Below, in pieces: positions 1 through 64,000 of a stretch of DNA of 64,000 nucleotides (position 1 is the stretch's first letter; each line of letters opens with the position of its first letter). The notes below the pieces were generated by a model, which was not told the DNA's origin, made no database searches, and saw nothing but the letters and a program-made list of their open reading frames with translations. The stretch is taken from assembly GCA_020850945.1 (NCBI GenBank), contig JADZDR010000052.1:1-64000 (forward strand). The letters run 5' to 3'. This stretch comes from Acidimicrobiia bacterium (GTDB lineage Bacteria > Actinomycetota > Acidimicrobiia > UBA2766). Position numbers and translations under genes: made by a program.

Positions 1-114
1 CCGTCGGGGGTGGTCCCATGGCGGGTGGTGGTGCGGCCATCGGGGGTGGTCCCATGGCGGGTGGTGGTGCGGCCATCGGGGGTGGTCCCATCGCGGGTGG
101 TGGTGCGGCCATCG
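1..114. repeat. 36-bp tandem repeat, about three copies, coding
   Basis: A 36-bp unit beginning with a run of five G and containing GGTGGTGGTGCGGCCATC is repeated about three times from base 1 and continues outside the window. The copies differ by single bases. On the minus strand it encodes the 12-residue Pro/Met/Ala repeat of the partial zinc-ribbon protein, so it is a coding minisatellite and not a CRISPR. Confidence 0.85.
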
Positions 115-319
115 GGGGCGCTGCGGCGACAGGATCGGGGGCGACGTATCCGCCGGGCAGCGACGTCGCGGCCACCTCCGGCTCCGCATGCATCGCAGGC
201 ATCGTCTCAAGAGGTGGAGCCGAGACGGAACGGACCGCCGTGGCAGGATGGCCGAGGAAGCATGTTCCGTCCGGGTTGAGCGGCACCTCCTGGTGGCACC
301 AGTCGCAGAAGCCTTGCAT
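1..319 (-). CDS. Zinc-ribbon protein with proline/methionine repeats (partial, 3' end beyond window)
   Basis: The reading frame opens at the ATG at 319 and runs off the window at base 1 with no stop, so only the first 106 codons are visible. Residues 5-24 read C-D-W-C ... C-F-L-G-H, which fits a short zinc-binding knuckle (Cys5, Cys8, Cys20, His24). A linker follows, and from about residue 69 comes a 12-residue tandem repeat, MAAPPPAMGPPP. A GGGAG ribosome-binding site lies nine bases before the ATG. The function is unknown. The layout (N-terminal metal ribbon plus low-complexity Pro/Ala tail) suggests a protein-interaction or membrane-proximal regulatory protein. The start and frame are supported by the Cys/His spacing and by the repeat staying in frame. 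Confidence 0.7.
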   Translation of the reverse strand, partial: MQGFCDWCHQEVPLNPDGTCFLGHPATAVRSVSAPPLETMPAMHAEPEVAATSLPGGYVAPDPVAAAPPMAAPPPAMGPPPMAAPPPAMGPPPMAAPPPAMGPPPT

Positions 320-434
320 CGCGCACGTCTCCCTGGGGAAGTCCGACCACTACTTGATTCGGCTCAGCGCCCCAGAAAGTGGAGAGGGTTCTCCATCGAT
401 CACCGATCGCGTGTCAGCTATCATGGCTCCCACT

Positions 435-510
435 GCGGACGTGGCTCAGTTGGTAGAGCATCACCTTGCCAAGGTGAGGGTCGCGGGTTCGAATCCCGTC
501 GTCCGCTCCA
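435..510 (+). tRNA. tRNA-Gly (GCC anticodon), CCA encoded
   Basis: The acceptor stem GCGGACG (435-441) pairs with CGTCCGC (500-506). The D-arm has GCTC...GAGC. The anticodon arm is TCACC-TTGCCAA-GGTGA, giving anticodon GCC. The T-arm is GCGGG-TTCGAAT-CCCGT. The discriminator T (507) is followed by encoded CCA (508-510). The gene stands alone on the plus strand, and its 3' half is repeated 2.1 kb downstream. Confidence 0.97.
460..508 (+). repeat. 49-bp direct repeat, left copy (inside tRNA-Gly; putative att site)
   Basis: These 49 bases of the tRNA gene (anticodon arm to the first bases after the acceptor stem) recur without mismatch at 2571-2619. A perfect repeat of a tRNA 3' half is the usual footprint of tyrosine-integrase attachment sites. 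No integrase is seen between the copies. Confidence 0.8.
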
Positions 511-803
511 TTGAAGATGCAGGTCAGAGGGGGTGTGGGCGTGCCAGACGGGTGGGCCGGAGGCGAAGTCGGCGGGATCGGGTACACATTCAGGGCCAGC
601 GGCTTCACGTGGCGCAGAAAGCACTCGAGATCAGGTTCTGAGCGGGCCGCGAATCGCTGGGTCGCGGCGCGACAATGCAGCGATTCCCCGTAAAAGGTCA
701 GGGGGCCGGCAGCCGGCCGCCACGTGGGCCTGGTAGCATTCACCCGCGGCCCGGGACCCCGACCGCATGGGTATGGGCCCGCCGACGGGCCGGGAGGACC
801 GCG

Positions 804-2321
804 ATGCGGAAGCGAAGACGTCTACGCGTCGGGGGACGGGACCCAGGACCCGCTGGTCGGGCCAGGACGGCCGTCGCCGGTGCCCTGGTCGCAGCCGTCG
901 TCACGGTCGTCGTCACGGTCGTGCCCGCAGCCGGTCTCGGGGACGTATCCGCGCAGGATTCCGCCAACGTCTCGGACTTCGCGCCACCTCGGGATCTCGG
1001 CACGTTGGGCGGTCCCGCATCCGGGGCTACGGACGTGAACGAGGCGGGCGTCGTCGTCGGCACAGCCGACTCCGCCGAAAGCGAGCACACGCACGCAGCC
1101 CTCTGGGAGACCGACGAGACGATACGGGACCTCGGCACACTCGGAGGCGCCCGCGCCTACGCAATGGGGGTGAACGCTGCGGGAGTCGTTGTCGGATCTT
1201 CGGAGGTGTCCGCCCCCTGGGTCGAGTTCGCGTTCGTCTGGGATCCGACAACCGGCGAGATGCGCGACATCAGCGGAGGGATGCCGTCCGCCGCCCTCGA
1301 CGTGAACGAAGCCGGCCGGATCGCCGGCTACACGCACGGAGGCGGCTCGGGATACGAGGCGGCCCTCTGGGAGGCCGACGGGACGAGACGGGACCTCGGC
1401 ACGCTCGGCGGCCTGCGGTCGGTGGCGACGGCGATCAACGATGCCGGTTGGGTCGTCGGATATTCGAACGTGGCCGACAGTCGTGCCAGCCACGCCTTTC
1501 TCTGGGATCCGACGAGCGGCGTGATGCCGGCCATCGGCACGCTCGGCGGGGACGACTCGTGGGCGGTGGACGTGAACGAGGCAGGCCAGATCGTCGGCAA
1601 GTCGGAACTGACACCGGGCGCCTCGAACGCCGAGCACGCCTTTCTCTGGGATCCGACAACCGGTGAGATGGAGGACATCGGCACGCTCGGCGGGGCGTTC
1701 TCGACGGCGTGGGGTCTCAACGACGTCGGTCAGGTCGTCGGATCCTCGACTTTGGCCGTGGGAGACTCGGTCGGACGAGGATTCGTCTGGGATCGGACGG
1801 GAGGCATGCGCCTGCTCGGCACGCTCGGCGGCCGCACGGAGGAGGCCGCCGCCGTCAACGACGCCGGGCGGATCGTCGGCATGTCCGAGACCCCCGACTT
1901 CGCGGGACGGGCCGTCATCTGGGAAGTGCCGCCGCCGGGAGACCGCATGGACGTGACGTTCCGAGGCGGCCACTTCGGCGGATTCCACGCCGGCGGTGCC
2001 CTTCGCTCGGGGAACGTCGCAGTGCAACGCGACGGCGACGGCGTACGGCGGGTCTGGGGCTCGGGTGTACTCCCAGGGCCGGACGGGAGCGACGTTCCCG
2101 TCGCAGTCGACGTGCGCCGACTGTGGATCCTGGCCCTCTACGTCGGGGCGGTCCACGTCTCCCTTCCCGGAGGCGTGGCACGCACCCCGGTCGTAACAGG
2201 CGCCCTCGCCGGCGCAGATGCCACGGTCGGAGCCACGTCGAGCTGGATCGACACGTTCGTCTGGCCGTGGGCTTGGTACCGGCTCACCTGGACTGTGACC
2301 GACGCGGCCGACGACGAGTGA
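804..2321 (+). CDS. Secreted HAF-repeat (seven-bladed propeller-like) protein
   Basis: A 505-residue protein. The start is ATG 804, with GGGAGGA five bases upstream; in-frame codons further upstream lack such a site. Residues 1-50 form an Arg-rich n-region plus hydrophobic stretch (signal peptide or anchor). Residues 57-375 hold seven repeats of the HAF family (D-L-G-T-L-G-G ... V-N-E-A-G-x-V-V-G), known in extracellular proteins of unknown function and compatible with a seven-bladed propeller. From residue 380 comes a separate ~125-residue domain containing RLWIL, also found at the C-terminus of the secreted protein at 28189. The gene is the only one between the tRNA-Gly and its partial copy, so it may be cargo of a decayed integrated element. 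In the 293-base leader after the tRNA I see only TAGCAT at about 734 as a possible -10. Confidence 0.85.
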   Translation: MRKRRRLRVGGRDPGPAGRARTAVAGALVAAVVTVVVTVVPAAGLGDVSAQDSANVSDFAPPRDLGTLGGPASGATDVNEAGVVVGTADSAESEHTHAALWETDETIRDLGTLGGARAYAMGVNAAGVVVGSSEVSAPWVEFAFVWDPTTGEMRDISGGMPSAALDVNEAGRIAGYTHGGGSGYEAALWEADGTRRDLGTLGGLRSVATAINDAGWVVGYSNVADSRASHAFLWDPTSGVMPAIGTLGGDDSWAVDVNEAGQIVGKSELTPGASNAEHAFLWDPTTGEMEDIGTLGGAFSTAWGLNDVGQVVGSSTLAVGDSVGRGFVWDRTGGMRLLGTLGGRTEEAAAVNDAGRIVGMSETPDFAGRAVIWEVPPPGDRMDVTFRGGHFGGFHAGGALRSGNVAVQRDGDGVRRVWGSGVLPGPDGSDVPVAVDVRRLWILALYVGAVHVSLPGGVARTPVVTGALAGADATVGATSSWIDTFVWPWAWYRLTWTVTDAADDE

Positions 2322-2520
2322 CCGAAGCGGAGCCCCCCACCCGCGGCCGCCGCCCTCGCCGCCACACGTCGGCGGCGGGCTATGTCGGGGGTCCGTGACG
2401 CGGCGCGCCCGGGCTTTCCTCGGCCTCCGCCCGGCCCAGGGGTGGACTGGGTACACCCCGGTACACGCCGAGCCGTCATTCCCCGAAATCCCCAGCGCGC
2501 CAATTCGGCCGACTTTTCCT

Positions 2521-2560
2521 ACCTGACCAGGGCCTTCGGGGGCGAAGGCCCTGGTCAGGT
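2521..2560. terminator. Perfect 18-bp stem, 4-nt loop hairpin
   Basis: ACCTGACCAGGGCCTTCG (2521-2538), loop GGGG, then the exact reverse complement (2543-2560). It lies 200 bp after the HAF stop codon and 10 bp before the tRNA fragment. There is no T-run on either side, so a Rho-independent terminator is possible but not typical. It could also be a boundary structure of the duplicated tRNA region. Confidence 0.5.
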
Positions 2561-2570
2561 GCCCCCCAGA

Positions 2571-2619
2571 ATCACCTTGCCAAGGTGAGGGTCGCGGGTT
2601 CGAATCCCGTCGTCCGCTC
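2571..2619 (+). repeat. 49-bp direct repeat, right copy (truncated tRNA-Gly 3' half)
   Basis: Identical to 460-508. It contains the 3' anticodon arm, variable loop, T-arm and 3' acceptor strand of tRNA-Gly but no 5' half, so it cannot fold as a tRNA. After the repeat the bases are TG instead of CA, and a weaker resemblance continues (CAGGTCAAAGGG here, CAGGTCAGAGGG after the intact tRNA). This could also mean decay of a tandem duplicate rather than site-specific integration. Confidence 0.85.
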
Positions 2620-2703
2620 TGCAAAGCCCAGGTCAAAGGGCGTCCCCGGCTTTCCATCCCCCCACCGGACTCCCACGTCATCCCCCACGTGGGCATCCCC
2701 CCC

Positions 2704-2748
2704 CGTGGGCGTAGTGAACCACGTCAGGTGTGGTTGAGTACGCCCACG
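2704..2748. terminator. Inverted repeat between convergent genes
   Basis: CGTGGGCGTA (2704-2713) pairs with TACGCCCACG (2739-2748). Inner bases AACCAC and GTGGTT extend the pairing around a CGTCAGGT-containing loop, and outer C-rich and G-rich flanks add more. It sits just downstream of the 3' end of the minus-strand gene ending at 2782 and is the best candidate for a bidirectional terminator there. No T-tract is seen. Confidence 0.45.
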
Positions 2749-2781
2749 TGAGGGGTTGGCGACTGCGGCGGTCCTGGCCGC

Positions 2782-3525
2782 TCAGAGCTCAGGTGCGAGC
2801 GACTGCAGCGTGGCCGTGTAGGCCATGCCGAATGACGTGCGTGGCTGGCCACCCACAGTCGTCTGCTTCACGACCCTCTTCAGGGGAAGGCCGTCCGCGT
2901 TGAGCCAGACATCCTCGGTCATCGAGCCGGTGCGCGCGCCCGAGAAGGTGATCTCGGCGCGGCCGTGGAAGGCTTCCACCGCCTCCCCGCCGACGCTCAG
3001 TGACTCGGACCCCACGTAGGTGACAGTCCCATCAGCCGCGAAGCTGCTGTTGTCGAAACCGTCGGTGCGCACAGCGCAGGACATCGGCCAGTTGTCCCCG
3101 GGTAGGGCCTCTGTTCTCACCATGTCTACGGGTGGCGTGCATGTCGTCGTAGTGGTCTGGTGCCACACGAGCATCGTCATGGTCTGGACACTGCGGTAGA
3201 GAGCCAGGATGCCGGTATCGCTCGGGCAGTAAACGCCTGTCTCCGAGGTGGACTTGGTCGTGATGACCAACACCCCGCAGTCACCCGCATAGCTGAGCGA
3301 CGAGCTCGCTGTCGGCGGCAGCGGAGTGCTGAAGGCGAACGGCCCGATACCCGATCGAGTGGATCCGCTGACGTCGTAGACATAGGTTCCTGCCTCCGGC
3401 CCGCTCGGTGCAGCGGCCACGCTCCCAGATGGCATCCATCCGGCGGAGGCCGCCGCCACGATCGCCACAGCTGCCAGCCGACAGCCGAGTCGCCGACCCC
3501 GTTCCCGTCTCCGTGCAACTTCCAT
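2782..3525 (-). CDS. Secreted protein of unknown function
   Basis: A 247-residue protein. The start is the ATG at 3525, preceded by a consensus GAGGAGG at ideal spacing. Residues 1-38 form a typical Sec signal (Arg-rich n-region, hydrophobic core VAIVAAASAGW, Ala-rich end). The mature part is beta-strand-like with several cysteines (G-D-C-G, Y-C-P, C-T-P-P, S-C-A-V) that could form disulfides. It ends with a segment (EDVWLNADGLPLKR) that recalls outer-surface or lipoprotein LppX-like folds only weakly. No catalytic motif is recognised. It is divergent from the histidine kinase gene that starts about 59 bp away, so it may be a target or sensor partner of that system; this is inference. Confidence 0.75.
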   Translation of the reverse strand: MEVARRRERGRRLGCRLAAVAIVAAASAGWMPSGSVAAAPSGPEAGTYVYDVSGSTRSGIGPFAFSTPLPPTASSSLSYAGDCGVLVITTKSTSETGVYCPSDTGILALYRSVQTMTMLVWHQTTTTTCTPPVDMVRTEALPGDNWPMSCAVRTDGFDNSSFAADGTVTYVGSESLSVGGEAVEAFHGRAEITFSGARTGSMTEDVWLNADGLPLKRVVKQTTVGGQPRTSFGMAYTATLQSLAPEL

Positions 3526-3583
3526 CGTTCCTCCTCTCCCGCCCCACGGGCCGTGCCGGCCCATCCAGTGCGGGACATCGGTT

Positions 3584-6247
3584 GTGCTGAGTGCACCTAA
3601 GCACCTCATCTCCCTCCTCGGAAGGGTCCTGAGCGGCTTCTCAAGCCGAGCAGCCAGATCTCAGGCCGCTCTCAGGGCGCCGATCATTACGCTATTGACG
3701 GGCACGGGAGCGGGTGCGCACGCGCGTTCGAGATCCGCAGCTGGGGGAGCCGAGACGAGCGAGTTGCAGGATGATCAGCAGGACGGATCCGTAGCCGCCG
3801 TGGGCGCCACAGCAGACGGATCAGGGAGCGCAGGGTCGATCGACGTCGGGTCCGGCGGCGCCGATGTGTTGCCGGTGCCGGCGGACTATGACCGGCTCTT
3901 GCCGCTGGCTGCGGGACTGCTGATCCTCTCCACGGTCACCGACGTGGGCATGATGCTCGGCCTCGAGGAGCCGTCCATCTGGAAGGTCCCGGCTCTCGTC
4001 GTCGGCCTGGTCGCCATCCTTGCCCTGGGCCTGGCCGGCTCTCTTGCGCACCGCTCGCCCCCGACGGCCTTCGCCGTGCTCGTGGGCGCTTTCAGTGCCT
4101 GCGTCCTCGTCGCCATAGATCGTGTCCTGCCGGCCAACCCGACCTGGGCCTGGCTGGTCCTTCCTGTCCTCCTCGTCGGCTCGTCACCCGGCCGCCGCTG
4201 GACGATGCCCTCCTGCTTCATGATCATCGGGCTGCTCGTACTCGTCGTCACGGGGCTTCCCCCGCACGCCGACGTCACGTCCGTCGACCTGCTCGGAGTG
4301 GCGACCATCGGTGTCGTCATTCTCGGTCTCGGCGACCTCGCTCGCCGCGGCGCCGACGCATCCTCGATCGAGGTCACGCGGGCGGAGTCGCTGAACCAGG
4401 CTCTCTCGCGGGCGGCCTCGGCCTCCGTGTCATTCGTCTCGTCCATTGCCCAGGACCTGACGACTCCGCTCCACGACATCGAGCGGTCGAGCCGGACCCT
4501 CGCCGGCGCCGCACAGGAGGGAACCACGGTCCGAGCGTGCCAACAGATCATCCTCGCCGCCGACGACGTGGGCTCCGTGGTGGACGAGGTGCTCGATCGT
4601 GAGCGGTTGCAGGCAGGACTGTTCGTGCTCGAACGAGACCCGGTCGACCTCTTCGACCTCATCCTGCGAGCGGCAGCCGCTGCCGGGCACGACATCGCCA
4701 TCGAAGGCACCCGCTGCCTGGTAGCAGCCGACGCGGACCGCCTCGCCGACGCTCTCACCGCCCTTCTCGAGGCGTTCCCGGCCGACCCGCGTGGGATGCG
4801 CGCGATCCTCGAGCGCGATCGGGGCGGGATATGTCTCCGGATCCCCGGGGCCACTCCGGCCCACCGCCGCAGCCCGCGACCGTCGCCACGGGAACGTCTG
4901 GCCACTGCGCTTGTCGAGGCGCACGGGGGGACGCTTCGCACGGAGCCCGCACTGTCCGTCTGGCTACCGGTCGATGACGATCCCCCCGCACGAACGCAGT
5001 CTGATGCCGACGCCGCCATCCGGGCGCGTGACGATCAAGCGCGCTGGTTCATCGTGCTCATGCTGGCGCTTGTCGGCGTTGGCCTTGTGCTCGGGCCCGC
5101 ATGGTCGGGGAACCTCGCCGTCTTCCTGGTGGCACAGGTCGCCCTCGTCTTGGCAGACCGTTTCGCCCGGCCCGATGTGGCGAACCCGTCGACACGGGTC
5201 GCCGCCCGCGTCGCTGTGATCGCGGTGTTCGCCGTGCTGATAGCAGCAAGCGGCGGGCTGCTCAGCCCCCTCTGGATCGTCGCCGGACTCCTCGTGGTCG
5301 GTGACAACGAGCAGAGCCTCAGAGCGACGCTCGGTCTCGGCATCGTCGGGTCTCTCACAGTCGGCATTGCCATCGGCGTGACGTGGCCAGAGGGGCTACC
5401 CCAGCTCTATGGTGCGGCGCCCGTGGCCGTGCCACTGGTGGCCGCCCTGTTCGTCGCACGTGTGAACGGCGGCATCGACATGCACAGACGAGCCCTGCAG
5501 GCGCTCAGCGCAGAGCTGGAGGCGTCCCGTGCCCGTGTCACACTGTTCCTGGCCGTCGTCTCCCACGAGTTGCTGACCCCGCTCACGGCGGTGCGCGGAT
5601 ATGCCGAGAGTCTGCTTCTGCCCCGACCCTGGAGCGAGGAGGAACTGCGGGAGTTCGTGACCGCCATCGGGGAGGAGAGCCAGAAGCTGGTCATGTTGAT
5701 CGCCGAGCTGGGCGACACGGCTGCCATCGAGCGAGGCACCCTCACCGTCGATGCCGTGCCCATGGACCTCGCCGATGCCGTACGGATCGCCGTGCGACGC
5801 GAGAGATCCCGATCACCGGAGTTGAGCATCGACGTCACCTGCGAATCCCAGCTGCCACCCGTCAACGCCGACCCACGCCGCGTGGACCAGTTGCTGGCCA
5901 ACATCCTCGACAACGCCGTCAAGCACACTCCGGCATCATCCTCGATCGACGTCACCATTCATGCCGACCCAGACAGGGTGCTGGTCGGCGTGGCCGACCA
6001 TGGGGCGGGAATGCCTCCCGAGCTTCGCCGAGAGATCTTCAAGCCCTTCTCGCGCACACCCGACTCGCGTCTGCCGGGCATGGGCCTCGGCCTGCACGTG
6101 TGCCAGGGCATCGTGGCGGCGCACGCGCCGGGAGCAGGGATCTGGTGCGAGGAGACCCCGGGCGGCGGCATGACCATCAGGGTGGCCCTGCCCCGTGCAG
6201 ACGTCGCGAGCTCACCTGGCGGTACGATCACGGGACCTGACGAATGA
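3584..6247 (+). CDS. Membrane sensor histidine kinase with a second, degenerate kinase half
   Basis: An 887-residue protein if the GTG at 3584 is used. The start is uncertain because there is no good ribosome site and only 59 bp separate it from the divergent gene. Residues ~105-245 are several membrane helices. Residues ~270-460 look like a HisKA/HATPase pair in which the phospho-accepting His is replaced by Gln290 (A-Q-D-L-T-T-P-L) and ATP-binding boxes are weak. Residues ~485-625 are a second helix bundle. Residues 650-880 are an intact kinase: His661 in S-H-E-L-L-T-P-L, N-box with ILDNAVKHT, G-boxes DHGAGM and GMGLGLHVC. The stop overlaps the next start by four bases, so kinase and response regulator are co-translated. 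Confidence 0.85.
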   Translation: MLSAPKHLISLLGRVLSGFSSRAARSQAALRAPIITLLTGTGAGAHARSRSAAGGAETSELQDDQQDGSVAAVGATADGSGSAGSIDVGSGGADVLPVPADYDRLLPLAAGLLILSTVTDVGMMLGLEEPSIWKVPALVVGLVAILALGLAGSLAHRSPPTAFAVLVGAFSACVLVAIDRVLPANPTWAWLVLPVLLVGSSPGRRWTMPSCFMIIGLLVLVVTGLPPHADVTSVDLLGVATIGVVILGLGDLARRGADASSIEVTRAESLNQALSRAASASVSFVSSIAQDLTTPLHDIERSSRTLAGAAQEGTTVRACQQIILAADDVGSVVDEVLDRERLQAGLFVLERDPVDLFDLILRAAAAAGHDIAIEGTRCLVAADADRLADALTALLEAFPADPRGMRAILERDRGGICLRIPGATPAHRRSPRPSPRERLATALVEAHGGTLRTEPALSVWLPVDDDPPARTQSDADAAIRARDDQARWFIVLMLALVGVGLVLGPAWSGNLAVFLVAQVALVLADRFARPDVANPSTRVAARVAVIAVFAVLIAASGGLLSPLWIVAGLLVVGDNEQSLRATLGLGIVGSLTVGIAIGVTWPEGLPQLYGAAPVAVPLVAALFVARVNGGIDMHRRALQALSAELEASRARVTLFLAVVSHELLTPLTAVRGYAESLLLPRPWSEEELREFVTAIGEESQKLVMLIAELGDTAAIERGTLTVDAVPMDLADAVRIAVRRERSRSPELSIDVTCESQLPPVNADPRRVDQLLANILDNAVKHTPASSSIDVTIHADPDRVLVGVADHGAGMPPELRREIFKPFSRTPDSRLPGMGLGLHVCQGIVAAHAPGAGIWCEETPGGGMTIRVALPRADVASSPGGTITGPDE

Positions 6248-6981
6248 GGATCAGCTCCGTGGACGACATGGCGACGGACGGGCCAACGGAGAAGGTCCTT
6301 GTCGTCGATGACGATTCCCGCGTGCGGCGGCTGCTGACGACGAACCTGCGAAGCGTGGGCTACGACGCGCTCTCAGCTGCCGATGGAACGCAAGCGGTCA
6401 CAGTGATCGCCCGCGAACAACCAGATCTCGTCGTGCTCGACCTGATGCTGCCGGGCATAGACGGATTCGAGGTCATCCAATCCGTGCGTGCCTTCTCCGA
6501 GGTGCCCATCATCCTCCTCACCGTCAAGGGCGAGCAGACGAACAAGGTGCGAGGCCTCACCTTGGGTGCAGACGACTACATCACCAAGCCATTCGGAATC
6601 GAGGAGCTGCTCGCGCGCGTGAACGCAGTGCTCCGCCGCGCACGCGGCATCGAGCCGGACTCCGAGATCATCGAGCTGCCCGAGATCCGTATCGACACCC
6701 GCCGTCGCGAGGTCACTGTCCGGGGTCACCAGGTACGCCTCACCCCTACCGAGTACCGGCTGTTGCTCGCGGTCTCCGAGCAGCCCGACCGAGTCCTCTC
6801 CAGCCAGGAGCTCCTCGAGCGTGTCTGGGGCCCCGGGTACCAGGATGCCCAGGAATACCTGTGGACCTACGTTCGCTATCTGCGTCGCAAGATCGAACGC
6901 GACCCCCAGCGCCCGACGCTGATCCGAAGCGAACCCGGCGTCGGCTACCGCCTCAGCCTCGGTTGCGGGGGAACTGCTTGA
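6244..6981 (+). CDS. OmpR/PhoB-family response regulator
   Basis: A 245-residue protein made of a receiver domain and a C-terminal winged helix. The acidic pocket is Asp22-Asp24, the phosphoacceptor is Asp66 (V-V-L-D-L-M-L-P-G) and the conserved Lys is Lys115 (T-K-P-F). Residues ~145-240 match the DNA-binding domain (RLTPTEYRLL ... YVRYLRRKIE ... GVGYRL), close to the KdpE/MtrA type. The start ATG overlaps the kinase stop (ATGA); an internal ATG at codon 9 is an alternative. It is the cognate partner of the upstream double-module kinase. A short hairpin (6994-7013) follows. Confidence 0.93.
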   Translation: MRISSVDDMATDGPTEKVLVVDDDSRVRRLLTTNLRSVGYDALSAADGTQAVTVIAREQPDLVVLDLMLPGIDGFEVIQSVRAFSEVPIILLTVKGEQTNKVRGLTLGADDYITKPFGIEELLARVNAVLRRARGIEPDSEIIELPEIRIDTRRREVTVRGHQVRLTPTEYRLLLAVSEQPDRVLSSQELLERVWGPGYQDAQEYLWTYVRYLRRKIERDPQRPTLIRSEPGVGYRLSLGCGGTA

Positions 6982-6993
6982 CGACGGCTGGGA

Positions 6994-7013
6994 CCCTACG
7001 CCGAGATGTAGGG
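6994..7013 (+). terminator. Short hairpin after the two-component operon
   Basis: CCCTAC (6994-6999) pairs with GTAGGG (7008-7013) around an 8-base loop, 12 bases after the response-regulator stop codon and in the gap before a convergent gene. The stem is short and no T-run follows, so the call is weak. Confidence 0.35.
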
Positions 7014-7038
7014 GGCGGGCGACTGCGGCCTCGGCCGC

Positions 7039-7857
7039 TCAGGATGATTGCACCACCTGCGCCCGTTCGAGCTCTGCCGGATCGTGTGCACAGAACAGCT
7101 GTACCGTTCCCTCGTGCACCGATCGCAGCTCGCGGAGCCGGTCCCGGTTCGCCTCCGCCAGAGCGCGGTCAGCGGCCGTCAGCGCCGCGAACGCTCGGAG
7201 GAGAGGTCCTGGCGTCGGACGCGTCTGATCCACGCTGTGCTCGTGGAAGTAGGCGTCACCGCAGTGCAGCCACCACCGCTCGCCGTCTTCGACGGCCACA
7301 GCCACATGTCCCCGGGTGTGGCCGGGCAGCGGCACGACCAGGATCGACTCGTCCAGGCCCGGGACGGCTCGCACGGCCTCGAAGCCGAACCAGCCCTCAC
7401 CTCCGCTGTCGAAGGTCCGCCACTTCGGGCTGTGGGACCAATGCAGCGGCCGGTACCGCGTGCGTTCACGCCAGTGCGGATTCAACGCTGCGTCGAGCTC
7501 GGCGGCATGCACATGCACCGTGGCCGCCGGGAAGTCGCCCAGCCCCCCGGCGTGGTCGAGGTCGAGGTGGGTCGGGATGATGTGGGCGACGTCGGCCGCG
7601 GTGAACCCGAGCGCCTCCACCTGACCGAGAGCCGTCTGCGCCACCGACATCCTGGGCCGTACGAGCGTGTTGAACGGCCGGCCGAGACGGCGACCCGGTT
7701 CGGCAACGTCCGCGGTCCCGATTCCCGTGTCGATGAGCACCAGTCCGGCACCGGCGGTCTCGATCAGCAGGCAGTGGCCGACGAGGTGTCCGGCCCGGTT
7801 CACCCAGCGCCCGCCCACGGGGCACATCGTGCAGCAATCCAGATGATGCACCTTCAT
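7039..7857 (-). CDS. MBL-fold metallo-hydrolase (lactonase-like)
   Basis: A 272-residue metallo-beta-lactamase-fold protein. Metal ligands are visible as T-H-L-D-L-D-H-A-G-G (His97, Asp99, Asp101, His102), the later P-G-H-T-R-G-H and H-C-G-D-A. The first motif has Asp at the second position (HxDxDH) instead of the usual HxHxDH, as in several AHL-lactonase-like and arylsulfatase-like MBL subgroups. The substrate is unknown. It is convergent with the two-component operon. Its stop codon sits in a GC-rich 3' element resembling that of the gene ending at 2782. Confidence 0.85.
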   Translation of the reverse strand: MKVHHLDCCTMCPVGGRWVNRAGHLVGHCLLIETAGAGLVLIDTGIGTADVAEPGRRLGRPFNTLVRPRMSVAQTALGQVEALGFTAADVAHIIPTHLDLDHAGGLGDFPAATVHVHAAELDAALNPHWRERTRYRPLHWSHSPKWRTFDSGGEGWFGFEAVRAVPGLDESILVVPLPGHTRGHVAVAVEDGERWWLHCGDAYFHEHSVDQTRPTPGPLLRAFAALTAADRALAEANRDRLRELRSVHEGTVQLFCAHDPAELERAQVVQSS

Positions 7858-8028
7858 GGCTTGGGTCTCGTCAGGATGGGGGCGGGCTCGGGCACATGGT
7901 ATAGGCGTTCGGGTCAGATCGGTCGTCGACGTCGACAGAGCCGCCGCGCGGGGTCTGCCTGAGCTCGCGTGGTCACAGGGCTACAAGCCCGGGGGTAACC
8001 GCGGTGCGTCGTCGTCCGGTCCCGAACG

Positions 8029-8463
8029 TCAGGCGTCTGGGAGCTCACCGGGGTAGGTCACCTCGACCTCAGTGATCGCCTTCGAGAAGTCGGCGGAGTT
8101 GTTCGTGATGAACCGATCGGCGCCCGCTGCGACGGCCGTCGCAAGATGGACGGCGTCTGCGGCGCGCAACCGGTGGGCGGCTCCGAGTGCTGCCGCGAGC
8201 TCGGCCAAGGACTCGTCGGCAGGTCGAAGGTCCAGGCGCCCGAGCAGTGCGGCCAGAGCCTCGATGTCGGTATCTGCGCCGTCACGAATCGGCTTGATGA
8301 GCAACTCGGGAATCAGGAGCACCGATCCGACACCGGCGACTGATCCGGTTGCAGTCGTTGCCTCCGCGGGGAAGAGGGCGCGGACGCGTCGGCCCAGTGG
8401 GTGGCCCGGTACGGCCGCATAGATCAACACGTCGGCATCGAAGCAGTCCACGGGGCCGGCCAT
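8029..8463 (-). CDS. vapC: PIN-domain toxin (VapC-like)
   Basis: A 144-residue PIN-domain ribonuclease. The acidic residues expected in the active site are visible: Asp in F-D-A-D-V-L-I-Y near the N-terminus, Glu in the I-P-E-L-L region, and Asp in R-A-A-D-A-V-H-L-A plus I-T-N-N-S-A-D-F. VapC-type toxins cleave tRNA or rRNA and are neutralised by the antitoxin encoded just upstream. The start ATG overlaps the antitoxin stop by one base (TGATG), so the pair is translationally coupled. The symbol follows family type only; the exact subfamily is not determined. Confidence 0.88.
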   Translation of the reverse strand: MAGPVDCFDADVLIYAAVPGHPLGRRVRALFPAEATTATGSVAGVGSVLLIPELLIKPIRDGADTDIEALAALLGRLDLRPADESLAELAAALGAAHRLRAADAVHLATAVAAGADRFITNNSADFSKAITEVEVTYPGELPDA

Positions 8464-8753
8464 CAGCGCGTCGACCGACTCGACGCAGCCGCGGCGAGGA
8501 GCTCTTCGGCCCGTTCGCTGCTCAAGGCCGGAGTGTCGGTGAGACGGGTGCTTCGGCCCCGATCGAGGAGGTCGCGCAGCCGCTCGGCCTCAGCGAGCGC
8601 CTGGTCGGCACGCCGGGCTCGGATCGCGTCGGGGCGGACGACAACGGCGACCTCTCGCCCGTGGCGGGTGATGGTGACCTCCTCGCCGGCGATCACGCGG
8701 TCGAGGAGCTCGGGCAGGGCGGCCCGAGCTCGGCTGACTGACACTGTTGCCAT
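8463..8753 (-). CDS. vapB: Phd/YefM-type antitoxin (VapB-like)
   Basis: A 96-residue antitoxin. The N-terminal half (M-A-T-V-S-V-S-R-A-R-A-A-L-P-E-L-L, then G-E-E-V-T-I-T-R-H-G-R) is the Phd/YefM DNA-binding fold. The C-terminal half is the charged, flexible toxin-binding tail. The start chosen is the ATG at 8753, which begins exactly at the family N-terminus; a longer open frame upstream would run through the operator. A perfect 28-bp palindrome lies 12 bases before the start and is the expected site for autorepression by the VapBC complex. Confidence 0.88.
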   Translation of the reverse strand: MATVSVSRARAALPELLDRVIAGEEVTITRHGREVAVVVRPDAIRARRADQALAEAERLRDLLDRGRSTRLTDTPALSSERAEELLAAAASSRSTR

Positions 8754-8765
8754 GAACGAAGTGTA

Positions 8766-8793
8766 CGCCATTGTACAGATCTGTACAATGGCG
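8766..8793. promoter_or_regulatory. Perfect 28-bp palindrome, vapBC operator
   Basis: The half-site CGCCATTGTACAGA is followed immediately by its exact reverse complement with no spacer. It includes two TGTACA boxes and, on the minus strand, a TACAAT that could be the -10. Its position directly before the antitoxin start fits conditional cooperative repression. Confidence 0.8.
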
Positions 8794-8952
8794 TCGTTGA
8801 CAGGCTCGTTCTCTGGGCGGCGGCTTGTCGCTTGGGTCGGGCAGGCAAGGCAGGGCAACTGAGCATGGCGCGCCTCGCTGAGGAAGGTCGAGCCACCTCT
8901 TTCCGACATCTTCGACGTCGTGCGCGACCACGAGACGTTCTCCTCGACCACG

Positions 8953-9678
8953 TCAGTCTGCGCGCTGTGCGGCGGTGATCTCGGCCGGGCTCCACCCGCC
9001 GAGCGCCATCCAGGACTTGTTCAGCCCCAGGAAGCGCTCGGCCAAGATGCGTGCCCCCGGGAACAACTCCTGCATCTGGTGCTTGGAGAGAAGTTGGATC
9101 TCGTCGATCGCGGCGTTCGTTCCATCCAGATCGACGGCCTTGGTCCCGTAATGCCCCGGCTGAAACCTGAGGAGGATCATCCGCTTGATACTCGGCGGCA
9201 TGAACTGGAAGTAGGGGACCATGTAGTGGGGCTCCATCGGGAAGTTCCGGTTCGGAGTCTGGATGAAGTACCGCTTCGCCACCCTGTGCACTTCGTTGGC
9301 CATCTTGCGCTGCGCTGCCCACGTGCCGAGATGCTCGATGACGGAGTTGGAGTAGACGACGTCGAACGACCCATCCGCGAACTCGGGCATCGCCGTCGCG
9401 TCACCGAGGTGATCGTGGATGTTCGCGCAGGGACTCGGGACGTGCTTGATGTTGAGCACCGTGATGTCGACGCCGTCGATGTCGCCATACCCGCGGTTGG
9501 CCCAGAACTGCGGGTTTCCGTCGATCTCGAGCAGGCGCCACGGCTTCGGCACAGAACTGAGGAGTGTCTCGAACAGACGCAAGCGCTCCGCGCGGTAGTG
9601 ACGGGACAAAGCCGCCGGAACATCGCGCAAGCGGGCTGCCACTGACACTGTCACTCCTCGGGCCCGAGCCCGCTCCAT
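8953..9678 (-). CDS. Class I SAM-dependent methyltransferase
   Basis: About 241 residues with the start at ATG 9678; longer frames upstream are low-complexity and unlikely. Motif I is degenerate (L-L-E-I-D-G-N-P-Q-F-W). The acidic strand D-G-V-D-I-T-V-L-N, the D-A-T-A-M-P loop and F-D-V-V-Y-S-N-S-V-I-E-H-L follow, as in Methyltransf_11/23 proteins of nucleotide-sugar or lipid pathways. The C-terminal part has P-N-R-N-F-P-M-E-P-H. The substrate is unknown. The gene stands alone between the toxin-antitoxin pair and a PPOX gene remnant. Confidence 0.75.
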   Translation of the reverse strand: MERARARGVTVSVAARLRDVPAALSRHYRAERLRLFETLLSSVPKPWRLLEIDGNPQFWANRGYGDIDGVDITVLNIKHVPSPCANIHDHLGDATAMPEFADGSFDVVYSNSVIEHLGTWAAQRKMANEVHRVAKRYFIQTPNRNFPMEPHYMVPYFQFMPPSIKRMILLRFQPGHYGTKAVDLDGTNAAIDEIQLLSKHQMQELFPGARILAERFLGLNKSWMALGGWSPAEITAAQRAD

Positions 9679-9854
9679 CGACCTGTTGCCCACCTGCAGG
9701 TTCCCACCGACGCTGGAGGTTCGACGGGATGCGCGACATCTCCTCCTCTCCGCTCCGCCTCCCCCTCGTGTGACAACAGTCGATCCCGCTCGGCCGGTAC
9801 GCCCCGGCGGGGGCCCAAGGACCGACACCTCCGACACGGTCGATGCGGATGTGG

Positions 9855-9980
9855 ATCACGTGTCCCGGCGCCGATCCAGACGATGCTGACCTGGGCGGTG
9901 CCGTCCGGATTGACGGTCACGAGGTGGCCGAGCCGGCCTGCCGTGAGAGCCGCCCGCAGCTCGGGGCTGAGTTCTGTCAC
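9855..9980 (-). pseudogene. Truncated PPOX-class (F420/FMN-binding) oxidoreductase remnant
   Basis: Reading from the GTG at 9980, which has a strong GAGGAGG site, the first ~38 codons match the N-terminus of PPOX-class enzymes: E-L-S-P-E-L-R-A-A-L, then L-G-H-L-V-T-V-N-P-D-G, then A-Q-V-S-I-V-W-I-G. Similarity stops at about codon 39 and the frame then runs through arginine-rich nonsense; the rest of the ~135-residue family domain is missing in all frames. This is a 5' gene fragment left by a deletion or rearrangement. Confidence 0.65.
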
Positions 9981-10091
9981 TGGGCCCTCCTCTTGCGTGG
10001 GCTCGACGTGCGGCGATGATGCAAAGGGTTTACTCTGTCCCGGGCCGCCCGCATGGGCGGCTGACAGACACGACAGACCGGGGGGTTGGAC

Positions 10092-11492
10092 ATGAGCTCG
10101 ATGATCGACGCGCCCACAGTCGAGGTGCTGGCGGCTGAGGGGTTCGCAGGTGAGCTTCTGCGGCCTGCGGATCCCGGCTACGAAGAAGCCCGCAGGGTCT
10201 GGAACGGGGTGATCGACCGCAGGCCCGCCCTGATCGCCCGTTGCTTGGGCGGTGCCGATGTCGCGCGTGCCATTCGACTCGCGCGGGAGGCAGACGTCCC
10301 TGCCACAGTTCGGGGCGGGGGACACGCCGTGGCCGGCCATGCCGTGTGTGACGGCGGGATCCTCATCGACCTGTCGCTGATGCGGGCCGCGCGTGTGGAC
10401 CAGCGGAGGCGTACGGTGCGGGCGCAAGGGGGTTGTCTCAACTCCGATCTCGACCGCGAGACGCAGTCCTTCGGTCTGGCCGTCACGAGCGGGGTCGTGA
10501 GCCACACAGGCATCGGGGGGCTCACCCTCGGCGGGGGTATCGGCCACCTGATGCGCAAGTGGGGACTGTCCATCGACAACCTCGTGTCGTGTGACGTCGT
10601 GACCGCAGACGGTCGTCTCGTAGTCGCGAGTGAGGAGGAGAACCCCGAGCTGTTCTGGGGGCTGCGCGGTGGGGGAGGGAACTTCGGCGTGGTCACCTCC
10701 TTCGAGTTCCGTCTCCATGCACTCGGCCCGACGATCCTGTGTGGCATGGTGGCCTGGCCGATGGACCAGGCACCCAAGGTGCTGGGTCTCGTGCAAGAGC
10801 TGGCGGCAGAGTCACCGGACGAGTTAGGCGTCGTCGCCGCGCTCCGCCTCGCACCACCCCTGCCCATGGTGCCCGCGGGTCTGCATGGCAAGCCGATCGT
10901 GGCCGCGATACTCACTTACGCGGGTCCGGTGGAAGAGGGGGAGGCCGTGCTGCGGCGAGTCAGGCAGTTCGGTCGGCCGGCATTCGACGCCGTGGCTCCG
11001 AAGCCGTACACGGCCCACCAGCGCATGCTCGATCCTGGTGCGCCCCAAGGTCTCCACTACTACTGGAAGTCACACGAGCTGCCCGCCCTCACGGATGACA
11101 TGATCGGGATCGTGCACGAGCACGCGGCACGGATGACGTCGCCGCTGTCTCTGGTTCCCGTCTTCATGATGGGCGGGGCAGTATCCCGCGTTCCCGAGGA
11201 CGCGACGGCGCTGCCCAACAGGGACGCGGTGTACAACATCAACATCACCGCAGCCTGGCAACCCGACGATCCCGAACCCGAACGGCATGTGGCCTGGGTC
11301 CGTGAGTTCCACAAGGCACTCGAGCCTTACGGCATCGGTGTCTACGTGAACTTCACGAGTGACGACACGCCGGAGCGAATCCGCGAGGCCGCTTACGGAC
11401 CGGACAAGTGGAAGCGGCTCGTCGCGTTGAAGGACGAATGGGACCCGACGAACTTCTTCCGCCACAACGCGAACATCCCGCCGAGCGAATAG
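10092..11492 (+). CDS. FAD-binding oxidoreductase, berberine-bridge family
   Basis: A 466-residue protein starting at ATG 10092 behind a G-rich ribosome site. Residues ~45-215 are a PCMH-type FAD domain with R-G-G-G-H-A-V-A-G-H: His78 is the expected 8-alpha-linked FAD attachment site. Where bicovalent members have Cys, this protein reads V-S-H-T-G-I-G-G, so single covalent attachment is predicted. The C-terminus has the BBE signature ending (W-D-P-T-N-F-F-R-H-N-A-N-I). Such enzymes oxidise sugars, alcohols or secondary metabolites with O2. The next gene (VOC family) begins 32 bases downstream, so the two are probably one transcript. Confidence 0.9.
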   Translation: MSSMIDAPTVEVLAAEGFAGELLRPADPGYEEARRVWNGVIDRRPALIARCLGGADVARAIRLAREADVPATVRGGGHAVAGHAVCDGGILIDLSLMRAARVDQRRRTVRAQGGCLNSDLDRETQSFGLAVTSGVVSHTGIGGLTLGGGIGHLMRKWGLSIDNLVSCDVVTADGRLVVASEEENPELFWGLRGGGGNFGVVTSFEFRLHALGPTILCGMVAWPMDQAPKVLGLVQELAAESPDELGVVAALRLAPPLPMVPAGLHGKPIVAAILTYAGPVEEGEAVLRRVRQFGRPAFDAVAPKPYTAHQRMLDPGAPQGLHYYWKSHELPALTDDMIGIVHEHAARMTSPLSLVPVFMMGGAVSRVPEDATALPNRDAVYNINITAAWQPDDPEPERHVAWVREFHKALEPYGIGVYVNFTSDDTPERIREAAYGPDKWKRLVALKDEWDPTNFFRHNANIPPSE

Positions 11493-11524
11493 ACAACTAC
11501 GCATAGACAACCAAGGGGGCAACC

Positions 11525-11989
11525 ATGGCCGAGGTGAAACCGATACCGGACGACTATCCGCGTGTCATGCCGTATCTGTGCGTCGACGGTGCGGAAGACG
11601 CGATCCGCTTCTACACGAACGTCCTCGGCGCCGCCGAGCGCATGCGCCTGCCGATGCCGGGTGGGACGGTCGGGCATGCAGAGCTCGTGATCGGCGACTC
11701 GATCGTGATGCTCGCGGACGAGTTCCCCGACATGGGCAATCTCGGACCGCGGTCGATCGGGGGAACGCCGGTCTCGATGATGGTCTTCGTCGAGGACGCC
11801 GACACCACGTTCGCCAAGGCAATCGAGAACGGCGCGGCCGAGGTCAGCCCGGTGCAGGACCACTTCTACGGCGACCGTTCGGGCACGTTCGAGGACCCGT
11901 GGGGCCACCGCTGGTCCGTCGGCACGCACGTGGAGGATGTCGCGCCCGAGGAGATGAGCCGGCGCATGGCCGCCATGGGTGAGCCCTGA
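11525..11989 (+). CDS. VOC/glyoxalase-like protein (PhnB type)
   Basis: A 154-residue vicinal-oxygen-chelate protein. The paired beta-alpha-beta-beta-beta units can be followed: P-Y-L-C-V-D-G-A-E-D-A-I-R-F-Y ... V-G-H-A-E-L-V-I-G-D-S ... V-F-V-E-D-A-D ... D-R-S-G-T-F-E-D-P-W-G-H-R-W. The latter is typical of PhnB/3-demethylubiquinone-like VOC proteins. A start ATG with AGGGGG upstream is clear. No specific substrate can be assigned. It is probably co-transcribed with the flavin oxidoreductase. Confidence 0.9.
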   Translation: MAEVKPIPDDYPRVMPYLCVDGAEDAIRFYTNVLGAAERMRLPMPGGTVGHAELVIGDSIVMLADEFPDMGNLGPRSIGGTPVSMMVFVEDADTTFAKAIENGAAEVSPVQDHFYGDRSGTFEDPWGHRWSVGTHVEDVAPEEMSRRMAAMGEP

Positions 11990-12034
11990 GCGCCGCGGCG
12001 TGAGCCGGGCGACACCGGACCGAGTCGGACCGGG

Positions 12035-12796
12035 TCAGGCGAGGCGGTCGACGACCGTCGTGACGGTCTCGAGCTCGGGACCGGTGCGTTCGTCGTCGAA
12101 GTCGTCGAAGTACTGACCGCTGCTGACGAACTGGAACACGACGACGGCGGATCCGACACGTACGGCGACGAGCTCGCTCACGGTGGAGTTGTCGTTTCCG
12201 CCGTAGTAGGTGTAGTCGGACAGGTCGGCGGAGAAGGCGACCGACTCGTCTCCGACGGCGGGGGCGGCGAGCTCGCCGACGTCGGACGCGACCGATTCCT
12301 CCGTCCCGGGTGTGACGTTCTCGGCGATGCACGCGGCGAAGAGGTCGGAGTCGACCGACTCGAACCCCGTCTCGGCGGCGGCGGCCGTCTCGTACTGGTA
12401 CACGGTGTTGCGTGCAAGGACACCGATCGTCGTCGTCGTGTCCTCGGTGTCGGTGGCGAAGGTCGGCGACGCGGCCGACTCGAGGAGCCCCTCCTCCAGG
12501 GCGGGATCGACCTGCGCAAGGTCCGCGCATGCCGGCATGTTGGGGTCCTCGACCTCCTCGCTCTCGGTCGTGCTCGTATCGGGGTCGGCTGCGTCGTCGA
12601 GGTCGACGCTCTCCCAGGCTCCGAACGGCGCGTGGGTGGGGAGATCGTCCAGTTGGAGGAGGCCGACTTGGATTGCCGGTTCATCCGCGGACTGCCGCAT
12701 GGCGCCGGGCCCCCCGCACGCCCCGACAACGAGGAGCGCGAGCCACACGGCGCCCACGCGAGTGAGGGGGCGGATCAGATGACGGGCAACGCGCAC
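12035..12796 (-). CDS. Putative lipoprotein, sensor-like extracellular domain
   Basis: A 253-residue protein. The chosen start is the GTG at 12796, six bases after a TATGGT -10 box, which would make it leaderless; the adjacent GTG at 12799 is the alternative. The first ~27 residues form a lipoprotein signal (R-V-G-A-V-W-L-A-L-L-V-V-G-A-C, lipobox Cys at about residue 27). The mature part is rich in Asp/Glu/Thr with two cysteines (P-A-C-A-D-L, A-A-C-I) and resembles PknH-sensor-like domains of actinobacteria only loosely. It is divergent from a GH32 glycosidase and shares a mirror-symmetric promoter with it. Confidence 0.75.
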   Translation of the reverse strand: MRVARHLIRPLTRVGAVWLALLVVGACGGPGAMRQSADEPAIQVGLLQLDDLPTHAPFGAWESVDLDDAADPDTSTTESEEVEDPNMPACADLAQVDPALEEGLLESAASPTFATDTEDTTTTIGVLARNTVYQYETAAAAETGFESVDSDLFAACIAENVTPGTEESVASDVGELAAPAVGDESVAFSADLSDYTYYGGNDNSTVSELVAVRVGSAVVVFQFVSSGQYFDDFDDERTGPELETVTTVVDRLA

Positions 12797-12833
12797 CACC
12801 CGACCATATGTCGTGTGACGGTATCGTCGGGTG
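12797..12833. promoter_or_regulatory. Mirror-symmetric divergent leaderless promoters
   Basis: CACCCGACCATA (12797-12808) is the reverse complement, at 11 of 12 positions, of TATCGTCGGGTG (12822-12833). Read outwards, each arm is a -10 box (TATGGT on minus, TATCGT on plus) followed by CGGGTG and then a start codon (GTG 12796, ATG 12834). Both starts are therefore six bases from their -10 box. The two -35 regions fall inside the opposite promoter, so polymerase binding should be mutually exclusive. Confidence 0.6.
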
Positions 12834-14300
12834 ATGTCGGACGGAGGTGGCGGGCAGGAAGCGGAGCAGTTCCGTGTGGTTCGGCCTGTCGTGCACCTCA
12901 CGCCACCCGTGGGGTGGCTCAACGACCCGAACGGCCTCTGCCGGCACGACGGGACCTACCACGCCTTCTACCAACACAACCCGGCCGCCGACGTGTGGGG
13001 GCCCATGCACTGGCGCCACGCCACGAGCCGTGACCTCCACACGTGGCAGGACGACGGGATCGCCCTCGCACCGGACGAGCACGGCGCGATCTTCTCGGGG
13101 TCCGCCGTCTGCGACAGCGGTGGTACGGCAGGCTTCGGGACCGGCGCGATGCTCGCACTCTTCACCCATGCCGGCGGGCAGGGCCAGGTGCAGAGCCTCG
13201 CCTCGAGCACCGACGGGCTCCGCACGTGGGCGAAGTACGACGGGAACCCGGTCCTCGTCCCTGCGTCAGGCGAGAAGGACTTCCGTGACCCGAAGGTGTT
13301 CCGGTGGGGCTCCCCTTCGGGCCAAGGACACTGGGTTATGGTGCTCGCCGTTGGAACGCGTGTGGAGATCTACCGCTCCGACGACCTCCGGTCGTGGGAG
13401 CTCACGAGCAGCTTCGGGCCGGACCTGTCAGGGATCGGCGTGTGGGAGTGTCCCGACCTCTTCGAGGTGCGGGTGGACGGCGCCGGGGACACGTGCTGGT
13501 TCCTCACGCTCTCGGGGACCAATGCCGGGGCGCACGGCCACGGCGGGACACTCGCGATCTCCGGGACCTTCGACGGTGTCGCCTTCGAACCCCACGACCC
13601 TGCAGCCCCGCCGCCCCTCGTCGACCACGGCCCCGACTTCTACGCGGCGCAGACGTTTGCGGGTCTCCCCCGCGGCCGCACGGTTTGGACGGCCTGGCTC
13701 AGCTCATGGCACTACGCCCTGTCCGTACCCTCCGGCGGATGGCGGGGTGCGCTCGGCATCCCACGCGAGCTCGACGCCGTCAGCACGCGGGACGGGTACC
13801 GGCTCCGGCAGCGCCCCACCGCCGAGCTCACGTCCCTGCGAGGGAGGTGCGTCCTCCGCCACGAAGGCCCTCTGGCGCGGGTCTCGCTCCGGCCGGACGA
13901 CGACACCTTCGCGTACGACGTCGCGGTGGAGCTCGGACCCGGACAGGACGTGGGTGGCGCCGTTCTCGAGATCGGGGACGAGCAGGCCGCGGTCGTGACG
14001 CTCACGCTGACAGCAGGAGTGGTCGTGGTCGAGCGGCGGTCACCTCCGGGCCGGTTCGTCGCCGACTCCTTCGAGCAGACCTACGCGGCGGCCCTCGATC
14101 CCGAGGAACCCGGGGTCGTGAGGATCGTGATCGACTCCACGTCCCTCGAGGTGTTCGCCGACGGGGGCAAGACGGTGGTCTCCGCCACCTGGTTCTGGAA
14201 CGGGGTTCCCGCGCTCTTCCTGGCGAGCAATGGGGATGCCGATGCGTCTGTCGCGTGCCGTGTGGAGGTCCACGAGCTCCGGCCCCACGCCACGGGCTAG
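12834..14300 (+). CDS. GH32 glycoside hydrolase (beta-fructosidase type)
   Basis: A 488-residue enzyme of the sucrose-6-phosphate hydrolase / levanase / fructanase family. The three catalytic signatures are present: nucleophile Asp31 in W-L-N-D-P-N-G, transition-state stabiliser Asp152 in F-R-D-P-K-V, and acid/base Glu205 in W-E-C-P-D-L-F. The five-bladed propeller (about 20-320) is followed by a C-terminal beta-sandwich (about 345-485) containing D-S-T-S-L-E-V-F-A-D-G-G. No signal peptide is visible, so a cytoplasmic role on sucrose or fructo-oligosaccharides is likely. The ATG is predicted to be leaderless. Confidence 0.93.
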   Translation: MSDGGGGQEAEQFRVVRPVVHLTPPVGWLNDPNGLCRHDGTYHAFYQHNPAADVWGPMHWRHATSRDLHTWQDDGIALAPDEHGAIFSGSAVCDSGGTAGFGTGAMLALFTHAGGQGQVQSLASSTDGLRTWAKYDGNPVLVPASGEKDFRDPKVFRWGSPSGQGHWVMVLAVGTRVEIYRSDDLRSWELTSSFGPDLSGIGVWECPDLFEVRVDGAGDTCWFLTLSGTNAGAHGHGGTLAISGTFDGVAFEPHDPAAPPPLVDHGPDFYAAQTFAGLPRGRTVWTAWLSSWHYALSVPSGGWRGALGIPRELDAVSTRDGYRLRQRPTAELTSLRGRCVLRHEGPLARVSLRPDDDTFAYDVAVELGPGQDVGGAVLEIGDEQAAVVTLTLTAGVVVVERRSPPGRFVADSFEQTYAAALDPEEPGVVRIVIDSTSLEVFADGGKTVVSATWFWNGVPALFLASNGDADASVACRVEVHELRPHATG

Positions 14301-14418
14301 GACGCTGTGCCGGTCCGGGCTGGTCCGCCCCATCCGTCGGGAGAGGGGGGATTTCACACGCATTTCGCCCTGATTGACGCGCATGTGGCGTATCGGGGTG
14401 TTATGGTATGGACAGTAG

Positions 14419-14434
14419 TCGAACATACGTTCGA
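14419..14434. promoter_or_regulatory. LexA (SOS) box upstream of DUF222-HNH gene
   Basis: TCGAACATACGTTCGA fits the Gram-positive/actinobacterial SOS consensus CGAAC-RNRY-GTTCG at every position. It lies 58 bases before the chosen ATG of the DUF222-HNH gene, so the gene should be damage-inducible. Confidence 0.75.
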
Positions 14435-14491
14435 TGTTCTTCTTCGGGTTTGGTGGAGCACTGCGAGGAGATCGGGGAGAGGAGATCGGGA

Positions 14492-15646
14492 ATGGTTGCA
14501 GCGCACACCGGGCCGGGGGGGTGGGGTCGGGCGGACGAGTTGACGGAGCGGATCCGTACGCTTCACGCCGAGATGCTCGCCGTCCAGGCGGAGCTTCTGG
14601 CATGCGTGGCCGAGTACGACGGTGAGCGACTCTGGGAGGCGGACGGGGCGCACTCCATGGGTGAGTGGATCGCGTGGGATCTCGACGTCGGTGTGCAGAC
14701 GGGCAACGACTGGGCACGGACGGCCACGCGGCTCACCCACCTTCCCGCGATTGCCGACGGCATGAACCGGGGCGAGCTGTCCTACGAGCAGACCCGGGTG
14801 CTCTGCCGGATCGCCGAACCCGAGACCGATGCCACGTGGGCGGAGCGGGGCCGCCGGTTGTCGGTGGCGGAGCTCAACCGCGTCGCCCGCCGAGTGCGGC
14901 CCGTGACGGCAGCGGAGTCCGAGGAGGCACACGCGGACCAGTGGTTGCGATATCGATGGAGCTCCGACCGGAACCGGCTCGAGGGTTCTTTCGTGCTCAC
15001 CGAGGACGGCGCAGCCACTGTGGTGAAGGGTCTCGAGCGCGAGGTCGACGACCAACTCGGCGCGGTCCGGGGGGATCCCGAGATCGAGCGCGTCCCCTAT
15101 CAGAGGCGCCTCGCCGATGCCTTCGTCGACCTCGCGCGCAGGCGTGTCGCCTCCGACTCGGATCCTGACCGGGCGACCGTCGTCGTCCAGGTCCCCATCG
15201 CAGCCCTCGCCGACTCCGACGGCGGTTCCGGGCCGGGGGCGGGCGGGTGGATCCTGGGAGGTCCGGCGATCTCGGCCGAGACGGCGCAGCGTCTCGCATG
15301 TGACAGCAGATACCAGACGGTGCTCCAAGACGCACATGGTGTCGGGCGGAGCCATGCACCGCTGCAGCGGTCGGTACCCCCGGCGATGTCACGCATCATC
15401 CGCATCCGTGACGTCACCTGCCGCTGGCCCGGCTGTGAGCGCACATCCCGCCTCCACGTCCACCACGTCGTCCACTGGGCCAACGGCGGTCCCACGACGA
15501 CGGCCAATTGCACGACTCTCTGCCCCCGCCATCACCGCATGGTGCATGAGGCCGGCTACCGGATCGAAGGCAATGCCGACACCGAGCTCACGTTCCGCCG
15601 TCCCGACGGAACCATCGTCGACATCCGTCCACCCCCACCTCCCTGA
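14492..15646 (+). CDS. DUF222 (13E12 repeat family) HNH endonuclease
   Basis: A 384-residue protein. The start is ATG 14492 with a GGAGATCGGGA ribosome region; earlier in-frame starts would place the LexA box inside the gene. Residues ~20-270 are the helical DUF222 domain (E-L-S-Y-E-Q-T-R-V-L; W-A-R-T-A-T-R-L). Residues ~315-365 are the HNH nuclease: C-R-W-P-G-C ... L-H-V-H-H-V-V-H-W-A-N-G-G ... C-P-R-H-H-R-M-V-H, with the zinc Cys pair and catalytic His. This multi-copy actinobacterial family is often considered mobile, and some mycobacterial 13E12 members are reported in the LexA regulon. Confidence 0.93.
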   Translation: MVAAHTGPGGWGRADELTERIRTLHAEMLAVQAELLACVAEYDGERLWEADGAHSMGEWIAWDLDVGVQTGNDWARTATRLTHLPAIADGMNRGELSYEQTRVLCRIAEPETDATWAERGRRLSVAELNRVARRVRPVTAAESEEAHADQWLRYRWSSDRNRLEGSFVLTEDGAATVVKGLEREVDDQLGAVRGDPEIERVPYQRRLADAFVDLARRRVASDSDPDRATVVVQVPIAALADSDGGSGPGAGGWILGGPAISAETAQRLACDSRYQTVLQDAHGVGRSHAPLQRSVPPAMSRIIRIRDVTCRWPGCERTSRLHVHHVVHWANGGPTTTANCTTLCPRHHRMVHEAGYRIEGNADTELTFRRPDGTIVDIRPPPPP

Positions 15647-15670
15647 GGCGGCCGAGCTCGCGCGCTCAGC

Positions 15671-15676
15671 TATCGT
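15671..15676 (+). promoter_or_regulatory. -10 box TATCGT, leaderless start
   Basis: TATCGT lies seven bases before the ATG at 15684, the spacing of actinobacterial leaderless transcripts. No ribosome-binding site is present. No clear -35 is seen. Confidence 0.45.
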
Positions 15677-15683
15677 GCATCCG

Positions 15684-16814
15684 ATGCCGTCCCGGCCTGT
15701 CGTCGTCCACCTCATCGGGTCACCTGTGAGGGGTGCACCCCGCCTGTTGGTGCGGGACCTCCTCGCCACGATGGACACGTCCCGCTACCGACCCGCCGTC
15801 GCGTTCCTGCGTGAAGGCGGGGAGGAGCGCGAGAGGTTCGACATCGAGTCCATGCTCGACGAGTTCGAGGCCCTGAGGGTCCCCCTCTTCCTCGGGTCGA
15901 TGGAGCGATCGTGGCACGTGCACGACGCGGGCCGACTCGATCGGTTCCTCCGCGATCTCGGTGCCCGCATCCTCGTCGGCCACCTGCAGCGCGCGGACAT
16001 GTGGTCGTGTGCCCTCGGCTGGTGGGGGCGCGCACACTACATCCGTGTCTTCCACGGCCAGTATGCCCACTGGTCGGCGAGGCCGACTCAGCCTGCCTTT
16101 GCCCTCAACGTCGCCGACCGGCTCCTCGCGGCCCGGGCCGACCGCGTGGTGTGTGTGTCCCCCGAGGCGAAGGCGCTGCTCACCGAGAAGCTGGGCATAC
16201 CCGGCCCGAAGGTGCGCTGGATCCGCAGCGGGATCGACCTCGACCACTACCGCGTCGACACCCCGCCTCTCGCCCGTGAACGCCCGCTCACGATCGGCAT
16301 GGTCACACGCGTCATCGCCGAGAAGGGAGTCCGCGAGTTCGTCGACGCGATCGCGGCGCTGCAGCGTGACGAGCCCTCCCTCGAAGCGGTGATCGCGGGT
16401 GGGGGCCCGGACCTCGACGCGTGTGTTGCGCACGCGCGGTCGGTCGGAGCCGCGATCGAGTTCCTCGGCCACGTCACGGATGTGCAGTCCGTGCTCGCCC
16501 GTCTCGACGTCTTCGCCCTTCCCTCCTATGACGAGGGGACCCCGATCTCCCTCATCGAGGCCCTTGCCGCGGGGCGGATCATCGTCGTGAGCGATGTCGG
16601 GGGCATGCCCCACGTCGTAGATGACGCCCGCAACGGGCTCGTCGTGCCGGCTCGCGACTCCGTCGCGCTCGAGGCCGCGTTCCGGCGTGTCGTCGAAGAC
16701 CCCGACTTCGGGCGCCGCCTCGCGAAGGCGGCACTCGAGGATTCCAACCTGTACACGGTTGCGCAGATGGGCGCGGAGTGGAACCGCCTCTATGCCGAGG
16801 TCCTGGCGGAGTGA
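15684..16814 (+). CDS. Glycosyltransferase, GT4 family
   Basis: A 376-residue GT-B enzyme. The N-terminal acceptor domain begins V-V-H-L-I-G-S-P-V-R-G. The C-terminal nucleotide-sugar domain has I-R-S-G-I-D-L-D-H-Y, V-T-R-V-I-A-E-K-G-V, a glycine-rich A-G-G-G-P, the E-x7-E-like loop Y-D-E-G-T-P-I-S-L-I-E-A-L-A-A-G, and D-D-A-R-N-G-L-V. It is retaining by family, with donor unknown. It is the first gene of the glycan region, probably leaderless. Its stop and the stop of the convergent next gene share the palindrome TGAGCGCTCA (16812-16821). Confidence 0.9.
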   Translation: MPSRPVVVHLIGSPVRGAPRLLVRDLLATMDTSRYRPAVAFLREGGEERERFDIESMLDEFEALRVPLFLGSMERSWHVHDAGRLDRFLRDLGARILVGHLQRADMWSCALGWWGRAHYIRVFHGQYAHWSARPTQPAFALNVADRLLAARADRVVCVSPEAKALLTEKLGIPGPKVRWIRSGIDLDHYRVDTPPLARERPLTIGMVTRVIAEKGVREFVDAIAALQRDEPSLEAVIAGGGPDLDACVAHARSVGAAIEFLGHVTDVQSVLARLDVFALPSYDEGTPISLIEALAAGRIIVVSDVGGMPHVVDDARNGLVVPARDSVALEAAFRRVVEDPDFGRRLAKAALEDSNLYTVAQMGAEWNRLYAEVLAE

Positions 16815-16818
16815 GCGC

Positions 16819-17964
16819 TCAGTCGTGCCTGCGTCCCGGGAGTCGGCGCCGTCTCACACCTCGCGGCGGCGTCACGGCGGCGGCGTACCGGGGAAGCATC
16901 ACGTCGAGGCTGTAGTGACGCTCGAACCGGGCTCGGCCTGCCGCCCCCATGCGGGCGGTGAGCTCAGGGTCCGCGGCAAGCGTCGCGAGCGCGTCCGTCC
17001 ACTCGGTGGGCTCCGACACCAGGTATCCGGTCTCACCGTCGATCACGACCTCGGCGTTCATGCCGGTTGGCGACGCGACCGTGGCGAGACCGGCAGCCAT
17101 GTAGTGGAGGAGCTTGTTCGCGCACTTGCCGCGGGTCCATTCGGTGTCGGGGAGTGGCATGATGCCGACGTCCCACGCTGCGAGGGCCGTTCCCTGCGTG
17201 TCGGCATCCCACATCTCGAGGTGCGGCCGCACGCCGGGTGGCCAGTCGCCGGTGTCGACTTGCGTCCCCGTGAGCACGTGGAATTCGAGCGCGGACTTCT
17301 CGACGGCGGCGGCGACGGCGTCGAGATAGGGCTCGAGGAAGATCAGTCCGTTCGGCTGCCCGTACCAGCCGACACGACACGGGCCGCCGGGTCGGGGACC
17401 CACGCGGGGCCGGATCTCCGTGTCGGGAACCGTCGGTATGACGACCACGTCGTCACAGTACTGCCCGGCCCATTCGGCCAGGTAGGAGTTGCCGCAGATC
17501 ACGCGGTCGGCCATCTTCGCCGATTCGACGGCGTGGCGGGGTGTCCAAGCGGGCGGGCGCAGCTCAGGTGGTGCCGCCCACATGCTGTCGTCGAGCTCGT
17601 AGACGAGGAACGGGGCACGCCGCCGCAGGATCCGCTCGTAAGTCGGTGGACCCGTGAAGAAGAATGCGTTGCGCAGGATGACGGCGGTGTCGTAGCGGAA
17701 GGGGAGGATCGCCGCCTGCCAGAGGCGTTTGAGTCCACCCACGACGAGGGCGGCCGCCTTCACCGGTGCGGAGGCCCTGTCCCATGGGAGTGCCCAGTCC
17801 GAGATGGTGCCGGTGGCAGCGAGGTCGATCCCCAGCCCGCGCAAGCGGGGGGCGTACATGCCTGCGCGGAGCCACGGTGTCGTCTTGAACCTCTGTGAGG
17901 GAGGCACCCAACACATCACGAGCACCTCGAGGCGGCCGTGATCCAGGCTGGGCGACTGAGGCAT
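16819..17964 (-). CDS. Glycosyltransferase, GT4-like
   Basis: A 381-residue protein with a GT-B layout. The N-terminal part has V-L-V-M-C-W-V-P-P-S-Q-R and, in the linker, V-Y-E-L-D-D-S-M-W-A, as in transferases that act on large polymers. The C-terminal donor domain shows R-V-G-W-Y-G-Q-P, G-I-M-P-L-P-D-T-E-W-T-R-G-K-C-A-N-K-L-L-H-Y-M-A-A-G and G-E-T-G-Y-L-V. The donor is unknown. It converges with the transferase at 15684 across a four-base gap and is divergent from the small membrane protein at 18030. Confidence 0.85.
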   Translation of the reverse strand: MPQSPSLDHGRLEVLVMCWVPPSQRFKTTPWLRAGMYAPRLRGLGIDLAATGTISDWALPWDRASAPVKAAALVVGGLKRLWQAAILPFRYDTAVILRNAFFFTGPPTYERILRRRAPFLVYELDDSMWAAPPELRPPAWTPRHAVESAKMADRVICGNSYLAEWAGQYCDDVVVIPTVPDTEIRPRVGPRPGGPCRVGWYGQPNGLIFLEPYLDAVAAAVEKSALEFHVLTGTQVDTGDWPPGVRPHLEMWDADTQGTALAAWDVGIMPLPDTEWTRGKCANKLLHYMAAGLATVASPTGMNAEVVIDGETGYLVSEPTEWTDALATLAADPELTARMGAAGRARFERHYSLDVMLPRYAAAVTPPRGVRRRRLPGRRHD

Positions 17965-18029
17965 GCCTAACGTATACCCGTCGTCGCCGAGCAGAGGCCA
18001 GGTCAGGGTTGTCGACTGCAGGAGGAGAG

Positions 18030-18374
18030 ATGCCTGAAGCAGATGCGGATGTGGACCGGGACGCTCGAGCGGAACGGATACCCGGGCTCGTCCTGACGGG
18101 AGCAGGCGGACTCGGCGTGATCGTCGGCATCGTCCTCGTCGTGGTCGACAACGCCGTCGGGCTCATCGTCCTCATGGTCGGGCTCGCCGCGTGCGTGCTC
18201 GGACTCGACATGTGGATCCTGCGGGCACCGCAGCTACACGACGCGGAGCCGGAAGAACCGGAGGAGGCCGAAGAGCCGGAGGAACCGGAGGAGGCCGGAG
18301 AGCCGGAAGAACCGGAGGAGGCCGAAGAGCCGGAGGATCAGCCTCCGAGCAAGCCCAAGAGCGACGCCACGTAG
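18030..18374 (+). CDS. Small membrane protein with acidic EPEEPEEAE repeat tail
   Basis: A 114-residue protein starting at ATG 18030 behind an ideal GGAGGAGAG site. Two hydrophobic helices occupy residues ~22-45 and ~48-66. The C-terminal 45 residues are almost only Glu, Pro and Ala in a 9-residue repeat. The function is unknown; the tail would be extended and strongly negative. Its last 37 bases overlap the 3' end of the convergent methyltransferase gene, an uncommon arrangement. Confidence 0.7.
   Translation: MPEADADVDRDARAERIPGLVLTGAGGLGVIVGIVLVVVDNAVGLIVLMVGLAACVLGLDMWILRAPQLHDAEPEEPEEAEEPEEPEEAGEPEEPEEAEEPEDQPPSKPKSDAT
18244..18336. repeat. 27-bp tandem repeat encoding EPEEPEEAE
   Basis: About 3.4 copies of a 27-bp unit starting GAGCCGGAAGAACCGGAGG. 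Copies alternate between Lys-free GAA/GAG synonymous variants and one Glu-to-Gly change, indicating recent slippage or duplication. Confidence 0.8.
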
Positions 18375-20203
18375 TCAGTGCCGTCCCCGCGGGCGGCGAC
18401 GCGGCGCAGACCGGCGAGGGCGAGGCCGGCGACGGCGCGGTCGCCGAGCGCACGGCGAACGGGCTCGATGGCAGCCGTCCACAGTTCTGTGGCCGGCGCG
18501 CCGTGACCCGAGGGAAGGCTCGCAGACACACCGAGCACGAGGTCGGCGACACCGTCGAGCGGCATGACGTGTTCACGCATGTCGTCCCAGTCGGACAGGA
18601 CCCAGCCCGAACCCGTCTGCGCGAACCGATCCAGGTCGACACTCGAATGTGCGAACCCGCGCGCAGCCTCGGTATCGCCGAGGAGATCGACGAGTTTGCC
18701 CGTGTCGAGGCCGAGCCGGGCACCGAGGTCCTTCGCCTCGGCGGCAGCCTCGTCTTGTCCGGCCGGCCGTGCGTCGTGCAGTGCCACCTCGACGAGGACC
18801 GCGGAGATCTCGAGCACGGCGGCCGGGGCCGCCGCCGCGTCTGCCGCGATGCGGTCCGCCAGTGTCACCCCGTCGGGCGCGTCGAAGGCGAGGACGACAT
18901 CCGGCCCGTCCTCTTCCACGGTCCGCAGCGGTGGCAGCCACGGTCGGGATCCGAGACCCCGTAGGAGACCTTCGACGCGGCGCAGATGCGCCGCGCCCGT
19001 CTCGTCCCGAGATCGGAGTGTCATCTGCGCACCGTCGGGTCGGAACCGCAACGTCCGCATCGGTGTGCCGGGAAGCTTGCGGGACGGGACCACGACCTCG
19101 TGCACACGTGCACCGAGCCCCATCGTCGCCCGCGCTCCACCGGGGGCAGTTGCCCGGTTCAAGAGGGAGGGAGCGAGCTTGCGGAACTGCCGTGACCGCT
19201 CGAGGCCGGTGCGGATCACAGGGAACACCTTCGACTCGCGCCAGTGCGCATTCGTGGCGGCTCCGAGGCTGCTGCCGAGTCTTGCCGCCTCCCTGTTCGC
19301 GAGGTTCATGGGATAGACGAGATCGGGGAACGAATAGTGGAAGTAGGCGCCGTAGACCTCGGGTGCCTCGAGACCGGCCTCGGCGAGGAGTGCCGCGGTA
19401 CCGCGCGGTGAGTACGTCCAGTTGCGGTAGGAGCCCTTCCCGCGGGAGCGCGCATACACGTCGGCCAGGCGCCGCGGCATCAGGGTGACGAAGGGGAGAT
19501 CGATGTGCTCCTCGCGGCTTCCCATGAAGTAGCGCACGCCGACCCTGTTCTCGATGCCGAGGACGAGGGTTCCCCCCGGCGCGAGGAACTCTGCGAGCCG
19601 CCGCAACTGGCGCAGCTCGGCGTCCCGTGGTGAGAGCTCGGGAAAAGACAGGGGTGTCCATTCGAGGACGCCCATCACGACGACGAGGTCGAAGCTCCGT
19701 TTCGGGTAGGGGAGCGTGTCGATATCGGCTCCCACGGCGGTGACGTTCTCACGCTTCGCCGCCTTCGCGCGCAGGGAGAGGAGGGCCGCGCGCTCGGGTG
19801 TCGGGTCGGCTGCGCACACGGTCGCGTAGTGGGGGGCGAGGCACATCGAGACGGCGCCGAGGCCGCAGCCGTAGTCGAGGGCGCGCCCGCCGTGCGGTAC
19901 GCCGAGCGGCACGCGCCAGTCGGCGCGCGATGCGTCGAACGCATACCGGGGCAGCCACGGTCCCGCTTCCGCCAGCTTCTCCCGCACCTCCTCGATTCGG
20001 TCCGGGCCGAGAGCGAGGGCTGTCCGCATGCTCTCGCGGGGGATCTCCCCGTAATAGAAGTCGGGATCCGAGAAGACCGGGATGCCGAGCACGGCCGGCC
20101 AGTCACGGTCGCAGTCCCCACACATGACGGCCGTACCCCCGGGAGCGGCCGCGAGGGTGTGGCCGCACACCGGGCAGACGAGCTCAGACGTTCTCAGATC
20201 CAC
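18338..20203 (-). CDS. Zinc-ribbon methyltransferase with C-terminal kinase-like domain
   Basis: A 621-residue protein. The start GTG 20203 is preceded by AAGGTG at good spacing and follows the upstream GT gene by 13 bases. Residues ~9-36 are a C-x2-C ... C-x2-C zinc ribbon (C-P-V-C-G, C-G-D-C). Residues ~100-300 are a class I methyltransferase (A-L-D-Y-G-C-G-L-G-A-V-S, C-A-A-D-P-T-P, V-V-V-M-G-V-L-E-W). The last ~200 residues resemble a degenerate aminoglycoside-phosphotransferase/choline-kinase fold (A-H-S-S-V-D-L-D-R ... V-L-S-D-W-D-D-M). The canonical H-G-D is replaced by A-H-S-S. It probably modifies or caps a glycan; this is inference from the neighbourhood. Confidence 0.8.
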   Translation of the reverse strand: MDLRTSELVCPVCGHTLAAAPGGTAVMCGDCDRDWPAVLGIPVFSDPDFYYGEIPRESMRTALALGPDRIEEVREKLAEAGPWLPRYAFDASRADWRVPLGVPHGGRALDYGCGLGAVSMCLAPHYATVCAADPTPERAALLSLRAKAAKRENVTAVGADIDTLPYPKRSFDLVVVMGVLEWTPLSFPELSPRDAELRQLRRLAEFLAPGGTLVLGIENRVGVRYFMGSREEHIDLPFVTLMPRRLADVYARSRGKGSYRNWTYSPRGTAALLAEAGLEAPEVYGAYFHYSFPDLVYPMNLANREAARLGSSLGAATNAHWRESKVFPVIRTGLERSRQFRKLAPSLLNRATAPGGARATMGLGARVHEVVVPSRKLPGTPMRTLRFRPDGAQMTLRSRDETGAAHLRRVEGLLRGLGSRPWLPPLRTVEEDGPDVVLAFDAPDGVTLADRIAADAAAAPAAVLEISAVLVEVALHDARPAGQDEAAAEAKDLGARLGLDTGKLVDLLGDTEAARGFAHSSVDLDRFAQTGSGWVLSDWDDMREHVMPLDGVADLVLGVSASLPSGHGAPATELWTAAIEPVRRALGDRAVAGLALAGLRRVAARGDGTDYVASLLGLLGG

Positions 20204-20216
20204 GGGCCGGACACCT

Positions 20217-21245
20217 TCACGATCGCAGGACTCTATCCGCGAGCTCATCCCATCCGGGAACGTCGCCGCCGCCCCGCACGCCGGCGAGCTTGCGGACGGC
20301 GGGCGCGAGGGCCTCATCCCGATCCACGAAGACGACGTCACCACGCCCAGCGAGGAGATCGGGGAGCGCACCGAACCGGGTCGTCACCACCGGTGTGCCG
20401 CACGCGAGCGCCTCGAGGACGGAGAGGGGCGTGCCGATCGCAGCGCGGGCGTTGAGTTTCGCGTCGATGGCTGTGTCATCGACGGCGAAGGCGTACACGT
20501 CGGCACAGCGGTAGATGTCCGCGACGTCAGGCTGGAAACCGCTCAGGACGGTCACGCCCGGCCGGCGCGGCACGACGGAGTCCCGACCCCACTCGGTGTC
20601 CCCTGACAGGACGAGCACGACTTCGAAGTCGTCGTTCGCGAGGTCGGCGATGCGATCGAGCCTCCGGCCCGGTGTGGGATGCCCGACGTGGAGCACCACG
20701 CAGGCGCCTTCGCCGAAACCGCGGGCCGTCCTGAGGCGCTGCCTCTCGTCGGCGGCGACGGGGGCAAACCGGTCGGTGTCGACACCGAGGGTCACGCGTT
20801 CGACCTGCACGGGGAGGCGGGCGGCGGTGCGCTCGCAGTCGGGGGAGACGGCGAGGAACACCAGGCGCCGGCGCAGGAGGCGGGCACCGATGCGGGCGAC
20901 ACGGTTCTCCTGTGGAATCGGCTGCGCGTGGAGTACCACGATCCTCGCGCGGGGGGCGGCGGCGGCAAGGAGAAGGAGGCGAACCCAGCCGACCGGTGTC
21001 ATGCCGTGGTAGGGCACGAACACGAGGCGGTCAGGGCGGAACGCGGCGATGCGGCCGAGGACCCGTGGGCCCGGGATTCGGCCCCGGTACAGGGGGTGTG
21101 TGCCGGGGGGTGCGCCTGGCGGACCGATCGCCTCGAACTCGCAACTGCCTTCGAGACGCGCGGCGAGCTCGTGCGCGCTGCGACGCACGCCTTCCTCGGG
21201 CGGATGGAGGAGCGCGTCGCTGACGAGCATCACACGGGGGGGCAT
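20217..21245 (-). CDS. Glycosyltransferase, GT4 family
   Basis: A 342-residue GT-B protein. The N-terminus M-L-V-S-D-A-L-L-H-P-P-E-E-G-V-R-R is typical of the acceptor domain. The C-terminal domain has V-V-L-H-V-G-H-P-T-P-G-R, V-L-S-G-F-Q-P-D-V-A-D-I-Y-R-C-A-D-V-Y and G-T-P-L-S-V-L-E-A-L-A-C-G-T-P-V-V-T. It lies directly upstream of the zinc-ribbon methyltransferase on the same strand (13-base gap), so the two are likely co-transcribed. Confidence 0.88.
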   Translation of the reverse strand: MPPRVMLVSDALLHPPEEGVRRSAHELAARLEGSCEFEAIGPPGAPPGTHPLYRGRIPGPRVLGRIAAFRPDRLVFVPYHGMTPVGWVRLLLLAAAAPRARIVVLHAQPIPQENRVARIGARLLRRRLVFLAVSPDCERTAARLPVQVERVTLGVDTDRFAPVAADERQRLRTARGFGEGACVVLHVGHPTPGRRLDRIADLANDDFEVVLVLSGDTEWGRDSVVPRRPGVTVLSGFQPDVADIYRCADVYAFAVDDTAIDAKLNARAAIGTPLSVLEALACGTPVVTTRFGALPDLLAGRGDVVFVDRDEALAPAVRKLAGVRGGGDVPGWDELADRVLRS

Positions 21246-21320
21246 GCATGCGGATTCGACGGCTGCGGCGTCCGTTCCCCCCGTTCGTCCCTGGCCTGCA
21301 GACGGTCCCGCCAGCGCGCG

Positions 21321-22016
21321 TCAGCTCCCATCACCGGGGGCGGACTCGAGCAACTTCCCGTCCCGGATCACGATGTGACGCGTGGCGTAGTCGAGAGCTG
21401 CCGGATCATGCGTGACGAGAAGGACGGCGGTACCGGCCGCCTCCGTGAGATCACGGATGAGTTGGAGGATCCGCCGGCTCGCCTCCGAATCGAGGTTCCC
21501 GGTCGGTTCGTCCGCGAAGAGGAGGAGAGGCTTCTTCGCCATCGCCCGGGCGAGGGCGACCCGCTGCTGCTGACCTCCCGAGAGCTCGGAATCGACATGC
21601 TGAATGCGGTCGCCGAGGCCGACGGCGACGAGAGCGTCGGCGGCGAGCTCATCTGCTTCGCGTGGATGAAAGCCGGCGAACTGGAGGGCGGCGGAGACGT
21701 TGTTGAGCGCGCTCACGCCCGGCCAGAGATGCGCGTGCTGCATCGCGAAGCCGACATCCTGGGACAGGAAGGTCTTGCGTTCGGTCTTGCCGAAGGCGTC
21801 GATGGGGCGGTCCCGGTAGTAGACCTGACCCTGCGTGGGCTGTTCGATGCCGGACCCGACGAGCAGCATTGTCGTCTTGCCCGATCCGGACGGACCCGTC
21901 ACGGCGACGAAGTCCCCGCTCCGGACCTCGAGCTCGGCGGAGTCGAGGGCGTGGATCGTCTCCTGACCGCGCGTGTAGGACTTCGACACGGACGCGAAGC
22001 GCAAGACGGTTTCCAC
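21321..22016 (-). CDS. ABC transporter ATP-binding protein, LolD/MacB type
   Basis: A 231-residue ATPase. Walker A is G-P-S-G-S-G-K-T-T, the signature is L-S-G-G-Q-Q-Q-R-V, Walker B is L-L-L-F-A-D-E-P-T-G-N-L-D, and the switch His is in V-T-H-D. The D-E-P-T-G-N-L-D form is typical for LolD/MacB/FtsE-type transporters. The GTG start at 22016 is seven bases after TACGCT and may be leaderless. Its partner permease is encoded divergently at 22066, rather than in the same operon. Confidence 0.92.
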   Translation of the reverse strand: METVLRFASVSKSYTRGQETIHALDSAELEVRSGDFVAVTGPSGSGKTTMLLVGSGIEQPTQGQVYYRDRPIDAFGKTERKTFLSQDVGFAMQHAHLWPGVSALNNVSAALQFAGFHPREADELAADALVAVGLGDRIQHVDSELSGGQQQRVALARAMAKKPLLLFADEPTGNLDSEASRRILQLIRDLTEAAGTAVLLVTHDPAALDYATRHIVIRDGKLLESAPGDGS

Positions 22017-22023
22017 CTGCGCC

Positions 22024-22029
22024 AGCGTA
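22024..22029 (-). promoter_or_regulatory. -10 box TACGCT, leaderless start of ABC ATPase
   Basis: Minus-strand TACGCT is seven bases before the GTG at 22016. The 49-bp gap to the divergent permease start must hold both promoters. Confidence 0.4.
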
Positions 22030-22065
22030 GGGTTGCACCCGCCGTGCACACCAGACTCGAGGCAC

Positions 22066-24645
22066 ATGCGTACGAAGACGACTCCGTTCACAGTGAGGCG
22101 TCCACCCCCACGTCTTCTCGGCCGCACATGGTGGTCCCAGTTCCTGCGCCTGCACATGCGTCCTCTGCAGCGCGAGTGGCCGCGTGCGGTTCCCGTAGCC
22201 GCCGCCGTCGGCTTCGGGACGGCCCTTCTCATCGCATTCGCCGTGCTCTACTCGGCCCTCGGCCGTCCGTTCAGCAGTGCACCCGAGGATCTCATAGGGC
22301 AGATCGACTTGCAGGTGAGGTCGGAGATCGCGGACCGCGTGCCTGCCCACGTCGTAAGGCAGGTCCGCGACACCGAAGGAGTCGAGAACGCGTTCCCGGC
22401 GGTGGGGCGGCTGCAGATGCTCCATGCCGGGCGGGATCGGGCCGCGGGCGCCCTTGTCGTCGGAACGGACTGCTCGGCGCGCCTCCTTGCCGCCGAGGAC
22501 TGTCAGGCGCGCATGACACGTTGGTCCGAGCGGGACGAGGCCGGTGTCCCGGTCGTCATGAGCCAGGCGCTCGCGCATGACCTCGGCGTGAGCGTCGGTT
22601 CGTTCGCGTCCGTGGGAGGAGGTCCAGCCGACTCCCTGTACGTGGATGAGGTCGTGGCATCCGACGCGTACGACGATGCCAACGCCGGTTATTGGGTCGT
22701 GGGGGAGATCTCGAGCATCGCCGGGGTGCTCGGTGACGATCCGGACAGCATCAAGGCCGTCTACGTCACCGCGCGTGACGGGGTCGACGTGGCGGGGGCA
22801 TTGCGCGAGCGTCTCGGGTCGGGGTTCGTCGTGGAGCGTCCCGGCGCCGAGCTCAGCATGATCCTCAGCGCGACTCGCACGCTCGTCGGTATGGCGGGCG
22901 TCGTCATGCTCATGGTCGGTGTCCTCGTGGCGAGCACCGTGTTCGGTGTGTTCGTGCAGTCGAAGCACAAGCCCGTGGCACTCGCCTTCCTCAACGGGGG
23001 GTCCTCGAGCGTCCTCCTCGGCATCGCTGTCGAAGCTGCCGTGCTCGGCCTCGTCGGTGCCATGTGCCTCGTGCCCGTGGCCCTCGTGCTCGGCCGATGG
23101 CTCATCGAATCCGTGGGCGGTGCCATGGTGGCCGACACAGGAGCCCGGCTCTCCGCCGACGTGCCGTGGCTCGTGGTCGCCGCCCTCGTCGCGGGTGGCG
23201 GCATACTCGGCGGGATCGGGTCCTCCCTCGGATCCCTGCATCACCTGCGCGAGGCCGGGGCCCTGCCCGCCGTGGGGCGGGAGCCGCCGGGTCGGGGCGC
23301 GTTCCCGTCGAGGCCGATCCTGATCGCAGGCCTCCTTGCCGTCGTCGTGGGGCTGGCGGGTGCGTGGGCGTACGGGAAGGGTCTCGTTCCCCAAGCCGGT
23401 CTTCTCGCATCCACGGGAGTCGCCGTCGTCGGCATCGTGCTCGCCGTCATGTCGCTCGCGCCGGAGATGTACCGTGTGTTCCGCAGGGCAGTCGCGGGCG
23501 TGGGCAGGGCGGGTGCTGTCGTGGTGGCCTCCACCGTGGGCAGGGAGCAACTCCGCCTGGCGGCGGTGGTCGGCACGATCGGGGTTGCGTCCTTCATCCT
23601 GGTCGGGGCGTCGGCGAGCGAGGCGTTGACTGCCAAGGCGGTCGTCCGCAACATCTCCGCGGAGATGGGGTCGCGTGCCGTCGTCTCGGCTCGCGTGCAG
23701 GGATCACAGATCAGCCAGAACATCTCGGAGGAAGTCGTGGCCGAACTCGCGACCCTCGAGGGTGTGAGGGCTGCCTTGCCCCAGTATCTCGCAGTCGTGG
23801 ACGTGGACGAGCAACCGGTCAATGCACTCGGCACGGCACCGGAATCGCCGCGACGCCTGTTTCGCGACGCGGACGGTGAGGCCTTCTGGTCGAAGCTCAC
23901 GGAGGACGCCGTGGTCCTCACCCCGCCGCTCGCCCGGCGCCTCGGTGTCGGGGAAGGCGATCGGATCCGTGTCCCCACGCTCGGGGGCGAGAGGGAACTC
24001 GACGTGGCGGGTGTGGAGTCCACACACTGGGGTTACGACAATGGGGTCGGGGACATGATGGTCGTGTCGGATGACCTCGCGAGGGAAGCGTGGCGGGCCG
24101 GGATCTATTCCGTCATCCTCGACTCTGCTGCCGGTACCGAACCGGGCGCGCTGGCCGCAGGCGTGGAGGGCATGGGGGTGGCGGGTCTCCACGTTGTCAC
24201 GGTGGAGGACCTGCCCCAGGTCGGGTCGCACGCGCTCGACCAGGTCTTCCAGCCACTCGAACGCATCGCGTGGGTGACCCTTGTCATAGCCGCCGTCGCG
24301 GTTCTCAACTTCATGTTGCTCGACCTGCGGGAGAGCAGGGCGAGGCGGGCGACGTGGCGTTTGCACGGGTTCGACGCGGCCGCGGAGCGGCGCGTGGTAC
24401 TGCTCGAGGGTCTGGCGGTAGGCCTCTTCGGTGCCCTGGTCGGGGTCTTCGGCGGGTGGGTGTTCTCGTTCATCGTGAGCCTCGCCGCCCCGTCGATCAT
24501 GGGCGGCCGTGTGGCCTGGGCTCCCGAGCTCGGCGCCGCGGCCGTGGGGGCTGTGCTCGTCCTCGGCCTGAGCGTGCTCGGCACCCTTCCGGCCGTGTGG
24601 AAAGCAGGACGGCTCGACATCGCGGAGGCGTTGCGAGGCAACTGA
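22066..24645 (+). CDS. FtsX-family ABC transporter permease
   Basis: An 859-residue permease. The chosen ATG 22066 has GAGG upstream; ATGs slightly downstream are possible. One transmembrane helix near residue 40 precedes a ~200-residue extracellular (MacB_PCD-like) domain. Three helices follow around residues 275-390, then a central pair (~420-480), a second extracellular domain (~500-720), and a final three-helix FtsX core (~735-850). This duplicated layout suits export or extraction of lipids, lipoproteins or peptides. It works with the divergently encoded LolD-type ATPase at 21321. Confidence 0.9.
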   Translation: MRTKTTPFTVRRPPPRLLGRTWWSQFLRLHMRPLQREWPRAVPVAAAVGFGTALLIAFAVLYSALGRPFSSAPEDLIGQIDLQVRSEIADRVPAHVVRQVRDTEGVENAFPAVGRLQMLHAGRDRAAGALVVGTDCSARLLAAEDCQARMTRWSERDEAGVPVVMSQALAHDLGVSVGSFASVGGGPADSLYVDEVVASDAYDDANAGYWVVGEISSIAGVLGDDPDSIKAVYVTARDGVDVAGALRERLGSGFVVERPGAELSMILSATRTLVGMAGVVMLMVGVLVASTVFGVFVQSKHKPVALAFLNGGSSSVLLGIAVEAAVLGLVGAMCLVPVALVLGRWLIESVGGAMVADTGARLSADVPWLVVAALVAGGGILGGIGSSLGSLHHLREAGALPAVGREPPGRGAFPSRPILIAGLLAVVVGLAGAWAYGKGLVPQAGLLASTGVAVVGIVLAVMSLAPEMYRVFRRAVAGVGRAGAVVVASTVGREQLRLAAVVGTIGVASFILVGASASEALTAKAVVRNISAEMGSRAVVSARVQGSQISQNISEEVVAELATLEGVRAALPQYLAVVDVDEQPVNALGTAPESPRRLFRDADGEAFWSKLTEDAVVLTPPLARRLGVGEGDRIRVPTLGGERELDVAGVESTHWGYDNGVGDMMVVSDDLAREAWRAGIYSVILDSAAGTEPGALAAGVEGMGVAGLHVVTVEDLPQVGSHALDQVFQPLERIAWVTLVIAAVAVLNFMLLDLRESRARRATWRLHGFDAAAERRVVLLEGLAVGLFGALVGVFGGWVFSFIVSLAAPSIMGGRVAWAPELGAAAVGAVLVLGLSVLGTLPAVWKAGRLDIAEALRGN

Positions 24646-24668
24646 GCCCCGCCCCTCGGTTCCCTGCC

Positions 24669-26171
24669 TCAGAGCAGCGGAAGCGAGAACGTGAACGTGG
24701 ATCCGATATCCGGTTGGGACTGGACCGAGATGGTCCCGCCGTGACGTTCGACGATCCGGCGGACGAGGGCGAGGCCGATGCCTTCTCCGTCCGAGCCTGC
24801 GGCGTGGAGGCGCGTGAACATCGTGAAGAGCCGGTCCTTCTGGTGGTGGGGGATGCCGATGCCGTTGTCGGATATGGAGATGACGGCATACGTGCCGTCA
24901 CTCCCGCCCCTGACATCGATGTGCGGCGTCACCCCGGGGCGGCGGTACTTGAGGGCGTTGGCCAGCAGGTTGGCGAACACCTGGCCGAGTTGGGCGGCAT
25001 CACCGGCGACGCGTGGCAGCGGTTCGCGCTCGATGACGGCGCCGGTGGCCTCGATCTCGCCGGCCAGGCTGCGGAGAGCGCCCGCGACGAGGGCGTCCGT
25101 GTCGACTTGGCGGGTCATGTCGCCCCCCTCGGTCTGGACGCGGGCGAGGCGGAGGAGGCCGTCGATCATCGCCTGGCCCCTCCGCGCGTTCGCCTCGAGC
25201 TCTTCGAGGTACAGGGGCACGTCGCCGGGGAGCTCGCGACCGGCGAACTCCTCGCGGATGAGCTCGGCGATGTGGCCGACGTTGCGGATCGGTGTCTTCA
25301 GGTCGTGTGACGCCATGTACGCGAACTCGGTGAGGTCACGGTTCTCTGCGAGCGCCTGGCGCAGGTTCGACTCGGCACGTTTGAGGGCAGTGATGTCCTG
25401 CACGGCTCCACCGATGAACTGCCGGGCGCTGTTCGTCGCCCGCAGGCGGCAGTAGGACGTGAGCCACCACGCCTCCTCGTCGGGTCGTCGCGGGTCGGGT
25501 GCGCTCACCTCGCCGTGGCGCGTATCACCTGATTCCATGACCCGGTCCCAGATGGGTTGCAGGGTCGGTGCCATCTGCGGCACGATCTCGCTGAGAGTCG
25601 CGCCGAGATGCTCGTCCACGCTGCGACCGTTGATCGCGGCCATCATGCGGTTGATCGCGTGGCACCTGTAGACACCGTCACCTTCGTACTCGTAGAGGCA
25701 GAGACCGATCGGTGCCTCGCGGAGGAACTGCTCGTAGATGCGGAGGCGATCCTCCGTCTCGACGAACTCCGTGATGTCCTCGGATATGCCGAGGAGGTAG
25801 GCGGGATCACCGTCGGCGTCGACTATCGGGACTTTCTTGGTGTGCAGCCAGCGCCGCCCCTGGTCCCGAGTCTCGATGGGTTCACGCGGGATGTCGAGCA
25901 CGCCGGGGGCCTCGAACACGTTGCGGTCCTTGTCCGTGAAGAAGTCCGCCTGATCGGTGGGGAAGAAGTCGTAGTCGTTCTTGCCGAGCATCTCGGCACG
26001 CGGATAGCCGAGCAGGTCCTCACCGGCCCGGTTGAAGAGCACGAACGTGAGGTTCGCGGCCTCCTTCACGAAGATCATGTTCGGGATGTGCTCCACGATG
26101 AGGCGGAGGAGGCTCGTGTCGTCGTCAGCCTCGCCCGGGACTCCCATCGGCAGCCGCGTGTTCTGATCCAT
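24669..26171 (-). CDS. PAS-domain sensor histidine kinase
   Basis: A 500-residue soluble kinase with no membrane helices. Two PAS domains (residues ~20-140 and ~145-270) are followed by HisKA (~285-360; His in Y-M-A-S-H-D-L-K-T-P-I-R-N-V) and HATPase_c (~385-500; N-box L-L-A-N-A-L-K-Y-R, G-boxes D-N-G-I-G-I and G-E-G-I-G-L-A-L-V-R-R-I-V-E). The architecture is like bacteriophytochrome or cyanobacterial light/redox kinases. No adjacent response regulator is seen. The 5' end overlaps the 3' end of the heme A synthase gene by 47 bases, so expression is probably coupled. Confidence 0.92.
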   Translation of the reverse strand: MDQNTRLPMGVPGEADDDTSLLRLIVEHIPNMIFVKEAANLTFVLFNRAGEDLLGYPRAEMLGKNDYDFFPTDQADFFTDKDRNVFEAPGVLDIPREPIETRDQGRRWLHTKKVPIVDADGDPAYLLGISEDITEFVETEDRLRIYEQFLREAPIGLCLYEYEGDGVYRCHAINRMMAAINGRSVDEHLGATLSEIVPQMAPTLQPIWDRVMESGDTRHGEVSAPDPRRPDEEAWWLTSYCRLRATNSARQFIGGAVQDITALKRAESNLRQALAENRDLTEFAYMASHDLKTPIRNVGHIAELIREEFAGRELPGDVPLYLEELEANARRGQAMIDGLLRLARVQTEGGDMTRQVDTDALVAGALRSLAGEIEATGAVIEREPLPRVAGDAAQLGQVFANLLANALKYRRPGVTPHIDVRGGSDGTYAVISISDNGIGIPHHQKDRLFTMFTRLHAAGSDGEGIGLALVRRIVERHGGTISVQSQPDIGSTFTFSLPLL

Positions 26172-27243
26172 GTAGATCAGTATCGCGCACGTGGATGTGG
26201 TCGTGGACCACGCGGACGTTCGCGTCCGTGCCCGATTCGTGGACGGTGAAGAGGGTCAGCCCGAACAGCGCGACCGCGACCGCCTGGTGGGCCGTGCCCA
26301 AGGCGACGGGCACGGCGAGGAGGAGGGTCGAGATGCCGAGACCGACCTGGAGGACGGCGAGCCCGATGAGCGCCCATGCCGCAGCCCGCAGCCTGCCACG
26401 CGCGCTGTGGCTCAACAGGTACGCACCGTAGGCGACGACGCACCCGAACAGGAGCAGGGCCAGCACCCGATGCTGGAACTGGACCGTCGCCATGTTGTCG
26501 AGGAAGTTCGCCCACACCGGTGTCTCCTCGAGGAGGCCCTCGGGCACGAGACGGCCCCCCATGAGCGGAAACGTGTTGTAGGCGAACCCGGCCCGTGTGC
26601 CTGCGACGAAACCCCCGGAGACCATCGTGAGGAGAACGAAGCCGAGGAGGGCCCAGCCCGCCTTCCTGCCCGCAGCCGGGGCAGGGGTGTCGGGGGGAGA
26701 CCGGTCGAGGACGTCGAGCGCGGTCCAGAGAACCGCGCCGAAGATGACTGTGGCGAGGACGAGGTGGGCGCTGAGCCGGACCGGGCTCACGCGGGGCATG
26801 TCGACGAGCCCGCTCGCGACCATGACCCAGCCGAGGACACCCTCGAGCGCGACGAGGCCGAAGATCACGAGGAGGCGCACGAACAGCGGCCTGTCGATGC
26901 GGCGTCGCAGCGCGAACCAGATCGTGGGGAGGATCAGGGCGAGGCCGATGACGCGACCGACGAGGCGGTGCGCCCACTCCACCCAGAAGATCCCCTTGAA
27001 CTCGCCGAGGGTCATGTCGGAGTTCTCCGCCTCGTACTCGGGAAAGGCCTTGTACTCACCGAAGGCCTCCTCCCACGCATCCTGCGTGAGGGGGGGAAGC
27101 GTCCCCATGACGGGGTCCCAGTCGACGATCGAGAGACCCGACTGCGTGAGACGTGTGACTCCGCCGAGGACGATCATGGCGTAGACGAGACCGGCCACGA
27201 CGAGGAGCCAGACCCCCACGGTCCGCGGGTACGACGGGGACAC
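26125..27243 (-). CDS. ctaA: Heme A synthase (CtaA/COX15)
   Basis: A 372-residue membrane protein with eight predicted helices. It oxidises the C8 methyl of heme O to give heme A for aa3-type cytochrome oxidase. Visible hallmarks are G-G-V-T-R-L-T-Q-S-G-L-S-I-V-D-W near the N-terminus, the heme-ligand histidines in F-W-V-E-W-A-H-R-L-V-G-R and L-S-A-H-L, V-Q-F-Q-H-R and G-T-A-H-Q-A. The N-terminal loop is of the COX15 (proteobacterial/mitochondrial) type, without the Cys-pair loop of Bacillus CtaA. The GTG start follows the dienoyl-CoA isomerase stop by three bases. Confidence 0.93.
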   Translation of the reverse strand: MSPSYPRTVGVWLLVVAGLVYAMIVLGGVTRLTQSGLSIVDWDPVMGTLPPLTQDAWEEAFGEYKAFPEYEAENSDMTLGEFKGIFWVEWAHRLVGRVIGLALILPTIWFALRRRIDRPLFVRLLVIFGLVALEGVLGWVMVASGLVDMPRVSPVRLSAHLVLATVIFGAVLWTALDVLDRSPPDTPAPAAGRKAGWALLGFVLLTMVSGGFVAGTRAGFAYNTFPLMGGRLVPEGLLEETPVWANFLDNMATVQFQHRVLALLLFGCVVAYGAYLLSHSARGRLRAAAWALIGLAVLQVGLGISTLLLAVPVALGTAHQAVAVALFGLTLFTVHESGTDANVRVVHDHIHVRDTDLHGSEHAAADGSPGRG

Positions 27244-27246
27244 GCC

Positions 27247-28062
27247 TCAATCCCCCGTGAAGCGCGGTGGTCTCTTCTCCACGAACGCCGCCAGCGCCTC
27301 ACCGAGGTCGTCGCTCGGGAGAAACGCCGCGTTCCAGGTCGCCACGTACCGCAGGCCCCGATCCCACTCTTCGCGCAGGGGCGCCATGAGCATCTCCTTC
27401 ACACCGAAAACGGCAAGGGGCGAGTTGGCGGCGATCTCGGCGGCGAGGGCCTGCGCAGCATCGACGGTCGCCTCTCGCGACTCGTAGACGTCGTTCACGA
27501 GGCCGATCCTCTCGGCGCGGGCGGCGTCGATGTCGCGGCCCGTGAGGGCGAGCTCGGCGACGTGGCCGCGGCCGATGATCCCCGGTAGGCGCTGCAGGGT
27601 TCCCACGTCGGCGGTCATCGCCATCCGCGTCTCACGCACACTGAACACGGCGTCACGGGCGGCGACACGGATGTCGCAGGCTGTGATGAGGTCGATCGCG
27701 CCGCCGATGACCCAGCCGTGCACGGCCGCGACGACCGGCTTCGGGCAGTCGGCCACGGCTGTGATCGACGCCTGGAGCCTGAGCACGAGCTCGCGCATGT
27801 GGAGCTTCTGGGCGGCGACGGACCCGGCGTCACCGCCGGCGATCTCTCCAGCCATGGACTTGAGATCGAGGCCGACGCTGAAGGCCGGGCCGTCGGCGGC
27901 GATGACTACGGTCCGGATTTCGGGGTCGGCACCCAGGTCCGCCATGTGGCGGGGGAGTCCGTCCCAGAAGGCGGGTCCCATCGCGTTGCGGCGGTCGGGG
28001 TCGGCGAGGAAGAGGGTCGCGACATGGCCGTCGCGTTCGATGCGGAAGGCGTCTTCGGGCAT
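27247..28062 (-). CDS. Enoyl-CoA hydratase/isomerase family, dienoyl-CoA isomerase type
   Basis: A 271-residue crotonase-fold protein starting at ATG 28062 with a GAGAGAGA ribosome region. The acyl-CoA oxyanion hole is formed by the F-S-V-G-L-D-L segment and the G-G-A-I-D-L loop. Asp124, Glu144 and Asp152 have the same spacing (20 and 8) as the catalytic Asp176, Glu196 and Asp204 of mammalian ECH1, and A-D-V-G-T-L-Q-R-L-P is diagnostic for delta3,5-delta2,4-dienoyl-CoA isomerase. It should act in beta-oxidation of odd-position unsaturated fatty acids. It heads a short same-strand run with heme A synthase and the PAS kinase. Confidence 0.9.
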   Translation of the reverse strand: MPEDAFRIERDGHVATLFLADPDRRNAMGPAFWDGLPRHMADLGADPEIRTVVIAADGPAFSVGLDLKSMAGEIAGGDAGSVAAQKLHMRELVLRLQASITAVADCPKPVVAAVHGWVIGGAIDLITACDIRVAARDAVFSVRETRMAMTADVGTLQRLPGIIGRGHVAELALTGRDIDAARAERIGLVNDVYESREATVDAAQALAAEIAANSPLAVFGVKEMLMAPLREEWDRGLRYVATWNAAFLPSDDLGEALAAFVEKRPPRFTGD

Positions 28063-28188
28063 GCGGATCTCTCTCGGGAGCGTCTCGGGATGTGGCGACG
28101 ATAGTTCGCTCTCGTGCGGGTGAAAGATTCCCCGGGTGGCGGACATCGATCTCACTGACAGGACCTGAAGTGGCTCGAGGAGGGGACC

Positions 28189-31044
28189 ATGTGGAGGCGT
28201 TCGTTTTCGATGCTCGTCGTGTTCGGGCTCGCTCTTTTGGGTCTTGTGGGCATCGGCCCGGTGCCGGCCGATGCCGCCGCCGCGGAACCCACAGGAGGCA
28301 TCCTGATCCAGGCCTGTGGGACGTATTTCGTGCCACCCGGAGACTGCGAACTGAACGCGGCGGACGCATCCCACCTCGGGACCCACGCTGTGGGGAACCC
28401 GTCGTTCAGTCCCTACGAGATGCGCCGGTCGCCCGTCTCGAACAGAGTCGCGGCCGTCGGGTACAGCGCCGGCGTCGACAAGGTCGTGGTGTTCGACGCG
28501 GACTCCACGCTCGTGCGGTCGGTCGAGGCCACGCCCGGGGCAGGGCTCGAGAGGGCGTTGAGCTGGGATCCGGCCGGAAGCCGTGTCGTCTATGCCGAAC
28601 AGGACGGCACGGAAGCACGCCTCATGCTCCTCGACGTCACCTCGGGATCGACGACCGAGCTCGGCGCGTGGCCGTCCACCACCACCGAGGAGGCCGTGCA
28701 CTCGATCGACTGGTCTCCCGACGGTGCCACCATCGCCCTCTCCGGAGGGCACGACTCCGAAACACCCGTGGGTCTCTGGACGGCGGATGTGGCAACCGGC
28801 GTTGTGACCCAGCGCGTCTCGCATCTCGTCGGAGGTGTGCGCTGGTCTCCGGACGGCGAGCAGATCGGCTACGCGGCCTGCCGTCTCCCCGGGGCCTCGG
28901 CAGTGCACGAGCTGCGCGTGCAGGACGCCGCCTTCGCGTCGGCGCCAGGTGTCCTGCAGAGCTACACGGCACCCGACGAGAGCTGCTTGCCGCTCTCGTC
29001 AGGTTGGGACGACCCGGTCAACAACGAGGTCGCCTGGCATCCGGACGGCGACAGGGTCGTGGCGTGGTCCCGGGATCCGTCAACGGGCGCGAGGCTCAGG
29101 GTCATCGACATGACGGGATCCGTGCTGGCTGAGACGGAGACGGAGGCGTACACGGCAGCCGGGCTCGCCTGGGCCCCGGACGGAAGCGGGGTCCTCTACG
29201 TCGATGTCATCGCCATGTCCATCTGGTCGGGGTCGCTCTCGCTCACGCTGCACGTGCTCCCGGCCGACCTCAGTGCCGACGAGGGGATACTCGTGGCGGC
29301 ACTCGTGGACGGCATGTTCCTCAATGCCCGTGCCGTCTGGGCCCGCGGCGAGTCCCTTCAGCCCTACGCGATCCCTGATCCGTATCGCGTCAGCCCGGGT
29401 CGGACGCTGTCGGTTGCGTCACCCGGCGTGCTCGGCAACGACCTCACATACGGGACCCCGACCACGGCATCGTTGACGTCCGGACCTGCCGGATTGGCAC
29501 TCGGCGCCAACGGCGCCCTCTCGTACGCGGCTCCCCCGACCGAGGGAACCCACGCGTTCGACTACGGCCTCACATCTCCAGGGGGAGCCTCGTCGGCGAC
29601 GGGCACCGTCCACGTCGATGCCCCACCACCCCTCGATCTGACCGTGACCGAATGTCCCGGCGCCTTCCGGAGCGAACCGCCTTACGACCCCTCGTGCGAT
29701 ATCACGGTCCGGGACCTCCAGGCCGAGACCTCGACCGGCCTCTTCACGGGGCCCGCTCTCCCGACCTCGTGGAACGCGGATCACACGCGGGTCGTCACGG
29801 GCGAGCCATCCGGCGAAGACCCGGAGGCGGAGGACTGGGGCCTCGTGGTCAGGGACGCGTCGATGGCGGAGACCTGGCGGACCGAGTTTCGAGCCCCACT
29901 GGATCTCTGGTCCGAATTGTGGTCAGCGGGGGGCGAGTACCTCGCCTACCCCGACACGTCGGCAGAGTCGATGCTCGAAGTCCACACCGTGCGTTTCGAC
30001 GGAACCGGCGACCAGATCGTCGTCTCGCAGCCCCTGCCGTCACCGGAGGAGTCTGTCGAGCTCAGATGGTCCCCGCAGGACGACGATCGCCTCTTCGTGC
30101 GGATCGGCTCGACGATCAGGGTCTACGACGGCTCGAGCCTCACGGCGGAGCTGTCACTCGAGGAGTACGACTTGGACGACTTCGTGCCGAGTCCCGTCGA
30201 CGCCGACGTGTTCGCCTACACGCGGCATGTGGCCATCGACCAGGTTCCGAGGCTCCAGGTGCGACTGCGAGACATCTCGACGGGATCGGACATCCCGCTC
30301 GCCGACTTCGAGAGCGTCGGGCTGCCTTCCAACACGGCGTGGAGCCCGGACGGAGGGACCATCGCCCTGTTCGCAGTCGAGGTCGACGACCCGAGTCTTG
30401 GGATCTGGCTCGTCGACGTGGACGCGGCGACGAAGACCCTGTGGCGGGAGCTGGCCGGGATGTATCTGGACCTGTACCCCCTGCAGTTGGAGTTCTCACC
30501 CGACGGCTCGAGCCTCGGTTGGGTCGAGGTGAGAGGTCTGTACGAGGGGCTGGACCTGACGTCCACGCTGCGTGTCCAGGAGTTGGACGCGGCCGTGCCG
30601 ATCACGCTCGTGGAGGATGCGCCGGGCGGCGTGTTCTTCTCGTGGGGTGCTCCGGCGGATTCCCCGGCGACGCCCGATCACGTGAAGCTCACCGTCTCGG
30701 GTGGCGGCATGGGGTACGCAGCCGACGCTGATCTGACGGCCGGGAACCTGCGTGTCGTGAAGAACAGCTCCGGTGTGGCGTCCGTGGCGGGTGCGGGGAC
30801 GTTCCCGGGCCGGAACGCGGCTTCGGCATCGATGTCGGTGTCCCTGAACCGGCTCTGGATCCTGCCGTTGTGGTTGGGGAACGTGCGCGTGAACGACGGC
30901 GCGTATCACTTCGACGGCTTGATGTTGTTCCCGTCGGTGTCGCCGACCCAGACCGGTGCGTCCGTGAACGGGAGCTGGCTGCAGCTCACGTCGTTCCCGT
31001 GGGGCATGGGCTCGCTCAACCTGACCGTGGCGGATCGGTCCTGA
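28189..31044 (+). CDS. Large secreted beta-propeller protein with RLWIL C-terminal domain
   Basis: A 951-residue protein starting at ATG 28189 with GAGGAGGGG at ideal spacing. Residues 1-32 are a signal peptide. Residues ~70-390 hold TolB/WD40-like PD40 strands (W-S-P-D-G-x, W-H-P-D-G-D, W-A-P-D-G-S), residues ~395-480 a cadherin-like/VCBS-type linker (S-P-G-G-A-S-S-A-T-G-T-V), and residues ~490-820 a second propeller. The last ~120 residues (830-951) form a domain with R-L-W-I-L-P-L-W-L-G-N-V that is clearly homologous to the C-terminus of the HAF protein at 804-2321. No catalytic site is recognised; a binding or adhesive surface role is likely. Confidence 0.85.
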   Translation: MWRRSFSMLVVFGLALLGLVGIGPVPADAAAAEPTGGILIQACGTYFVPPGDCELNAADASHLGTHAVGNPSFSPYEMRRSPVSNRVAAVGYSAGVDKVVVFDADSTLVRSVEATPGAGLERALSWDPAGSRVVYAEQDGTEARLMLLDVTSGSTTELGAWPSTTTEEAVHSIDWSPDGATIALSGGHDSETPVGLWTADVATGVVTQRVSHLVGGVRWSPDGEQIGYAACRLPGASAVHELRVQDAAFASAPGVLQSYTAPDESCLPLSSGWDDPVNNEVAWHPDGDRVVAWSRDPSTGARLRVIDMTGSVLAETETEAYTAAGLAWAPDGSGVLYVDVIAMSIWSGSLSLTLHVLPADLSADEGILVAALVDGMFLNARAVWARGESLQPYAIPDPYRVSPGRTLSVASPGVLGNDLTYGTPTTASLTSGPAGLALGANGALSYAAPPTEGTHAFDYGLTSPGGASSATGTVHVDAPPPLDLTVTECPGAFRSEPPYDPSCDITVRDLQAETSTGLFTGPALPTSWNADHTRVVTGEPSGEDPEAEDWGLVVRDASMAETWRTEFRAPLDLWSELWSAGGEYLAYPDTSAESMLEVHTVRFDGTGDQIVVSQPLPSPEESVELRWSPQDDDRLFVRIGSTIRVYDGSSLTAELSLEEYDLDDFVPSPVDADVFAYTRHVAIDQVPRLQVRLRDISTGSDIPLADFESVGLPSNTAWSPDGGTIALFAVEVDDPSLGIWLVDVDAATKTLWRELAGMYLDLYPLQLEFSPDGSSLGWVEVRGLYEGLDLTSTLRVQELDAAVPITLVEDAPGGVFFSWGAPADSPATPDHVKLTVSGGGMGYAADADLTAGNLRVVKNSSGVASVAGAGTFPGRNAASASMSVSLNRLWILPLWLGNVRVNDGAYHFDGLMLFPSVSPTQTGASVNGSWLQLTSFPWGMGSLNLTVADRS

Positions 31045-31072
31045 GCCGCCGGGGGTCTCTGCGCGGATCCCG

Positions 31073-32209
31073 CTAGCCGATGGCTTCGCGATAGACCGCG
31101 AGGGTCGACTCGGCGCATCTCGCCCACGAGAACCGGGCCGCCCGCTCGTAGCCGGCCGTGACGAAGCGGGCGCGCAGCACCCGGTCGTCGAGGACGCGGC
31201 CGAGGGCAGCCGTCCAGGCGGCGACGCTCCGCGGGTCGACCAGATACGCAGCGCCGTCCGAGACCTCCCGCAGCGACGGGATGTCCGAGCAGACGACGGG
31301 CGTGCCCTGGGCCATCGCCTCGAGCACGGGCAGGCCGAACCCCTCGTGGATGCTGGGGACGGCGACCAGATCGGCGCCGGCGTAGAGGGCCTTGAGGTGC
31401 CCGGCCGGCACCGCGCCGAGGGGGAGGAGCCGGTCGGCGAGCGAGGCCCGTGCATCCTCGGGTACGAGGCCGCCGTCGAGCCAGCCTGACGGGCCGACGA
31501 GCACGAGACGGTGAGTGGTCTGCGAGGCGCTCGCCAGCTCGGCGAAGGCGGACACGAGCGTGCCCACGTTCTTGCGCGGTTCGAGCGAGCCCACCCAGAG
31601 GAGGTAGGGAACATCGGCGAGTCCGTGGGCGCGCAGCACGTCAGTGACCGTCGCGGGCGGGGCGGGTGTGGGGTCGACGCCGTTGGGGACGACGCGGATG
31701 CGTGCCGGATCGATGCCGGTGTTCCCGCGTATCTCGGCGGCGGCGGCCTCGCTCACGGCGATCACGAGGTCGGCACGTTCGGCCGCGTGCAGGCCCTGCG
31801 TGTGGAAGCGAACGCCGCGGCGGGGGAACGTCTCGGGGAAGAGGAGTGGCGCCACGTCGTGCACCGTGACCACGAGGGGCGTCCTCTGTCGCGGGGGCAC
31901 AGCCACGGACGGGGCGTGGATCACGTCCACGGCGCCGAGCCCCTGCCCGAACCAGGGCAGGGGTGGGAGGCGCAGCGCGTGCCACGCGTCGTAGAGGAGG
32001 GGGCGGGGCAGAGGCACACGCGCCGCATCCCGTCGTAACCCCACGTCGGCCAGGGCGGCCCGCACCGCCGCCCGTGGGTGAAGAGCGGTGAAGGCGACAA
32101 CGTCGACGTCGTCCCGGGCGGCGAAGGCCCCGAGGAGAGCCCGGCAGTAGGTGCCGATACCCCCGGGGACCGGATGGAGAAGCTGTTCGGCGTTGAACGC
32201 GATCCTCAC
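31073..32209 (-). CDS. Glycosyltransferase, GT4 family
   Basis: A 378-residue GT-B enzyme of the mannosyl/rhamnosyl-transferase-like group. Features: N-terminal F-N-A-E-Q-L-L-H-P-V-P-G-G-I-G-T-Y; linker V-V-T-V-H-D-V-A-P; C-terminal V-V-P-N-G-V-D, L-W-V-G-S-L-E-P-R-K-N-V and S-I-H-E-G-F-G-L-P-V-L-E-A-M-A-Q-G. The GTG start overlaps the upstream gene stop (GTGA). It is the last gene of a five-gene minus-strand operon (38310 down to 31073). Confidence 0.92.
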   Translation of the reverse strand: MRIAFNAEQLLHPVPGGIGTYCRALLGAFAARDDVDVVAFTALHPRAAVRAALADVGLRRDAARVPLPRPLLYDAWHALRLPPLPWFGQGLGAVDVIHAPSVAVPPRQRTPLVVTVHDVAPLLFPETFPRRGVRFHTQGLHAAERADLVIAVSEAAAAEIRGNTGIDPARIRVVPNGVDPTPAPPATVTDVLRAHGLADVPYLLWVGSLEPRKNVGTLVSAFAELASASQTTHRLVLVGPSGWLDGGLVPEDARASLADRLLPLGAVPAGHLKALYAGADLVAVPSIHEGFGLPVLEAMAQGTPVVCSDIPSLREVSDGAAYLVDPRSVAAWTAALGRVLDDRVLRARFVTAGYERAARFSWARCAESTLAVYREAIG

Positions 32210-33339
32210 ACTTCCGCCCTCGGCGACGTGAACACGGAGTCGAAGTCGGAGCCGGCGGCCGCGAGGAGTCTCGGGCGCCGGCTCCGCCTCGCTGCCGACG
32301 TCGGCAGGTGCACCCCGAGGATATGCACGCAAGCCGCCGCGAGAGCCCCTGCGTCGCCTCGTGGCACGACTGCGGCGGCCGCCGCCGGGAGGCCGGCGAC
32401 GATCTCCTCGGCACCGCCGTCAGCGGTCACGACGACCGGCACTCCCGATGCGAGGGCCTCGGCGACGACGAGGCCGTAGGGCTCCGGCGACGTCGAGGGG
32501 ACGGCGAGCACATCCACGTCGGCGAGGAAGTCGGGGGGAACGTCGCATGCGCCGAGCCAGGTCACGCCTTCGATCCGACCTGCGCGGCGGCGCAGGTCCT
32601 CCGCGTAGTCCTCCTTGCCCGGCACGTCGGGGCCGGCGACGACCAGCCTCGCGCCTTCCACGGAGTGCCGCACTCCCCCGAACGCGTCGAGGAGGACGTC
32701 GACACCCTTCCACGTGTCGATCCGGCCGAGAAAGCCCACGACGGGAGCGGTGTCGGGAAGGGAGGCCCCCGGCCTGAAGTGCCCCGCCCGCTCGGGACGG
32801 AACTCCTCGAGGTCGGGGCTGTCGTAGACGACGACGACGTTGCGCGGGTCGAGCTGGGCCGCGACGGCGTCGGAGATCGCGATCACGCGAGTGGCGAAGT
32901 GGCGGGCGAGGAGCCGTTCGAGACGCAGGGCTGCCGAGGATTGGACGACGATCTCGCGGGCATGCCACACGTGGGGGATGCGGAGGAGGAGTGCGACGGC
33001 CCATCCGTAGAGGGAGTGCAGCGAGTTCGTGTGGACCACGTCCGCCCCCAGCCTGCGGGCGAGCAACGTGAGGCGTACTACGGTGACCGGCCACGCGAGC
33101 GCGTAGCGGACGAGGCCACCCACACCCTCGCTCTGCGTGAGCCTGCGCATGGGGACCACGTGCACTCGGGCGCCCACAGCCTCGTACCGGGCGGCCAGGG
33201 GCGAGGGCGCGGGAACGACGACCGAGCTGCGGAAGCGCTTCGCGTCGAGGGATCGGATCAGGCCGAGGAGGGCCTGATCCGATCCACCCCGCTCTGCCAC
33301 GGGCTGGATGTGGACGATTCGCGTCTGGTCGGTCTTCAC
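32206..33339 (-). CDS. Glycosyltransferase, GT4 family
   Basis: A 377-residue GT-B enzyme. N-terminal I-V-H-I-Q-P-V-A-E-R-G-G-S-D-Q-A-L-L marks the acceptor domain. H-T-N-S-L-H-S and H-V-W-H-A-R-E-I-V lie in the linker. The donor domain has V-G-F-L-G-R-I-D-T-W-K-G-V and P-S-T-S-P-E-P-Y-G-L-V-V-A-E-A-L-A-S-G. The GTG start at 33339 overlaps the stop of the membrane protein gene (GTGA). It is part of the five-gene operon. Confidence 0.92.
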   Translation of the reverse strand: MKTDQTRIVHIQPVAERGGSDQALLGLIRSLDAKRFRSSVVVPAPSPLAARYEAVGARVHVVPMRRLTQSEGVGGLVRYALAWPVTVVRLTLLARRLGADVVHTNSLHSLYGWAVALLLRIPHVWHAREIVVQSSAALRLERLLARHFATRVIAISDAVAAQLDPRNVVVVYDSPDLEEFRPERAGHFRPGASLPDTAPVVGFLGRIDTWKGVDVLLDAFGGVRHSVEGARLVVAGPDVPGKEDYAEDLRRRAGRIEGVTWLGACDVPPDFLADVDVLAVPSTSPEPYGLVVAEALASGVPVVVTADGGAEEIVAGLPAAAAAVVPRGDAGALAAACVHILGVHLPTSAARRSRRPRLLAAAGSDFDSVFTSPRAEV

Positions 33340-35729
33340 GCTCGGTCGGCCCTCGCTCGTCTCCTCGTGATCGCACGCGCAGCAATCCAGGCGCCGAGTC
33401 CGAGCACGGTGAACGCCGAGATCGAAGCACCGAGCGGGAGTCCGGGTGGTTGGTAACCGAGGACGACCTCGTACCTTCCCTTGGGGAGGGGGAGGCCGAG
33501 GAGGACGGCATCTGTGCGGCCGACAGGAACAGCCTCGCCGTCCACCGTCGCCGACCATCCTGGGAACCATGCCTCGCTCACGACGAGATAAGAGTCCCGC
33601 TCCGCGATTGCGTCCAGCCTGATCTCGCCACCGCGCCACGACTTCACCGTTACCTCACCTGTGGCGCCTTTCGGACCCGACGGGCAGCCCCGGCACGTGG
33701 CTTGCACGATCGCCTCTTCTGCGGGGTCGAACACCATCTCGGTGGACCGCACCGCCTCGGCGGCATCTCGTACAGGCATGATCTCCGTGGCGCCCACCAG
33801 CCACGCGGCGGGTAGGGAGGGATTCCGCACGTACCGGATGGCACCTGTTTCGAGGACCTCCTCCGACACGACACCGCTCTCGGTGCCGAGCAGATGTTCC
33901 GTCTCGGGATCACGCACGATTGTCGAGATCCGAAGTAGATCGAGTAGCGGCGCTCCCGCCGACACCCACTCCGTCTCCTCGAGACCGCCGTAGTAAGTCA
34001 TACCCAGCGTGTCGATGTACGCGGCGGGGGCCAGTGGATCGTAGCCGACGGCACCTCGGTTCCCTGCGGGTACCGTGCTGTTCACCCAGTCACCGGCCGT
34101 ACTGATGTCGGACCCCACGAAGATCCAGCGCGACGGGTCACCGTCGACGTCGGCCACCCCTCCCCAACTCGGGTCGGAACCCGGCCGGAAGAGCGCCTCC
34201 GCGTACGACGGGGTCGGTGCGCTGGTCCGTTGCGGCGTGAACCAACCGTAGGACACGAGAGCGTCCACCCCCACGAGGGCGCAGATCAACCCCACCGCGA
34301 GGCGGCGGCTGACCTCTGGCCGGGCCAGAACGAGCCAGATGACAGCGGCAATTGCCCCCACGGTGAAGAGCGCCGGAATGGCCAGCGAGTTGAGGAGGGG
34401 ACGACCCGCCGTGAGGTACGGATCGAAGGCAGGGAGGACCGTGAGGAGGAGCGCAACCACGAGCAGCAGTCCTCCGACGGCAACTGCCCGCATCGCCGCC
34501 CCCCGGCGGCGGCGTCGGGAGCGAGCTCTGAGTTCGACGAGGCCGTATGCGGCGAACACCGACACGGACAAGCCGGTTCCGACTATGTAGCGAGCCCACG
34601 ACCGAAGTTGGCCATAGACGGGGAGTGCGTGGACCAGTCGTCCTGCCGGAGTGGTGTCGGCGAGCGCGATCAGGAGTGCGACCCCGCCGATGACCAGGAG
34701 CGCCACGGCGCGACGGTCTCGGCGGGCGGCGACGATTCCGGCGCCGCAGAGGACCAGGGCGACGACGCCCAGGTAGCCGTTCAGCTCACCCGGGTTCCAC
34801 TTGCCGGTGTAGCCGGGGGCACCGTACGGTCCGGCGTCCAGGTCGCTGCCGTAGGCGAACGGGAACACGAGGAGGGGAAGCTGTGAGGGACTGTACGAGT
34901 ACGTCACGGCCTCTTCGTACGAGAGGGACGCGCGGTCGGTGTCTTGGAGGATCGCGAGCGTGGGAACGAGCTGGATGGCGGCGAGGCAAGCGCCGAGGAT
35001 CACGCAGGCACCGGCGGTGACCAGTCCCCGCCACCAGTCACGGCCGTCCCCGGTAGCTGTGACTGCGGCGTAGATGCCCAACACGAGGATGCCGAAGGCG
35101 AAGATCTGGCTGTGTCCCGCGAGGAGCAGCATCCCCACTGAAAGCGAGGTGACGGCCATCCGCCCGGGCGTGGGGCGTTCACGAGCCCGGTCGAAGGCCC
35201 ACAGCATCCACGGCAGCCACGCAGCACTCGCGATCATGGCCGGATGCACCACGTGCCCGAAGAAGAAGCCGTTCAGTCCGAACGCGAGAGACGCGATGAC
35301 GGCGGCGACATCGTCGCCTGTGAGTCGCTTCGCGAGGGCGTAGGCCCCCGTGGCGGCTATGACGAAGGTGATCACCACGGTGAGGTTGTGTGCAAGGACG
35401 AACGGGAGCGCGACATAGAGCCAGTTCGGGGGATAGAAGACGGCGACCTGACCCGTTGCCAGCAGGGGTGTGCCGGAGAACGCGAAGCTGTTCCAGGTGG
35501 GCAGGGAACCGTCTCGGATCAGACGCGCGGCAAGCACGCGCAGCGGCAATTCGAACTGGAACGCATCACCGGGGGCGTACAGGCGCCGTCCCACGAGCCC
35601 ATCGAGGAACACGGCGATCGGGACGAGGATAGGTACGAGGAACCAGAGCGACCTGCGGCGTTCCTCACCCTCGACCTCCGCTGATGAGACCGGTTCCTCG
35701 CTCGTCTCCCGGGCAACCGGTTCGCTCAC
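33336..35729 (-). CDS. YfhO-family integral membrane protein
   Basis: A 797-residue polytopic protein. After a charged N-terminus come roughly 12-13 hydrophobic helices over residues 28-500. A C-terminal ~230-residue extracytoplasmic domain follows, ending with one more helix (near 765-785) and a basic tail. The first loop (Y-A-P-G-D-A-F-Q-F-E-L-P and L-P-T-W-N-S-F-A-F-S-G-T-P-L) matches the YfhO/GT-C-like family, which adds sugars from lipid carriers to glycopolymers such as lipoteichoic acid. It sits between transferase genes with four-base overlaps on both sides. Confidence 0.9.
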   Translation of the reverse strand: MSEPVARETSEEPVSSAEVEGEERRRSLWFLVPILVPIAVFLDGLVGRRLYAPGDAFQFELPLRVLAARLIRDGSLPTWNSFAFSGTPLLATGQVAVFYPPNWLYVALPFVLAHNLTVVITFVIAATGAYALAKRLTGDDVAAVIASLAFGLNGFFFGHVVHPAMIASAAWLPWMLWAFDRARERPTPGRMAVTSLSVGMLLLAGHSQIFAFGILVLGIYAAVTATGDGRDWWRGLVTAGACVILGACLAAIQLVPTLAILQDTDRASLSYEEAVTYSYSPSQLPLLVFPFAYGSDLDAGPYGAPGYTGKWNPGELNGYLGVVALVLCGAGIVAARRDRRAVALLVIGGVALLIALADTTPAGRLVHALPVYGQLRSWARYIVGTGLSVSVFAAYGLVELRARSRRRRRGAAMRAVAVGGLLLVVALLLTVLPAFDPYLTAGRPLLNSLAIPALFTVGAIAAVIWLVLARPEVSRRLAVGLICALVGVDALVSYGWFTPQRTSAPTPSYAEALFRPGSDPSWGGVADVDGDPSRWIFVGSDISTAGDWVNSTVPAGNRGAVGYDPLAPAAYIDTLGMTYYGGLEETEWVSAGAPLLDLLRISTIVRDPETEHLLGTESGVVSEEVLETGAIRYVRNPSLPAAWLVGATEIMPVRDAAEAVRSTEMVFDPAEEAIVQATCRGCPSGPKGATGEVTVKSWRGGEIRLDAIAERDSYLVVSEAWFPGWSATVDGEAVPVGRTDAVLLGLPLPKGRYEVVLGYQPPGLPLGASISAFTVLGLGAWIAARAITRRRARADRA

Positions 35730-37096
35730 TCGGGGGCTCTCTCCGGTGTGGTAGGGACCGGAGCAGCCTCCTGGGCCTTGGTGAGGGCCCTGCCCATCTC
35801 CTCTGTTGCCCGCTTCAGAGTGTTCATCTGGCCGACGAGGGGTTCCACTTCCCAGAACGTGAGGCGCTTCACCACCCTCTTGGCGAACGCCCCGATCGGT
35901 GAGGCCGATGCGGTGGTGGGGTAGCTGACGGGCTCGACCGCTGCCAGGGCCGCGACAGGGTCGATGCCGTCCTCGGTGACGGTCGCCGGCACCGGGGCCC
36001 CCCGCGCGGCATTTGCCCTCTCTTGCACTGCTGCCTGCACGGGGTCCCAGGAACCCCCCACGGCATCCCAGCCGGCGGCGACGTCAACGGGTCGAGCCGA
36101 CGACCCCGCGAGCCTTGCCATCTCGAGGGCGATCGCGCTGTCGGTGTTCTGGACGAGCACCACCTTCTCGCCCGCACTCGAGGCGAGGCCACCCGTTCCG
36201 GTTGCGAGCACGACCCTGTCGTACAGGCGTGCCCTCTCCAGGACTCCGGAGGACCAGATCTCCCTGTAGGGAAGGACCACGACGTCGGCGGCAACGAGCC
36301 AGCGGTCGAACATCTCGTCGCTCACGTATTCCTCGTGGAGGTGGGCGGCGGGTGTGGCCTCGGTCAGATGCCTGAGATGGTCGAGGTGCTCGCGGTGTTC
36401 GGGACGGTCGTCGCGCAGGGTTCCCACGATGTCCAACCGGCAGCCGGGTCCACCGAGGCCGCGAAATCCGCGAAGTGCGCGGTCGAAGCCCTTGTGGGGC
36501 TGGATGAAGCCGATCGAGAGGAACATGAACTCGTCCGGATCGATGTCGAGGCTCCGCCTTGCGGACTGCCTCGTGACGTTCGTCCTCTTCTCGAAATGAC
36601 CACCGTGCGGAATCACCTCGATGCGTCCCGCCGGGGCTCCGAACGCATCCCGGAGATCGGCGGCCTCGGCTTCGCTGTGCACCAGGATGCGTCGTGGGGT
36701 CCGCAGCATGAGACGCGCTGCCCACGCGGACGGGTGGTTTGCCCGGCCCTGCTCGTAGTTGATCTCGTGGACTGTGAGATCGACGTTCCCGGCCGCTGCG
36801 AACACGCCGGCAAGACCCAAGCTCGTCGCCGACGATCCGCCGATGCCTCGCTGTCCGGGGTAGAAGACGTCCGGGTGGAAGTTCACGAGAACACGGTCAT
36901 ACCGAGAGAGGTGACGTCGCAGGCGGAGAGCCCCGCCGAAGCCGTGAAGGTCGATCGTGTGATGGGCGGCGCTCGGTCGAGGTGAGAGAGCCTCCACGTC
37001 GTGGCCTTCCCTTCGCAGATGCGCGACCTGCTGGGCGGCGTAGCTCGCGATGCCGTCGCGCTCGGGCGGATAGGGGCCGACTACGAGGATTCGCAC
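35726..37096 (-). CDS. Glycosyltransferase, GT4 family, with C-terminal helical tail
   Basis: A 456-residue GT-B enzyme. V-G-P-Y-P-P-E-R-D-G-I-A-S-Y starts the acceptor domain. F-I-Q-P-H-K-G-F-D-R and V-L-P-Y-R-E-I-W-S-S-G-V-L are in the donor domain. The C-terminal ~60 residues (A-K-R-V-V-K-R-L-T-F-W-E-V-E-P-L-V-G-Q-M) form a basic amphipathic helix plus coiled coil that resembles segments of two other proteins of the region. The GTG start at 37096 overlaps the end of the preceding gene by 16 bases. Confidence 0.88.
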   Translation of the reverse strand: MRILVVGPYPPERDGIASYAAQQVAHLRREGHDVEALSPRPSAAHHTIDLHGFGGALRLRRHLSRYDRVLVNFHPDVFYPGQRGIGGSSATSLGLAGVFAAAGNVDLTVHEINYEQGRANHPSAWAARLMLRTPRRILVHSEAEAADLRDAFGAPAGRIEVIPHGGHFEKRTNVTRQSARRSLDIDPDEFMFLSIGFIQPHKGFDRALRGFRGLGGPGCRLDIVGTLRDDRPEHREHLDHLRHLTEATPAAHLHEEYVSDEMFDRWLVAADVVVLPYREIWSSGVLERARLYDRVVLATGTGGLASSAGEKVVLVQNTDSAIALEMARLAGSSARPVDVAAGWDAVGGSWDPVQAAVQERANAARGAPVPATVTEDGIDPVAALAAVEPVSYPTTASASPIGAFAKRVVKRLTFWEVEPLVGQMNTLKRATEEMGRALTKAQEAAPVPTTPERAPE

Positions 37097-38310
37097 AGCC
37101 ACTTCTCCAGATGCATCTCGACTCTGTCGAGGACCTCGGGCCAGGTGTAGTTGTCGAGCACGTATGCCCGCCCCTCCGCGGCGAGTTCCGCGGCCTGGTC
37201 GGGACATGCGGCCAGGAACCCGAGGCACTGCTCGAGCTCGAAGCGATCTCGGAAGGTGAGGCCTGCCCGGGATCGCTCGCAATGCCACCTGACCACGTCA
37301 CCCCGGCCATTGGCGAGAACGGGTGTCCCGGCAAGCCAGGCCTCCATGATCGTGCGGCTGAAGGCCTCGAGGACGGAGGGCTGGACGTAGGCCGCCGCGG
37401 CGGCAAACGCGTTGTCACGCTCGGTGTCGTCGAGAAAACCGAGATCCACGACGCGATCCGAGAGCGTGGGGGGCACATCGACCGGGCCGGCACCCATCGT
37501 GACGAGTGAGAACGGAAGGTCGTTGCGGGCGAGGACCCACGCGAAGGACTCGAGGAGCCACTCCCAGCGCTTCGCACCTTCGCGGCGCCCCGCATAGAGG
37601 AGGAAGGGACCCTCGATCCTGTGGCGCCCACGGAAGCCGTCCACGTCGTAGTGCTCAGGCACCTCCACGCCGCAGCCCACGACGGCGAACTCGGATGTCA
37701 CGCCGATCGACTCGGCGAGGTCGCGTTCGGGATCCGTCTGGAGCAGAAGCCCGGCGACGTGACCGAACATCTCGCGATAGATGTCGAGCCTGGCATGCGG
37801 TTCGTCGTGGATGCATGCCCATAGCACTGTCTTCTCGGGCGCGAGCTGAGCGGTGACGTAGGTCGTCCACGCCTGGTACGGGCCGGCGAGCACGACGTCG
37901 TAGTCGTCCCTGTGCATCATGAGCCAGTCGTACAGGGCGGGCGATCGCATGCCCGAGTTCAGCCACTCCTCCTGCTGCTGTGTCGAGAGGTGTTCACCCC
38001 GCAGGATCGCTGCGTCGTGCATGTGTCGCAGATCGTGGTCACCGGTGACGGCGGGGAATCGCCGCACCGTGACGCCCGCCTCCGTCTCGACACCCGCTCC
38101 GAACTCGTTGCCGACTTCGTAAGGGTCTCGCACGCACGTCGTCAGGACATCGACCGGCCATCCCCGAGCAGCGAGCCCCTCGGCCTGACAGCGCAGGACG
38201 GTCTCCGCTCCACCTACCACCGTCTCGCCGTAGCGCGCGGCGACGACGGCAAGCCGCGGCTTGCTCGGTGTGTGCGCGCCTGCTGAGTCGGGGTCTTGTG
38301 ATCTGGACAA
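37081..38310 (-). CDS. Glycosyltransferase, GT4 family
   Basis: A 409-residue GT-B enzyme and first gene of the operon. The TTG at 38310 is the only start codon I find before the conserved N-terminus R-L-A-V-V-A-A-R-Y-G-E-T-V-V-G-G-A-E. The donor domain has F-L-L-Y-A-G-R-R-E-G-A-K-R, V-D-L-G-F-L-D-D-T-E-R and Q-P-S-V-L-E-A-F-S-R-T-I-M-E-A-W-L-A-G-T-P-V-L. The E-x7-E loop reads E-A-F-S-R-T-I-M-E, close to fully canonical. It is divergent from the methyltransferase at 38419, with the promoter region in between. Confidence 0.9.
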   Translation of the reverse strand: MSRSQDPDSAGAHTPSKPRLAVVAARYGETVVGGAETVLRCQAEGLAARGWPVDVLTTCVRDPYEVGNEFGAGVETEAGVTVRRFPAVTGDHDLRHMHDAAILRGEHLSTQQQEEWLNSGMRSPALYDWLMMHRDDYDVVLAGPYQAWTTYVTAQLAPEKTVLWACIHDEPHARLDIYREMFGHVAGLLLQTDPERDLAESIGVTSEFAVVGCGVEVPEHYDVDGFRGRHRIEGPFLLYAGRREGAKRWEWLLESFAWVLARNDLPFSLVTMGAGPVDVPPTLSDRVVDLGFLDDTERDNAFAAAAAYVQPSVLEAFSRTIMEAWLAGTPVLANGRGDVVRWHCERSRAGLTFRDRFELEQCLGFLAACPDQAAELAAEGRAYVLDNYTWPEVLDRVEMHLEKWLCESS

Positions 38311-38364
38311 GGGACCTGTGGAACCGAAGACGGGCCCGTATCGGCCGGATGCCGAAATGGCGCC

Positions 38365-38371
38365 TTATAGT
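38365..38371. promoter_or_regulatory. TTATAGT, possible -10 between divergent glycan operons
   Basis: In the 108-bp gap between the operon starting at 38310 (minus) and the one starting at 38419 (plus), TATAGT on plus and TATAAG on minus overlap in one AT-rich island. A -35 is not obvious. This is the only AT-rich stretch in the gap. Confidence 0.3.
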
Positions 38372-38418
38372 ACCCTCATCCCGCCCAGGACTCCCTCTGG
38401 CGCCGACCCCCCTTGTGA

Positions 38419-39576
38419 GTGTCCGTGACCGAAGACCATGGCTCACCCCCGAACTTCATAGGCCCACAGCTCGACGAAGCGGTCGTCACGCGCCAGATGG
38501 GCAGCCACGTCCCCGCCGGCACGAGGCTGCGGGCAGTCAAGCAACTCATGGTGCGGGGAGCTCGGGTCGTAACGCATGACCAGGTGAAGTTCAACGAAGC
38601 GGTCATCGCGGCCCTCGGTGCCCTCGACCACGAGGTCGGGGAGATGGAGCGACGTTCGAGGATCTGGATTGCCGGAATCGAGGCGAGCCACGCCGAGGTG
38701 CTCGAGAGCGTGGACAGGATCTCCGCTCACCTTGCCAACACGGGGGAGGCCGAGATCCGCGCCGAGCTCTCGACCCTCCGGGCCCGGGTCGAGGCCCTGC
38801 TTGACGGGGCGTCCGGTGCGGGCACGGTCGATCCGGCGACGGCAGCCGAGGTGCGGTGCAGGTACGAGCACGGCCTCGGTCCTCTCTACGCCGCTTTCGA
38901 GGAGCGCTTCCGCGGTTCCCGAAAGGAGATCAAGCGGCGCCTGGGTGTCTACACGGATGTGATCGACAGTTTCGCCGGCGTCGGCGGGCGCGTCGTCGAC
39001 ATCGGTGCCGGTCGCGGGGAGTGGCTCGAGATCCTGACCGACCGCGGGATAGACGCGTACGGAGTCGACACGAACGAGGAGCTGCCTGCCGAGGTCGTCG
39101 GTCTCGGTCTCGAGGTGGTCCACGCCGATGCCCTCGGTCACCTGCGGACACTGCCCGACCGCTCCCTCGCGGGTGTGACGGGCTTCCACATCATCGAGCA
39201 TCTCGACTTCGAGTACCTCGTCGACCTCGTCGACGAGTGTGTGCGGACCCTGCGGCCGGGGGGCGTAGTCCTGTTCGAGACCCCGAACACGCTCAACGTG
39301 ACGGTGGGGGCGGCGGGGTTCTGGATCGACCCCACCCACAAGCGCCCCGTGCACCCCCTCTTCCTCGATTTCCTCATGCAGGACCGAGGGTTCGGGGATG
39401 TCGAGATCCGTTACGTCAACGAACCCGAGGAGCCGCCTTTCGTGGTCCCGCGCTCCTCTGACACCGATTCCGAAGAGGATCCCAAGATGGCGCGGATCGT
39501 CGAGCGCCTGAACAGGCTCATCTACACCGCCATGGACTATGCCGTCATCGCCGAGTGTCCCGACCGACCCGAGTAG
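38419..39576 (+). CDS. Coiled-coil methyltransferase (glycan region)
   Basis: A 385-residue protein. The start is GTG 38419 or GTG 38425. Residues ~30-135 are helical (basic amphipathic segment R-L-R-A-V-K-Q-L-M-V-R-G, then coiled coil). Residues ~145-330 are a class I methyltransferase with V-V-D-I-G-A-G-R-G-E-W-L-E, G-V-D-T-N-E-E, D-A-L-G-H-L and H-I-I-E-H-L-D-F. A coiled coil joined to a methyltransferase recalls O-antigen chain-capping enzymes such as WbdD, without the kinase. It leads a three-gene plus-strand operon with two transferase genes. Confidence 0.85.
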   Translation: MSVTEDHGSPPNFIGPQLDEAVVTRQMGSHVPAGTRLRAVKQLMVRGARVVTHDQVKFNEAVIAALGALDHEVGEMERRSRIWIAGIEASHAEVLESVDRISAHLANTGEAEIRAELSTLRARVEALLDGASGAGTVDPATAAEVRCRYEHGLGPLYAAFEERFRGSRKEIKRRLGVYTDVIDSFAGVGGRVVDIGAGRGEWLEILTDRGIDAYGVDTNEELPAEVVGLGLEVVHADALGHLRTLPDRSLAGVTGFHIIEHLDFEYLVDLVDECVRTLRPGGVVLFETPNTLNVTVGAAGFWIDPTHKRPVHPLFLDFLMQDRGFGDVEIRYVNEPEEPPFVVPRSSDTDSEEDPKMARIVERLNRLIYTAMDYAVIAECPDRPE

Positions 39577-39591
39577 CTTCGACCGATCGCA

Positions 39592-42030
39592 ATGCAGATC
39601 GCCCTCGTTCAGCCGAGCCCTGTTCCCTACACGTACGGCGGCGCCGAACGCCTTCTCGACGGCCTCTGGGCCGCCGCACGCGACGCGGGCCACGAGGTCG
39701 AAGTCGTCAAGCTCCCCTCCCCCGAGCGCACCCTGCCCGAGATCGTCGCGTCATATGAGAGTTTCGCCCATCTCGACCTCACCCACTTCGACGCGGTCGT
39801 CTCGACGAAGTACCCGGCCTGGATGGTCGAGCACCCGAATCACGTGATCTGGCTCCTGCACCGACTGCGTGGGCTCTACGACACCTACCACCTTGCCGGT
39901 CTGGCGGACCACGTCGAATGTGCCGATCCCGACCTCAGGAGTCTCCAGCGGATGATGCGGTCCGGTGCTACCCGGATGCTCCTGCCCCGCTTCTTCGACG
40001 CGTTCCACACGATCCTCGCGAGGCGCGGCGCGGACGATCCTGTGTTCGCCTTCCCCGGACCGCTTGCCCGCGAGATAGTCCACTGGCTCGACACGATCGG
40101 GTTCGACCCCCTGGGCGTCACGCGGTACACGGCGATCAGCGCCACGGTTGCCGATCGGGCCGGATACATGCCGGCCGGAATCAGGGCGGCAGTCGCATAC
40201 CCCCCGTCGCAGCTCGCCGGTCTGCGATCCGGAGGCCAGGATCACTTCTTCACGGCGAGCCGCCTCGACGGACCGAAGCGCATCGACCTCCTCGTGGAGG
40301 CGATGCGCGACGTCGATTCGGACCTGCCTTTCCTCATCGCCGGGACCGGTCCCGACGAGGAGCGGCTGCGCCGCCTCGCCTCCGGAGACGAGCGCATCCG
40401 GTTCCTCGGCCGGGTCACTGACGGGGAGCTGGCCGGCCTCTACGCGAACGCCCTCGCCGTACCCTTCGTCCCCGCCGAGGAGGACTTCGGTCTCGTGACA
40501 CTCGAGGCGTTCGCCTGCTCGACACCCGTCGTCACGTGCATCGACTCGGGCGGTCCGACCGAGCTCGTGGACGACGGCCTGTCCGGCCTCGTCACCGACC
40601 CCACCCCGGCCGCATTGGCGGCGGCGTTGAGCCGACTCGCCGCGGATCCCGCCGGAGCCGCCGCGATGGGAACCGCGGGACACGAACGTGGGCGCCGGGT
40701 CACGTGGGAGCGCGTCCTCTCGACCCTCCTCGGCCGCGAGGCACTGGCAGCCCGTCCGTCCGCGCCGCGCCCGTCGCCGCGGCGTGGGTATCCCAAGGTC
40801 GTCGTGCCCTCGACGTTCCGGATCTGGCCCCCCGCCGGGGGAGGCCAGATCCGTTGCCTGAGTCTCTACGGGGGAATGCTCGAGAGCTTCGACGTCGAGG
40901 TTGTCAGTATGGACAACCCGCACGCACCTGCCACGCGGGTCGTGTACGGGCCCGGGTTCGTGGAGAGCGTCGTCCCCCGCACGTGGCGACACGAGGAGCT
41001 CGACGTCGAGTGGTCGGAGCGGGCCGGGATCCCAGTGACCGACATCATGGCGGCGGAGCTCGTAGCCGAGACGCCGGCATACCGTCAGGCACTCGCGGAC
41101 GCGCTGGCCGACGCGGATCACGTGGTCCTCGCCCATCCTTATCTCGAACCGCTCGTCCACGCGCTCGCACCCTCGGGTGTCCCCGTCGTCTACGACGCCC
41201 ACAACGCCGAGTTGCGCCTCAAGGCGGAGATCCTGCCGAACGGCCCGGTCCGGGACGAGCTCCTCGACAGGGTGAGGAGGATCGAGGGTGATGCCGTGTC
41301 CCGCTCGGCCCTCACGACCACCACATCGGGTCTCGACGCAGACCATCTGGTCGCCGACTACGGAGCCGACCCGGCACGTATCCGAGTCGTCCCGAACGGC
41401 GTCGACACACGTGCGATCCACTTCGTGACCGGCGACGATCGCAGGCGCCGCGGCGAGAGATGGCTCACCCGGTTCCCGTCCGGCAGTGCCGCCCACCTCG
41501 CGGTGTTCCTGGGGAGCTGGCACAAGCCGAACCTCGACGCGGCCCAGGACATCATCGAAGCCGCCGCGGAGGTGCCCGACACCATGTTCCTCCTCGTCGG
41601 CAGCCACGGCCTCCATTTCCGGGGAAGGGCCCTGCCCGGCAACGTCCTGCTGGCCGGCACCGTCGACCCGATCGTGAAGAACGGGATCCTCTCCGCGGCT
41701 GACGTCGGCCTGAATCCGATGCAGAGCGGCTCGGGCACGAACCTCAAGATCCTCGAGTACTTCGCGGCCGGTGTTCCCGTCCTTGCGACGGGTATCGGCG
41801 CCCGTGGCATCCCCGCCGAACCGGGCGTGCACTACCGGCGCGTCGAGGGCGATCTCGCGGGGTCGATCCGGGCCTTCCTCGAGGACCCCGACCGGGACCG
41901 CACCGTGGAGGCCGCGCGTCGCCTCGTCGAGGAGAGCTTCGACTGGCGGATTCTCGGACGTCGACTCGCGGCCCTGATCAAGCGGATCGACCACGCCGGC
42001 GTCGGCACGGTCGCGGAGGGGGCGGCGTGA
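39592..42030 (+). CDS. Fusion of two GT4 glycosyltransferases
   Basis: An 812-residue protein made of two complete GT-B enzymes. Module 1 (residues 1-~385) begins L-V-Q-P-S-P-V-P-Y-T-Y-G-G-A-E-R and has F-T-A-S-R-L-D-G-P-K-R and P-A-E-E-D-F-G-L-V-T-L-E-A-F. Module 2 (~400-812) begins V-V-P-S-T-F-R-I-W-P-P-A-G-G-G-Q and has V-P-N-G-V-D-T, F-L-G-S-W-H-K-P-N-L-D-A and S-G-S-G-T-N-L-K-I-L-E-Y-F-A-A-G. Two consecutive sugar additions by one polypeptide are likely. The next gene starts within its stop (GTGA). Confidence 0.92.
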   Translation: MQIALVQPSPVPYTYGGAERLLDGLWAAARDAGHEVEVVKLPSPERTLPEIVASYESFAHLDLTHFDAVVSTKYPAWMVEHPNHVIWLLHRLRGLYDTYHLAGLADHVECADPDLRSLQRMMRSGATRMLLPRFFDAFHTILARRGADDPVFAFPGPLAREIVHWLDTIGFDPLGVTRYTAISATVADRAGYMPAGIRAAVAYPPSQLAGLRSGGQDHFFTASRLDGPKRIDLLVEAMRDVDSDLPFLIAGTGPDEERLRRLASGDERIRFLGRVTDGELAGLYANALAVPFVPAEEDFGLVTLEAFACSTPVVTCIDSGGPTELVDDGLSGLVTDPTPAALAAALSRLAADPAGAAAMGTAGHERGRRVTWERVLSTLLGREALAARPSAPRPSPRRGYPKVVVPSTFRIWPPAGGGQIRCLSLYGGMLESFDVEVVSMDNPHAPATRVVYGPGFVESVVPRTWRHEELDVEWSERAGIPVTDIMAAELVAETPAYRQALADALADADHVVLAHPYLEPLVHALAPSGVPVVYDAHNAELRLKAEILPNGPVRDELLDRVRRIEGDAVSRSALTTTTSGLDADHLVADYGADPARIRVVPNGVDTRAIHFVTGDDRRRRGERWLTRFPSGSAAHLAVFLGSWHKPNLDAAQDIIEAAAEVPDTMFLLVGSHGLHFRGRALPGNVLLAGTVDPIVKNGILSAADVGLNPMQSGSGTNLKILEYFAAGVPVLATGIGARGIPAEPGVHYRRVEGDLAGSIRAFLEDPDRDRTVEAARRLVEESFDWRILGRRLAALIKRIDHAGVGTVAEGAA

Positions 42031-43043
42031 GGGTGTGTGTCTGCGGCGCGCAGATGCCGTTCATGCGGGGCGGAGCGGAGCTGCACCAGGAGAACCTCGT
42101 ACGGGCATTTCGGGACGCCGGGCACGACGCCGATCTCGTCCGCCTCCCCGTTGCCTGGGACAGGGAGCGGGCACTCGACTCGGCCCTCGCTTGGAGGTTC
42201 GTGCCGATCGACGCCGATCTCGTCGTGGCCACGAACTTCCCTTCGTACTTCGTGCGGCATCCGAGGAAGGTCGTGTGGCTGTTCCACCAGCACCGTGCCG
42301 CCTACGACGCGGTCGACACCGACTACTCGGACTGGACGCTCGACGAGCAGTCACTCGAGCTGCAGCAACGCCTCGTCGACTGGGACACGCGGGCCCTCGA
42401 GGAGGCGCAGGCCCGCTTCACGACCTCGCGCGTGGTTGCGCGCAGGCTCGAGCGGTACAACGGGCTGGACGCCACCCCCCTCTACCATCCGCCGCCGTTG
42501 GCGGGCGAGCTGCACGAAGGACCGTTCACGCCCGTGGCGTTCAGCGCCATGCGGCTCGAAGGCAACAAGCGACCCGAGTTGCTGGTCGAGGCCGCGTCCC
42601 ATCTGGACCGCGGCGCGCACCTGCGCATTGCGGGTCGGGGGGCCCTGCACGACGAGCTCGTCGCGCGGACACGGGAGCTCGGGGTCGAGGACCGGATCAC
42701 GCTCCTCGGGTTCGTGTCCGACGAGGATCTCATCAGCGAGTTCGCCTCGTGTGGCTGTGTCGTGTACGCACCGCACGACGAGGACTACGGCTACGTCACG
42801 CTCCAGGCCTTCCTGGCCGGGAAGCCCGTCGTGACGAGCGCGGACGCGGGCGGGGTCCTCGAGTGGGTCGAGGACGGTGTGACGGGTCTCGTCACGGACG
42901 GGTCACCACGTGAGCTGGCCGGGGCGGTCGGCCGCCTCCTCGCCGATCCCGATCTCGCCCGCAAGCTCGGCCGGGCCGGCTGGGAGCGCGCCCGCGACCT
43001 CGACTGGGCCACGGTCGTGCGCACGCTCGTCGAGTCGGTGTAG
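42027..43043 (+). CDS. Glycosyltransferase, GT4 family
   Basis: A 338-residue GT-B enzyme that resembles module 1 of the preceding fusion protein: M-R-G-G-A-E-L-H-Q-E-N-L, then V-V-W-L-F-H-Q-H-R-A-A-Y-D in the same place as I-W-L-L-H-R-L-R-G-L-Y-D. Donor motifs are F-S-A-M-R-L-E-G-N-K-R-P-E-L and P-H-D-E-D-Y-G-Y-V-T-L-Q-A-F-L-A-G. This suggests an ancestral duplication within the operon. The GTG start overlaps the previous stop by four bases. Confidence 0.92.
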   Translation: MRVCVCGAQMPFMRGGAELHQENLVRAFRDAGHDADLVRLPVAWDRERALDSALAWRFVPIDADLVVATNFPSYFVRHPRKVVWLFHQHRAAYDAVDTDYSDWTLDEQSLELQQRLVDWDTRALEEAQARFTTSRVVARRLERYNGLDATPLYHPPPLAGELHEGPFTPVAFSAMRLEGNKRPELLVEAASHLDRGAHLRIAGRGALHDELVARTRELGVEDRITLLGFVSDEDLISEFASCGCVVYAPHDEDYGYVTLQAFLAGKPVVTSADAGGVLEWVEDGVTGLVTDGSPRELAGAVGRLLADPDLARKLGRAGWERARDLDWATVVRTLVESV

Positions 43044-43078
43044 CGGCCCGGCGGCTCGGCATTGCGTTGCCCTGAGTC

Positions 43079-43690
43079 TCATCCCGTCACCGACGGCTCG
43101 GCGACGGCAGGGTCGGGTGGTGCTGCCGTCTCCGTCACGGGAGTCTCGACGTTGGCGATCGTGGTGTCGTCGGTGACGTCGACGACACCGTCGGGGGGCT
43201 GAGGCAGCCCGCGCCAGTCCATCTCCGTGACGATCATCGCGAAGGGTCCTCCGCGCCCGTCGACACGGATACTGCGACGGTCGGGGAAGGCGACCTCGAC
43301 CAGGGCAGCCTCCTGACTCGCGATCATCGTCACCCGGACGCCCTCGATTCCCTCCCGGGTGTACGACGTCCAGGAAAGTCCCCCGCCGTGAACCGTCTCC
43401 ACGGTGCCGGGTTCGAACGTGATGGACACGTCACCCGAAAAGAACCGCAACGTCACACGGTTCTCGTCCGGGCGCGCCGCCACGACGGCGTCGTAGAGGG
43501 TCTGCGGCGTCATCGTCACGCTCTCGTCACGGACGATCGCCTCCGCCGGCCAGATCTGGTGCTGCACAGGCCCCAACCTGTCGAAGGAGATCGTGGTCGT
43601 GTCGTCAGCGACGACGAGGGGCATCGGGGCGAGTGTGAGGAGAGCCATGATTACGATCCCGGCCAGTCGACCGGCCCCCGACACCCTCAT
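43079..43690 (-). CDS. Secreted protein of unknown function
   Basis: A 203-residue protein. Residues 1-28 are a signal peptide (G-I-V-I-M-A-L-L-T-L-A-P-M-P-L-V-V-A-D-D). The mature part is predicted beta-rich, with no cysteine and no recognised catalytic motif, and ends in a Pro/Thr/Val tail. GGGGGTGA lies upstream of the ATG. It converges with the glycan operon ending at 43043 and follows a hairpin that separates it from the FG-GAP protein gene. Confidence 0.7.
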   Translation of the reverse strand: MRVSGAGRLAGIVIMALLTLAPMPLVVADDTTTISFDRLGPVQHQIWPAEAIVRDESVTMTPQTLYDAVVAARPDENRVTLRFFSGDVSITFEPGTVETVHGGGLSWTSYTREGIEGVRVTMIASQEAALVEVAFPDRRSIRVDGRGGPFAMIVTEMDWRGLPQPPDGVVDVTDDTTIANVETPVTETAAPPDPAVAEPSVTG

Positions 43691-43760
43691 CGTTCGTCAC
43701 CCCCTGCCCTCCGACCGGGTGAGTGTATCGCAGGCACCCACGCCGAAGGATCTGTCACAG

Positions 43761-43783
43761 CGGGGGTCCACTCGAGACCCCCG
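43761..43783. terminator. 8-bp stem hairpin
   Basis: CGGGGGTC (43761-43768), 7-base loop, GACCCCCG (43776-43783), between the FG-GAP gene and the next minus-strand gene. No T-run. Confidence 0.4.
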
Positions 43784-43890
43784 AAACCACCGAAGAACCC
43801 AAGACGTCCCACGACCATAGAGCCCCCCCAGAACAAGTCAAGGAGCGGCTGTCAAGACTGCGGTGGCAGCGTCCCCGACACCGACACGCG

Positions 43891-43919
43891 TGCCCTTGGG
43901 CGCGGTCACGCCCGGGGCA
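43891..43919 (-). terminator. GC-rich hairpin after the FG-GAP/propeller gene
   Basis: TGCCC (43891-43895) pairs with GGGCA (43915-43919), and inner GGGCG (43898-43902) with CGCCC (43909-43913), leaving a 6-base loop. It begins two bases after the minus-strand stop codon and is the most likely terminator of that gene. Confidence 0.5.
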
Positions 43920-43921
43920 AC

Positions 43922-46510
43922 TCAGGGCGCGACGTCGAAGAAGCGGAACTTGTCGACGAGAGGCATGTAGACGTTCGGGTAGACGGGTGGGGCGCTGCCG
44001 AACCTGTGCGTTCCACCCCAGCCGTCGAGGATGTAGCCGCTCACGACACTCGGGTTTCCGTCCGCGATGACGACGACGTCGCGGGCGATGTCCCAGTTCT
44101 TCCAGTAGGGGCCACCCGTCGGCTTCGCGGCGCCACCGAAGGGATGCAGGCCACCCCAGCCGTCGAGAACGACACCGGACCGGCCCGTCGGGTCGTCGGG
44201 ATCGAGGGCGATGCCGCGGGCGATCTCCCATCCGGGCCAGTAGGCCGAAGTACCCGGCTGGGGCTGGTTCCCGAAGGCATGCAGACCGCCCCAGCGGTCC
44301 ATCACGAGGCCCTTGGGGTCGGCGGCCGTCGAGACCGGTGAGAGCTCGATCTCGTGCGCTATGTCCCAGCCACGCCAATAGCCGCCCGGGGCGACGGAAT
44401 CGGTCTGGCCGAAGCGGTGGAGCCCACCGTAACCGTCGAGCACGTAACCGCCCGCCCCGTCCGGGTTGAGGGCGATCCCGCGGGTGATGTCCCAACCCTT
44501 CCAGTAGCCGCCGTTCTGGACGGCGGGGGCGTTGCCGATCGCGTGGATACCGCCGTAGCCGTCGAGCACGTACCCGCCGCCCCCCGGGTGCGCTGCGACT
44601 CCGCGCGCGATGTTCCAATTGGGCCACTGCGGGTGGGTACCCGGCGGCGACGACACCGCAGACGTGATGCCGTCCCACGTGACGGCATACGCGGACGCGA
44701 ACGGCTGGTCGCGTGTGGCGCCGGCGGCGACGGTCGTGGCGGCCGTTCCCGCCGCGCTCTTGTTCCCGGCGGCGTCAGTCGCCTGGACACGGAAGTCGTA
44801 CTGATGACCGGCGATACCGAAGAACTTCGCCCATCCCCCGAAGCTGCCGCCCGACGCGGTCTGGGGTGCCCTCGTGAGCCAGGTTGCCCACTGGCCCCCG
44901 TTGTCCCGCACGTCGACCGTGAACGACACGATGCCCGTCCCCTGGTCCGTCCCACTCCATGCCACGTCGAAACTCGTGTGCGACTGGGAAGGCGCCAGTG
45001 CGCCGAGTGCCGCCGTGGGGGGTGACTCGTCGAGGACTGTGCCGGTGCGTCGCGAGTTCTGCTTGAAGGTCGGCCAGTCAGCCCGGCCGAGTGGCTGTCC
45101 GCTGCGCCAGCGCCACACGGTGGGCACGTCTCCGAGTCCGCGTCGCCCGTCCGAATTGGCATCGAATATGCCGGCCTGGAGAATCCATGTCTCCCCGTTC
45201 ACCTGCGCGATCGTGGGTGCGGCCGGTGGCGCCCAAATGGCACCCATGGACGATTCGGCCTCGACGGCACCGGTCGCGCCGTCCATCACGCGCAGCACGT
45301 GCTCGCCGGCGCCGACAACCTCCTGCTGGCCGTCGTTGTCGACATCGGCGATCGAGAGAGAGCCGTGCACGCCGAAATCGCGGCGACAGGGTGTGTATCC
45401 GGTCGTGTTGCACCGGCTCCACAACTCCACGCCCGTCGCAGAATGGACATGCACGACTCCGTCCTCGGACATCGTCACGACCTCCTTGCCCGGGGTCGGA
45501 TGCAGGTCACCCACGGCGGGTGAGGCCATCACGTTGTCGCCGACGAATGCGGGCCAGCCCGGTAGATAGCTGCCGAAACGATCGAGAGCGTGAATTCGGT
45601 GTCCGTTCTCGGGCCTGTCGGCGAACATCGTTCCGGTTCCGAACACGATGTCGAGGGATCCGTCGCCGTTGATGTCCACGACAGCAGGCGTGGACCAGAT
45701 CGTCTGGCGGCCGGGGATCTCCTTGGGGAATCCCGGCTGCACGGACCCGTCATGGCGGATGACCCAGATGAGTCCCCCTGTGGCGTAGGGCTGGCCCGCG
45801 TACTCGTCCATATCCCCACCGAAGACGATCTCCAGCCAACCGTCCCCGTCGAGGTCGGCCACGGTGGGTGAGGACCACAGCGTGTCGAAGAGGAAGCGAG
45901 GGAAACCCGGTACGTAGCTGCCGTCGAGGTTCCAGGCGTGGATGAAGTGATCCCAGCTCGTCGCCACGATCTCCATCTGGCCGTCCCTGTCGAGGTCGGC
46001 CACGGTCGGCGTTCCGAACACACCGCGCCGCTCCATGTCACCGTAGAGTCCCCACGCGAGCTGCGCGAAGTGCTGGGCACAGTCGGTCCCCCGGAACACG
46101 ACCACCCAGCTCGTGAGCGCGTTGCCCACGAGGATGTCCAGCTTGCCGTTCTGGTCGAAGTCGAACAGCGTCGGGGACGACTGGATGTGGCCGGCGCCGC
46201 TGTCACAGCTCCTCACCTTGGCGCCGTTCACGTCGTAGATCCGCACGAACCCGTCCATGCCGCCAACGACGAACTCGGGTGCCGCGTCGCCCTGCACGTC
46301 ACCGACTGCGACCGCCGAGAACGACTCACTCGTCCCCCGGTCGAAGAACCGCCAGTACGGGATGTCCTGCATCTTCGTCATCGGTGTGAGCACGGTGGTG
46401 GCCGCCCGCGCGGGCACCGGAACGAGGGCGACGAGGAGTGTGACCGCGATGACGAGCGCGTCCCCTCGCGGCCGGGTGGATGGGGTACGACGCCAGGTGG
46501 CCAGGAACAT
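43922..46510 (-). CDS. Secreted FG-GAP/VCBS propeller protein with five W-D-I-A-R repeats
   Basis: 862 residues from the ATG at 46510, which gives a good signal peptide (V-I-A-V-T-L-L-V-A-L-V-P-V-P-A-R-A); an upstream GTG at 46582 is less likely. Residues ~45-470 are FG-GAP-type blades with calcium-site-like loops (D-F-D-Q-N-G-K-L-D, D-L-D-R-D-G-Q-M-E, D-L-D-G-D-G-W-L-E, D-I-N-G-D-G-S-L-D, D-V-D-N-D-G-Q-Q-E). A fibronectin/Ig-like domain (~495-590) follows. The C-terminal ~225 residues are five ~42-residue W-D-I-A-R repeats and a short closing strand. It is the first of five proteins here with that module. A glycan-binding or display role is inferred. Confidence 0.88.
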   Translation of the reverse strand: MFLATWRRTPSTRPRGDALVIAVTLLVALVPVPARAATTVLTPMTKMQDIPYWRFFDRGTSESFSAVAVGDVQGDAAPEFVVGGMDGFVRIYDVNGAKVRSCDSGAGHIQSSPTLFDFDQNGKLDILVGNALTSWVVVFRGTDCAQHFAQLAWGLYGDMERRGVFGTPTVADLDRDGQMEIVATSWDHFIHAWNLDGSYVPGFPRFLFDTLWSSPTVADLDGDGWLEIVFGGDMDEYAGQPYATGGLIWVIRHDGSVQPGFPKEIPGRQTIWSTPAVVDINGDGSLDIVFGTGTMFADRPENGHRIHALDRFGSYLPGWPAFVGDNVMASPAVGDLHPTPGKEVVTMSEDGVVHVHSATGVELWSRCNTTGYTPCRRDFGVHGSLSIADVDNDGQQEVVGAGEHVLRVMDGATGAVEAESSMGAIWAPPAAPTIAQVNGETWILQAGIFDANSDGRRGLGDVPTVWRWRSGQPLGRADWPTFKQNSRRTGTVLDESPPTAALGALAPSQSHTSFDVAWSGTDQGTGIVSFTVDVRDNGGQWATWLTRAPQTASGGSFGGWAKFFGIAGHQYDFRVQATDAAGNKSAAGTAATTVAAGATRDQPFASAYAVTWDGITSAVSSPPGTHPQWPNWNIARGVAAHPGGGGYVLDGYGGIHAIGNAPAVQNGGYWKGWDITRGIALNPDGAGGYVLDGYGGLHRFGQTDSVAPGGYWRGWDIAHEIELSPVSTAADPKGLVMDRWGGLHAFGNQPQPGTSAYWPGWEIARGIALDPDDPTGRSGVVLDGWGGLHPFGGAAKPTGGPYWKNWDIARDVVVIADGNPSVVSGYILDGWGGTHRFGSAPPVYPNVYMPLVDKFRFFDVAP
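43960..44637 (-). repeat. W-D-I-A-R repeat array, five units (FG-GAP protein)
   Basis: Units start at W-P-N-W-N-I-A-R-G, Y-W-K-G-W-D-I-T-R-G, Y-W-R-G-W-D-I-A-H, Y-W-P-G-W-E-I-A-R-G and Y-W-K-N-W-D-I-A-R. Each is followed after ~15 residues by V-L-D-G-(Y/W)-G-G-x-H. They are degenerate at DNA level, so the array is old. Confidence 0.9.
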
Positions 46511-46657
46511 GAGACTCGCAGTGATGGGGGTTTCGTACAGGTTCAGTCCGTTATCGACGGGTTCGATTCCTGCCTTGATCACCGGACGTCCGGCCCATTC
46601 GGGCCAGAACTCCTGAACCGAATGAACCCCCTGATGCGACTGCCATCAATACTGCCA

Positions 46658-47419
46658 TCAGACGGGCAGCCTGCGGAAAAGGGCGCGTGGCACGTGGCGC
46701 AGGCCGCTCATGACCCAGCGGATCGGGCCGGGGACCCACACGATCTCACGGCCCGAAGCGAGGCCCTCGCGGATGGCGGCGGCGACGTCCTCCGGATCCA
46801 CGGTGAGAGGCACGTCCTCCATGCCCTCTGTCATCCGGGTTCGCACCATGCCCGGCCGCACGATCATCACATGCACGCCCGTCCCGACGAGGGCGTCGCC
46901 GAGACCCTGGCAGAACCAGTCGAGGCCTGCCTTCGAGGACCCGTACACGTAGTTCGACCTCCGAGCGCGCTCGGCGGCGACGGTCGACAGGACGCAGATC
47001 GTGCCGTGGCCCTGTTCCTTCATGTGTTCGACCACCGGGTAGAGGACCGAGACGGCCCCGACGTAGTTGACCGCGATCAGGTCCATGGCGGCCTGTCGGT
47101 CGTGGTCGAGTCTCTCCTGATCGCCGAGGACGCCGAAGGCGACAAGGACGAGGTCGACGTCTCCCAGCACACCGAAGGCCTCCCGTACGAAGGACTCGTG
47201 TCCGTAGGTGTCGACCGCGTCGAACTGCCTGGTGTCGACCTGTGACGCACCGGCGGCGAGGAGTTCCTTGGCGTTGGCGTCAAGGCCCGCCACGTCGCGT
47301 CCCGCCAACACGAACCGGCGGGCGCCGCCACGTGTGAGCTCGAGAGCTGTCGCCTGGGCGATGTCCGAAGTCCCGCCCAGCACGAGAATCGACTGCACGG
47401 ATCCGAGAGCGTCCTGCAT
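46658..47419 (-). CDS. dprE2: Decaprenylphosphoryl-2-keto-ribose reductase (DprE2-like SDR)
   Basis: A 253-residue short-chain dehydrogenase. G-G-T-S-D-I-A-Q-A (residues ~15-23) is the NAD-binding loop in the form used by DprE2. Catalytic residues are Ser in V-L-S-T-V-A and Tyr/Lys in Y-V-Y-G-S-S-K-A-G-L-D. DprE2 reduces decaprenylphosphoryl-2-keto-erythro-pentose to decaprenylphosphoryl-arabinose. It lies 39 bases after DprE1 on the same strand, as in mycobacteria, which supports the assignment. Confidence 0.9.
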   Translation of the reverse strand: MQDALGSVQSILVLGGTSDIAQATALELTRGGARRFVLAGRDVAGLDANAKELLAAGASQVDTRQFDAVDTYGHESFVREAFGVLGDVDLVLVAFGVLGDQERLDHDRQAAMDLIAVNYVGAVSVLYPVVEHMKEQGHGTICVLSTVAAERARRSNYVYGSSKAGLDWFCQGLGDALVGTGVHVMIVRPGMVRTRMTEGMEDVPLTVDPEDVAAAIREGLASGREIVWVPGPIRWVMSGLRHVPRALFRRLPV

Positions 47420-47458
47420 ACCTACTCCACTCCTCCTGGGATTTCTGCACCGCCTGAT

Positions 47459-48820
47459 TCAGCAGAGGTCGAGTCGCCTGGCCATGTCCGATCGGAGCAC
47501 CCCACCCGGGTCGAGCTTCGCGCGTATCTCCCGCCACTCGTCCAGACGCGGGTACATGGGGTGGATCACCCAGGGCTTGGCCCGCGATTCCTTCGCCAGG
47601 TAGAGGCGGCCACCGGCCTCGAGCACGACCTCGTCGAGCCCGTCACACAGTCCGGCGAGGCCCGGCATGCCGGCGGGCACGTCGAGCGTAAGGGTCCAGC
47701 CCGGCATGGGGAACGAGAGGTGTCCCGGATTCCCCGGTCCGAACCGCTTGAGCACGGCACGGAAGGACGGTGCACCGTGAGCGCTGAGACGCTCGACGGC
47801 CGTGCGCACGGCCGCCTCGCCCTCCGGGCCGTAGGGGACGACGAACTGATACTGGAGGAAACCGCGTGTGCCGTAGATGCGGTTCCAGCCGTGTACGAAA
47901 TCCAGCGGGTGGTGGAAAGATGCCAGGGGGACGATGGCACCCTCCTGATGCCGGGGCGCCTTCCTGAACCACAGCTCGTTGAACGCCCTGACCGACACCT
48001 TGTTCAGCAGGCCGTTGGGGAACCAGGGTGGAGCCGTCAGGACAGTCGACGGCTTGAACCCGAGCGGGTCGGAGCGCATCCGCGTGGGCAGCTCGTCGGG
48101 TTCGGCGAAGTCCCCCCGCGTGATCACGGAGCGTCCCATGTGGCTGCCTCTCGCCATGACGTCGATCCAGGCAACCGAGTAGTGGTAGTCCGAGTCGCGC
48201 TGCTCCATGCGGGACATGGCGTCATCGAGATCGGACGCCCGCTCGGTGTCCATGCGGATGCGGGAGGTCCGGATCCGTTTCATCCGCAATCTCGCCTGAG
48301 TCACCACTCCCGTCAGGCCCATCCCTCCGGCCGTCGCCCAGAAGACGTCGGGATCCCTGTCCGGCGTCACGTGCCTCGTTCCCTGCGGGGTCTCGAGCGT
48401 GAACGCCTCGACGTGGTTGCAGAAGCTGCCCACGCCGTGATGGTTCTTGCCGTGGACGTCCGCGGCGATGGCACCGCCGACCGTCACCTGGCATGTTCCC
48501 GGCGTGACCATGGGGAACAGGCCGAGGGGGACGAGCAGGCGCATGAGCTGCTCGAGGCTCACACCGGCGTCCACGGTGACTCCGGCGCCTTCGATGTCGA
48601 CGTCGTGTACGGCCGCGAGCTCCGTCATACGGAGGACGACTCCGCCGGCGTTCTGGGCTGCGTCGCCGTAGCTGCGGGCGAGGCCACGGGCGACGAGGCC
48701 GCGGTCGGGCGCCTCCGCGATCGCCTCACGGACATCGCCGGGGGAGTGCGGCTCCGCTACGCGGGTGGCCGTGGGGGCCGTCCCGCCCCAGCCCGTCAGC
48801 AGCTCGATGTTCTCATCCAT
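47459..48820 (-). CDS. dprE1: Decaprenylphosphoryl-ribose 2'-oxidase DprE1
   Basis: A 453-residue FAD flavoenzyme. The N-terminal FAD domain has R-G-L-A-R-S-Y-G-D-A-A, V-T-P-G-T-C-Q-V-T-V-G-G-A-I and V-H-G-K-N-H-H (His127-128 region). The substrate Lys of Y-L-A-K-E-S-R is conserved (Lys410). The residue equivalent to the mycobacterial benzothiazinone-reactive Cys387 (P-M-P-G-W-N-I-C) is Thr378 here (P-M-P-G-W-T-L-T; codon 47687-47689). The enzyme oxidises DPR in the cell envelope, and DprE2 completes the epimerisation. Its start overlaps the UbiA gene end by eight bases. Confidence 0.93.
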   Translation of the reverse strand: MDENIELLTGWGGTAPTATRVAEPHSPGDVREAIAEAPDRGLVARGLARSYGDAAQNAGGVVLRMTELAAVHDVDIEGAGVTVDAGVSLEQLMRLLVPLGLFPMVTPGTCQVTVGGAIAADVHGKNHHGVGSFCNHVEAFTLETPQGTRHVTPDRDPDVFWATAGGMGLTGVVTQARLRMKRIRTSRIRMDTERASDLDDAMSRMEQRDSDYHYSVAWIDVMARGSHMGRSVITRGDFAEPDELPTRMRSDPLGFKPSTVLTAPPWFPNGLLNKVSVRAFNELWFRKAPRHQEGAIVPLASFHHPLDFVHGWNRIYGTRGFLQYQFVVPYGPEGEAAVRTAVERLSAHGAPSFRAVLKRFGPGNPGHLSFPMPGWTLTLDVPAGMPGLAGLCDGLDEVVLEAGGRLYLAKESRAKPWVIHPMYPRLDEWREIRAKLDPGGVLRSDMARRLDLC

Positions 48821-49763
48821 TCACGTACACCCCGAGGGCGAAGACCGCGAGCCAGCAGAGGAAGGCGACCTGGAGGAACCGGTCACCCAGCACGACCTCC
48901 TCGGGCGCTCCACCATGGCCCTCTTCGAGTCGCATGGCGTAGCGGTACAGGGCGACGAGGAAGGGTGCGATCGAGAGCTGGTACCAGATCGGATGGTTCG
49001 CATCGCCGGCCTTCTCGAACGCCCAGAGGCAGTAGGCGACGATGGTCACAGCCGAAGCCGTCGTGCGGATGTATCCGAGGAACTCGGTCGAGTACTCCTC
49101 GAGGGACCGGCGATGTGACACGGCCGAGTCCCCCAACGCGACGTGCTCGGCGTAGCGCTTGCCGGTGACCATGAACAGCGACCCGAACGAGGTCACGATC
49201 AGGAACCATTCCGACAGCACGACGTCCGCGGCCGTGCCACCCGCGACCGCACGGAGGATGAACCCGGCCGCCACGAGCACGATGTCGATGATCGCGACGT
49301 GCTTGAGCCAGATGCTGTACGACGTCGTCGTCACCACGTAGACCAGGAGCGCGGTCGTGGTCTCGACGTTGACGAAGGTCAGCGTGAGGAGCACCGATCC
49401 GACCAGCAGTACTGCGGCGCACACGTAGGCAAGTGACACGGGAACCACCCCGGCGGCAATGGGGCGCAGTCGCTTCGTCGGGTGCACCCTGTCGGCCTCC
49501 ACGTCCATCGCGTCGTTCAGGAAGTACGTCCCGCTCGCGGCGAGGCAGAAGGCCACGAACGTGAGCACGACCCGCACGAGCGTGTCCGGATCCAAGAGGA
49601 CGGCTACGCCCGCCGCGCCGGGTGCGGCGAAGACGAGGACGTTCTTCACCCACTGCTTCGGACGCGCAGTCCGCAACAGCCCCGCGCCGACCGACATCGA
49701 GCGGGCAGGCTGAGCCGGGTCGGCGGTCGACACGTCTGTCATCTCCGTTGCCTTGGATGTCAT
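48813..49763 (-). CDS. ubiA: Decaprenyl-phosphate phosphoribosyltransferase (UbiA family)
   Basis: A 316-residue UbiA-superfamily membrane enzyme with about nine helices. R-P-K-Q-W-V-K-N-V-L-V-F (residues ~34-45) and the metal motif N-D-A-M-D-V-E-A-D-R (NDxxDxxxD) are as in mycobacterial Rv3806c, which transfers phosphoribose from PRPP to decaprenyl phosphate. The second motif region is Y-S-I-W-L-K-H-V-A-I-I-D-I. It starts the ubiA-dprE1-dprE2 operon. Of the DPA pathway only the phosphatase step is not visible here. Confidence 0.92.
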   Translation of the reverse strand: MTSKATEMTDVSTADPAQPARSMSVGAGLLRTARPKQWVKNVLVFAAPGAAGVAVLLDPDTLVRVVLTFVAFCLAASGTYFLNDAMDVEADRVHPTKRLRPIAAGVVPVSLAYVCAAVLLVGSVLLTLTFVNVETTTALLVYVVTTTSYSIWLKHVAIIDIVLVAAGFILRAVAGGTAADVVLSEWFLIVTSFGSLFMVTGKRYAEHVALGDSAVSHRRSLEEYSTEFLGYIRTTASAVTIVAYCLWAFEKAGDANHPIWYQLSIAPFLVALYRYAMRLEEGHGGAPEEVVLGDRFLQVAFLCWLAVFALGVYVNG

Positions 49764-50016
49764 CGATGCACGACCTCGGTGCTACCTTCTGCGGCCCGAG
49801 TCGACGGGGGCATGTGCGAACGTAGCCGCAGGCAGGATCGAAGGCTAGGTCATCGCTGCCGTGTTACAAGGATCACCCCTCGTGTCCGGCCGAGCCGACT
49901 CTGGCCTCGCGACTGAGGATTACTGCAAGTGCGTAGGGCGAACGGCCGATATCAGAGATGACCCGATCGTGCCGACCGCGCGCCGGCTTGGAGCCTTGGT
50001 CCTGCGGGAGGAGACC

Positions 50017-51216
50017 ATGTCGTCGCTGCCAGCTGTGAAGACCAACCCGACTCGCACGAGAGCCCTCCTCGTCCTCGCCCTCGTGCTGCTGGGCGGCGTT
50101 GTCGTTCCGCCAAGCGGGTCAGCCTTCGCGACTCCCGCCGCGAGGCCGTACCGGGGGCCTGTCGAGCCGTATCAGCCCTACGCGGGCCAATCCACATGCG
50201 ATCCCACGCCGAAACCCGGGGTCGCGCAGTTCCGCAGTCTGATTCTGGCCGCATACCCCGGAACCGGCGCCGGGACCACCGAACGCGGCTGCAATTCCGG
50301 GGGCAAGTCGGAGCACAAGGAGGGACGTGCCTGGGACTGGGGGGTACGGGCGGATGTCCCGGCACAGAAGGCGGCCGCAGGGGACCTGCTCGAATGGCTG
50401 CTCGCGACGGACTCCGCCGGGAACGCGCATGCGATCGCCCGGCGCCTCGGTCTCATGTACGTCATCTGGGATCACCGGATCTGGAAGTCCTACCAGGCCG
50501 ACAAGGGCTGGCAGCAGTACACGGGGTCGAATCCGCACACCGACCACGTCCACTTCAGCTTCAGTTGGCCAGGTGCCCTCGGTCAGACCTCCTTCTTCTA
50601 CCCGACGGACTGGTTGCGCGGGTACGCCCTCAATCCGGCAAACCCGGCCCAGTTCTGGAAGCTGGATCTCTACGGGGCCATCGAAGGGTTCGGGGGAGCA
50701 CCGGACTTCGGCAATGCACCCAGATGGCCCGGCTGGGGCATAGCCCGTGACCTCGTGCCCCACCGGTCCGGTGCGTCGGCTTTCGTCCTCGACGGTTGGG
50801 GAGGGGTACATCCGGTCAACACCCAGGTCAGACCGCAATCGGGCCCATACTGGAAGGGATGGGACATTGCCCGCGGGTTCGCCCTCGTCTCCGACACCGA
50901 CGGCGTGATCGTCGACGGTTTCGGCGGGATCCATGCTGTCGGGAACCCCGCGAACGTGCACGTCAACGTGGCGGGGAGTCCGTATTGGAACAACTGGGAC
51001 ATCGCCCGCGACATCGTGCTGCTTCCCGACGCGAGCGGCGGTTACGTGCTCGATGCCTGGGGTGGCATCCATGCCTTCGGGCAGGCGCGCCCGGCGGTGT
51101 CGGGTCCCTACTGGCCGGGCTGGGACATCGCGCGTGACATACAGCTCCGCGCGGATCTCGTCGGCGGCTGGGTCTTCGACGGCTGGGGGGGAGTCCACTG
51201 GTTCTGGATCGGGTGA
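50017..51216 (+). CDS. Secreted M15-like metallopeptidase-fold protein with W-D-I-A-R repeats
   Basis: 399 residues from ATG 50017, which follows GGGAGGAG. Residues 1-38 are a signal peptide. Residues ~50-190 match the ARB-07466/D-Ala-D-Ala peptidase-like domain: the metal ligands His100 and Asp107 in S-E-H-K-E-G-R-A-W-D-W, and His174, His177, His179 in H-T-D-H-V-H-F-S-F. Such domains act on peptidoglycan stems. From about residue 210 come four full W-D-I-A-R repeats plus a partial one. The gene is divergent from the DPA operon and upstream of the exporter genes. Confidence 0.87.
   Translation: MSSLPAVKTNPTRTRALLVLALVLLGGVVVPPSGSAFATPAARPYRGPVEPYQPYAGQSTCDPTPKPGVAQFRSLILAAYPGTGAGTTERGCNSGGKSEHKEGRAWDWGVRADVPAQKAAAGDLLEWLLATDSAGNAHAIARRLGLMYVIWDHRIWKSYQADKGWQQYTGSNPHTDHVHFSFSWPGALGQTSFFYPTDWLRGYALNPANPAQFWKLDLYGAIEGFGGAPDFGNAPRWPGWGIARDLVPHRSGASAFVLDGWGGVHPVNTQVRPQSGPYWKGWDIARGFALVSDTDGVIVDGFGGIHAVGNPANVHVNVAGSPYWNNWDIARDIVLLPDASGGYVLDAWGGIHAFGQARPAVSGPYWPGWDIARDIQLRADLVGGWVFDGWGGVHWFWIG
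50650..51213 (+). repeat. W-D-I-A-R repeat array, four to five units (peptidase)
   Basis: Units start at R-W-P-G-W-G-I-A-R, Y-W-K-G-W-D-I-A-R-G, Y-W-N-N-W-D-I-A-R and Y-W-P-G-W-D-I-A-R, with a degenerate leading strand (L-D-L-Y-G-A-I-E-G-F-G-G-A-P) that could close a five-bladed ring. Confidence 0.88.
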
Positions 51217-51358
51217 GCTGAGACCCACTCGTCGACCCATGGTGGCTGCATGTGCGGATCCGCCGGCCCGATGATAGGGTTGGCGGTCCCGATGGGTCTG
51301 GCGTCCCTACCCGCCGGGTCCCCGGCGTCCCCCACCTCCCCCTACTCCTTTCCCACCG

Positions 51359-52297
51359 ATGAACGCAGCCCCGTCTCCAGACAACGCGACCGCAGCGCGA
51401 GACACGTCGCTCATGCGTGTCAACGAGCCGACGAGGTTCTGGCGCGGCTTCGTCCCCTCGGTACGTGACGTCTGGCGCTATCGCGAGTTGCTCACGAACC
51501 TCACGCGTCTGCAGCTCAAGGTCAAGTACAAGAACTCGTCGCTCGGGTTCCTGTGGTCCCTCGCCCGCCCCATCCTTCTCCTCATCGTCTACTCCCTGGT
51601 CTTCTCGACGTTTCTGCGGGCCGGCATCCCCTACTTCCCCATCTACCTCTTCACGGGTCTGATCGTGTGGGACCTCTTCGCCTCGACGCAGGGGGGCGCG
51701 ACGAACGCGATCGTCGGGAACGCGGGCCTCATCAAGAAGGTGTACTTCCCCCGCGAGATCCTCACACTGTCCGTCGTCGGCTCCACGCTCTTTCACTTCG
51801 CCCTGCAGTTCCTGGTCCTCGTAGGCGTCCTCGTCGTGTTCCGCTACGACTTCCTCGGCTGGAACCTCCTCCTCGCGCCCATCGCGTTCGTCGCGCTGGT
51901 CTTGTTCATGACCGGGATCGCCTTCCTCTTCTCCGTGGCGAACGTCCGCTACAGAGACGTGCAACACATCATCGAGGTCCTGCTCCTCTTCTGGTTCTGG
52001 ATGACCCCGATCGTCTATCCGGCCGACTTCGCGATCTCCGGCCTGGGAGGGGTGTCCCGCGTCCTGGCGTGGGCCTACCAGTTGAACCCCATGTTCCCCA
52101 TCGTCACGGCCTTCCAGCGCGCGGCCTACAAGGACATGGACGCGGTCGCAGCCGACGGGACCCCCGTCCTGTACCAGGCCAGCGTCCAGCGTTACCTTGG
52201 GCTGCTCGGAATCGTGATCGCGTTCTCCCTGTTCCTGATCTGGCTCGGTCAGAGGGTCTTCGCCAAGGCCGAGGGCAACTTCGCGCAGGAGCTCTGA
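51359..52297 (+). CDS. wzm: ABC-2 type polysaccharide export permease (Wzm-like)
   Basis: A 312-residue permease with six predicted helices. The N-terminal amphipathic part R-E-L-L-T-N-L-T-R-L-Q-L-K-V-K-Y-K-N-S-S-L-G-F is typical of Wzm/TagG/RfbA exporters. The start may be ATG 51359 or ATG 51413; neither has a good ribosome site. Its stop overlaps the ATPase start by one base (TGATG). The pair exports a lipid-linked glycan across the membrane. The symbol is by functional type. Confidence 0.9.
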   Translation: MNAAPSPDNATAARDTSLMRVNEPTRFWRGFVPSVRDVWRYRELLTNLTRLQLKVKYKNSSLGFLWSLARPILLLIVYSLVFSTFLRAGIPYFPIYLFTGLIVWDLFASTQGGATNAIVGNAGLIKKVYFPREILTLSVVGSTLFHFALQFLVLVGVLVVFRYDFLGWNLLLAPIAFVALVLFMTGIAFLFSVANVRYRDVQHIIEVLLLFWFWMTPIVYPADFAISGLGGVSRVLAWAYQLNPMFPIVTAFQRAAYKDMDAVAADGTPVLYQASVQRYLGLLGIVIAFSLFLIWLGQRVFAKAEGNFAQEL

Positions 52298-53487
52298 TGA
52301 GCGCAGTCATCCAAGTCAAGGACCTCTCCAAGCAGTTCACCCTGCGTCACGACGCTTCACTCAAGGAGCGGGTCGTGAACCGGATTCGAGGCGCCAACAC
52401 GGACGAGACCTTCTGGGCGCTGCGGAACCTGTCCTTCGATCTCGAGCAGGGCAAGACGCTCAGTCTGATCGGCCCGAACGGCTCCGGCAAGTCGACGTTG
52501 CTCAAGATCATCGGCGGGATCATCGAGCCGACGGAGGGCTGGGTGGCGCGGCGAGGCCGCCTCGCCGCCCTCCTCGAGTTGGGCGCCGGGTTCCATCCCG
52601 ACCTGACCGGACGTGAGAACGTCTACGTGAACGCCAGCATCCTCGGCCTCTCGAACAGACAGATAGACAAGTACTTCGACGACATCATCGAATTCAGCGA
52701 GATCGAGAAGTTCATCGACAACCAGGTCAAGTTCTACAGCTCGGGTATGTACGTGCGGCTCGCGTTCTCCGTGGCGGTCCACGTCGAGCCCGAGATCCTG
52801 CTCATCGACGAGGTCCTCGCCGTGGGTGACGAGCCCTTCCAACAGAAGTGCATGGAGAGGATCAAGACCTTCCAGGACGAGGGACGCACGCTCGTGTTCG
52901 TCACGCACAGCCTCGACATCCTGCGCCAGTTCTGCGACGAGGCGATCCTGCTCGACCAGGGCAACGTCCTCGCCCACGGGCCCCCCTCGGAGGTCGTGAG
53001 CGAGTTCCGCGAACGGTTCCTTCCGCACCTCGAGGAGGAGGAGGACGAGTTCGGCACGCGTGAGGTCGAGATCAAGGGCCTCAGGGTCCTCGACGGAGAC
53101 GGGGTGGAGCGGGACAAGTTCAGCCCCGGCGACGACGTCGTCCTCGAGATCACCTATGACGCCCACGAGACGATCGCGGACCCGGTCTTCGGCATCGCGA
53201 TCCTGAACCAGGTCGACGCCCTCGTCTACGGCACGAACACGGACTTCCAGGGAATCTCGGTCGCGCGCGTCCACGGCGAGGGGATCGCGAGGTTCACGTT
53301 CCCGTCGATCCCCATCGTGGACGGCCGCTACTACGTGACGGTCGCCGTGCATTCGAGGGACGGCGAGGTCCAGTATCACCGCATCGAGCGCCTCGGACAG
53401 TTCCGTGTCGTCTCGGGCGCCGAGCACGCCGGTTTCCTCCACCTCGAACCCACCATCGACATCGTCGACAGGGAGTCGTCGGGTTGA
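52297..53487 (+). CDS. wzt: ABC polysaccharide export ATPase with C-terminal binding domain (Wzt-like)
   Basis: A 396-residue protein. Walker A is G-P-N-G-S-G-K-S-T, the signature is the divergent Y-S-S-G-M-Y-V-R-L as in TagH/Wzt, and Walker B is I-L-L-I-D-E-V-L-A-V-G-D. Residues ~245-390 form a beta-sandwich like the Wzt carbohydrate-binding domain, which recognises the modified end of the polymer. That makes the capping-type methyltransferases in this region candidate partners. Confidence 0.92.
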   Translation: MSAVIQVKDLSKQFTLRHDASLKERVVNRIRGANTDETFWALRNLSFDLEQGKTLSLIGPNGSGKSTLLKIIGGIIEPTEGWVARRGRLAALLELGAGFHPDLTGRENVYVNASILGLSNRQIDKYFDDIIEFSEIEKFIDNQVKFYSSGMYVRLAFSVAVHVEPEILLIDEVLAVGDEPFQQKCMERIKTFQDEGRTLVFVTHSLDILRQFCDEAILLDQGNVLAHGPPSEVVSEFRERFLPHLEEEEDEFGTREVEIKGLRVLDGDGVERDKFSPGDDVVLEITYDAHETIADPVFGIAILNQVDALVYGTNTDFQGISVARVHGEGIARFTFPSIPIVDGRYYVTVAVHSRDGEVQYHRIERLGQFRVVSGAEHAGFLHLEPTIDIVDRESSG

Positions 53488-53524
53488 GTCGGGCCCGGGA
53501 GGGCGGGGGGGACCCCGACCTGCT

Positions 53525-55327
53525 TCAGTACCACTGGGGTGTGAGGCGAAGGATCCGATCCGAGTTCGAGCCGTTGGACGTGGTCACGTAGAGCCTGCCG
53601 TCCGGTCCCTGCACAGGCGTGCGGAGACGGCCGGCTTCGTCCTGGAATGTGGCCACAGCGGCTACGAGGGCCCCAGCGGGCGTGATGGTCATGAGCATGA
53701 GGCGCTGGGACTTCAGCATGGCCACGACGAGGGCTCCGTCCCACACCTTCCACGCTGAACCCGTGACGAACGTGATACCGGACGGGGCGAGGGTGGGGGA
53801 GCCCGACTTCCACGTCGGCAGAATCGCGCCCGGGAACTCGGCCGTGTCGGTCATCGGGACCGCCTGGTTGTATCCGGGAACGGGGTTCCAGCCGTAGTTG
53901 CCTCCCGCCTGCAGGAGGTTCACCTCGTCGTCCTTGTCCGGGCCGTGCTCCGCCCCCCACATCTGGGTGGTGCCGGGCCGGAGTGCGAGGCCCTGCGGGT
54001 TGCGGTGCCCGAATGTGTAGACGCGGCGCTGGTTCGCATCGGCGGATCCCGAGAACGGATTCTCGGGCCAGCCCGCACCCGTGTCTTTGTCGATGCGGAG
54101 GGTCTTGCCGGCGAGGCTCCCCAGGTCCTGGGGAGCCGTTCCCCCGGCTCCGTCCCCGGTCGTGATCCACAGAGCCCCTTCGGGTCCGAAGCGCAGGCGG
54201 CAGCCGTGGTGGATGCTGGGGCTGTCAGCCGGGATCCCGTCGACGACGACCTCCTTGGTGGTCGCCTGCGTGAAGTCGGGTGAGAGCTGCCAGCGCACGA
54301 CCCGCACGTCCTGGCTGCCGCCGGTGTCGTGCGAATAGCACGTGTAGATCTCGCGGTCGGAGAAATCGGCGTCCGCGACGACACCCATGAGACCCGATTC
54401 CACCCCCGTCGTGAGTACGTCAGAGAGGTCTGCCGTCACCTGCGTGACAACGTCGCCAGGGTCGATCTGAGCGTTTGCGCCGGGGGCGATCCGCTTGATG
54501 CGCGGCGGGTTGCGTTCGGTGAAGAGAGCAGAACCGTCGGGCAGGAACGTCAGGTCCCAGGGGACGTTGAGGCCTGTGACGATCTGTTCGACCCCGAATG
54601 CCCTCGGTGCGACGTAGAACATGTGGAGTGCCTGCGTGGCATCGAGAACCCAGCCCCCCGAACCGTCAGCGGACACGGCGAGGCCACGCACCCTGTCCTG
54701 GCCGGGCGAGTACATCGCCCCCTGCGCCTCGGGCGCGGTACCGAAGGCATGTGTTCCGCCCCATGCGTCCATGACGTACCCGCCGCTGCCACCCGGGAGG
54801 ATGACGACCTCACGCGCTATGTGCCACCCCGGCCAATACGGCCCTCCGGCCGGGACCTCGTATCCGCCGAAGGCGTGCAGTCCGCCCCACCCGTCGAGGA
54901 CGACTCCCGCCGTCGAGCTGCCGGGCACGTACGCGACGTCGACTGCGATGTCCCATTGTTGCCAATAGGGTCCGCCGCTGGGTTTGGGAGCACCGCCGAA
55001 GGCGTGCAGGCCTCCCCACCCGTCCACGATGAGGCCGGACGACCCGTCCGCTCGCAATGCCATGCCGCGGGCGATGTCCCACTGGGGCCAGTACGGTCCG
55101 CCGCTGGGTTTGGCAGCGCCACCGAAGGGGTGGAGGCCTCCCCACCCGTCGAGCACCACCCCTGACGTGTCGTCTGCGCGCAGCGCCATGTCCCGGGCGA
55201 TGTCCCAACCCGGCCAGTGGGGAACGGATGGCGGGGCATCCGGGTCGACGGCCGCCTGCGCCGTCGGCCCCGGGCCGATGACTGCGATGGCTGCCAAGAC
55301 GAGCGCGAGAACCCACGCGAGTCGCAT
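53525..55327 (-). CDS. PQQ-dependent sugar dehydrogenase-like protein with N-terminal W-D-I-A-R repeats
   Basis: 600 residues from ATG 55327 (TTG codons at 55354/55351, close to a GGAGG, are alternatives). Residues 1-26 are a signal peptide. Five W-D-I-A-R repeats fill residues ~35-245. Residues ~250-600 are a soluble glucose/sorbosone dehydrogenase six-bladed propeller: V-P-W-D-L-T-F-L-P-D-G, S-I-H-H-G-C-R-L-R-F-G-P-E-G and G-A-E-H-G-P-D-K-D-D-E-V-N. Here the repeat module is N-terminal, unlike in the other four proteins. It likely oxidises a sugar at the cell surface using PQQ. Confidence 0.88.
   Translation of the reverse strand: MRLAWVLALVLAAIAVIGPGPTAQAAVDPDAPPSVPHWPGWDIARDMALRADDTSGVVLDGWGGLHPFGGAAKPSGGPYWPQWDIARGMALRADGSSGLIVDGWGGLHAFGGAPKPSGGPYWQQWDIAVDVAYVPGSSTAGVVLDGWGGLHAFGGYEVPAGGPYWPGWHIAREVVILPGGSGGYVMDAWGGTHAFGTAPEAQGAMYSPGQDRVRGLAVSADGSGGWVLDATQALHMFYVAPRAFGVEQIVTGLNVPWDLTFLPDGSALFTERNPPRIKRIAPGANAQIDPGDVVTQVTADLSDVLTTGVESGLMGVVADADFSDREIYTCYSHDTGGSQDVRVVRWQLSPDFTQATTKEVVVDGIPADSPSIHHGCRLRFGPEGALWITTGDGAGGTAPQDLGSLAGKTLRIDKDTGAGWPENPFSGSADANQRRVYTFGHRNPQGLALRPGTTQMWGAEHGPDKDDEVNLLQAGGNYGWNPVPGYNQAVPMTDTAEFPGAILPTWKSGSPTLAPSGITFVTGSAWKVWDGALVVAMLKSQRLMLMTITPAGALVAAVATFQDEAGRLRTPVQGPDGRLYVTTSNGSNSDRILRLTPQWY
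54597..55224 (-). repeat. W-D-I-A-R repeat array, five units (sugar dehydrogenase)
   Basis: Units start at H-W-P-G-W-D-I-A-R, Y-W-P-Q-W-D-I-A-R-G, Y-W-Q-Q-W-D-I-A-V, Y-W-P-G-W-H-I-A-R and the degenerate Y-S-P-G-Q-D-R-V-R-G. Units 1-3 share V-D/L-D-G-W-G-G-L-H-(P/A)-F-G-G. Confidence 0.9.
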
Positions 55328-55467
55328 CGGTACAGCAGACTGGGTACCCAACAAGCCTCCGGTGCCGCCCCGATCGACCCTTGTGGAGTGGCAAGTGCGG
55401 AGAGTGTAGCGTCACGTACGTGTTGACCCCCGTCAGGGGGAATCCGCCTCCAAGGAAGTGAGCAACG

Positions 55468-56466
55468 ATGACGCGTGCCTTGATCACGGGTGTCACGGGC
55501 CCAGACGGCATGTACCTCGCCGAGTTCCTCGTGGGCAAGGGATACGAGGTCTACGGGATGATCCGGGGCCAGAACAACCCCTTGGCCGAGAACGTCCGTA
55601 GATCGGTTCCCAGTGTGGAGCTCGTCGAAGGTGATCTCGGCGATATCTCCTCCCTCATAGGCGTGATGGAGCAGACGCAACCCGACGAGGTCTACAACCT
55701 CGGTGCCATCAGCTTCGTGGGCCTCTCCTTCAAGCAACCCGAGTTGACGGCGAACATCACAGGGCTCGGCGTCCTCCGCATGCTGGAAGCCATCCGGATC
55801 GTGGGTGGATCGGACGCGAATCCGATCCGCTTCTACCAGGCGTCGTCGTCCGAGATGTTCGGTCGTGTGCGGGAGACCCCCCAGACCGAGATGACACCGT
55901 TTCACCCCCGTAGCCCCTACGGGGTCGCCAAGGTGTTCGGTCACAACACGACCGTCAACTACCGGGAGGCGTATGGCATCTTCGCCTGCTCGGGCATCCT
56001 CTTCAACCATGAGTCGCCACGTCGGGGCCTCGAGTTCGTCACGCGCAAGATCAGCCACGCGGTTGCCCGTATCAAGCTGGGTCTGCAGGACTCGGTAGCC
56101 CTCGGCAACCTCGAGTCGAGCCGGGACTGGGGATTCGCCGGAGAGTACGTGGAGGCGATGTGGCTGATGCTCCAGCAGGACGAACCGGACGACTACGTGA
56201 TCGCAACGGGTGAGACGTACTCGATTCGGGAGTTCCTGGACCTTGCCTTCAGCCACATAGGAGTGGAGGACTGGGCGTCCTGCGTCGTCCAGGATGCACG
56301 CTACATGCGCCCCGCCGAAGTCGACCTGCTCGTGGGTGATGCCACGAAGGCCAAAGAGAAGCTCGGCTGGGAACCCCGGACGCCCTTCTCCGAGCTCGTC
56401 CGCATGATGGTCGAGTCGGACATCGAGGACCAGGCCAACAAGCTCGAGGAGAGCACGATCAGGTGA
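55468..56466 (+). CDS. gmd: GDP-mannose 4,6-dehydratase
   Basis: A 332-residue extended [15 protein letters not shown] is the cofactor loop, [10 protein letters not shown] the GMD signature, and S-S-S-E-M-F-G-R-V plus Y-G-V-A-K give the catalytic Thr/Ser-Glu, Tyr and Lys. [14 protein letters not shown] and [10 protein letters not shown] are further GMD markers. It converts GDP-mannose to GDP-4-keto-6-deoxymannose for fucose, rhamnose or similar 6-deoxy sugars. AAGGAAG precedes the ATG. It leads a four-gene run with the next gene overlapping by four bases. Confidence 0.94.
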
Positions 56467-57632
56467 GCCCACCCTCGCCGCGACCAGGCAGCCCGGCGGT
56501 ATTGGGCTTCGTCTCGACTGGGTGTACCGGACCGGACGTCGAGAACTTCGTGCGGCGTCTCGCCCGGCACTGTCGTGTCGTGGCGGCAGACGACCGTTCC
56601 GTCGACAGCGGGAGGATCAGTGCCGTGTTCGCGGCATCCCGCGATGCCTGGGGGAGCTTCCCCTCGGATCTTCCCACCGCCGTGTGGCTGCAGCCGGGGG
56701 AGTCTCCCGTACCCGAGTCGGCGTGCCTGGCCGTGGGAACGGACGTGCCCGCCCACGTGGGAGTCAACGTCGACCCCTGCGCTCTCCGCCACCCCGTCGA
56801 CCTCGCCTCGCGGCGATTCTCCAATCCGTACATGCGGTCCCGGCTACGACGCGCGCGGGGGATCGGCGAGGCGCTGGTCGTCGACACAAGGCAGATGGAG
56901 AGGAGGGACCGTGAGTACCGTCGCGTACTCGCGCTCGCCTCGGCCGTGGTCGTCGACTCCGACACCGTCCTCGATGCCCTGGCGTGCGGTGCCCCCGCAG
57001 TCGCGGCGACCGGTACGAGTCACGCGATCGGGCTGCCGGCCGGTCTCGTGCCCGAGGCAGACGAGACGGCCCTGATGAGCAAGGCGTCGGTGCTGGGTCG
57101 CGACCCGCTCGCGTCGTCTGCCGCGGCTCTTGCGGGTCGGCGCCACGTGGAGGCCCACCACGACCTTGATCTGCCCGCGGTCGACCTGATCGAGGCACTC
57201 GGGGCGGCTGCCCCTGTGACACCGCTCGAGGCTGCCCTCCGCAGGGCTCTGTCGGGCATCAGTGCTGCCGACGACGCCGCCGTACGGGGTAGGATCTCCC
57301 GCGTTCTGCGTGGGCTGGACGCGGATCCGAGGCCGAAGGAGGGCCCGCAGGTGACACGACAGCCGGCCGGGCGGGCGCGGATGAAGGACCGATTGCGCCC
57401 GTTCCTGCACAGGACACTCGCCTGGTTCGTGCGAGAGGAGGCCCGCGGGGTGGCGGACGAGGAGTTGGGGCGGTCGGACGAGCTCGTTGCCGAACTGACG
57501 CAGCGCCTCGACGACTTCGGCGCCCTCGATGCCCGCGCCTCAGCCGCCGAGCTCGAAGCGCGCCTCGAGATCCTCAAAGCCGATGTGCGGGCGGTCGAGG
57601 GACGGGTTCAGGCCCTCGAGGAGGGCGTGTAG
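56463..57632 (+). CDS. Degenerate GT-B-like protein with coiled-coil tail
   Basis: A 389-residue protein whose GTG start overlaps the gmd stop. The central part contains [23 protein letters not shown], reminiscent of the donor-domain E-x7-E region of GT4 enzymes but without the acidic pair. The other GT-B motifs are not clear. The C-terminal ~90 residues are a basic helix ([18 protein letters not shown]) followed by a coiled coil. It could be an inactive transferase acting as a scaffold for the assembly complex. I do not assign an activity. Confidence 0.65.
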
Positions 57633-57694
57633 GTGTGACACCGCAGGGGGCCCCGCCACCCTGATCACTGAGGAGCTGTTCGGGCTCCCTTCGA

Positions 57695-57700
57695 TATACT
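57695..57700 (+). promoter_or_regulatory. -10 box TATACT, leaderless start of rmlA
   Basis: TATACT is six bases before the ATG at 57707, with no ribosome-binding site between. This is the clearest leaderless promoter in the window. It lies in the 74-bp gap after the upstream gene, so rmlA can be transcribed independently of gmd. Confidence 0.55.
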
Positions 57701-57706
57701 GCCCGG

Positions 57707-58774
57707 ATGCCCACGAAGGCCCTGGTCCTGGCGGGTGGGAGCGGTACTCGACTGCGCCCGATCACCCACACCAGTGCCAAGCAACTCGTCCCTCTCGCGA
57801 ACCGGCCCATCCTGTTCTACTGCCTGGATGCGATCGCCGCGGTCGGCATACGTGACGTGGGGATCATCGTGGGGGAGACCGCGCCGATGATCAAGGACGC
57901 CGTCGGAGACGGAGGCGAGTTCGGCCTCGACGTCACCTACATCCACCAGGAGGCACCGCTGGGTCTGGGGCACTGCGTCCTGATCGCCCGGGACTACCTC
58001 GCCTCCGATCCGTTCATCATGTACCTGGGCGACAACTTCCTTGTCGACAGCCTGTCGAGCTTCGTCGAGGAGTTCGACACGACTCGGCCGAGTGCGCAGA
58101 TCCTGCTCAAAGAGGTCGAGGATCCACGCCAGTTCGGGGTCGCGATCATCCGGGACGGTGAAGTCGTGGGGCTCGTCGAGAAGCCTCCGGATCCACCGTC
58201 CAATCTCGCCCTGATCGGCGTCTACATGTTCGATGTGGCAATCCACGAAGCTGTGCGCGCGATCCGCCCCTCGGCACGAGGCGAGCTCGAGATCACCGAT
58301 GCGATCCAATGGTTGATCGAGCACGACCACGTCGTGAGGTCCCATGTCATAGAGGGAGACTGGATCGACACGGGGAAGCGCCAGGACATCCTGGCCGCGA
58401 ATCGCATCGTACTCGACCTGCTGAGGAGGGACCTCAAGGGCACGATGGATCCCGAGAGCCGCGTGGTCGGCCGGGTCGTCGTCGAGCCGGGAGCCAAACT
58501 CGTGCGCAGCGAGGTGCGAGGTCCGGCAATCGTCGGCACGGGGACGCAGTTGATCGACTCGTTCGTAGGCCCGTTCACGTCGATCGCCGGCAACTGCCGG
58601 CTCGAGGATTGCGAGATCGACCACTCGATCGTGCTCGAGGGATCGCGGGTGACAGGTGTGAAGCGCATCGCCGACAGCCTCATAGGTCGCGAGGCCACGA
58701 TCGAGCCTTCGACCGACCAGCCCCGCGCATATCGCTTCCTCGTGGGCGACCACAGTGAGATCCACCTGCCGTGA
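57707..58774 (+). CDS. rmlA: Glucose-1-phosphate thymidylyltransferase, long form (RmlA family)
   Basis: A 355-residue nucleotidyltransferase. L-A-G-G-S-G-T-R-L-R-P-I-T-H-T-S-A-K-Q-L is the nucleotide signature, Y-L-G-D-N-F holds the metal Asp, and V-E-K-P-P and G-D-W-I-D-T-G-K are donor-site motifs. The C-terminal ~110 residues form left-handed beta-helix turns, the mark of the long RmlA variant. It makes dTDP-glucose; no rmlB, C or D gene is in the window, so the product must feed genes elsewhere or a different sugar. Confidence 0.92.
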   Translation: MPTKALVLAGGSGTRLRPITHTSAKQLVPLANRPILFYCLDAIAAVGIRDVGIIVGETAPMIKDAVGDGGEFGLDVTYIHQEAPLGLGHCVLIARDYLASDPFIMYLGDNFLVDSLSSFVEEFDTTRPSAQILLKEVEDPRQFGVAIIRDGEVVGLVEKPPDPPSNLALIGVYMFDVAIHEAVRAIRPSARGELEITDAIQWLIEHDHVVRSHVIEGDWIDTGKRQDILAANRIVLDLLRRDLKGTMDPESRVVGRVVVEPGAKLVRSEVRGPAIVGTGTQLIDSFVGPFTSIAGNCRLEDCEIDHSIVLEGSRVTGVKRIADSLIGREATIEPSTDQPRAYRFLVGDHSEIHLP

Positions 58775-58808
58775 TCCTGCGACGTCCTCTCGTTCCGTCC
58801 GATCCGCT

Positions 58809-59936
58809 GTGCGCGTAGCGTTCGACGCGACGCCTCTCCTGGGCAACCCGACCGGGATCGGCTGGTTCACACTCGAACTGCTCCGCGCCGTGGCACGTCG
58901 ACACGAGGTGGATCCGCTTGCCTTCGCGATGACCTGGCGGGGGCGAAAGGCGCTCGATGCGGCCATCCCCGCCGGGGTGCGGGGCGTTCGCCGGCCAATG
59001 CCCGCCCGACTCGTGAGGGCGCTGTGGGGGAGGACGGACATCCCGCGTATCGAGCCCTGGACGGGGAGAGTGGACGTCGTGCACGGGACCAACTTCGTGG
59101 TTCCGCCGACCGCCGGGTCGTCGGTCGTCACGGTGCACGACCTCACGGCGTGGCGCTTCCCGGAGCTGACAGACCAACCGACCCGCGCCCTGCCCAAGCT
59201 CGTCGCGCGTGCGGTGCGCAGAGGTGCGTGGGTACACACGCCCTCCCAGTTCGTGGCCGACGAGGTGAGGGAACGTATCTCCGTCGAGCCGGATCGGGTT
59301 GTCGCGATCCATTCGGGCATTCCGGAAGTGCCGGATTCGCGAGCGGGGGCAGGCAGAGAGCTTGCCGGTCTGGCTCCGGGCGACCGCTACATGTTGGCGT
59401 TGGGGACGATCGAGCCGCGCAAGAACCACGTGGCCCTGGTCGAGGCCTTCGACCGCCTCGCGCCCGCGCACCCGGATGTGCATCTCGTCGTGGTGGGACC
59501 ACCCGGCTGGGGGGTAACCCGATTCGAGCAGGCCGTGGCCCACTCGCATGCCTCCGAGCGGATACACCGACTCGGCTACGTCTCGGCAAACGAGCGGGCG
59601 GCTCTCCTCCGTGACGCCGCGGTCTTCGCATATCCCTCCGTCTACGAGGGGTTCGGATTCCCGCCACTCGAGGCGATGTCCGTCGGCGTGCCGGTGGTGG
59701 CGACGACGGCCGGGTCCCTCCCCGAAGTCCTCGGGGACGCAGCGATCCTGGTCGACGGGTCCCGGGACGGCCTGCAGGCGGCCGATCCCCTGGCAGAGGC
59801 CTTGGCGACACTGCTCGACGACGACGCCGAATGGGAGGCTCGCTCGAAGGCAGGCCGGGATCACACCGCCCACTTCTCGTGGGATACCACGGCAGACCAA
59901 ATGGTGCGTCTCTACCACGCTGCCATGGCACGTTGA
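58809..59936 (+). CDS. Glycosyltransferase, GT4 family
   Basis: 375 residues from the GTG at 58809, where the conserved N-terminus V-R-V-A-F-D-A-T-P-L-L-G-N-P-T-G-I-G begins. V-V-T-V-H-D-L-T-A-W lies in the linker. I-H-S-G-I-P, L-A-L-G-T-I-E-P-R-K-N-H and S-V-Y-E-G-F-G-F-P-P-L-E-A-M-S-V-G are in the donor domain. It is closely similar in motif pattern to the transferase at 31073. The gap to rmlA is 34 bases, so co-transcription is likely. Confidence 0.92.
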   Translation: MRVAFDATPLLGNPTGIGWFTLELLRAVARRHEVDPLAFAMTWRGRKALDAAIPAGVRGVRRPMPARLVRALWGRTDIPRIEPWTGRVDVVHGTNFVVPPTAGSSVVTVHDLTAWRFPELTDQPTRALPKLVARAVRRGAWVHTPSQFVADEVRERISVEPDRVVAIHSGIPEVPDSRAGAGRELAGLAPGDRYMLALGTIEPRKNHVALVEAFDRLAPAHPDVHLVVVGPPGWGVTRFEQAVAHSHASERIHRLGYVSANERAALLRDAAVFAYPSVYEGFGFPPLEAMSVGVPVVATTAGSLPEVLGDAAILVDGSRDGLQAADPLAEALATLLDDDAEWEARSKAGRDHTAHFSWDTTADQMVRLYHAAMAR

Positions 59937-60069
59937 GGCCCCGACCGGGCCGAATTGGCGTCGAGTTCGACACGATCGGGGGATCCTCAAGCTCGGTTCC
60001 TCTCCCGCCGACCACTTCGACAGGGATTGGGATGGGAGGACGCGTGCACTACGAGGAGACGAGCCTCAC

Positions 60070-62112
60070 ATGTCCGTGCGGCCTGTGGCACCGACGAGAT
60101 CCCGACGCCTGGCGTGCGTGTCCTGCCTGCTGGGCGCGGTCCTCTTCGGCTCGAGCGCTCTGTCCGCCTCCGCCACGCCGAGCGATGTGCCCGAGCCCGT
60201 GGGAACACAGGAACCGAGCGCGGTCACACCCGAGGAGGCGGCCGCGGAGCGCATGCCTGCCGACGCCCAGGCCATGACCGAGATCGCCGAGGAGAATCCG
60301 GAGGCCCTGGATGCGGTGCCGACACACAAACTCGTCGTGACCGTGTCCGACGGCCAGACGGACACCGAGCTCGACGCAATCGCCTCCGAGCTCGGCGCAT
60401 CGTCAGTCGACGACCTGGGGCACGGAAGCGTGGCTGTCGAAGTCGCCGACCCGTTGTCAGTCGTCGAGGCAACCGAGGTGCTGGCGGACCTGGGTCCGGC
60501 CATCGCCGCAGTGGAGCCCGACCTCCCGGTCCTGCCCACCGCGGCTGTCAACGATACCTATCTCGGATCCCTCTGGGGCATGGGCACGGCGAAGTCCTTC
60601 GGAGTCGATCCGTCTTCCGCCTGGGCGGTCACAACCGGCGGGGGCGTGATCGTCGCCGTCGTCGACACGGGTGTGGACATCTACCACCCCGACCTGAGCA
60701 ACAACATCTGGGTCAACAGCGACGAGGTCGCCGGCAACGGGATCGACGACGACAGGAACGGGTACACAGACGACCGCTACGGTTTCGACTTCTACTCGAA
60801 CGACGCGAGCGTGTTTGATTCCGCCACCAACGACGCGCATGGGACCCATGTCGCGGGGACCATTGCCGGCGCTGCCAACAACGGTTTCGGGGTGGTGGGA
60901 GTCGCACCCCATGCCAAGATCATGCCCCTCAAGTTCATAAGCGGTTACGGCTACACGTCAGACGCCGTGAGAGCCATCAACTATGCCGTGGCAAACGGCG
61001 CCGACGTCATCAATGCGTCGTGGGGAGGGGGCGGATACAGCTCGACACTGAAGAGCGCCATCGACTACGCAGGCTCGCGAGGTGTCGTCTTCGTGGCGGC
61101 GGCGGGCAACAACGGGACGAACATAGACAGCAATCCGTACTACCCGGCAGCCCTGACGTCGGCGTCGCTCATCACTGTCGCAGCCATGACAGCCACCGGA
61201 ACGAGAGCCTCCTTCTCGAACTTCGGGTTGTCGTCAGTCGATATCGCGGCACCAGGTGAGTCGATCCTGTCGACCGTGCCGGGTGGTGGCTTTGCCTACT
61301 ACTCGGGTACTTCAATGGCCGCCCCACATGTGAGTGGCATTGTTGCCCTCGTGAAGTCATTCCGGCCCAGCTACAGTGCATCACAGGTCAAGAACATGGT
61401 TCTTGCCGGTTCGCTACCGAATGGCTCCTTCGCGGGGCTGGTCGCGACAGGTGGCATGGCGAATGCCCCGAGGTCTCTGCAGTGGTTGCCACCTTACTGG
61501 TGGGGCTGGGACATCGTGAGGGGTGTGGCCATGTCGCCGACCGGAGTCGGTGGATATACGTTTGACGGATGGGGTGGGATCCATGCCTGGCACGATGCGC
61601 CGGCAGCGGCAACGTCCAACGCGCCGTACTGGGTGGGCTGGGACATCGTGCGGTCCGGAACCGTGGTTTCGGGGAACGGCGGTTTCACACTCGACGGGTG
61701 GGGAGGGATACACGCCTGGGGTGGCGCGAGTGCAAACCGGACAGGTGCGCCATATTGGCGAGGCTGGGACATAGCGCGGGGCATGGCTGTCAACACCGAG
61801 GGATCGGGTGGATGGACACTCGACGGCTGGGGTGGCATTCACGCCTGGGGTGGCGCTCCGTCCGCTGGGCGGACACCCTATTGGCCCGGTTGGGACATAG
61901 CGCGGGGTATGGCTGTGAACACCGAGGGATCGGGTGGATGGACGCTCGACGGCTGGGGTGGCATTCACGCCTGGGGTGGTGCACCCGTCCCCGTGGATGG
62001 GCCCTACTGGAAAGGCTGGGACATCGCCCGCGGCCTCGACATCAGCGCCGACGGCAAGACCCTGTACATCATCGACGGCTGGGGCGGATTACACCCAGCG
62101 CATCTCCCCTGA
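60070..62112 (+). CDS. Subtilisin-like (S8) protease with five W-D-I-A-R repeats
   Basis: 680 residues from ATG 60070, with GAGGAGA ten bases upstream. A signal peptide (1-~38) is followed by a propeptide-like I9 region (~85-150). The S8 domain (~165-455) has the full triad: Asp199 in V-V-D-T-G-V-D, His257 in H-G-T-H-V-A-G-T and Ser415 in S-G-T-S-M-A-A-P-H. The C-terminal ~205 residues are five repeats; units 3 and 4 are nearly identical in DNA. The stop codon directly abuts the stop of the convergent amidase gene (62112/62113). Confidence 0.93.
   Translation: MSVRPVAPTRSRRLACVSCLLGAVLFGSSALSASATPSDVPEPVGTQEPSAVTPEEAAAERMPADAQAMTEIAEENPEALDAVPTHKLVVTVSDGQTDTELDAIASELGASSVDDLGHGSVAVEVADPLSVVEATEVLADLGPAIAAVEPDLPVLPTAAVNDTYLGSLWGMGTAKSFGVDPSSAWAVTTGGGVIVAVVDTGVDIYHPDLSNNIWVNSDEVAGNGIDDDRNGYTDDRYGFDFYSNDASVFDSATNDAHGTHVAGTIAGAANNGFGVVGVAPHAKIMPLKFISGYGYTSDAVRAINYAVANGADVINASWGGGGYSSTLKSAIDYAGSRGVVFVAAAGNNGTNIDSNPYYPAALTSASLITVAAMTATGTRASFSNFGLSSVDIAAPGESILSTVPGGGFAYYSGTSMAAPHVSGIVALVKSFRPSYSASQVKNMVLAGSLPNGSFAGLVATGGMANAPRSLQWLPPYWWGWDIVRGVAMSPTGVGGYTFDGWGGIHAWHDAPAAATSNAPYWVGWDIVRSGTVVSGNGGFTLDGWGGIHAWGGASANRTGAPYWRGWDIARGMAVNTEGSGGWTLDGWGGIHAWGGAPSAGRTPYWPGWDIARGMAVNTEGSGGWTLDGWGGIHAWGGAPVPVDGPYWKGWDIARGLDISADGKTLYIIDGWGGLHPAHLP
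61483..62109 (+). repeat. W-D-I-A-R repeat array, five units (protease)
   Basis: Units 3 and 4 (61762-61859 and 61888-61985, period 126 bp) differ at only a handful of positions over ~98 bases, several of them silent, showing recent duplication or gene conversion within an otherwise diverged array. Confidence 0.92.
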
Positions 62113-63993
62113 TCACCATGTGTGGACTCCACCCCACACGTCCGTCGTGTAGCCCGATGCCCCACCCCACGCCGGCTCGGACGGGATGTAGGACTGGGCG
62201 AACTCACGGCCGAGCCAGTAGGGATGCCCGCCGGGTTGGGGCGCGCCGCCGAAGGGATGGAGACCTCCCCATGCATCGAGGACCCAGCCGCCCGGGCCGG
62301 AGGGATTGAGGACCAGATCGCGGGCGATGTCCCACCCCGGCCAGTACGGAGCGCCGCTCGCGTTCAACGGGGGTGCGCCACCGAAGGAATGCAGCCCACC
62401 CCAACCATCCAGGACCCAGCCGCCGGGGCCGGACGGGTTCAAGGCGAGAGCCCTCGCGATGCTCCACGGCTTCCAGTACGGACCCCATCGTGTGTCGACG
62501 GTGGCACCTCCCCACGTGTGCAGGCCACCGAAGCCATCCAAGGTCACCCCGCCCGTACCTGTGGGGTCGCGTGCGATGTCCCACGCGATGTCCCACCCGT
62601 GCCAATACGGTGCACCTGCCCGGTTGACACTCGCGCCACCCCAGGGGTGAATGCCACCCCAGCCGTCGAGTGTGACACCACCATTCGACGCCGGGTCGCT
62701 CGTCACCCCTCGGGCTATCGCCCAGAGGTCCCAGTACGGAGGCTGAGGATCGACCGCGAGGGGAGGTGGTTTCTGGAGGAGAATCGGCCAGCGGGCGGCG
62801 ATCCTGTTCGCGAGGTCCGGGATGCGCACGTACAACTGGGAGCCGGGGCAATCCGTCGCCGAGGCGTCTTGGTGACCCGACACATTGCGCATGAGGACGG
62901 GTGTCCCGGCCGGCCACTTGGTTCCACCCTGGCTCTCGATCCACGTCTGCCCGGCCGGCCAGACGTTGTGGATGCTGAGCTTCCAGAGCAGGATCGATTC
63001 GAACGCCGCCATTGCCTCCGCGGACGGTGGAACCGAGATGTGGGAACCGAGAACGGAGACGCCTGTGGAGTAGGTGTTGAAACCTCCGGCGTGGGCGCCG
63101 ATCACCGAGTTCTGAACTCCTCCGAAGCGCCCTTCGAAGATCTGTCCGTACTTGTCGACGAGGAAGTTGTACCCGATGTCGTTCCATCCTCTGGAGAAGA
63201 CGTGATAGGAGTAGATACCCCGGATTATCCCTGCCGACTGGGAAGGTGAGTAGTCGTTCGAGCCTTCTGTGTGATGGACGATGCCTATCTTCACTTGGCC
63301 GTAGCTGGGTGGTGCTGCCCGCCAGCTCTCGTCCGCACCCCATTGCGCCCGTGTGATGATGTTCGGGAACGCACCTGCCTCGTCGGACGAGCCCTTGAAG
63401 ACCGCCGCGAGGGCGTCGAAGATCCGCTGGGGCACGGATCGTGCCGACCCGTCGAGATCGAGGAAGGCAACCTCGAGGCTCCGGGGATCACCTGCGGATT
63501 CGAGCTGCACCCACCTCGACGGTCCCGTGTAGACAGGAGGGCTCCCGGGTCGGGCCGGATTCCTCTTTCCCGTGTCGGACTCGCCATCGGGGACGTCGCC
63601 GGAGTCGAACGTCACAGTGAACCACTGTCCCCAGGACTTGCCGTCCACACTCGTCCGCACTCGTGCACTTCGAGGCAATTGGCCCTCGGTGTCGGCGGTG
63701 AATCCCAGCATCTCGAAGTCGAGGGAGGCCGGGAATACCACGGAGAATTGGTCCTCGCCCGCCACCTCTGCCACCGATACGCTCACTTCGGCATCATCCG
63801 CCGACTGCGACAGATCGGAGGAGCTCCTGCGTTCGACATGCGCGCCTGCCACCAGTTGCGCCAGATCCTCCTGCTCGATGGTGGGCGGAAACTCGGTGGC
63901 ACCGGCCGGCTGGACTGGGAGTCCGACGAATCCGAGGAACACGCCGAGCAACGTGAATCCGATGGTGAGGCGCACAGGCAGCTTGCGTTGCAT
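62113..63993 (-). CDS. PGRP-type N-acetylmuramoyl-L-alanine amidase with W-D-I-A-R repeats
   Basis: 626 residues from the ATG at 63993; an in-frame TTG at 63999 and any start beyond the window cannot be excluded. Residues 1-33 are a signal peptide. Residues ~60-190 are a beta-rich domain. Residues ~205-410 are an Amidase_2/PGRP domain: R-A-Q-W-G-A-D-E-S-W, zinc His in I-V-H-H-T-E-G, N-D-I-G-Y-N-F-L-V-D, G-A-H-A-G-G-F-N and S-G-H-Q-D-A-S-A-T-D-C-P-G. The C-terminal ~210 residues are five repeats. It should cleave or bind peptidoglycan at the surface. Confidence 0.93.
   Translation of the reverse strand: MQRKLPVRLTIGFTLLGVFLGFVGLPVQPAGATEFPPTIEQEDLAQLVAGAHVERRSSSDLSQSADDAEVSVSVAEVAGEDQFSVVFPASLDFEMLGFTADTEGQLPRSARVRTSVDGKSWGQWFTVTFDSGDVPDGESDTGKRNPARPGSPPVYTGPSRWVQLESAGDPRSLEVAFLDLDGSARSVPQRIFDALAAVFKGSSDEAGAFPNIITRAQWGADESWRAAPPSYGQVKIGIVHHTEGSNDYSPSQSAGIIRGIYSYHVFSRGWNDIGYNFLVDKYGQIFEGRFGGVQNSVIGAHAGGFNTYSTGVSVLGSHISVPPSAEAMAAFESILLWKLSIHNVWPAGQTWIESQGGTKWPAGTPVLMRNVSGHQDASATDCPGSQLYVRIPDLANRIAARWPILLQKPPPLAVDPQPPYWDLWAIARGVTSDPASNGGVTLDGWGGIHPWGGASVNRAGAPYWHGWDIAWDIARDPTGTGGVTLDGFGGLHTWGGATVDTRWGPYWKPWSIARALALNPSGPGGWVLDGWGGLHSFGGAPPLNASGAPYWPGWDIARDLVLNPSGPGGWVLDAWGGLHPFGGAPQPGGHPYWLGREFAQSYIPSEPAWGGASGYTTDVWGGVHTW
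62116..62750 (-). repeat. W-D-I-A-R repeat array, five units (amidase)
   Basis: Units start at Y-W-D-L-W-A-I-A-R-G, Y-W-H-G-W-D-I-A-W, Y-W-K-P-W-S-I-A-R, Y-W-P-G-W-D-I-A-R and Y-W-L-G-R-E-F-A-Q. The last unit ends the protein with D-V-W-G-G-V-H-T-W. Confidence 0.9.
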
Positions 63994-64000
63994 CGGCAAC

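Follow-up and report, generated by a model that had tools for sequence, protein, structure and literature searches.

A predicted beta-propeller module on unrelated secreted proteins of Acidimicrobiia, encoded beside a Wzm/Wzt glycan locus: a possible surface address tag

Genes of the locus

The window (the whole 64,000 nucleotide stretch that was analysed) carries genes for glycan synthesis and export, together with five genes whose products share an array of repeats of ~42 residues, here called the module. The features were as follows.

33336..35729, minus strand: YfhO-like membrane protein, candidate extracytoplasmic glycosyltransferase
35726..37288, minus strand: GT4-type glycosyltransferase (41–47 % identity at nine loci in eight genomes, beside module genes)
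37081..38310, minus strand: GT4-type glycosyltransferase (46–53 % identity at nine loci in eight genomes, beside module genes)
42027..43043, plus strand: GT42027, GT4-type glycosyltransferase (61–66 % identity at nine loci in eight genomes, beside module genes)
43922..46510, minus strand: FG-GAP protein with C-terminal propeller (ATG at 46510; array coded at 43925–44716)
46658..47419, minus strand: DprE2 (NF053786, above cut-off)
47459..48820, minus strand: DprE1 (NF053785, above cut-off)
48813..49763, minus strand: decaprenyl-phosphate phosphoribosyltransferase, UbiA family (NF008978, above cut-off)
50017..51216, plus strand: secreted M15-like protein with C-terminal five-unit array (50608–51213)
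51359..52297, plus strand: Wzm, ABC glycan-export permease (ABC2_membrane)
52297..53487, plus strand: Wzt, ATPase with C-terminal Wzt_C domain (PF14524 and PF00005)
53525..55354, minus strand: glucose/sorbosone (PQQ-type) dehydrogenase (GSDH) with N-terminal five-unit array (54602–55222)
55468..56466, plus strand: GDP-mannose 4,6-dehydratase family protein
57707..58774, plus strand: sugar nucleotidyltransferase (PF00483)
60070..62112, plus strand: subtilase (S8) with C-terminal five-unit array (ATG at 60070; array 61489–62109)
62113..63993, minus strand: PGRP/Amidase_2 protein with C-terminal five-unit array (62116–62742)

Three further module genes, 0.3–8.9 kb beyond the window end, encode a glucosaminidase-like protein, a CAP-like protein and a YkuD L,D-transpeptidase with two arrays, giving nine arrays across eight genes (five inside the window and three shortly past it). 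The five secreted proteins reported in the first-pass annotation were all recovered with their arrays, but the true number of genes is eight; signal sequences and export were called by eye on the N-termini of these eight local proteins. The placing of DPA synthesis and Wzm/Wzt near the module genes was confirmed by NCBIfam equivalogs for DprE1, DprE2 and the phosphoribosyltransferase and by the ABC2_membrane and Wzt_C domains. Wzm resembled the galactan export Wzm model, far under its cut-off (92.9 vs 380 bits).

Pfam supported four of the five distinct partners first proposed in the window (FG-GAP, GSDH, Peptidase_S8 and Amidase_2). The M15-like partner had no match in Pfam or NCBIfam and nothing convincing in the PDB (best E 0.49), and its pattern SxHxxGxAxD ... 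HxDHxH is one that we take to resemble M15. The description of all partners as enzymes had to be dropped on account of FG-GAP, which is not one. Among the eight local partners, four (the PGRP amidase, the glucosaminidase-like protein, the L,D-transpeptidase and the M15-like protein) look peptidoglycan-active.

No family for the repeat was found in Pfam or NCBIfam, and no description of a YWxGWD propeller module was found in the open-access literature. A profile search of the genome itself (3.9 Mb, E ≤ 10) returned the same nine arrays and no others, all on contig JADZDR010000052.1, with E-values of 2e-79 to 9e-93; since the profile was built from these nine arrays, the outcome tells of absence elsewhere in the genome and not of significance.

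Sortases were present in 23 of 24 genomes (own and related), which counts against retention by the module. The eight local module proteins do not look like sortase substrates, as none had an LPxTG motif or a fitting C-terminal membrane segment, the sole hydrophobic window beyond residue 120 (by hydropathy) lying in the GSDH domain.

Predicted fold and conserved loops

Each local array has five units, where four arrays of five and one of four plus a partial unit had been proposed. Two of these units are degenerate (unit 1 in the M15-like protein and unit 5 in the GSDH protein), and the FG-GAP array gains a half-unit at each end. Where tandem arrays adjoin, they share a unit at the edge, and some six- and seven-unit counts are therefore one too high.

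AlphaFold2 predicted a five-bladed beta-propeller of 15 strands for the subtilase array (pLDDT 95.2, pTM 0.91). The FG-GAP array, owing to its half-units, was six-bladed in the model, with 18 strands and one blade split (best model pLDDT 90.1, pTM 0.90; pLDDT 76 to 90 over five models). DSSP assigned three strands per blade in the array models, with an irregular fourth. Ring closure was judged from the unit count and from structural matches to solved propellers, namely 3qqz (Z 14.1, rmsd 3.7, 185 aligned) and 6i39 (Z 18.2, rmsd 3.4, 225 aligned). The closed five-bladed ring suggested at first pass is thus what the model of the subtilase array predicts, but not that of the FG-GAP array. In a viral structure library, the matches listed were headed by RCC1-like and WD40-like proteins, and the best PDB sequence match to the repeat was the PknD propeller (E 0.026). 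Tachylectin-2 did not figure among the structural matches listed, which does not speak against kinship.

Conservation peaked at a mean of 2.16 bits in YWxGWD, the D-A' loop, and reached 1.70 bits in GWGG, the B-C turn, compared with 0.54 bits in the A-B loop. Within the unit, values were Y 0.87 and W 0.64 at positions 1–2, and G 0.50 and W 0.47 at positions 4–5. In canonical propeller topology, the D-A' loop and the B-C turn lie on one shared face, and tachylectin-2, a five-bladed propeller, carries GW in its D-A' loop, as do the module units. In tachylectin-2 and PVL this motif helps to form the sugar pocket, according to PMC8023676. The aromatic and glycine conservation of the repeat may instead have a structural cause.

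It is unlikely that the propeller acts as a protein–protein module that builds a surface complex from the secreted proteins or binds a common wall protein. The conserved motifs are rich in aromatic residues and glycine and share a D-A' loop GW with sugar-binding propellers, which argues against such a role. In its favour, propellers often bind proteins, and one of the two partners recurrent by Wzm/Wzt is an FG-GAP scaffold.

Related propellers and a sister repeat

No significant sequence match linked the module to tachylectin-2, which the first-pass annotation had named as an example of a five-bladed ring. Module arrays did not match the Tachylectin model (PF14517), which had no matches in the whole genome, and profile comparison with a single actinobacterial tachylectin sequence was not significant (E 0.18; FG-GAP and GSDH controls, E 0.39 each). 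The relevant parts of PMC8023676 (Pereira and Lupas 2021) assign bacterial tachylectin-like propellers to the VCBS supercluster and describe features that, with tachylectin-2, they share with the module: near-equal repeats, secretion and, in the bacterial ones, frequent joining to catalytic domains. The module differs in having six-bladed forms and in its linkage to Wzm/Wzt, neither of which those parts describe for tachylectin-like propellers. The bacterial tachylectin-like groups of that paper could include the module.

A six-unit repeat of Acidimicrobiia, 'GYWLVASDGGIFSFGDA', was homologous to the module in profile comparison (227 columns, 97.4 %, E 1.6e-11). It is likewise borne by secreted proteins, e.g. 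subtilases, but each of its five aligned arrays has six units, and the YWxGWD loop is absent. A few marginal Pfam matches were obtained in one of three arrays scanned (e.g. RCC1_2, 22.2 bits vs a cut-off of 22), with a weak match to HERC2 RCC1 (E 0.00027); nothing was concluded from any of these. Mutual exclusion of the two repeats was not significant, the absence of shared genomes (8 and 22 of 149) comparing with 1.2 expected (p 0.27). The repeat lay beside Wzm in three of 20 Wzm neighbourhoods, which was not counted as linkage since its genomes hold up to 110 matches.

Partner domains and position of the module

The module had been proposed to be mobile, and this held: among 100 module ORFs, taken from stop to stop and with three or more units each, it lay at the C-terminus in 78 and at the N-terminus in 10, the remainder having fewer than 100 residues on either side (11) or at least 100 on both (one). 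Seven of the eight local proteins end within the array or just after it. The 93 partner pieces represented 68 Pfam families, the 25 listed including GH18, CHAP, C39, S8, PQQ and fibronectin type III domains.

Linkage of the module to glycan genes in other genomes

Flanks of module loci were compared for the best 80 of 179 confirmed stretches (75 loci), many of them on short contigs, so that their flanks are incomplete. The comparison genes were mechanically chosen ORFs, with Wzt and one glycosyltransferase added because this choice had missed them, and without the eight module genes and ORF 72693–74027 (which overlaps a module gene and matched one locus, of its own genus). The flanks matched 13 of 17 glycan-locus genes vs two of 57 other contig genes, with the bounds of the glycan locus drawn after the matches were known. 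At least one of eight core glycan genes was present in the flanks in 12 of 30 genomes. At L090, a homologue of the YfhO-like protein (42 %) lay between UbiA-DprE1-DprE2 and a module gene.

Two module proteins recurred near glycan genes. In other genomes, relatives sharing 42–66 % identity with the partner region of the FG-GAP protein lay close to Wzm or GT42027, and relatives of the PGRP/Amidase_2 protein adjoined Wzt. FG-GAP-propeller and PGRP-propeller genes flanked Wzm/Wzt in four other genomes. In two of these loci (L124 and L125) the order was FG-GAP-propeller, Wzm, Wzt, PGRP-propeller on one strand, and L123 and L029 had the same four genes in other orientations. In the window itself, the M15-like gene precedes Wzm by 142 bp and shares its strand.

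Such an arrangement might be expected if the FG-GAP- and PGRP-propeller proteins were parts of glycan assembly, e.g. joining the exported glycan to peptidoglycan, with the other tagged proteins as later copies reusing a wall-binding domain. The FG-GAP-propeller gene ends an estimated ~50–125 bp before Wzm on the same strand (L124, L125/L038 and L073; from match ends), the PGRP-propeller gene follows Wzt (L124, L125 and L126), and PGRP/Amidase_2 acts on peptidoglycan. No ligase-like domain was recognised, however, and a PGRP relative near Wzt in one genome (G095) lacks the YWxGWD repeat, and this reading is considered quite improbable.

In a tool-drawn sample of 149 genomes of the class, eight carried the module, and Wzm adjoined a module gene in five of these, own genome counted. 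Stretches no more than 5 kb away from a module match made up 1.5 % (G051), 0.3 % (G146), 4.2 % (G035) and 3.4 % (G077) of the other Wzm-linked genomes; these shares and the match counts are low estimates, as candidates of rich genomes were only partly scored class-wide. Wzm is frequent across the class anyway (112 of 149 genomes). At E 1e-60 or better, a threshold picked after the list was seen, it was found in five of eight module genomes vs 12 of 141 (p 0.0005; own genome removed, four of seven, p 0.003). DprE1 was also commoner in module genomes (seven of eight vs 56 of 141, p 0.010); neither set of p values takes account of shared ancestry.

Modules away from the glycan locus

Where a genome is rich in modules, the majority of them lay at a distance from the glycan locus; G035, for example, had at least 33 matches, and two of 18 places adjoined Wzm. 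Among the matches listed for 18 other genomes, 10 never had Wzt and module together on a contig and an eleventh lacked any Wzt match, though some of these absences may reflect the length of the listing; these genomes were hand-picked, some being already known to be linked, and the seven of 18 that were linked do not give an unbiased rate. Wzm-Wzt without a module nearby was found on contigs of two genomes (G167 C23 and G169 C75), and Wzm/Wzt of the same type lacked the module in 20 of 20 neighbourhoods drawn from module-free genomes. EGI L10123 (locus L051), which may be an isolate, has Wzm/Wzt with no module nearby. The predicted co-occurrence with Wzm/Wzt-DPA loci recurs in distant genomes, with glycosyltransferases included, but is not universal. 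The module is indeed scattered, but largely in genomes that have glycan export genes: Wzm matched in seven of the eight module genomes of the class sample and Wzt in 17 of the 18 others, although Wzm is widespread in the class in any case.

The many modules away from the locus, and GH18, CHAP, C39, S8, PQQ and fibronectin type III among the partners, are what would be expected of a general carbohydrate or surface binder directed at external targets (glycans of plants or microbes, walls of prey), comparable to a CBM, the linkage to Wzm/Wzt then reflecting the clustering of envelope genes. This reading is regarded as somewhat unlikely, given that three GT4s, Wzm and Wzt recur beside modules in several families, that the FG-GAP-/PGRP-propeller genes flank Wzm/Wzt, and that half of the local partners appear to act on peptidoglycan.

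Discussion

The bacteria considered here are mostly represented by metagenome assemblies. We know of no account of how they hold proteins on their surface. The occurrence of the same domain on eight proteins and its recurring adjacency to a glycan pump suggest that it may be an address tag for the sugar coat. We put the probability at about 0.5 that a lectin-like propeller keeps secreted proteins on the glycan exported by Wzm/Wzt. The repeat would close into a five- or six-bladed lectin-like beta-propeller; proteins with signal peptides and unrelated working domains (peptidoglycan hydrolases and a transpeptidase, a protease, a dehydrogenase, an FG-GAP scaffold) would leave the cell by general secretion, and would be kept on the envelope by binding of the propeller's repeated face to the glycan of the linked GT4 / Wzm-Wzt / DPA locus. 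The recurrent pair of FG-GAP-propeller and PGRP-propeller, which travels with Wzm/Wzt, may help to place or fix this glycan on the wall; glycan binding and retention, like the identity of the glycan and the role of the pair, are inferred.

More tentatively, these proteins may belong to a dedicated glycan-addressed display, in which a propeller lectin co-evolving with the Wzm/Wzt glycan sorts unrelated secreted proteins, ~8 to 20 in number, onto the cell envelope in Acidimicrobiia, in Dormibacterota-labelled bacteria and in related ones, the FG-GAP-/PGRP-propeller proteins being recurrent core parts and sister groups using a homologous six-bladed tag.

The locus has the same glycan enzyme set (Wzm/Wzt, DprE1/E2, UbiA) as mycobacterial galactan/arabinan export, for which no propeller-tagged proteins are known to us. 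Other systems offer partial parallels. SLH domains are reported in PMC6081394 to be repeat domains common to exported proteins that they hold on a wall glycan. The module resembles such anchoring in that one domain occurs on many exported proteins and is genetically linked, not universally, to glycan synthesis, but the fold of SLH domains, which bind secondary cell wall polymer, differs. In the T9SS of Bacteroidetes, a common C-terminal domain is reported on ~30 cargo proteins attached to a surface polysaccharide (A-LPS); unlike what is proposed for the module, that system involves covalent transpeptidation and a dedicated secretion machine.

If the address-tag reading is true, secreted proteins that stay on the envelope would be recognisable by a repeat that has no family in Pfam or NCBIfam, and their receptor would be indicated by the locus. 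Many hypothetical proteins would acquire a role, and the beta-propeller would be added to the means by which proteins are known to be kept on wall glycans.

Module genes and arrays

All five module genes reported in the first-pass annotation were found, with the architecture described there. Three further module genes lie on contig C52, which carries the window, within 9 kb past the window end:

glucosaminidase-like module protein (match just under the Pfam cut-off)
CAP-like module protein (match just under the Pfam cut-off)
YkuD L,D-transpeptidase with two arrays

The contig carries nine arrays of five units each (unit length mostly 35–46 residues), and at E ≤ 10 a profile of these nine matched nothing more in the 3.9 Mb genome. 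The repeat matched no family in Pfam, or in NCBIfam when the five window proteins were scanned. The genome also encodes a sortase, a point against the glycan-tag reading, although LPxTG was absent from the module proteins of the contig. A small secreted-looking protein with no Pfam match is encoded at 43079–43690 of the window, between a glycosyltransferase gene and the FG-GAP gene.

Predicted fold and activity

The repeat is predicted to form a propeller module of the lectin-like type. The subtilase array was modelled with AlphaFold2 from an alignment of 54 other arrays (four from the window and 50 from fetched loci), giving a compact model of 15 strands in five blades (pLDDT 95.2, pTM 0.91). 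Among the structural matches listed the closest were β-propellers (3qqz: Z 14.1, rmsd 3.7, 185 aligned), and designed Pizza6 and PknD were also among the best. The closed five-bladed ring proposed earlier is predicted for this array, but not for that of the FG-GAP protein, which has a B-C half-unit before its five units and an A strand after them; its best model had 18 strands, whose order gives six blades, one of them the classical split blade (mean pLDDT 76–90 over five models). Blades were counted in 121 arrays (window, L009 and loci L022–L096) as the larger of the A-strand and B-C hairpin counts, giving five in 46, six in 54, seven in seven and three or four in 12, some sixes and sevens being overcounts where tandem neighbours share an edge unit; counts of 10 or 12 in two arrays represent unsplit tandems. 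As models and counts give both numbers, the arrays have either five or six blades and are not fixed at five.

The most conserved loops of a 679-unit profile were D-A' (YWxGWD, 2.16 bits per position) and the B-C turn (GWGG, 1.70); the A-B loop (0.54) and the stretch after strand C (0.84) were less conserved. The D-A' loop and B-C turn lie on one face in the canonical propeller topology. Sugar binding would be the likeliest activity, because the conserved loops share a face and the GW motif has a parallel in tachylectin-2 and PVL. According to Pereira and Lupas (PMC8023676), a GW motif of the D-A' loop contributes to the sugar pocket in both lectins, and bacterial tachylectin-like propellers occur in secreted proteins with catalytic domains.

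Distribution and the six-unit sister repeat

The module (E ≤ 1e-12) was found in eight of 149 sampled genomes of the class. Relatives occur in records labelled Acidimicrobiia/Acidimicrobiales/Actinomycetota, Dormibacterota, Chloroflexi and unnamed bacteria, plus one record each under Myxococcaceae and Verrucomicrobiales and a genome deposited as Bifidobacterium breve; these are depositor labels of draft assemblies, and some are probably wrong. The assignment of the window to Acidimicrobiia is itself drawn from labels of this kind on genomes of its class. Partner pieces of module proteins (93) fell into 68 Pfam families, most commonly FG-GAP, S8, an ACSF4-type propeller model, GH18, Amidase_2, CHAP, PQQ and CAP.

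Weak module-profile matches in other Acidimicrobiia came from a sister repeat with six units (GYWLVASDGGIFSFGDA); profile comparison shows the two to be homologous (97.4 %, E 1.6e-11), and the sister repeat is likewise carried by secreted proteins. None of the 149 genomes had both repeats (module eight, sister 22), but an overlap of just 1.2 would be expected (p 0.27). Sister-repeat matches were spread over many contigs (at least 110 in genome G058, 65 in G086 and 59 in G089). Locus L100 (G031 C2:19069-22386) encodes a protein that looks secreted and, by eye, glucosaminidase-like; its repeats seem to fall between the two types.

Linkage to Wzm/Wzt and glycan genes

The M15-like module gene of the window lies on the same strand as Wzm and stops 142 bp upstream of it. 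Seventy-four non-module genes of the contig were compared with the flanks (up to 8 kb) of 75 module loci, from 30 genomes by record prefix, at ≥40 % identity and at least half coverage. Fifteen matched flanks in other genomes: 13 of the 17 lying at 32.2–60 kb, an interval set after the matches were known, versus two of 57 outside, each in one locus. The top recurring genes were three GT4-type glycosyltransferases (eight genomes each), Wzm (seven), Wzt (six) and UbiA (four), and 12 of the 30 genomes had one or more of eight core genes there, one of these genomes (QWHP) sharing the genus studied here.

Among the sampled class genomes, the top Wzm match adjoined a module gene in this genome, G035, G051, G077 and G146, but not in G031 (divergent array) or G095; G080 had no Wzm match at E ≤ 1e-12. 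The G080 and G095 assemblies are drafts in roughly 500 and 470 contigs. The share of the genome lying no more than 5 kb from a module match, a low estimate, was 4.2, 1.5, 3.4 and 0.3 % in G035, G051, G077 and G146, with a product of 7e-8, although G035 and G077 share a genus and are not independent. FG-GAP-propeller and PGRP-propeller genes flank Wzm/Wzt in loci L124, L125 (also L038), L123 (also L047) and L029, two glycosyltransferase genes separating the FG-GAP gene from Wzm in L123 and L029; in L126 Wzt is followed by a PGRP-propeller gene. At L073:5948-8759, on a 3.0 Mb contig, an FG-GAP-propeller gene lies in two frames (frameshift or sequencing error). At L127:2578-4827 (G095), 3.7 kb away from Wzt, a PGRP relative ends in a different repeat of about 70 residues ('VYVDGVG'), as if its tag had been swapped.

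Several results argue against a general linkage. Among the matches listed for 18 other module genomes, partly picked for linkage, Wzt (E ≤ 1e-40) and a module match lay on one contig within 10 kb in seven (G154, G160, G161, G162, G163, G164 and G168), of which G164 appears to repeat the G077 genome and the G154 Wzt has just 36 % identity. Among the same listed matches they were not on one contig in 10, and G158 had no Wzt match. G167 C23 and G169 C75 have Wzm-Wzt with no module in the stretch examined, and two of 18 module places in G035 adjoin Wzm.

The glycan and a proposed role of the module

DprE1, DprE2 and UbiA scored over NCBIfam cut-offs and Wzt has a Wzt_C domain; with Wzm and the GT4 enzymes, this suggests that the locus makes a lipid-linked polymer that leaves the cell by the ABC route. 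The polymer may carry pentofuranose added outside, like mycobacterial arabinan and the three-component systems described in PMC11127046.

Each part belongs to a known kind, and no description of their combination was found in the open-access literature searched. Judged from gene neighbourhoods, several lineages show a genetic tie between the module and an ABC-exported glycan, and the best reading of the module, at about even odds, is that it would act as a tag on that glycan.
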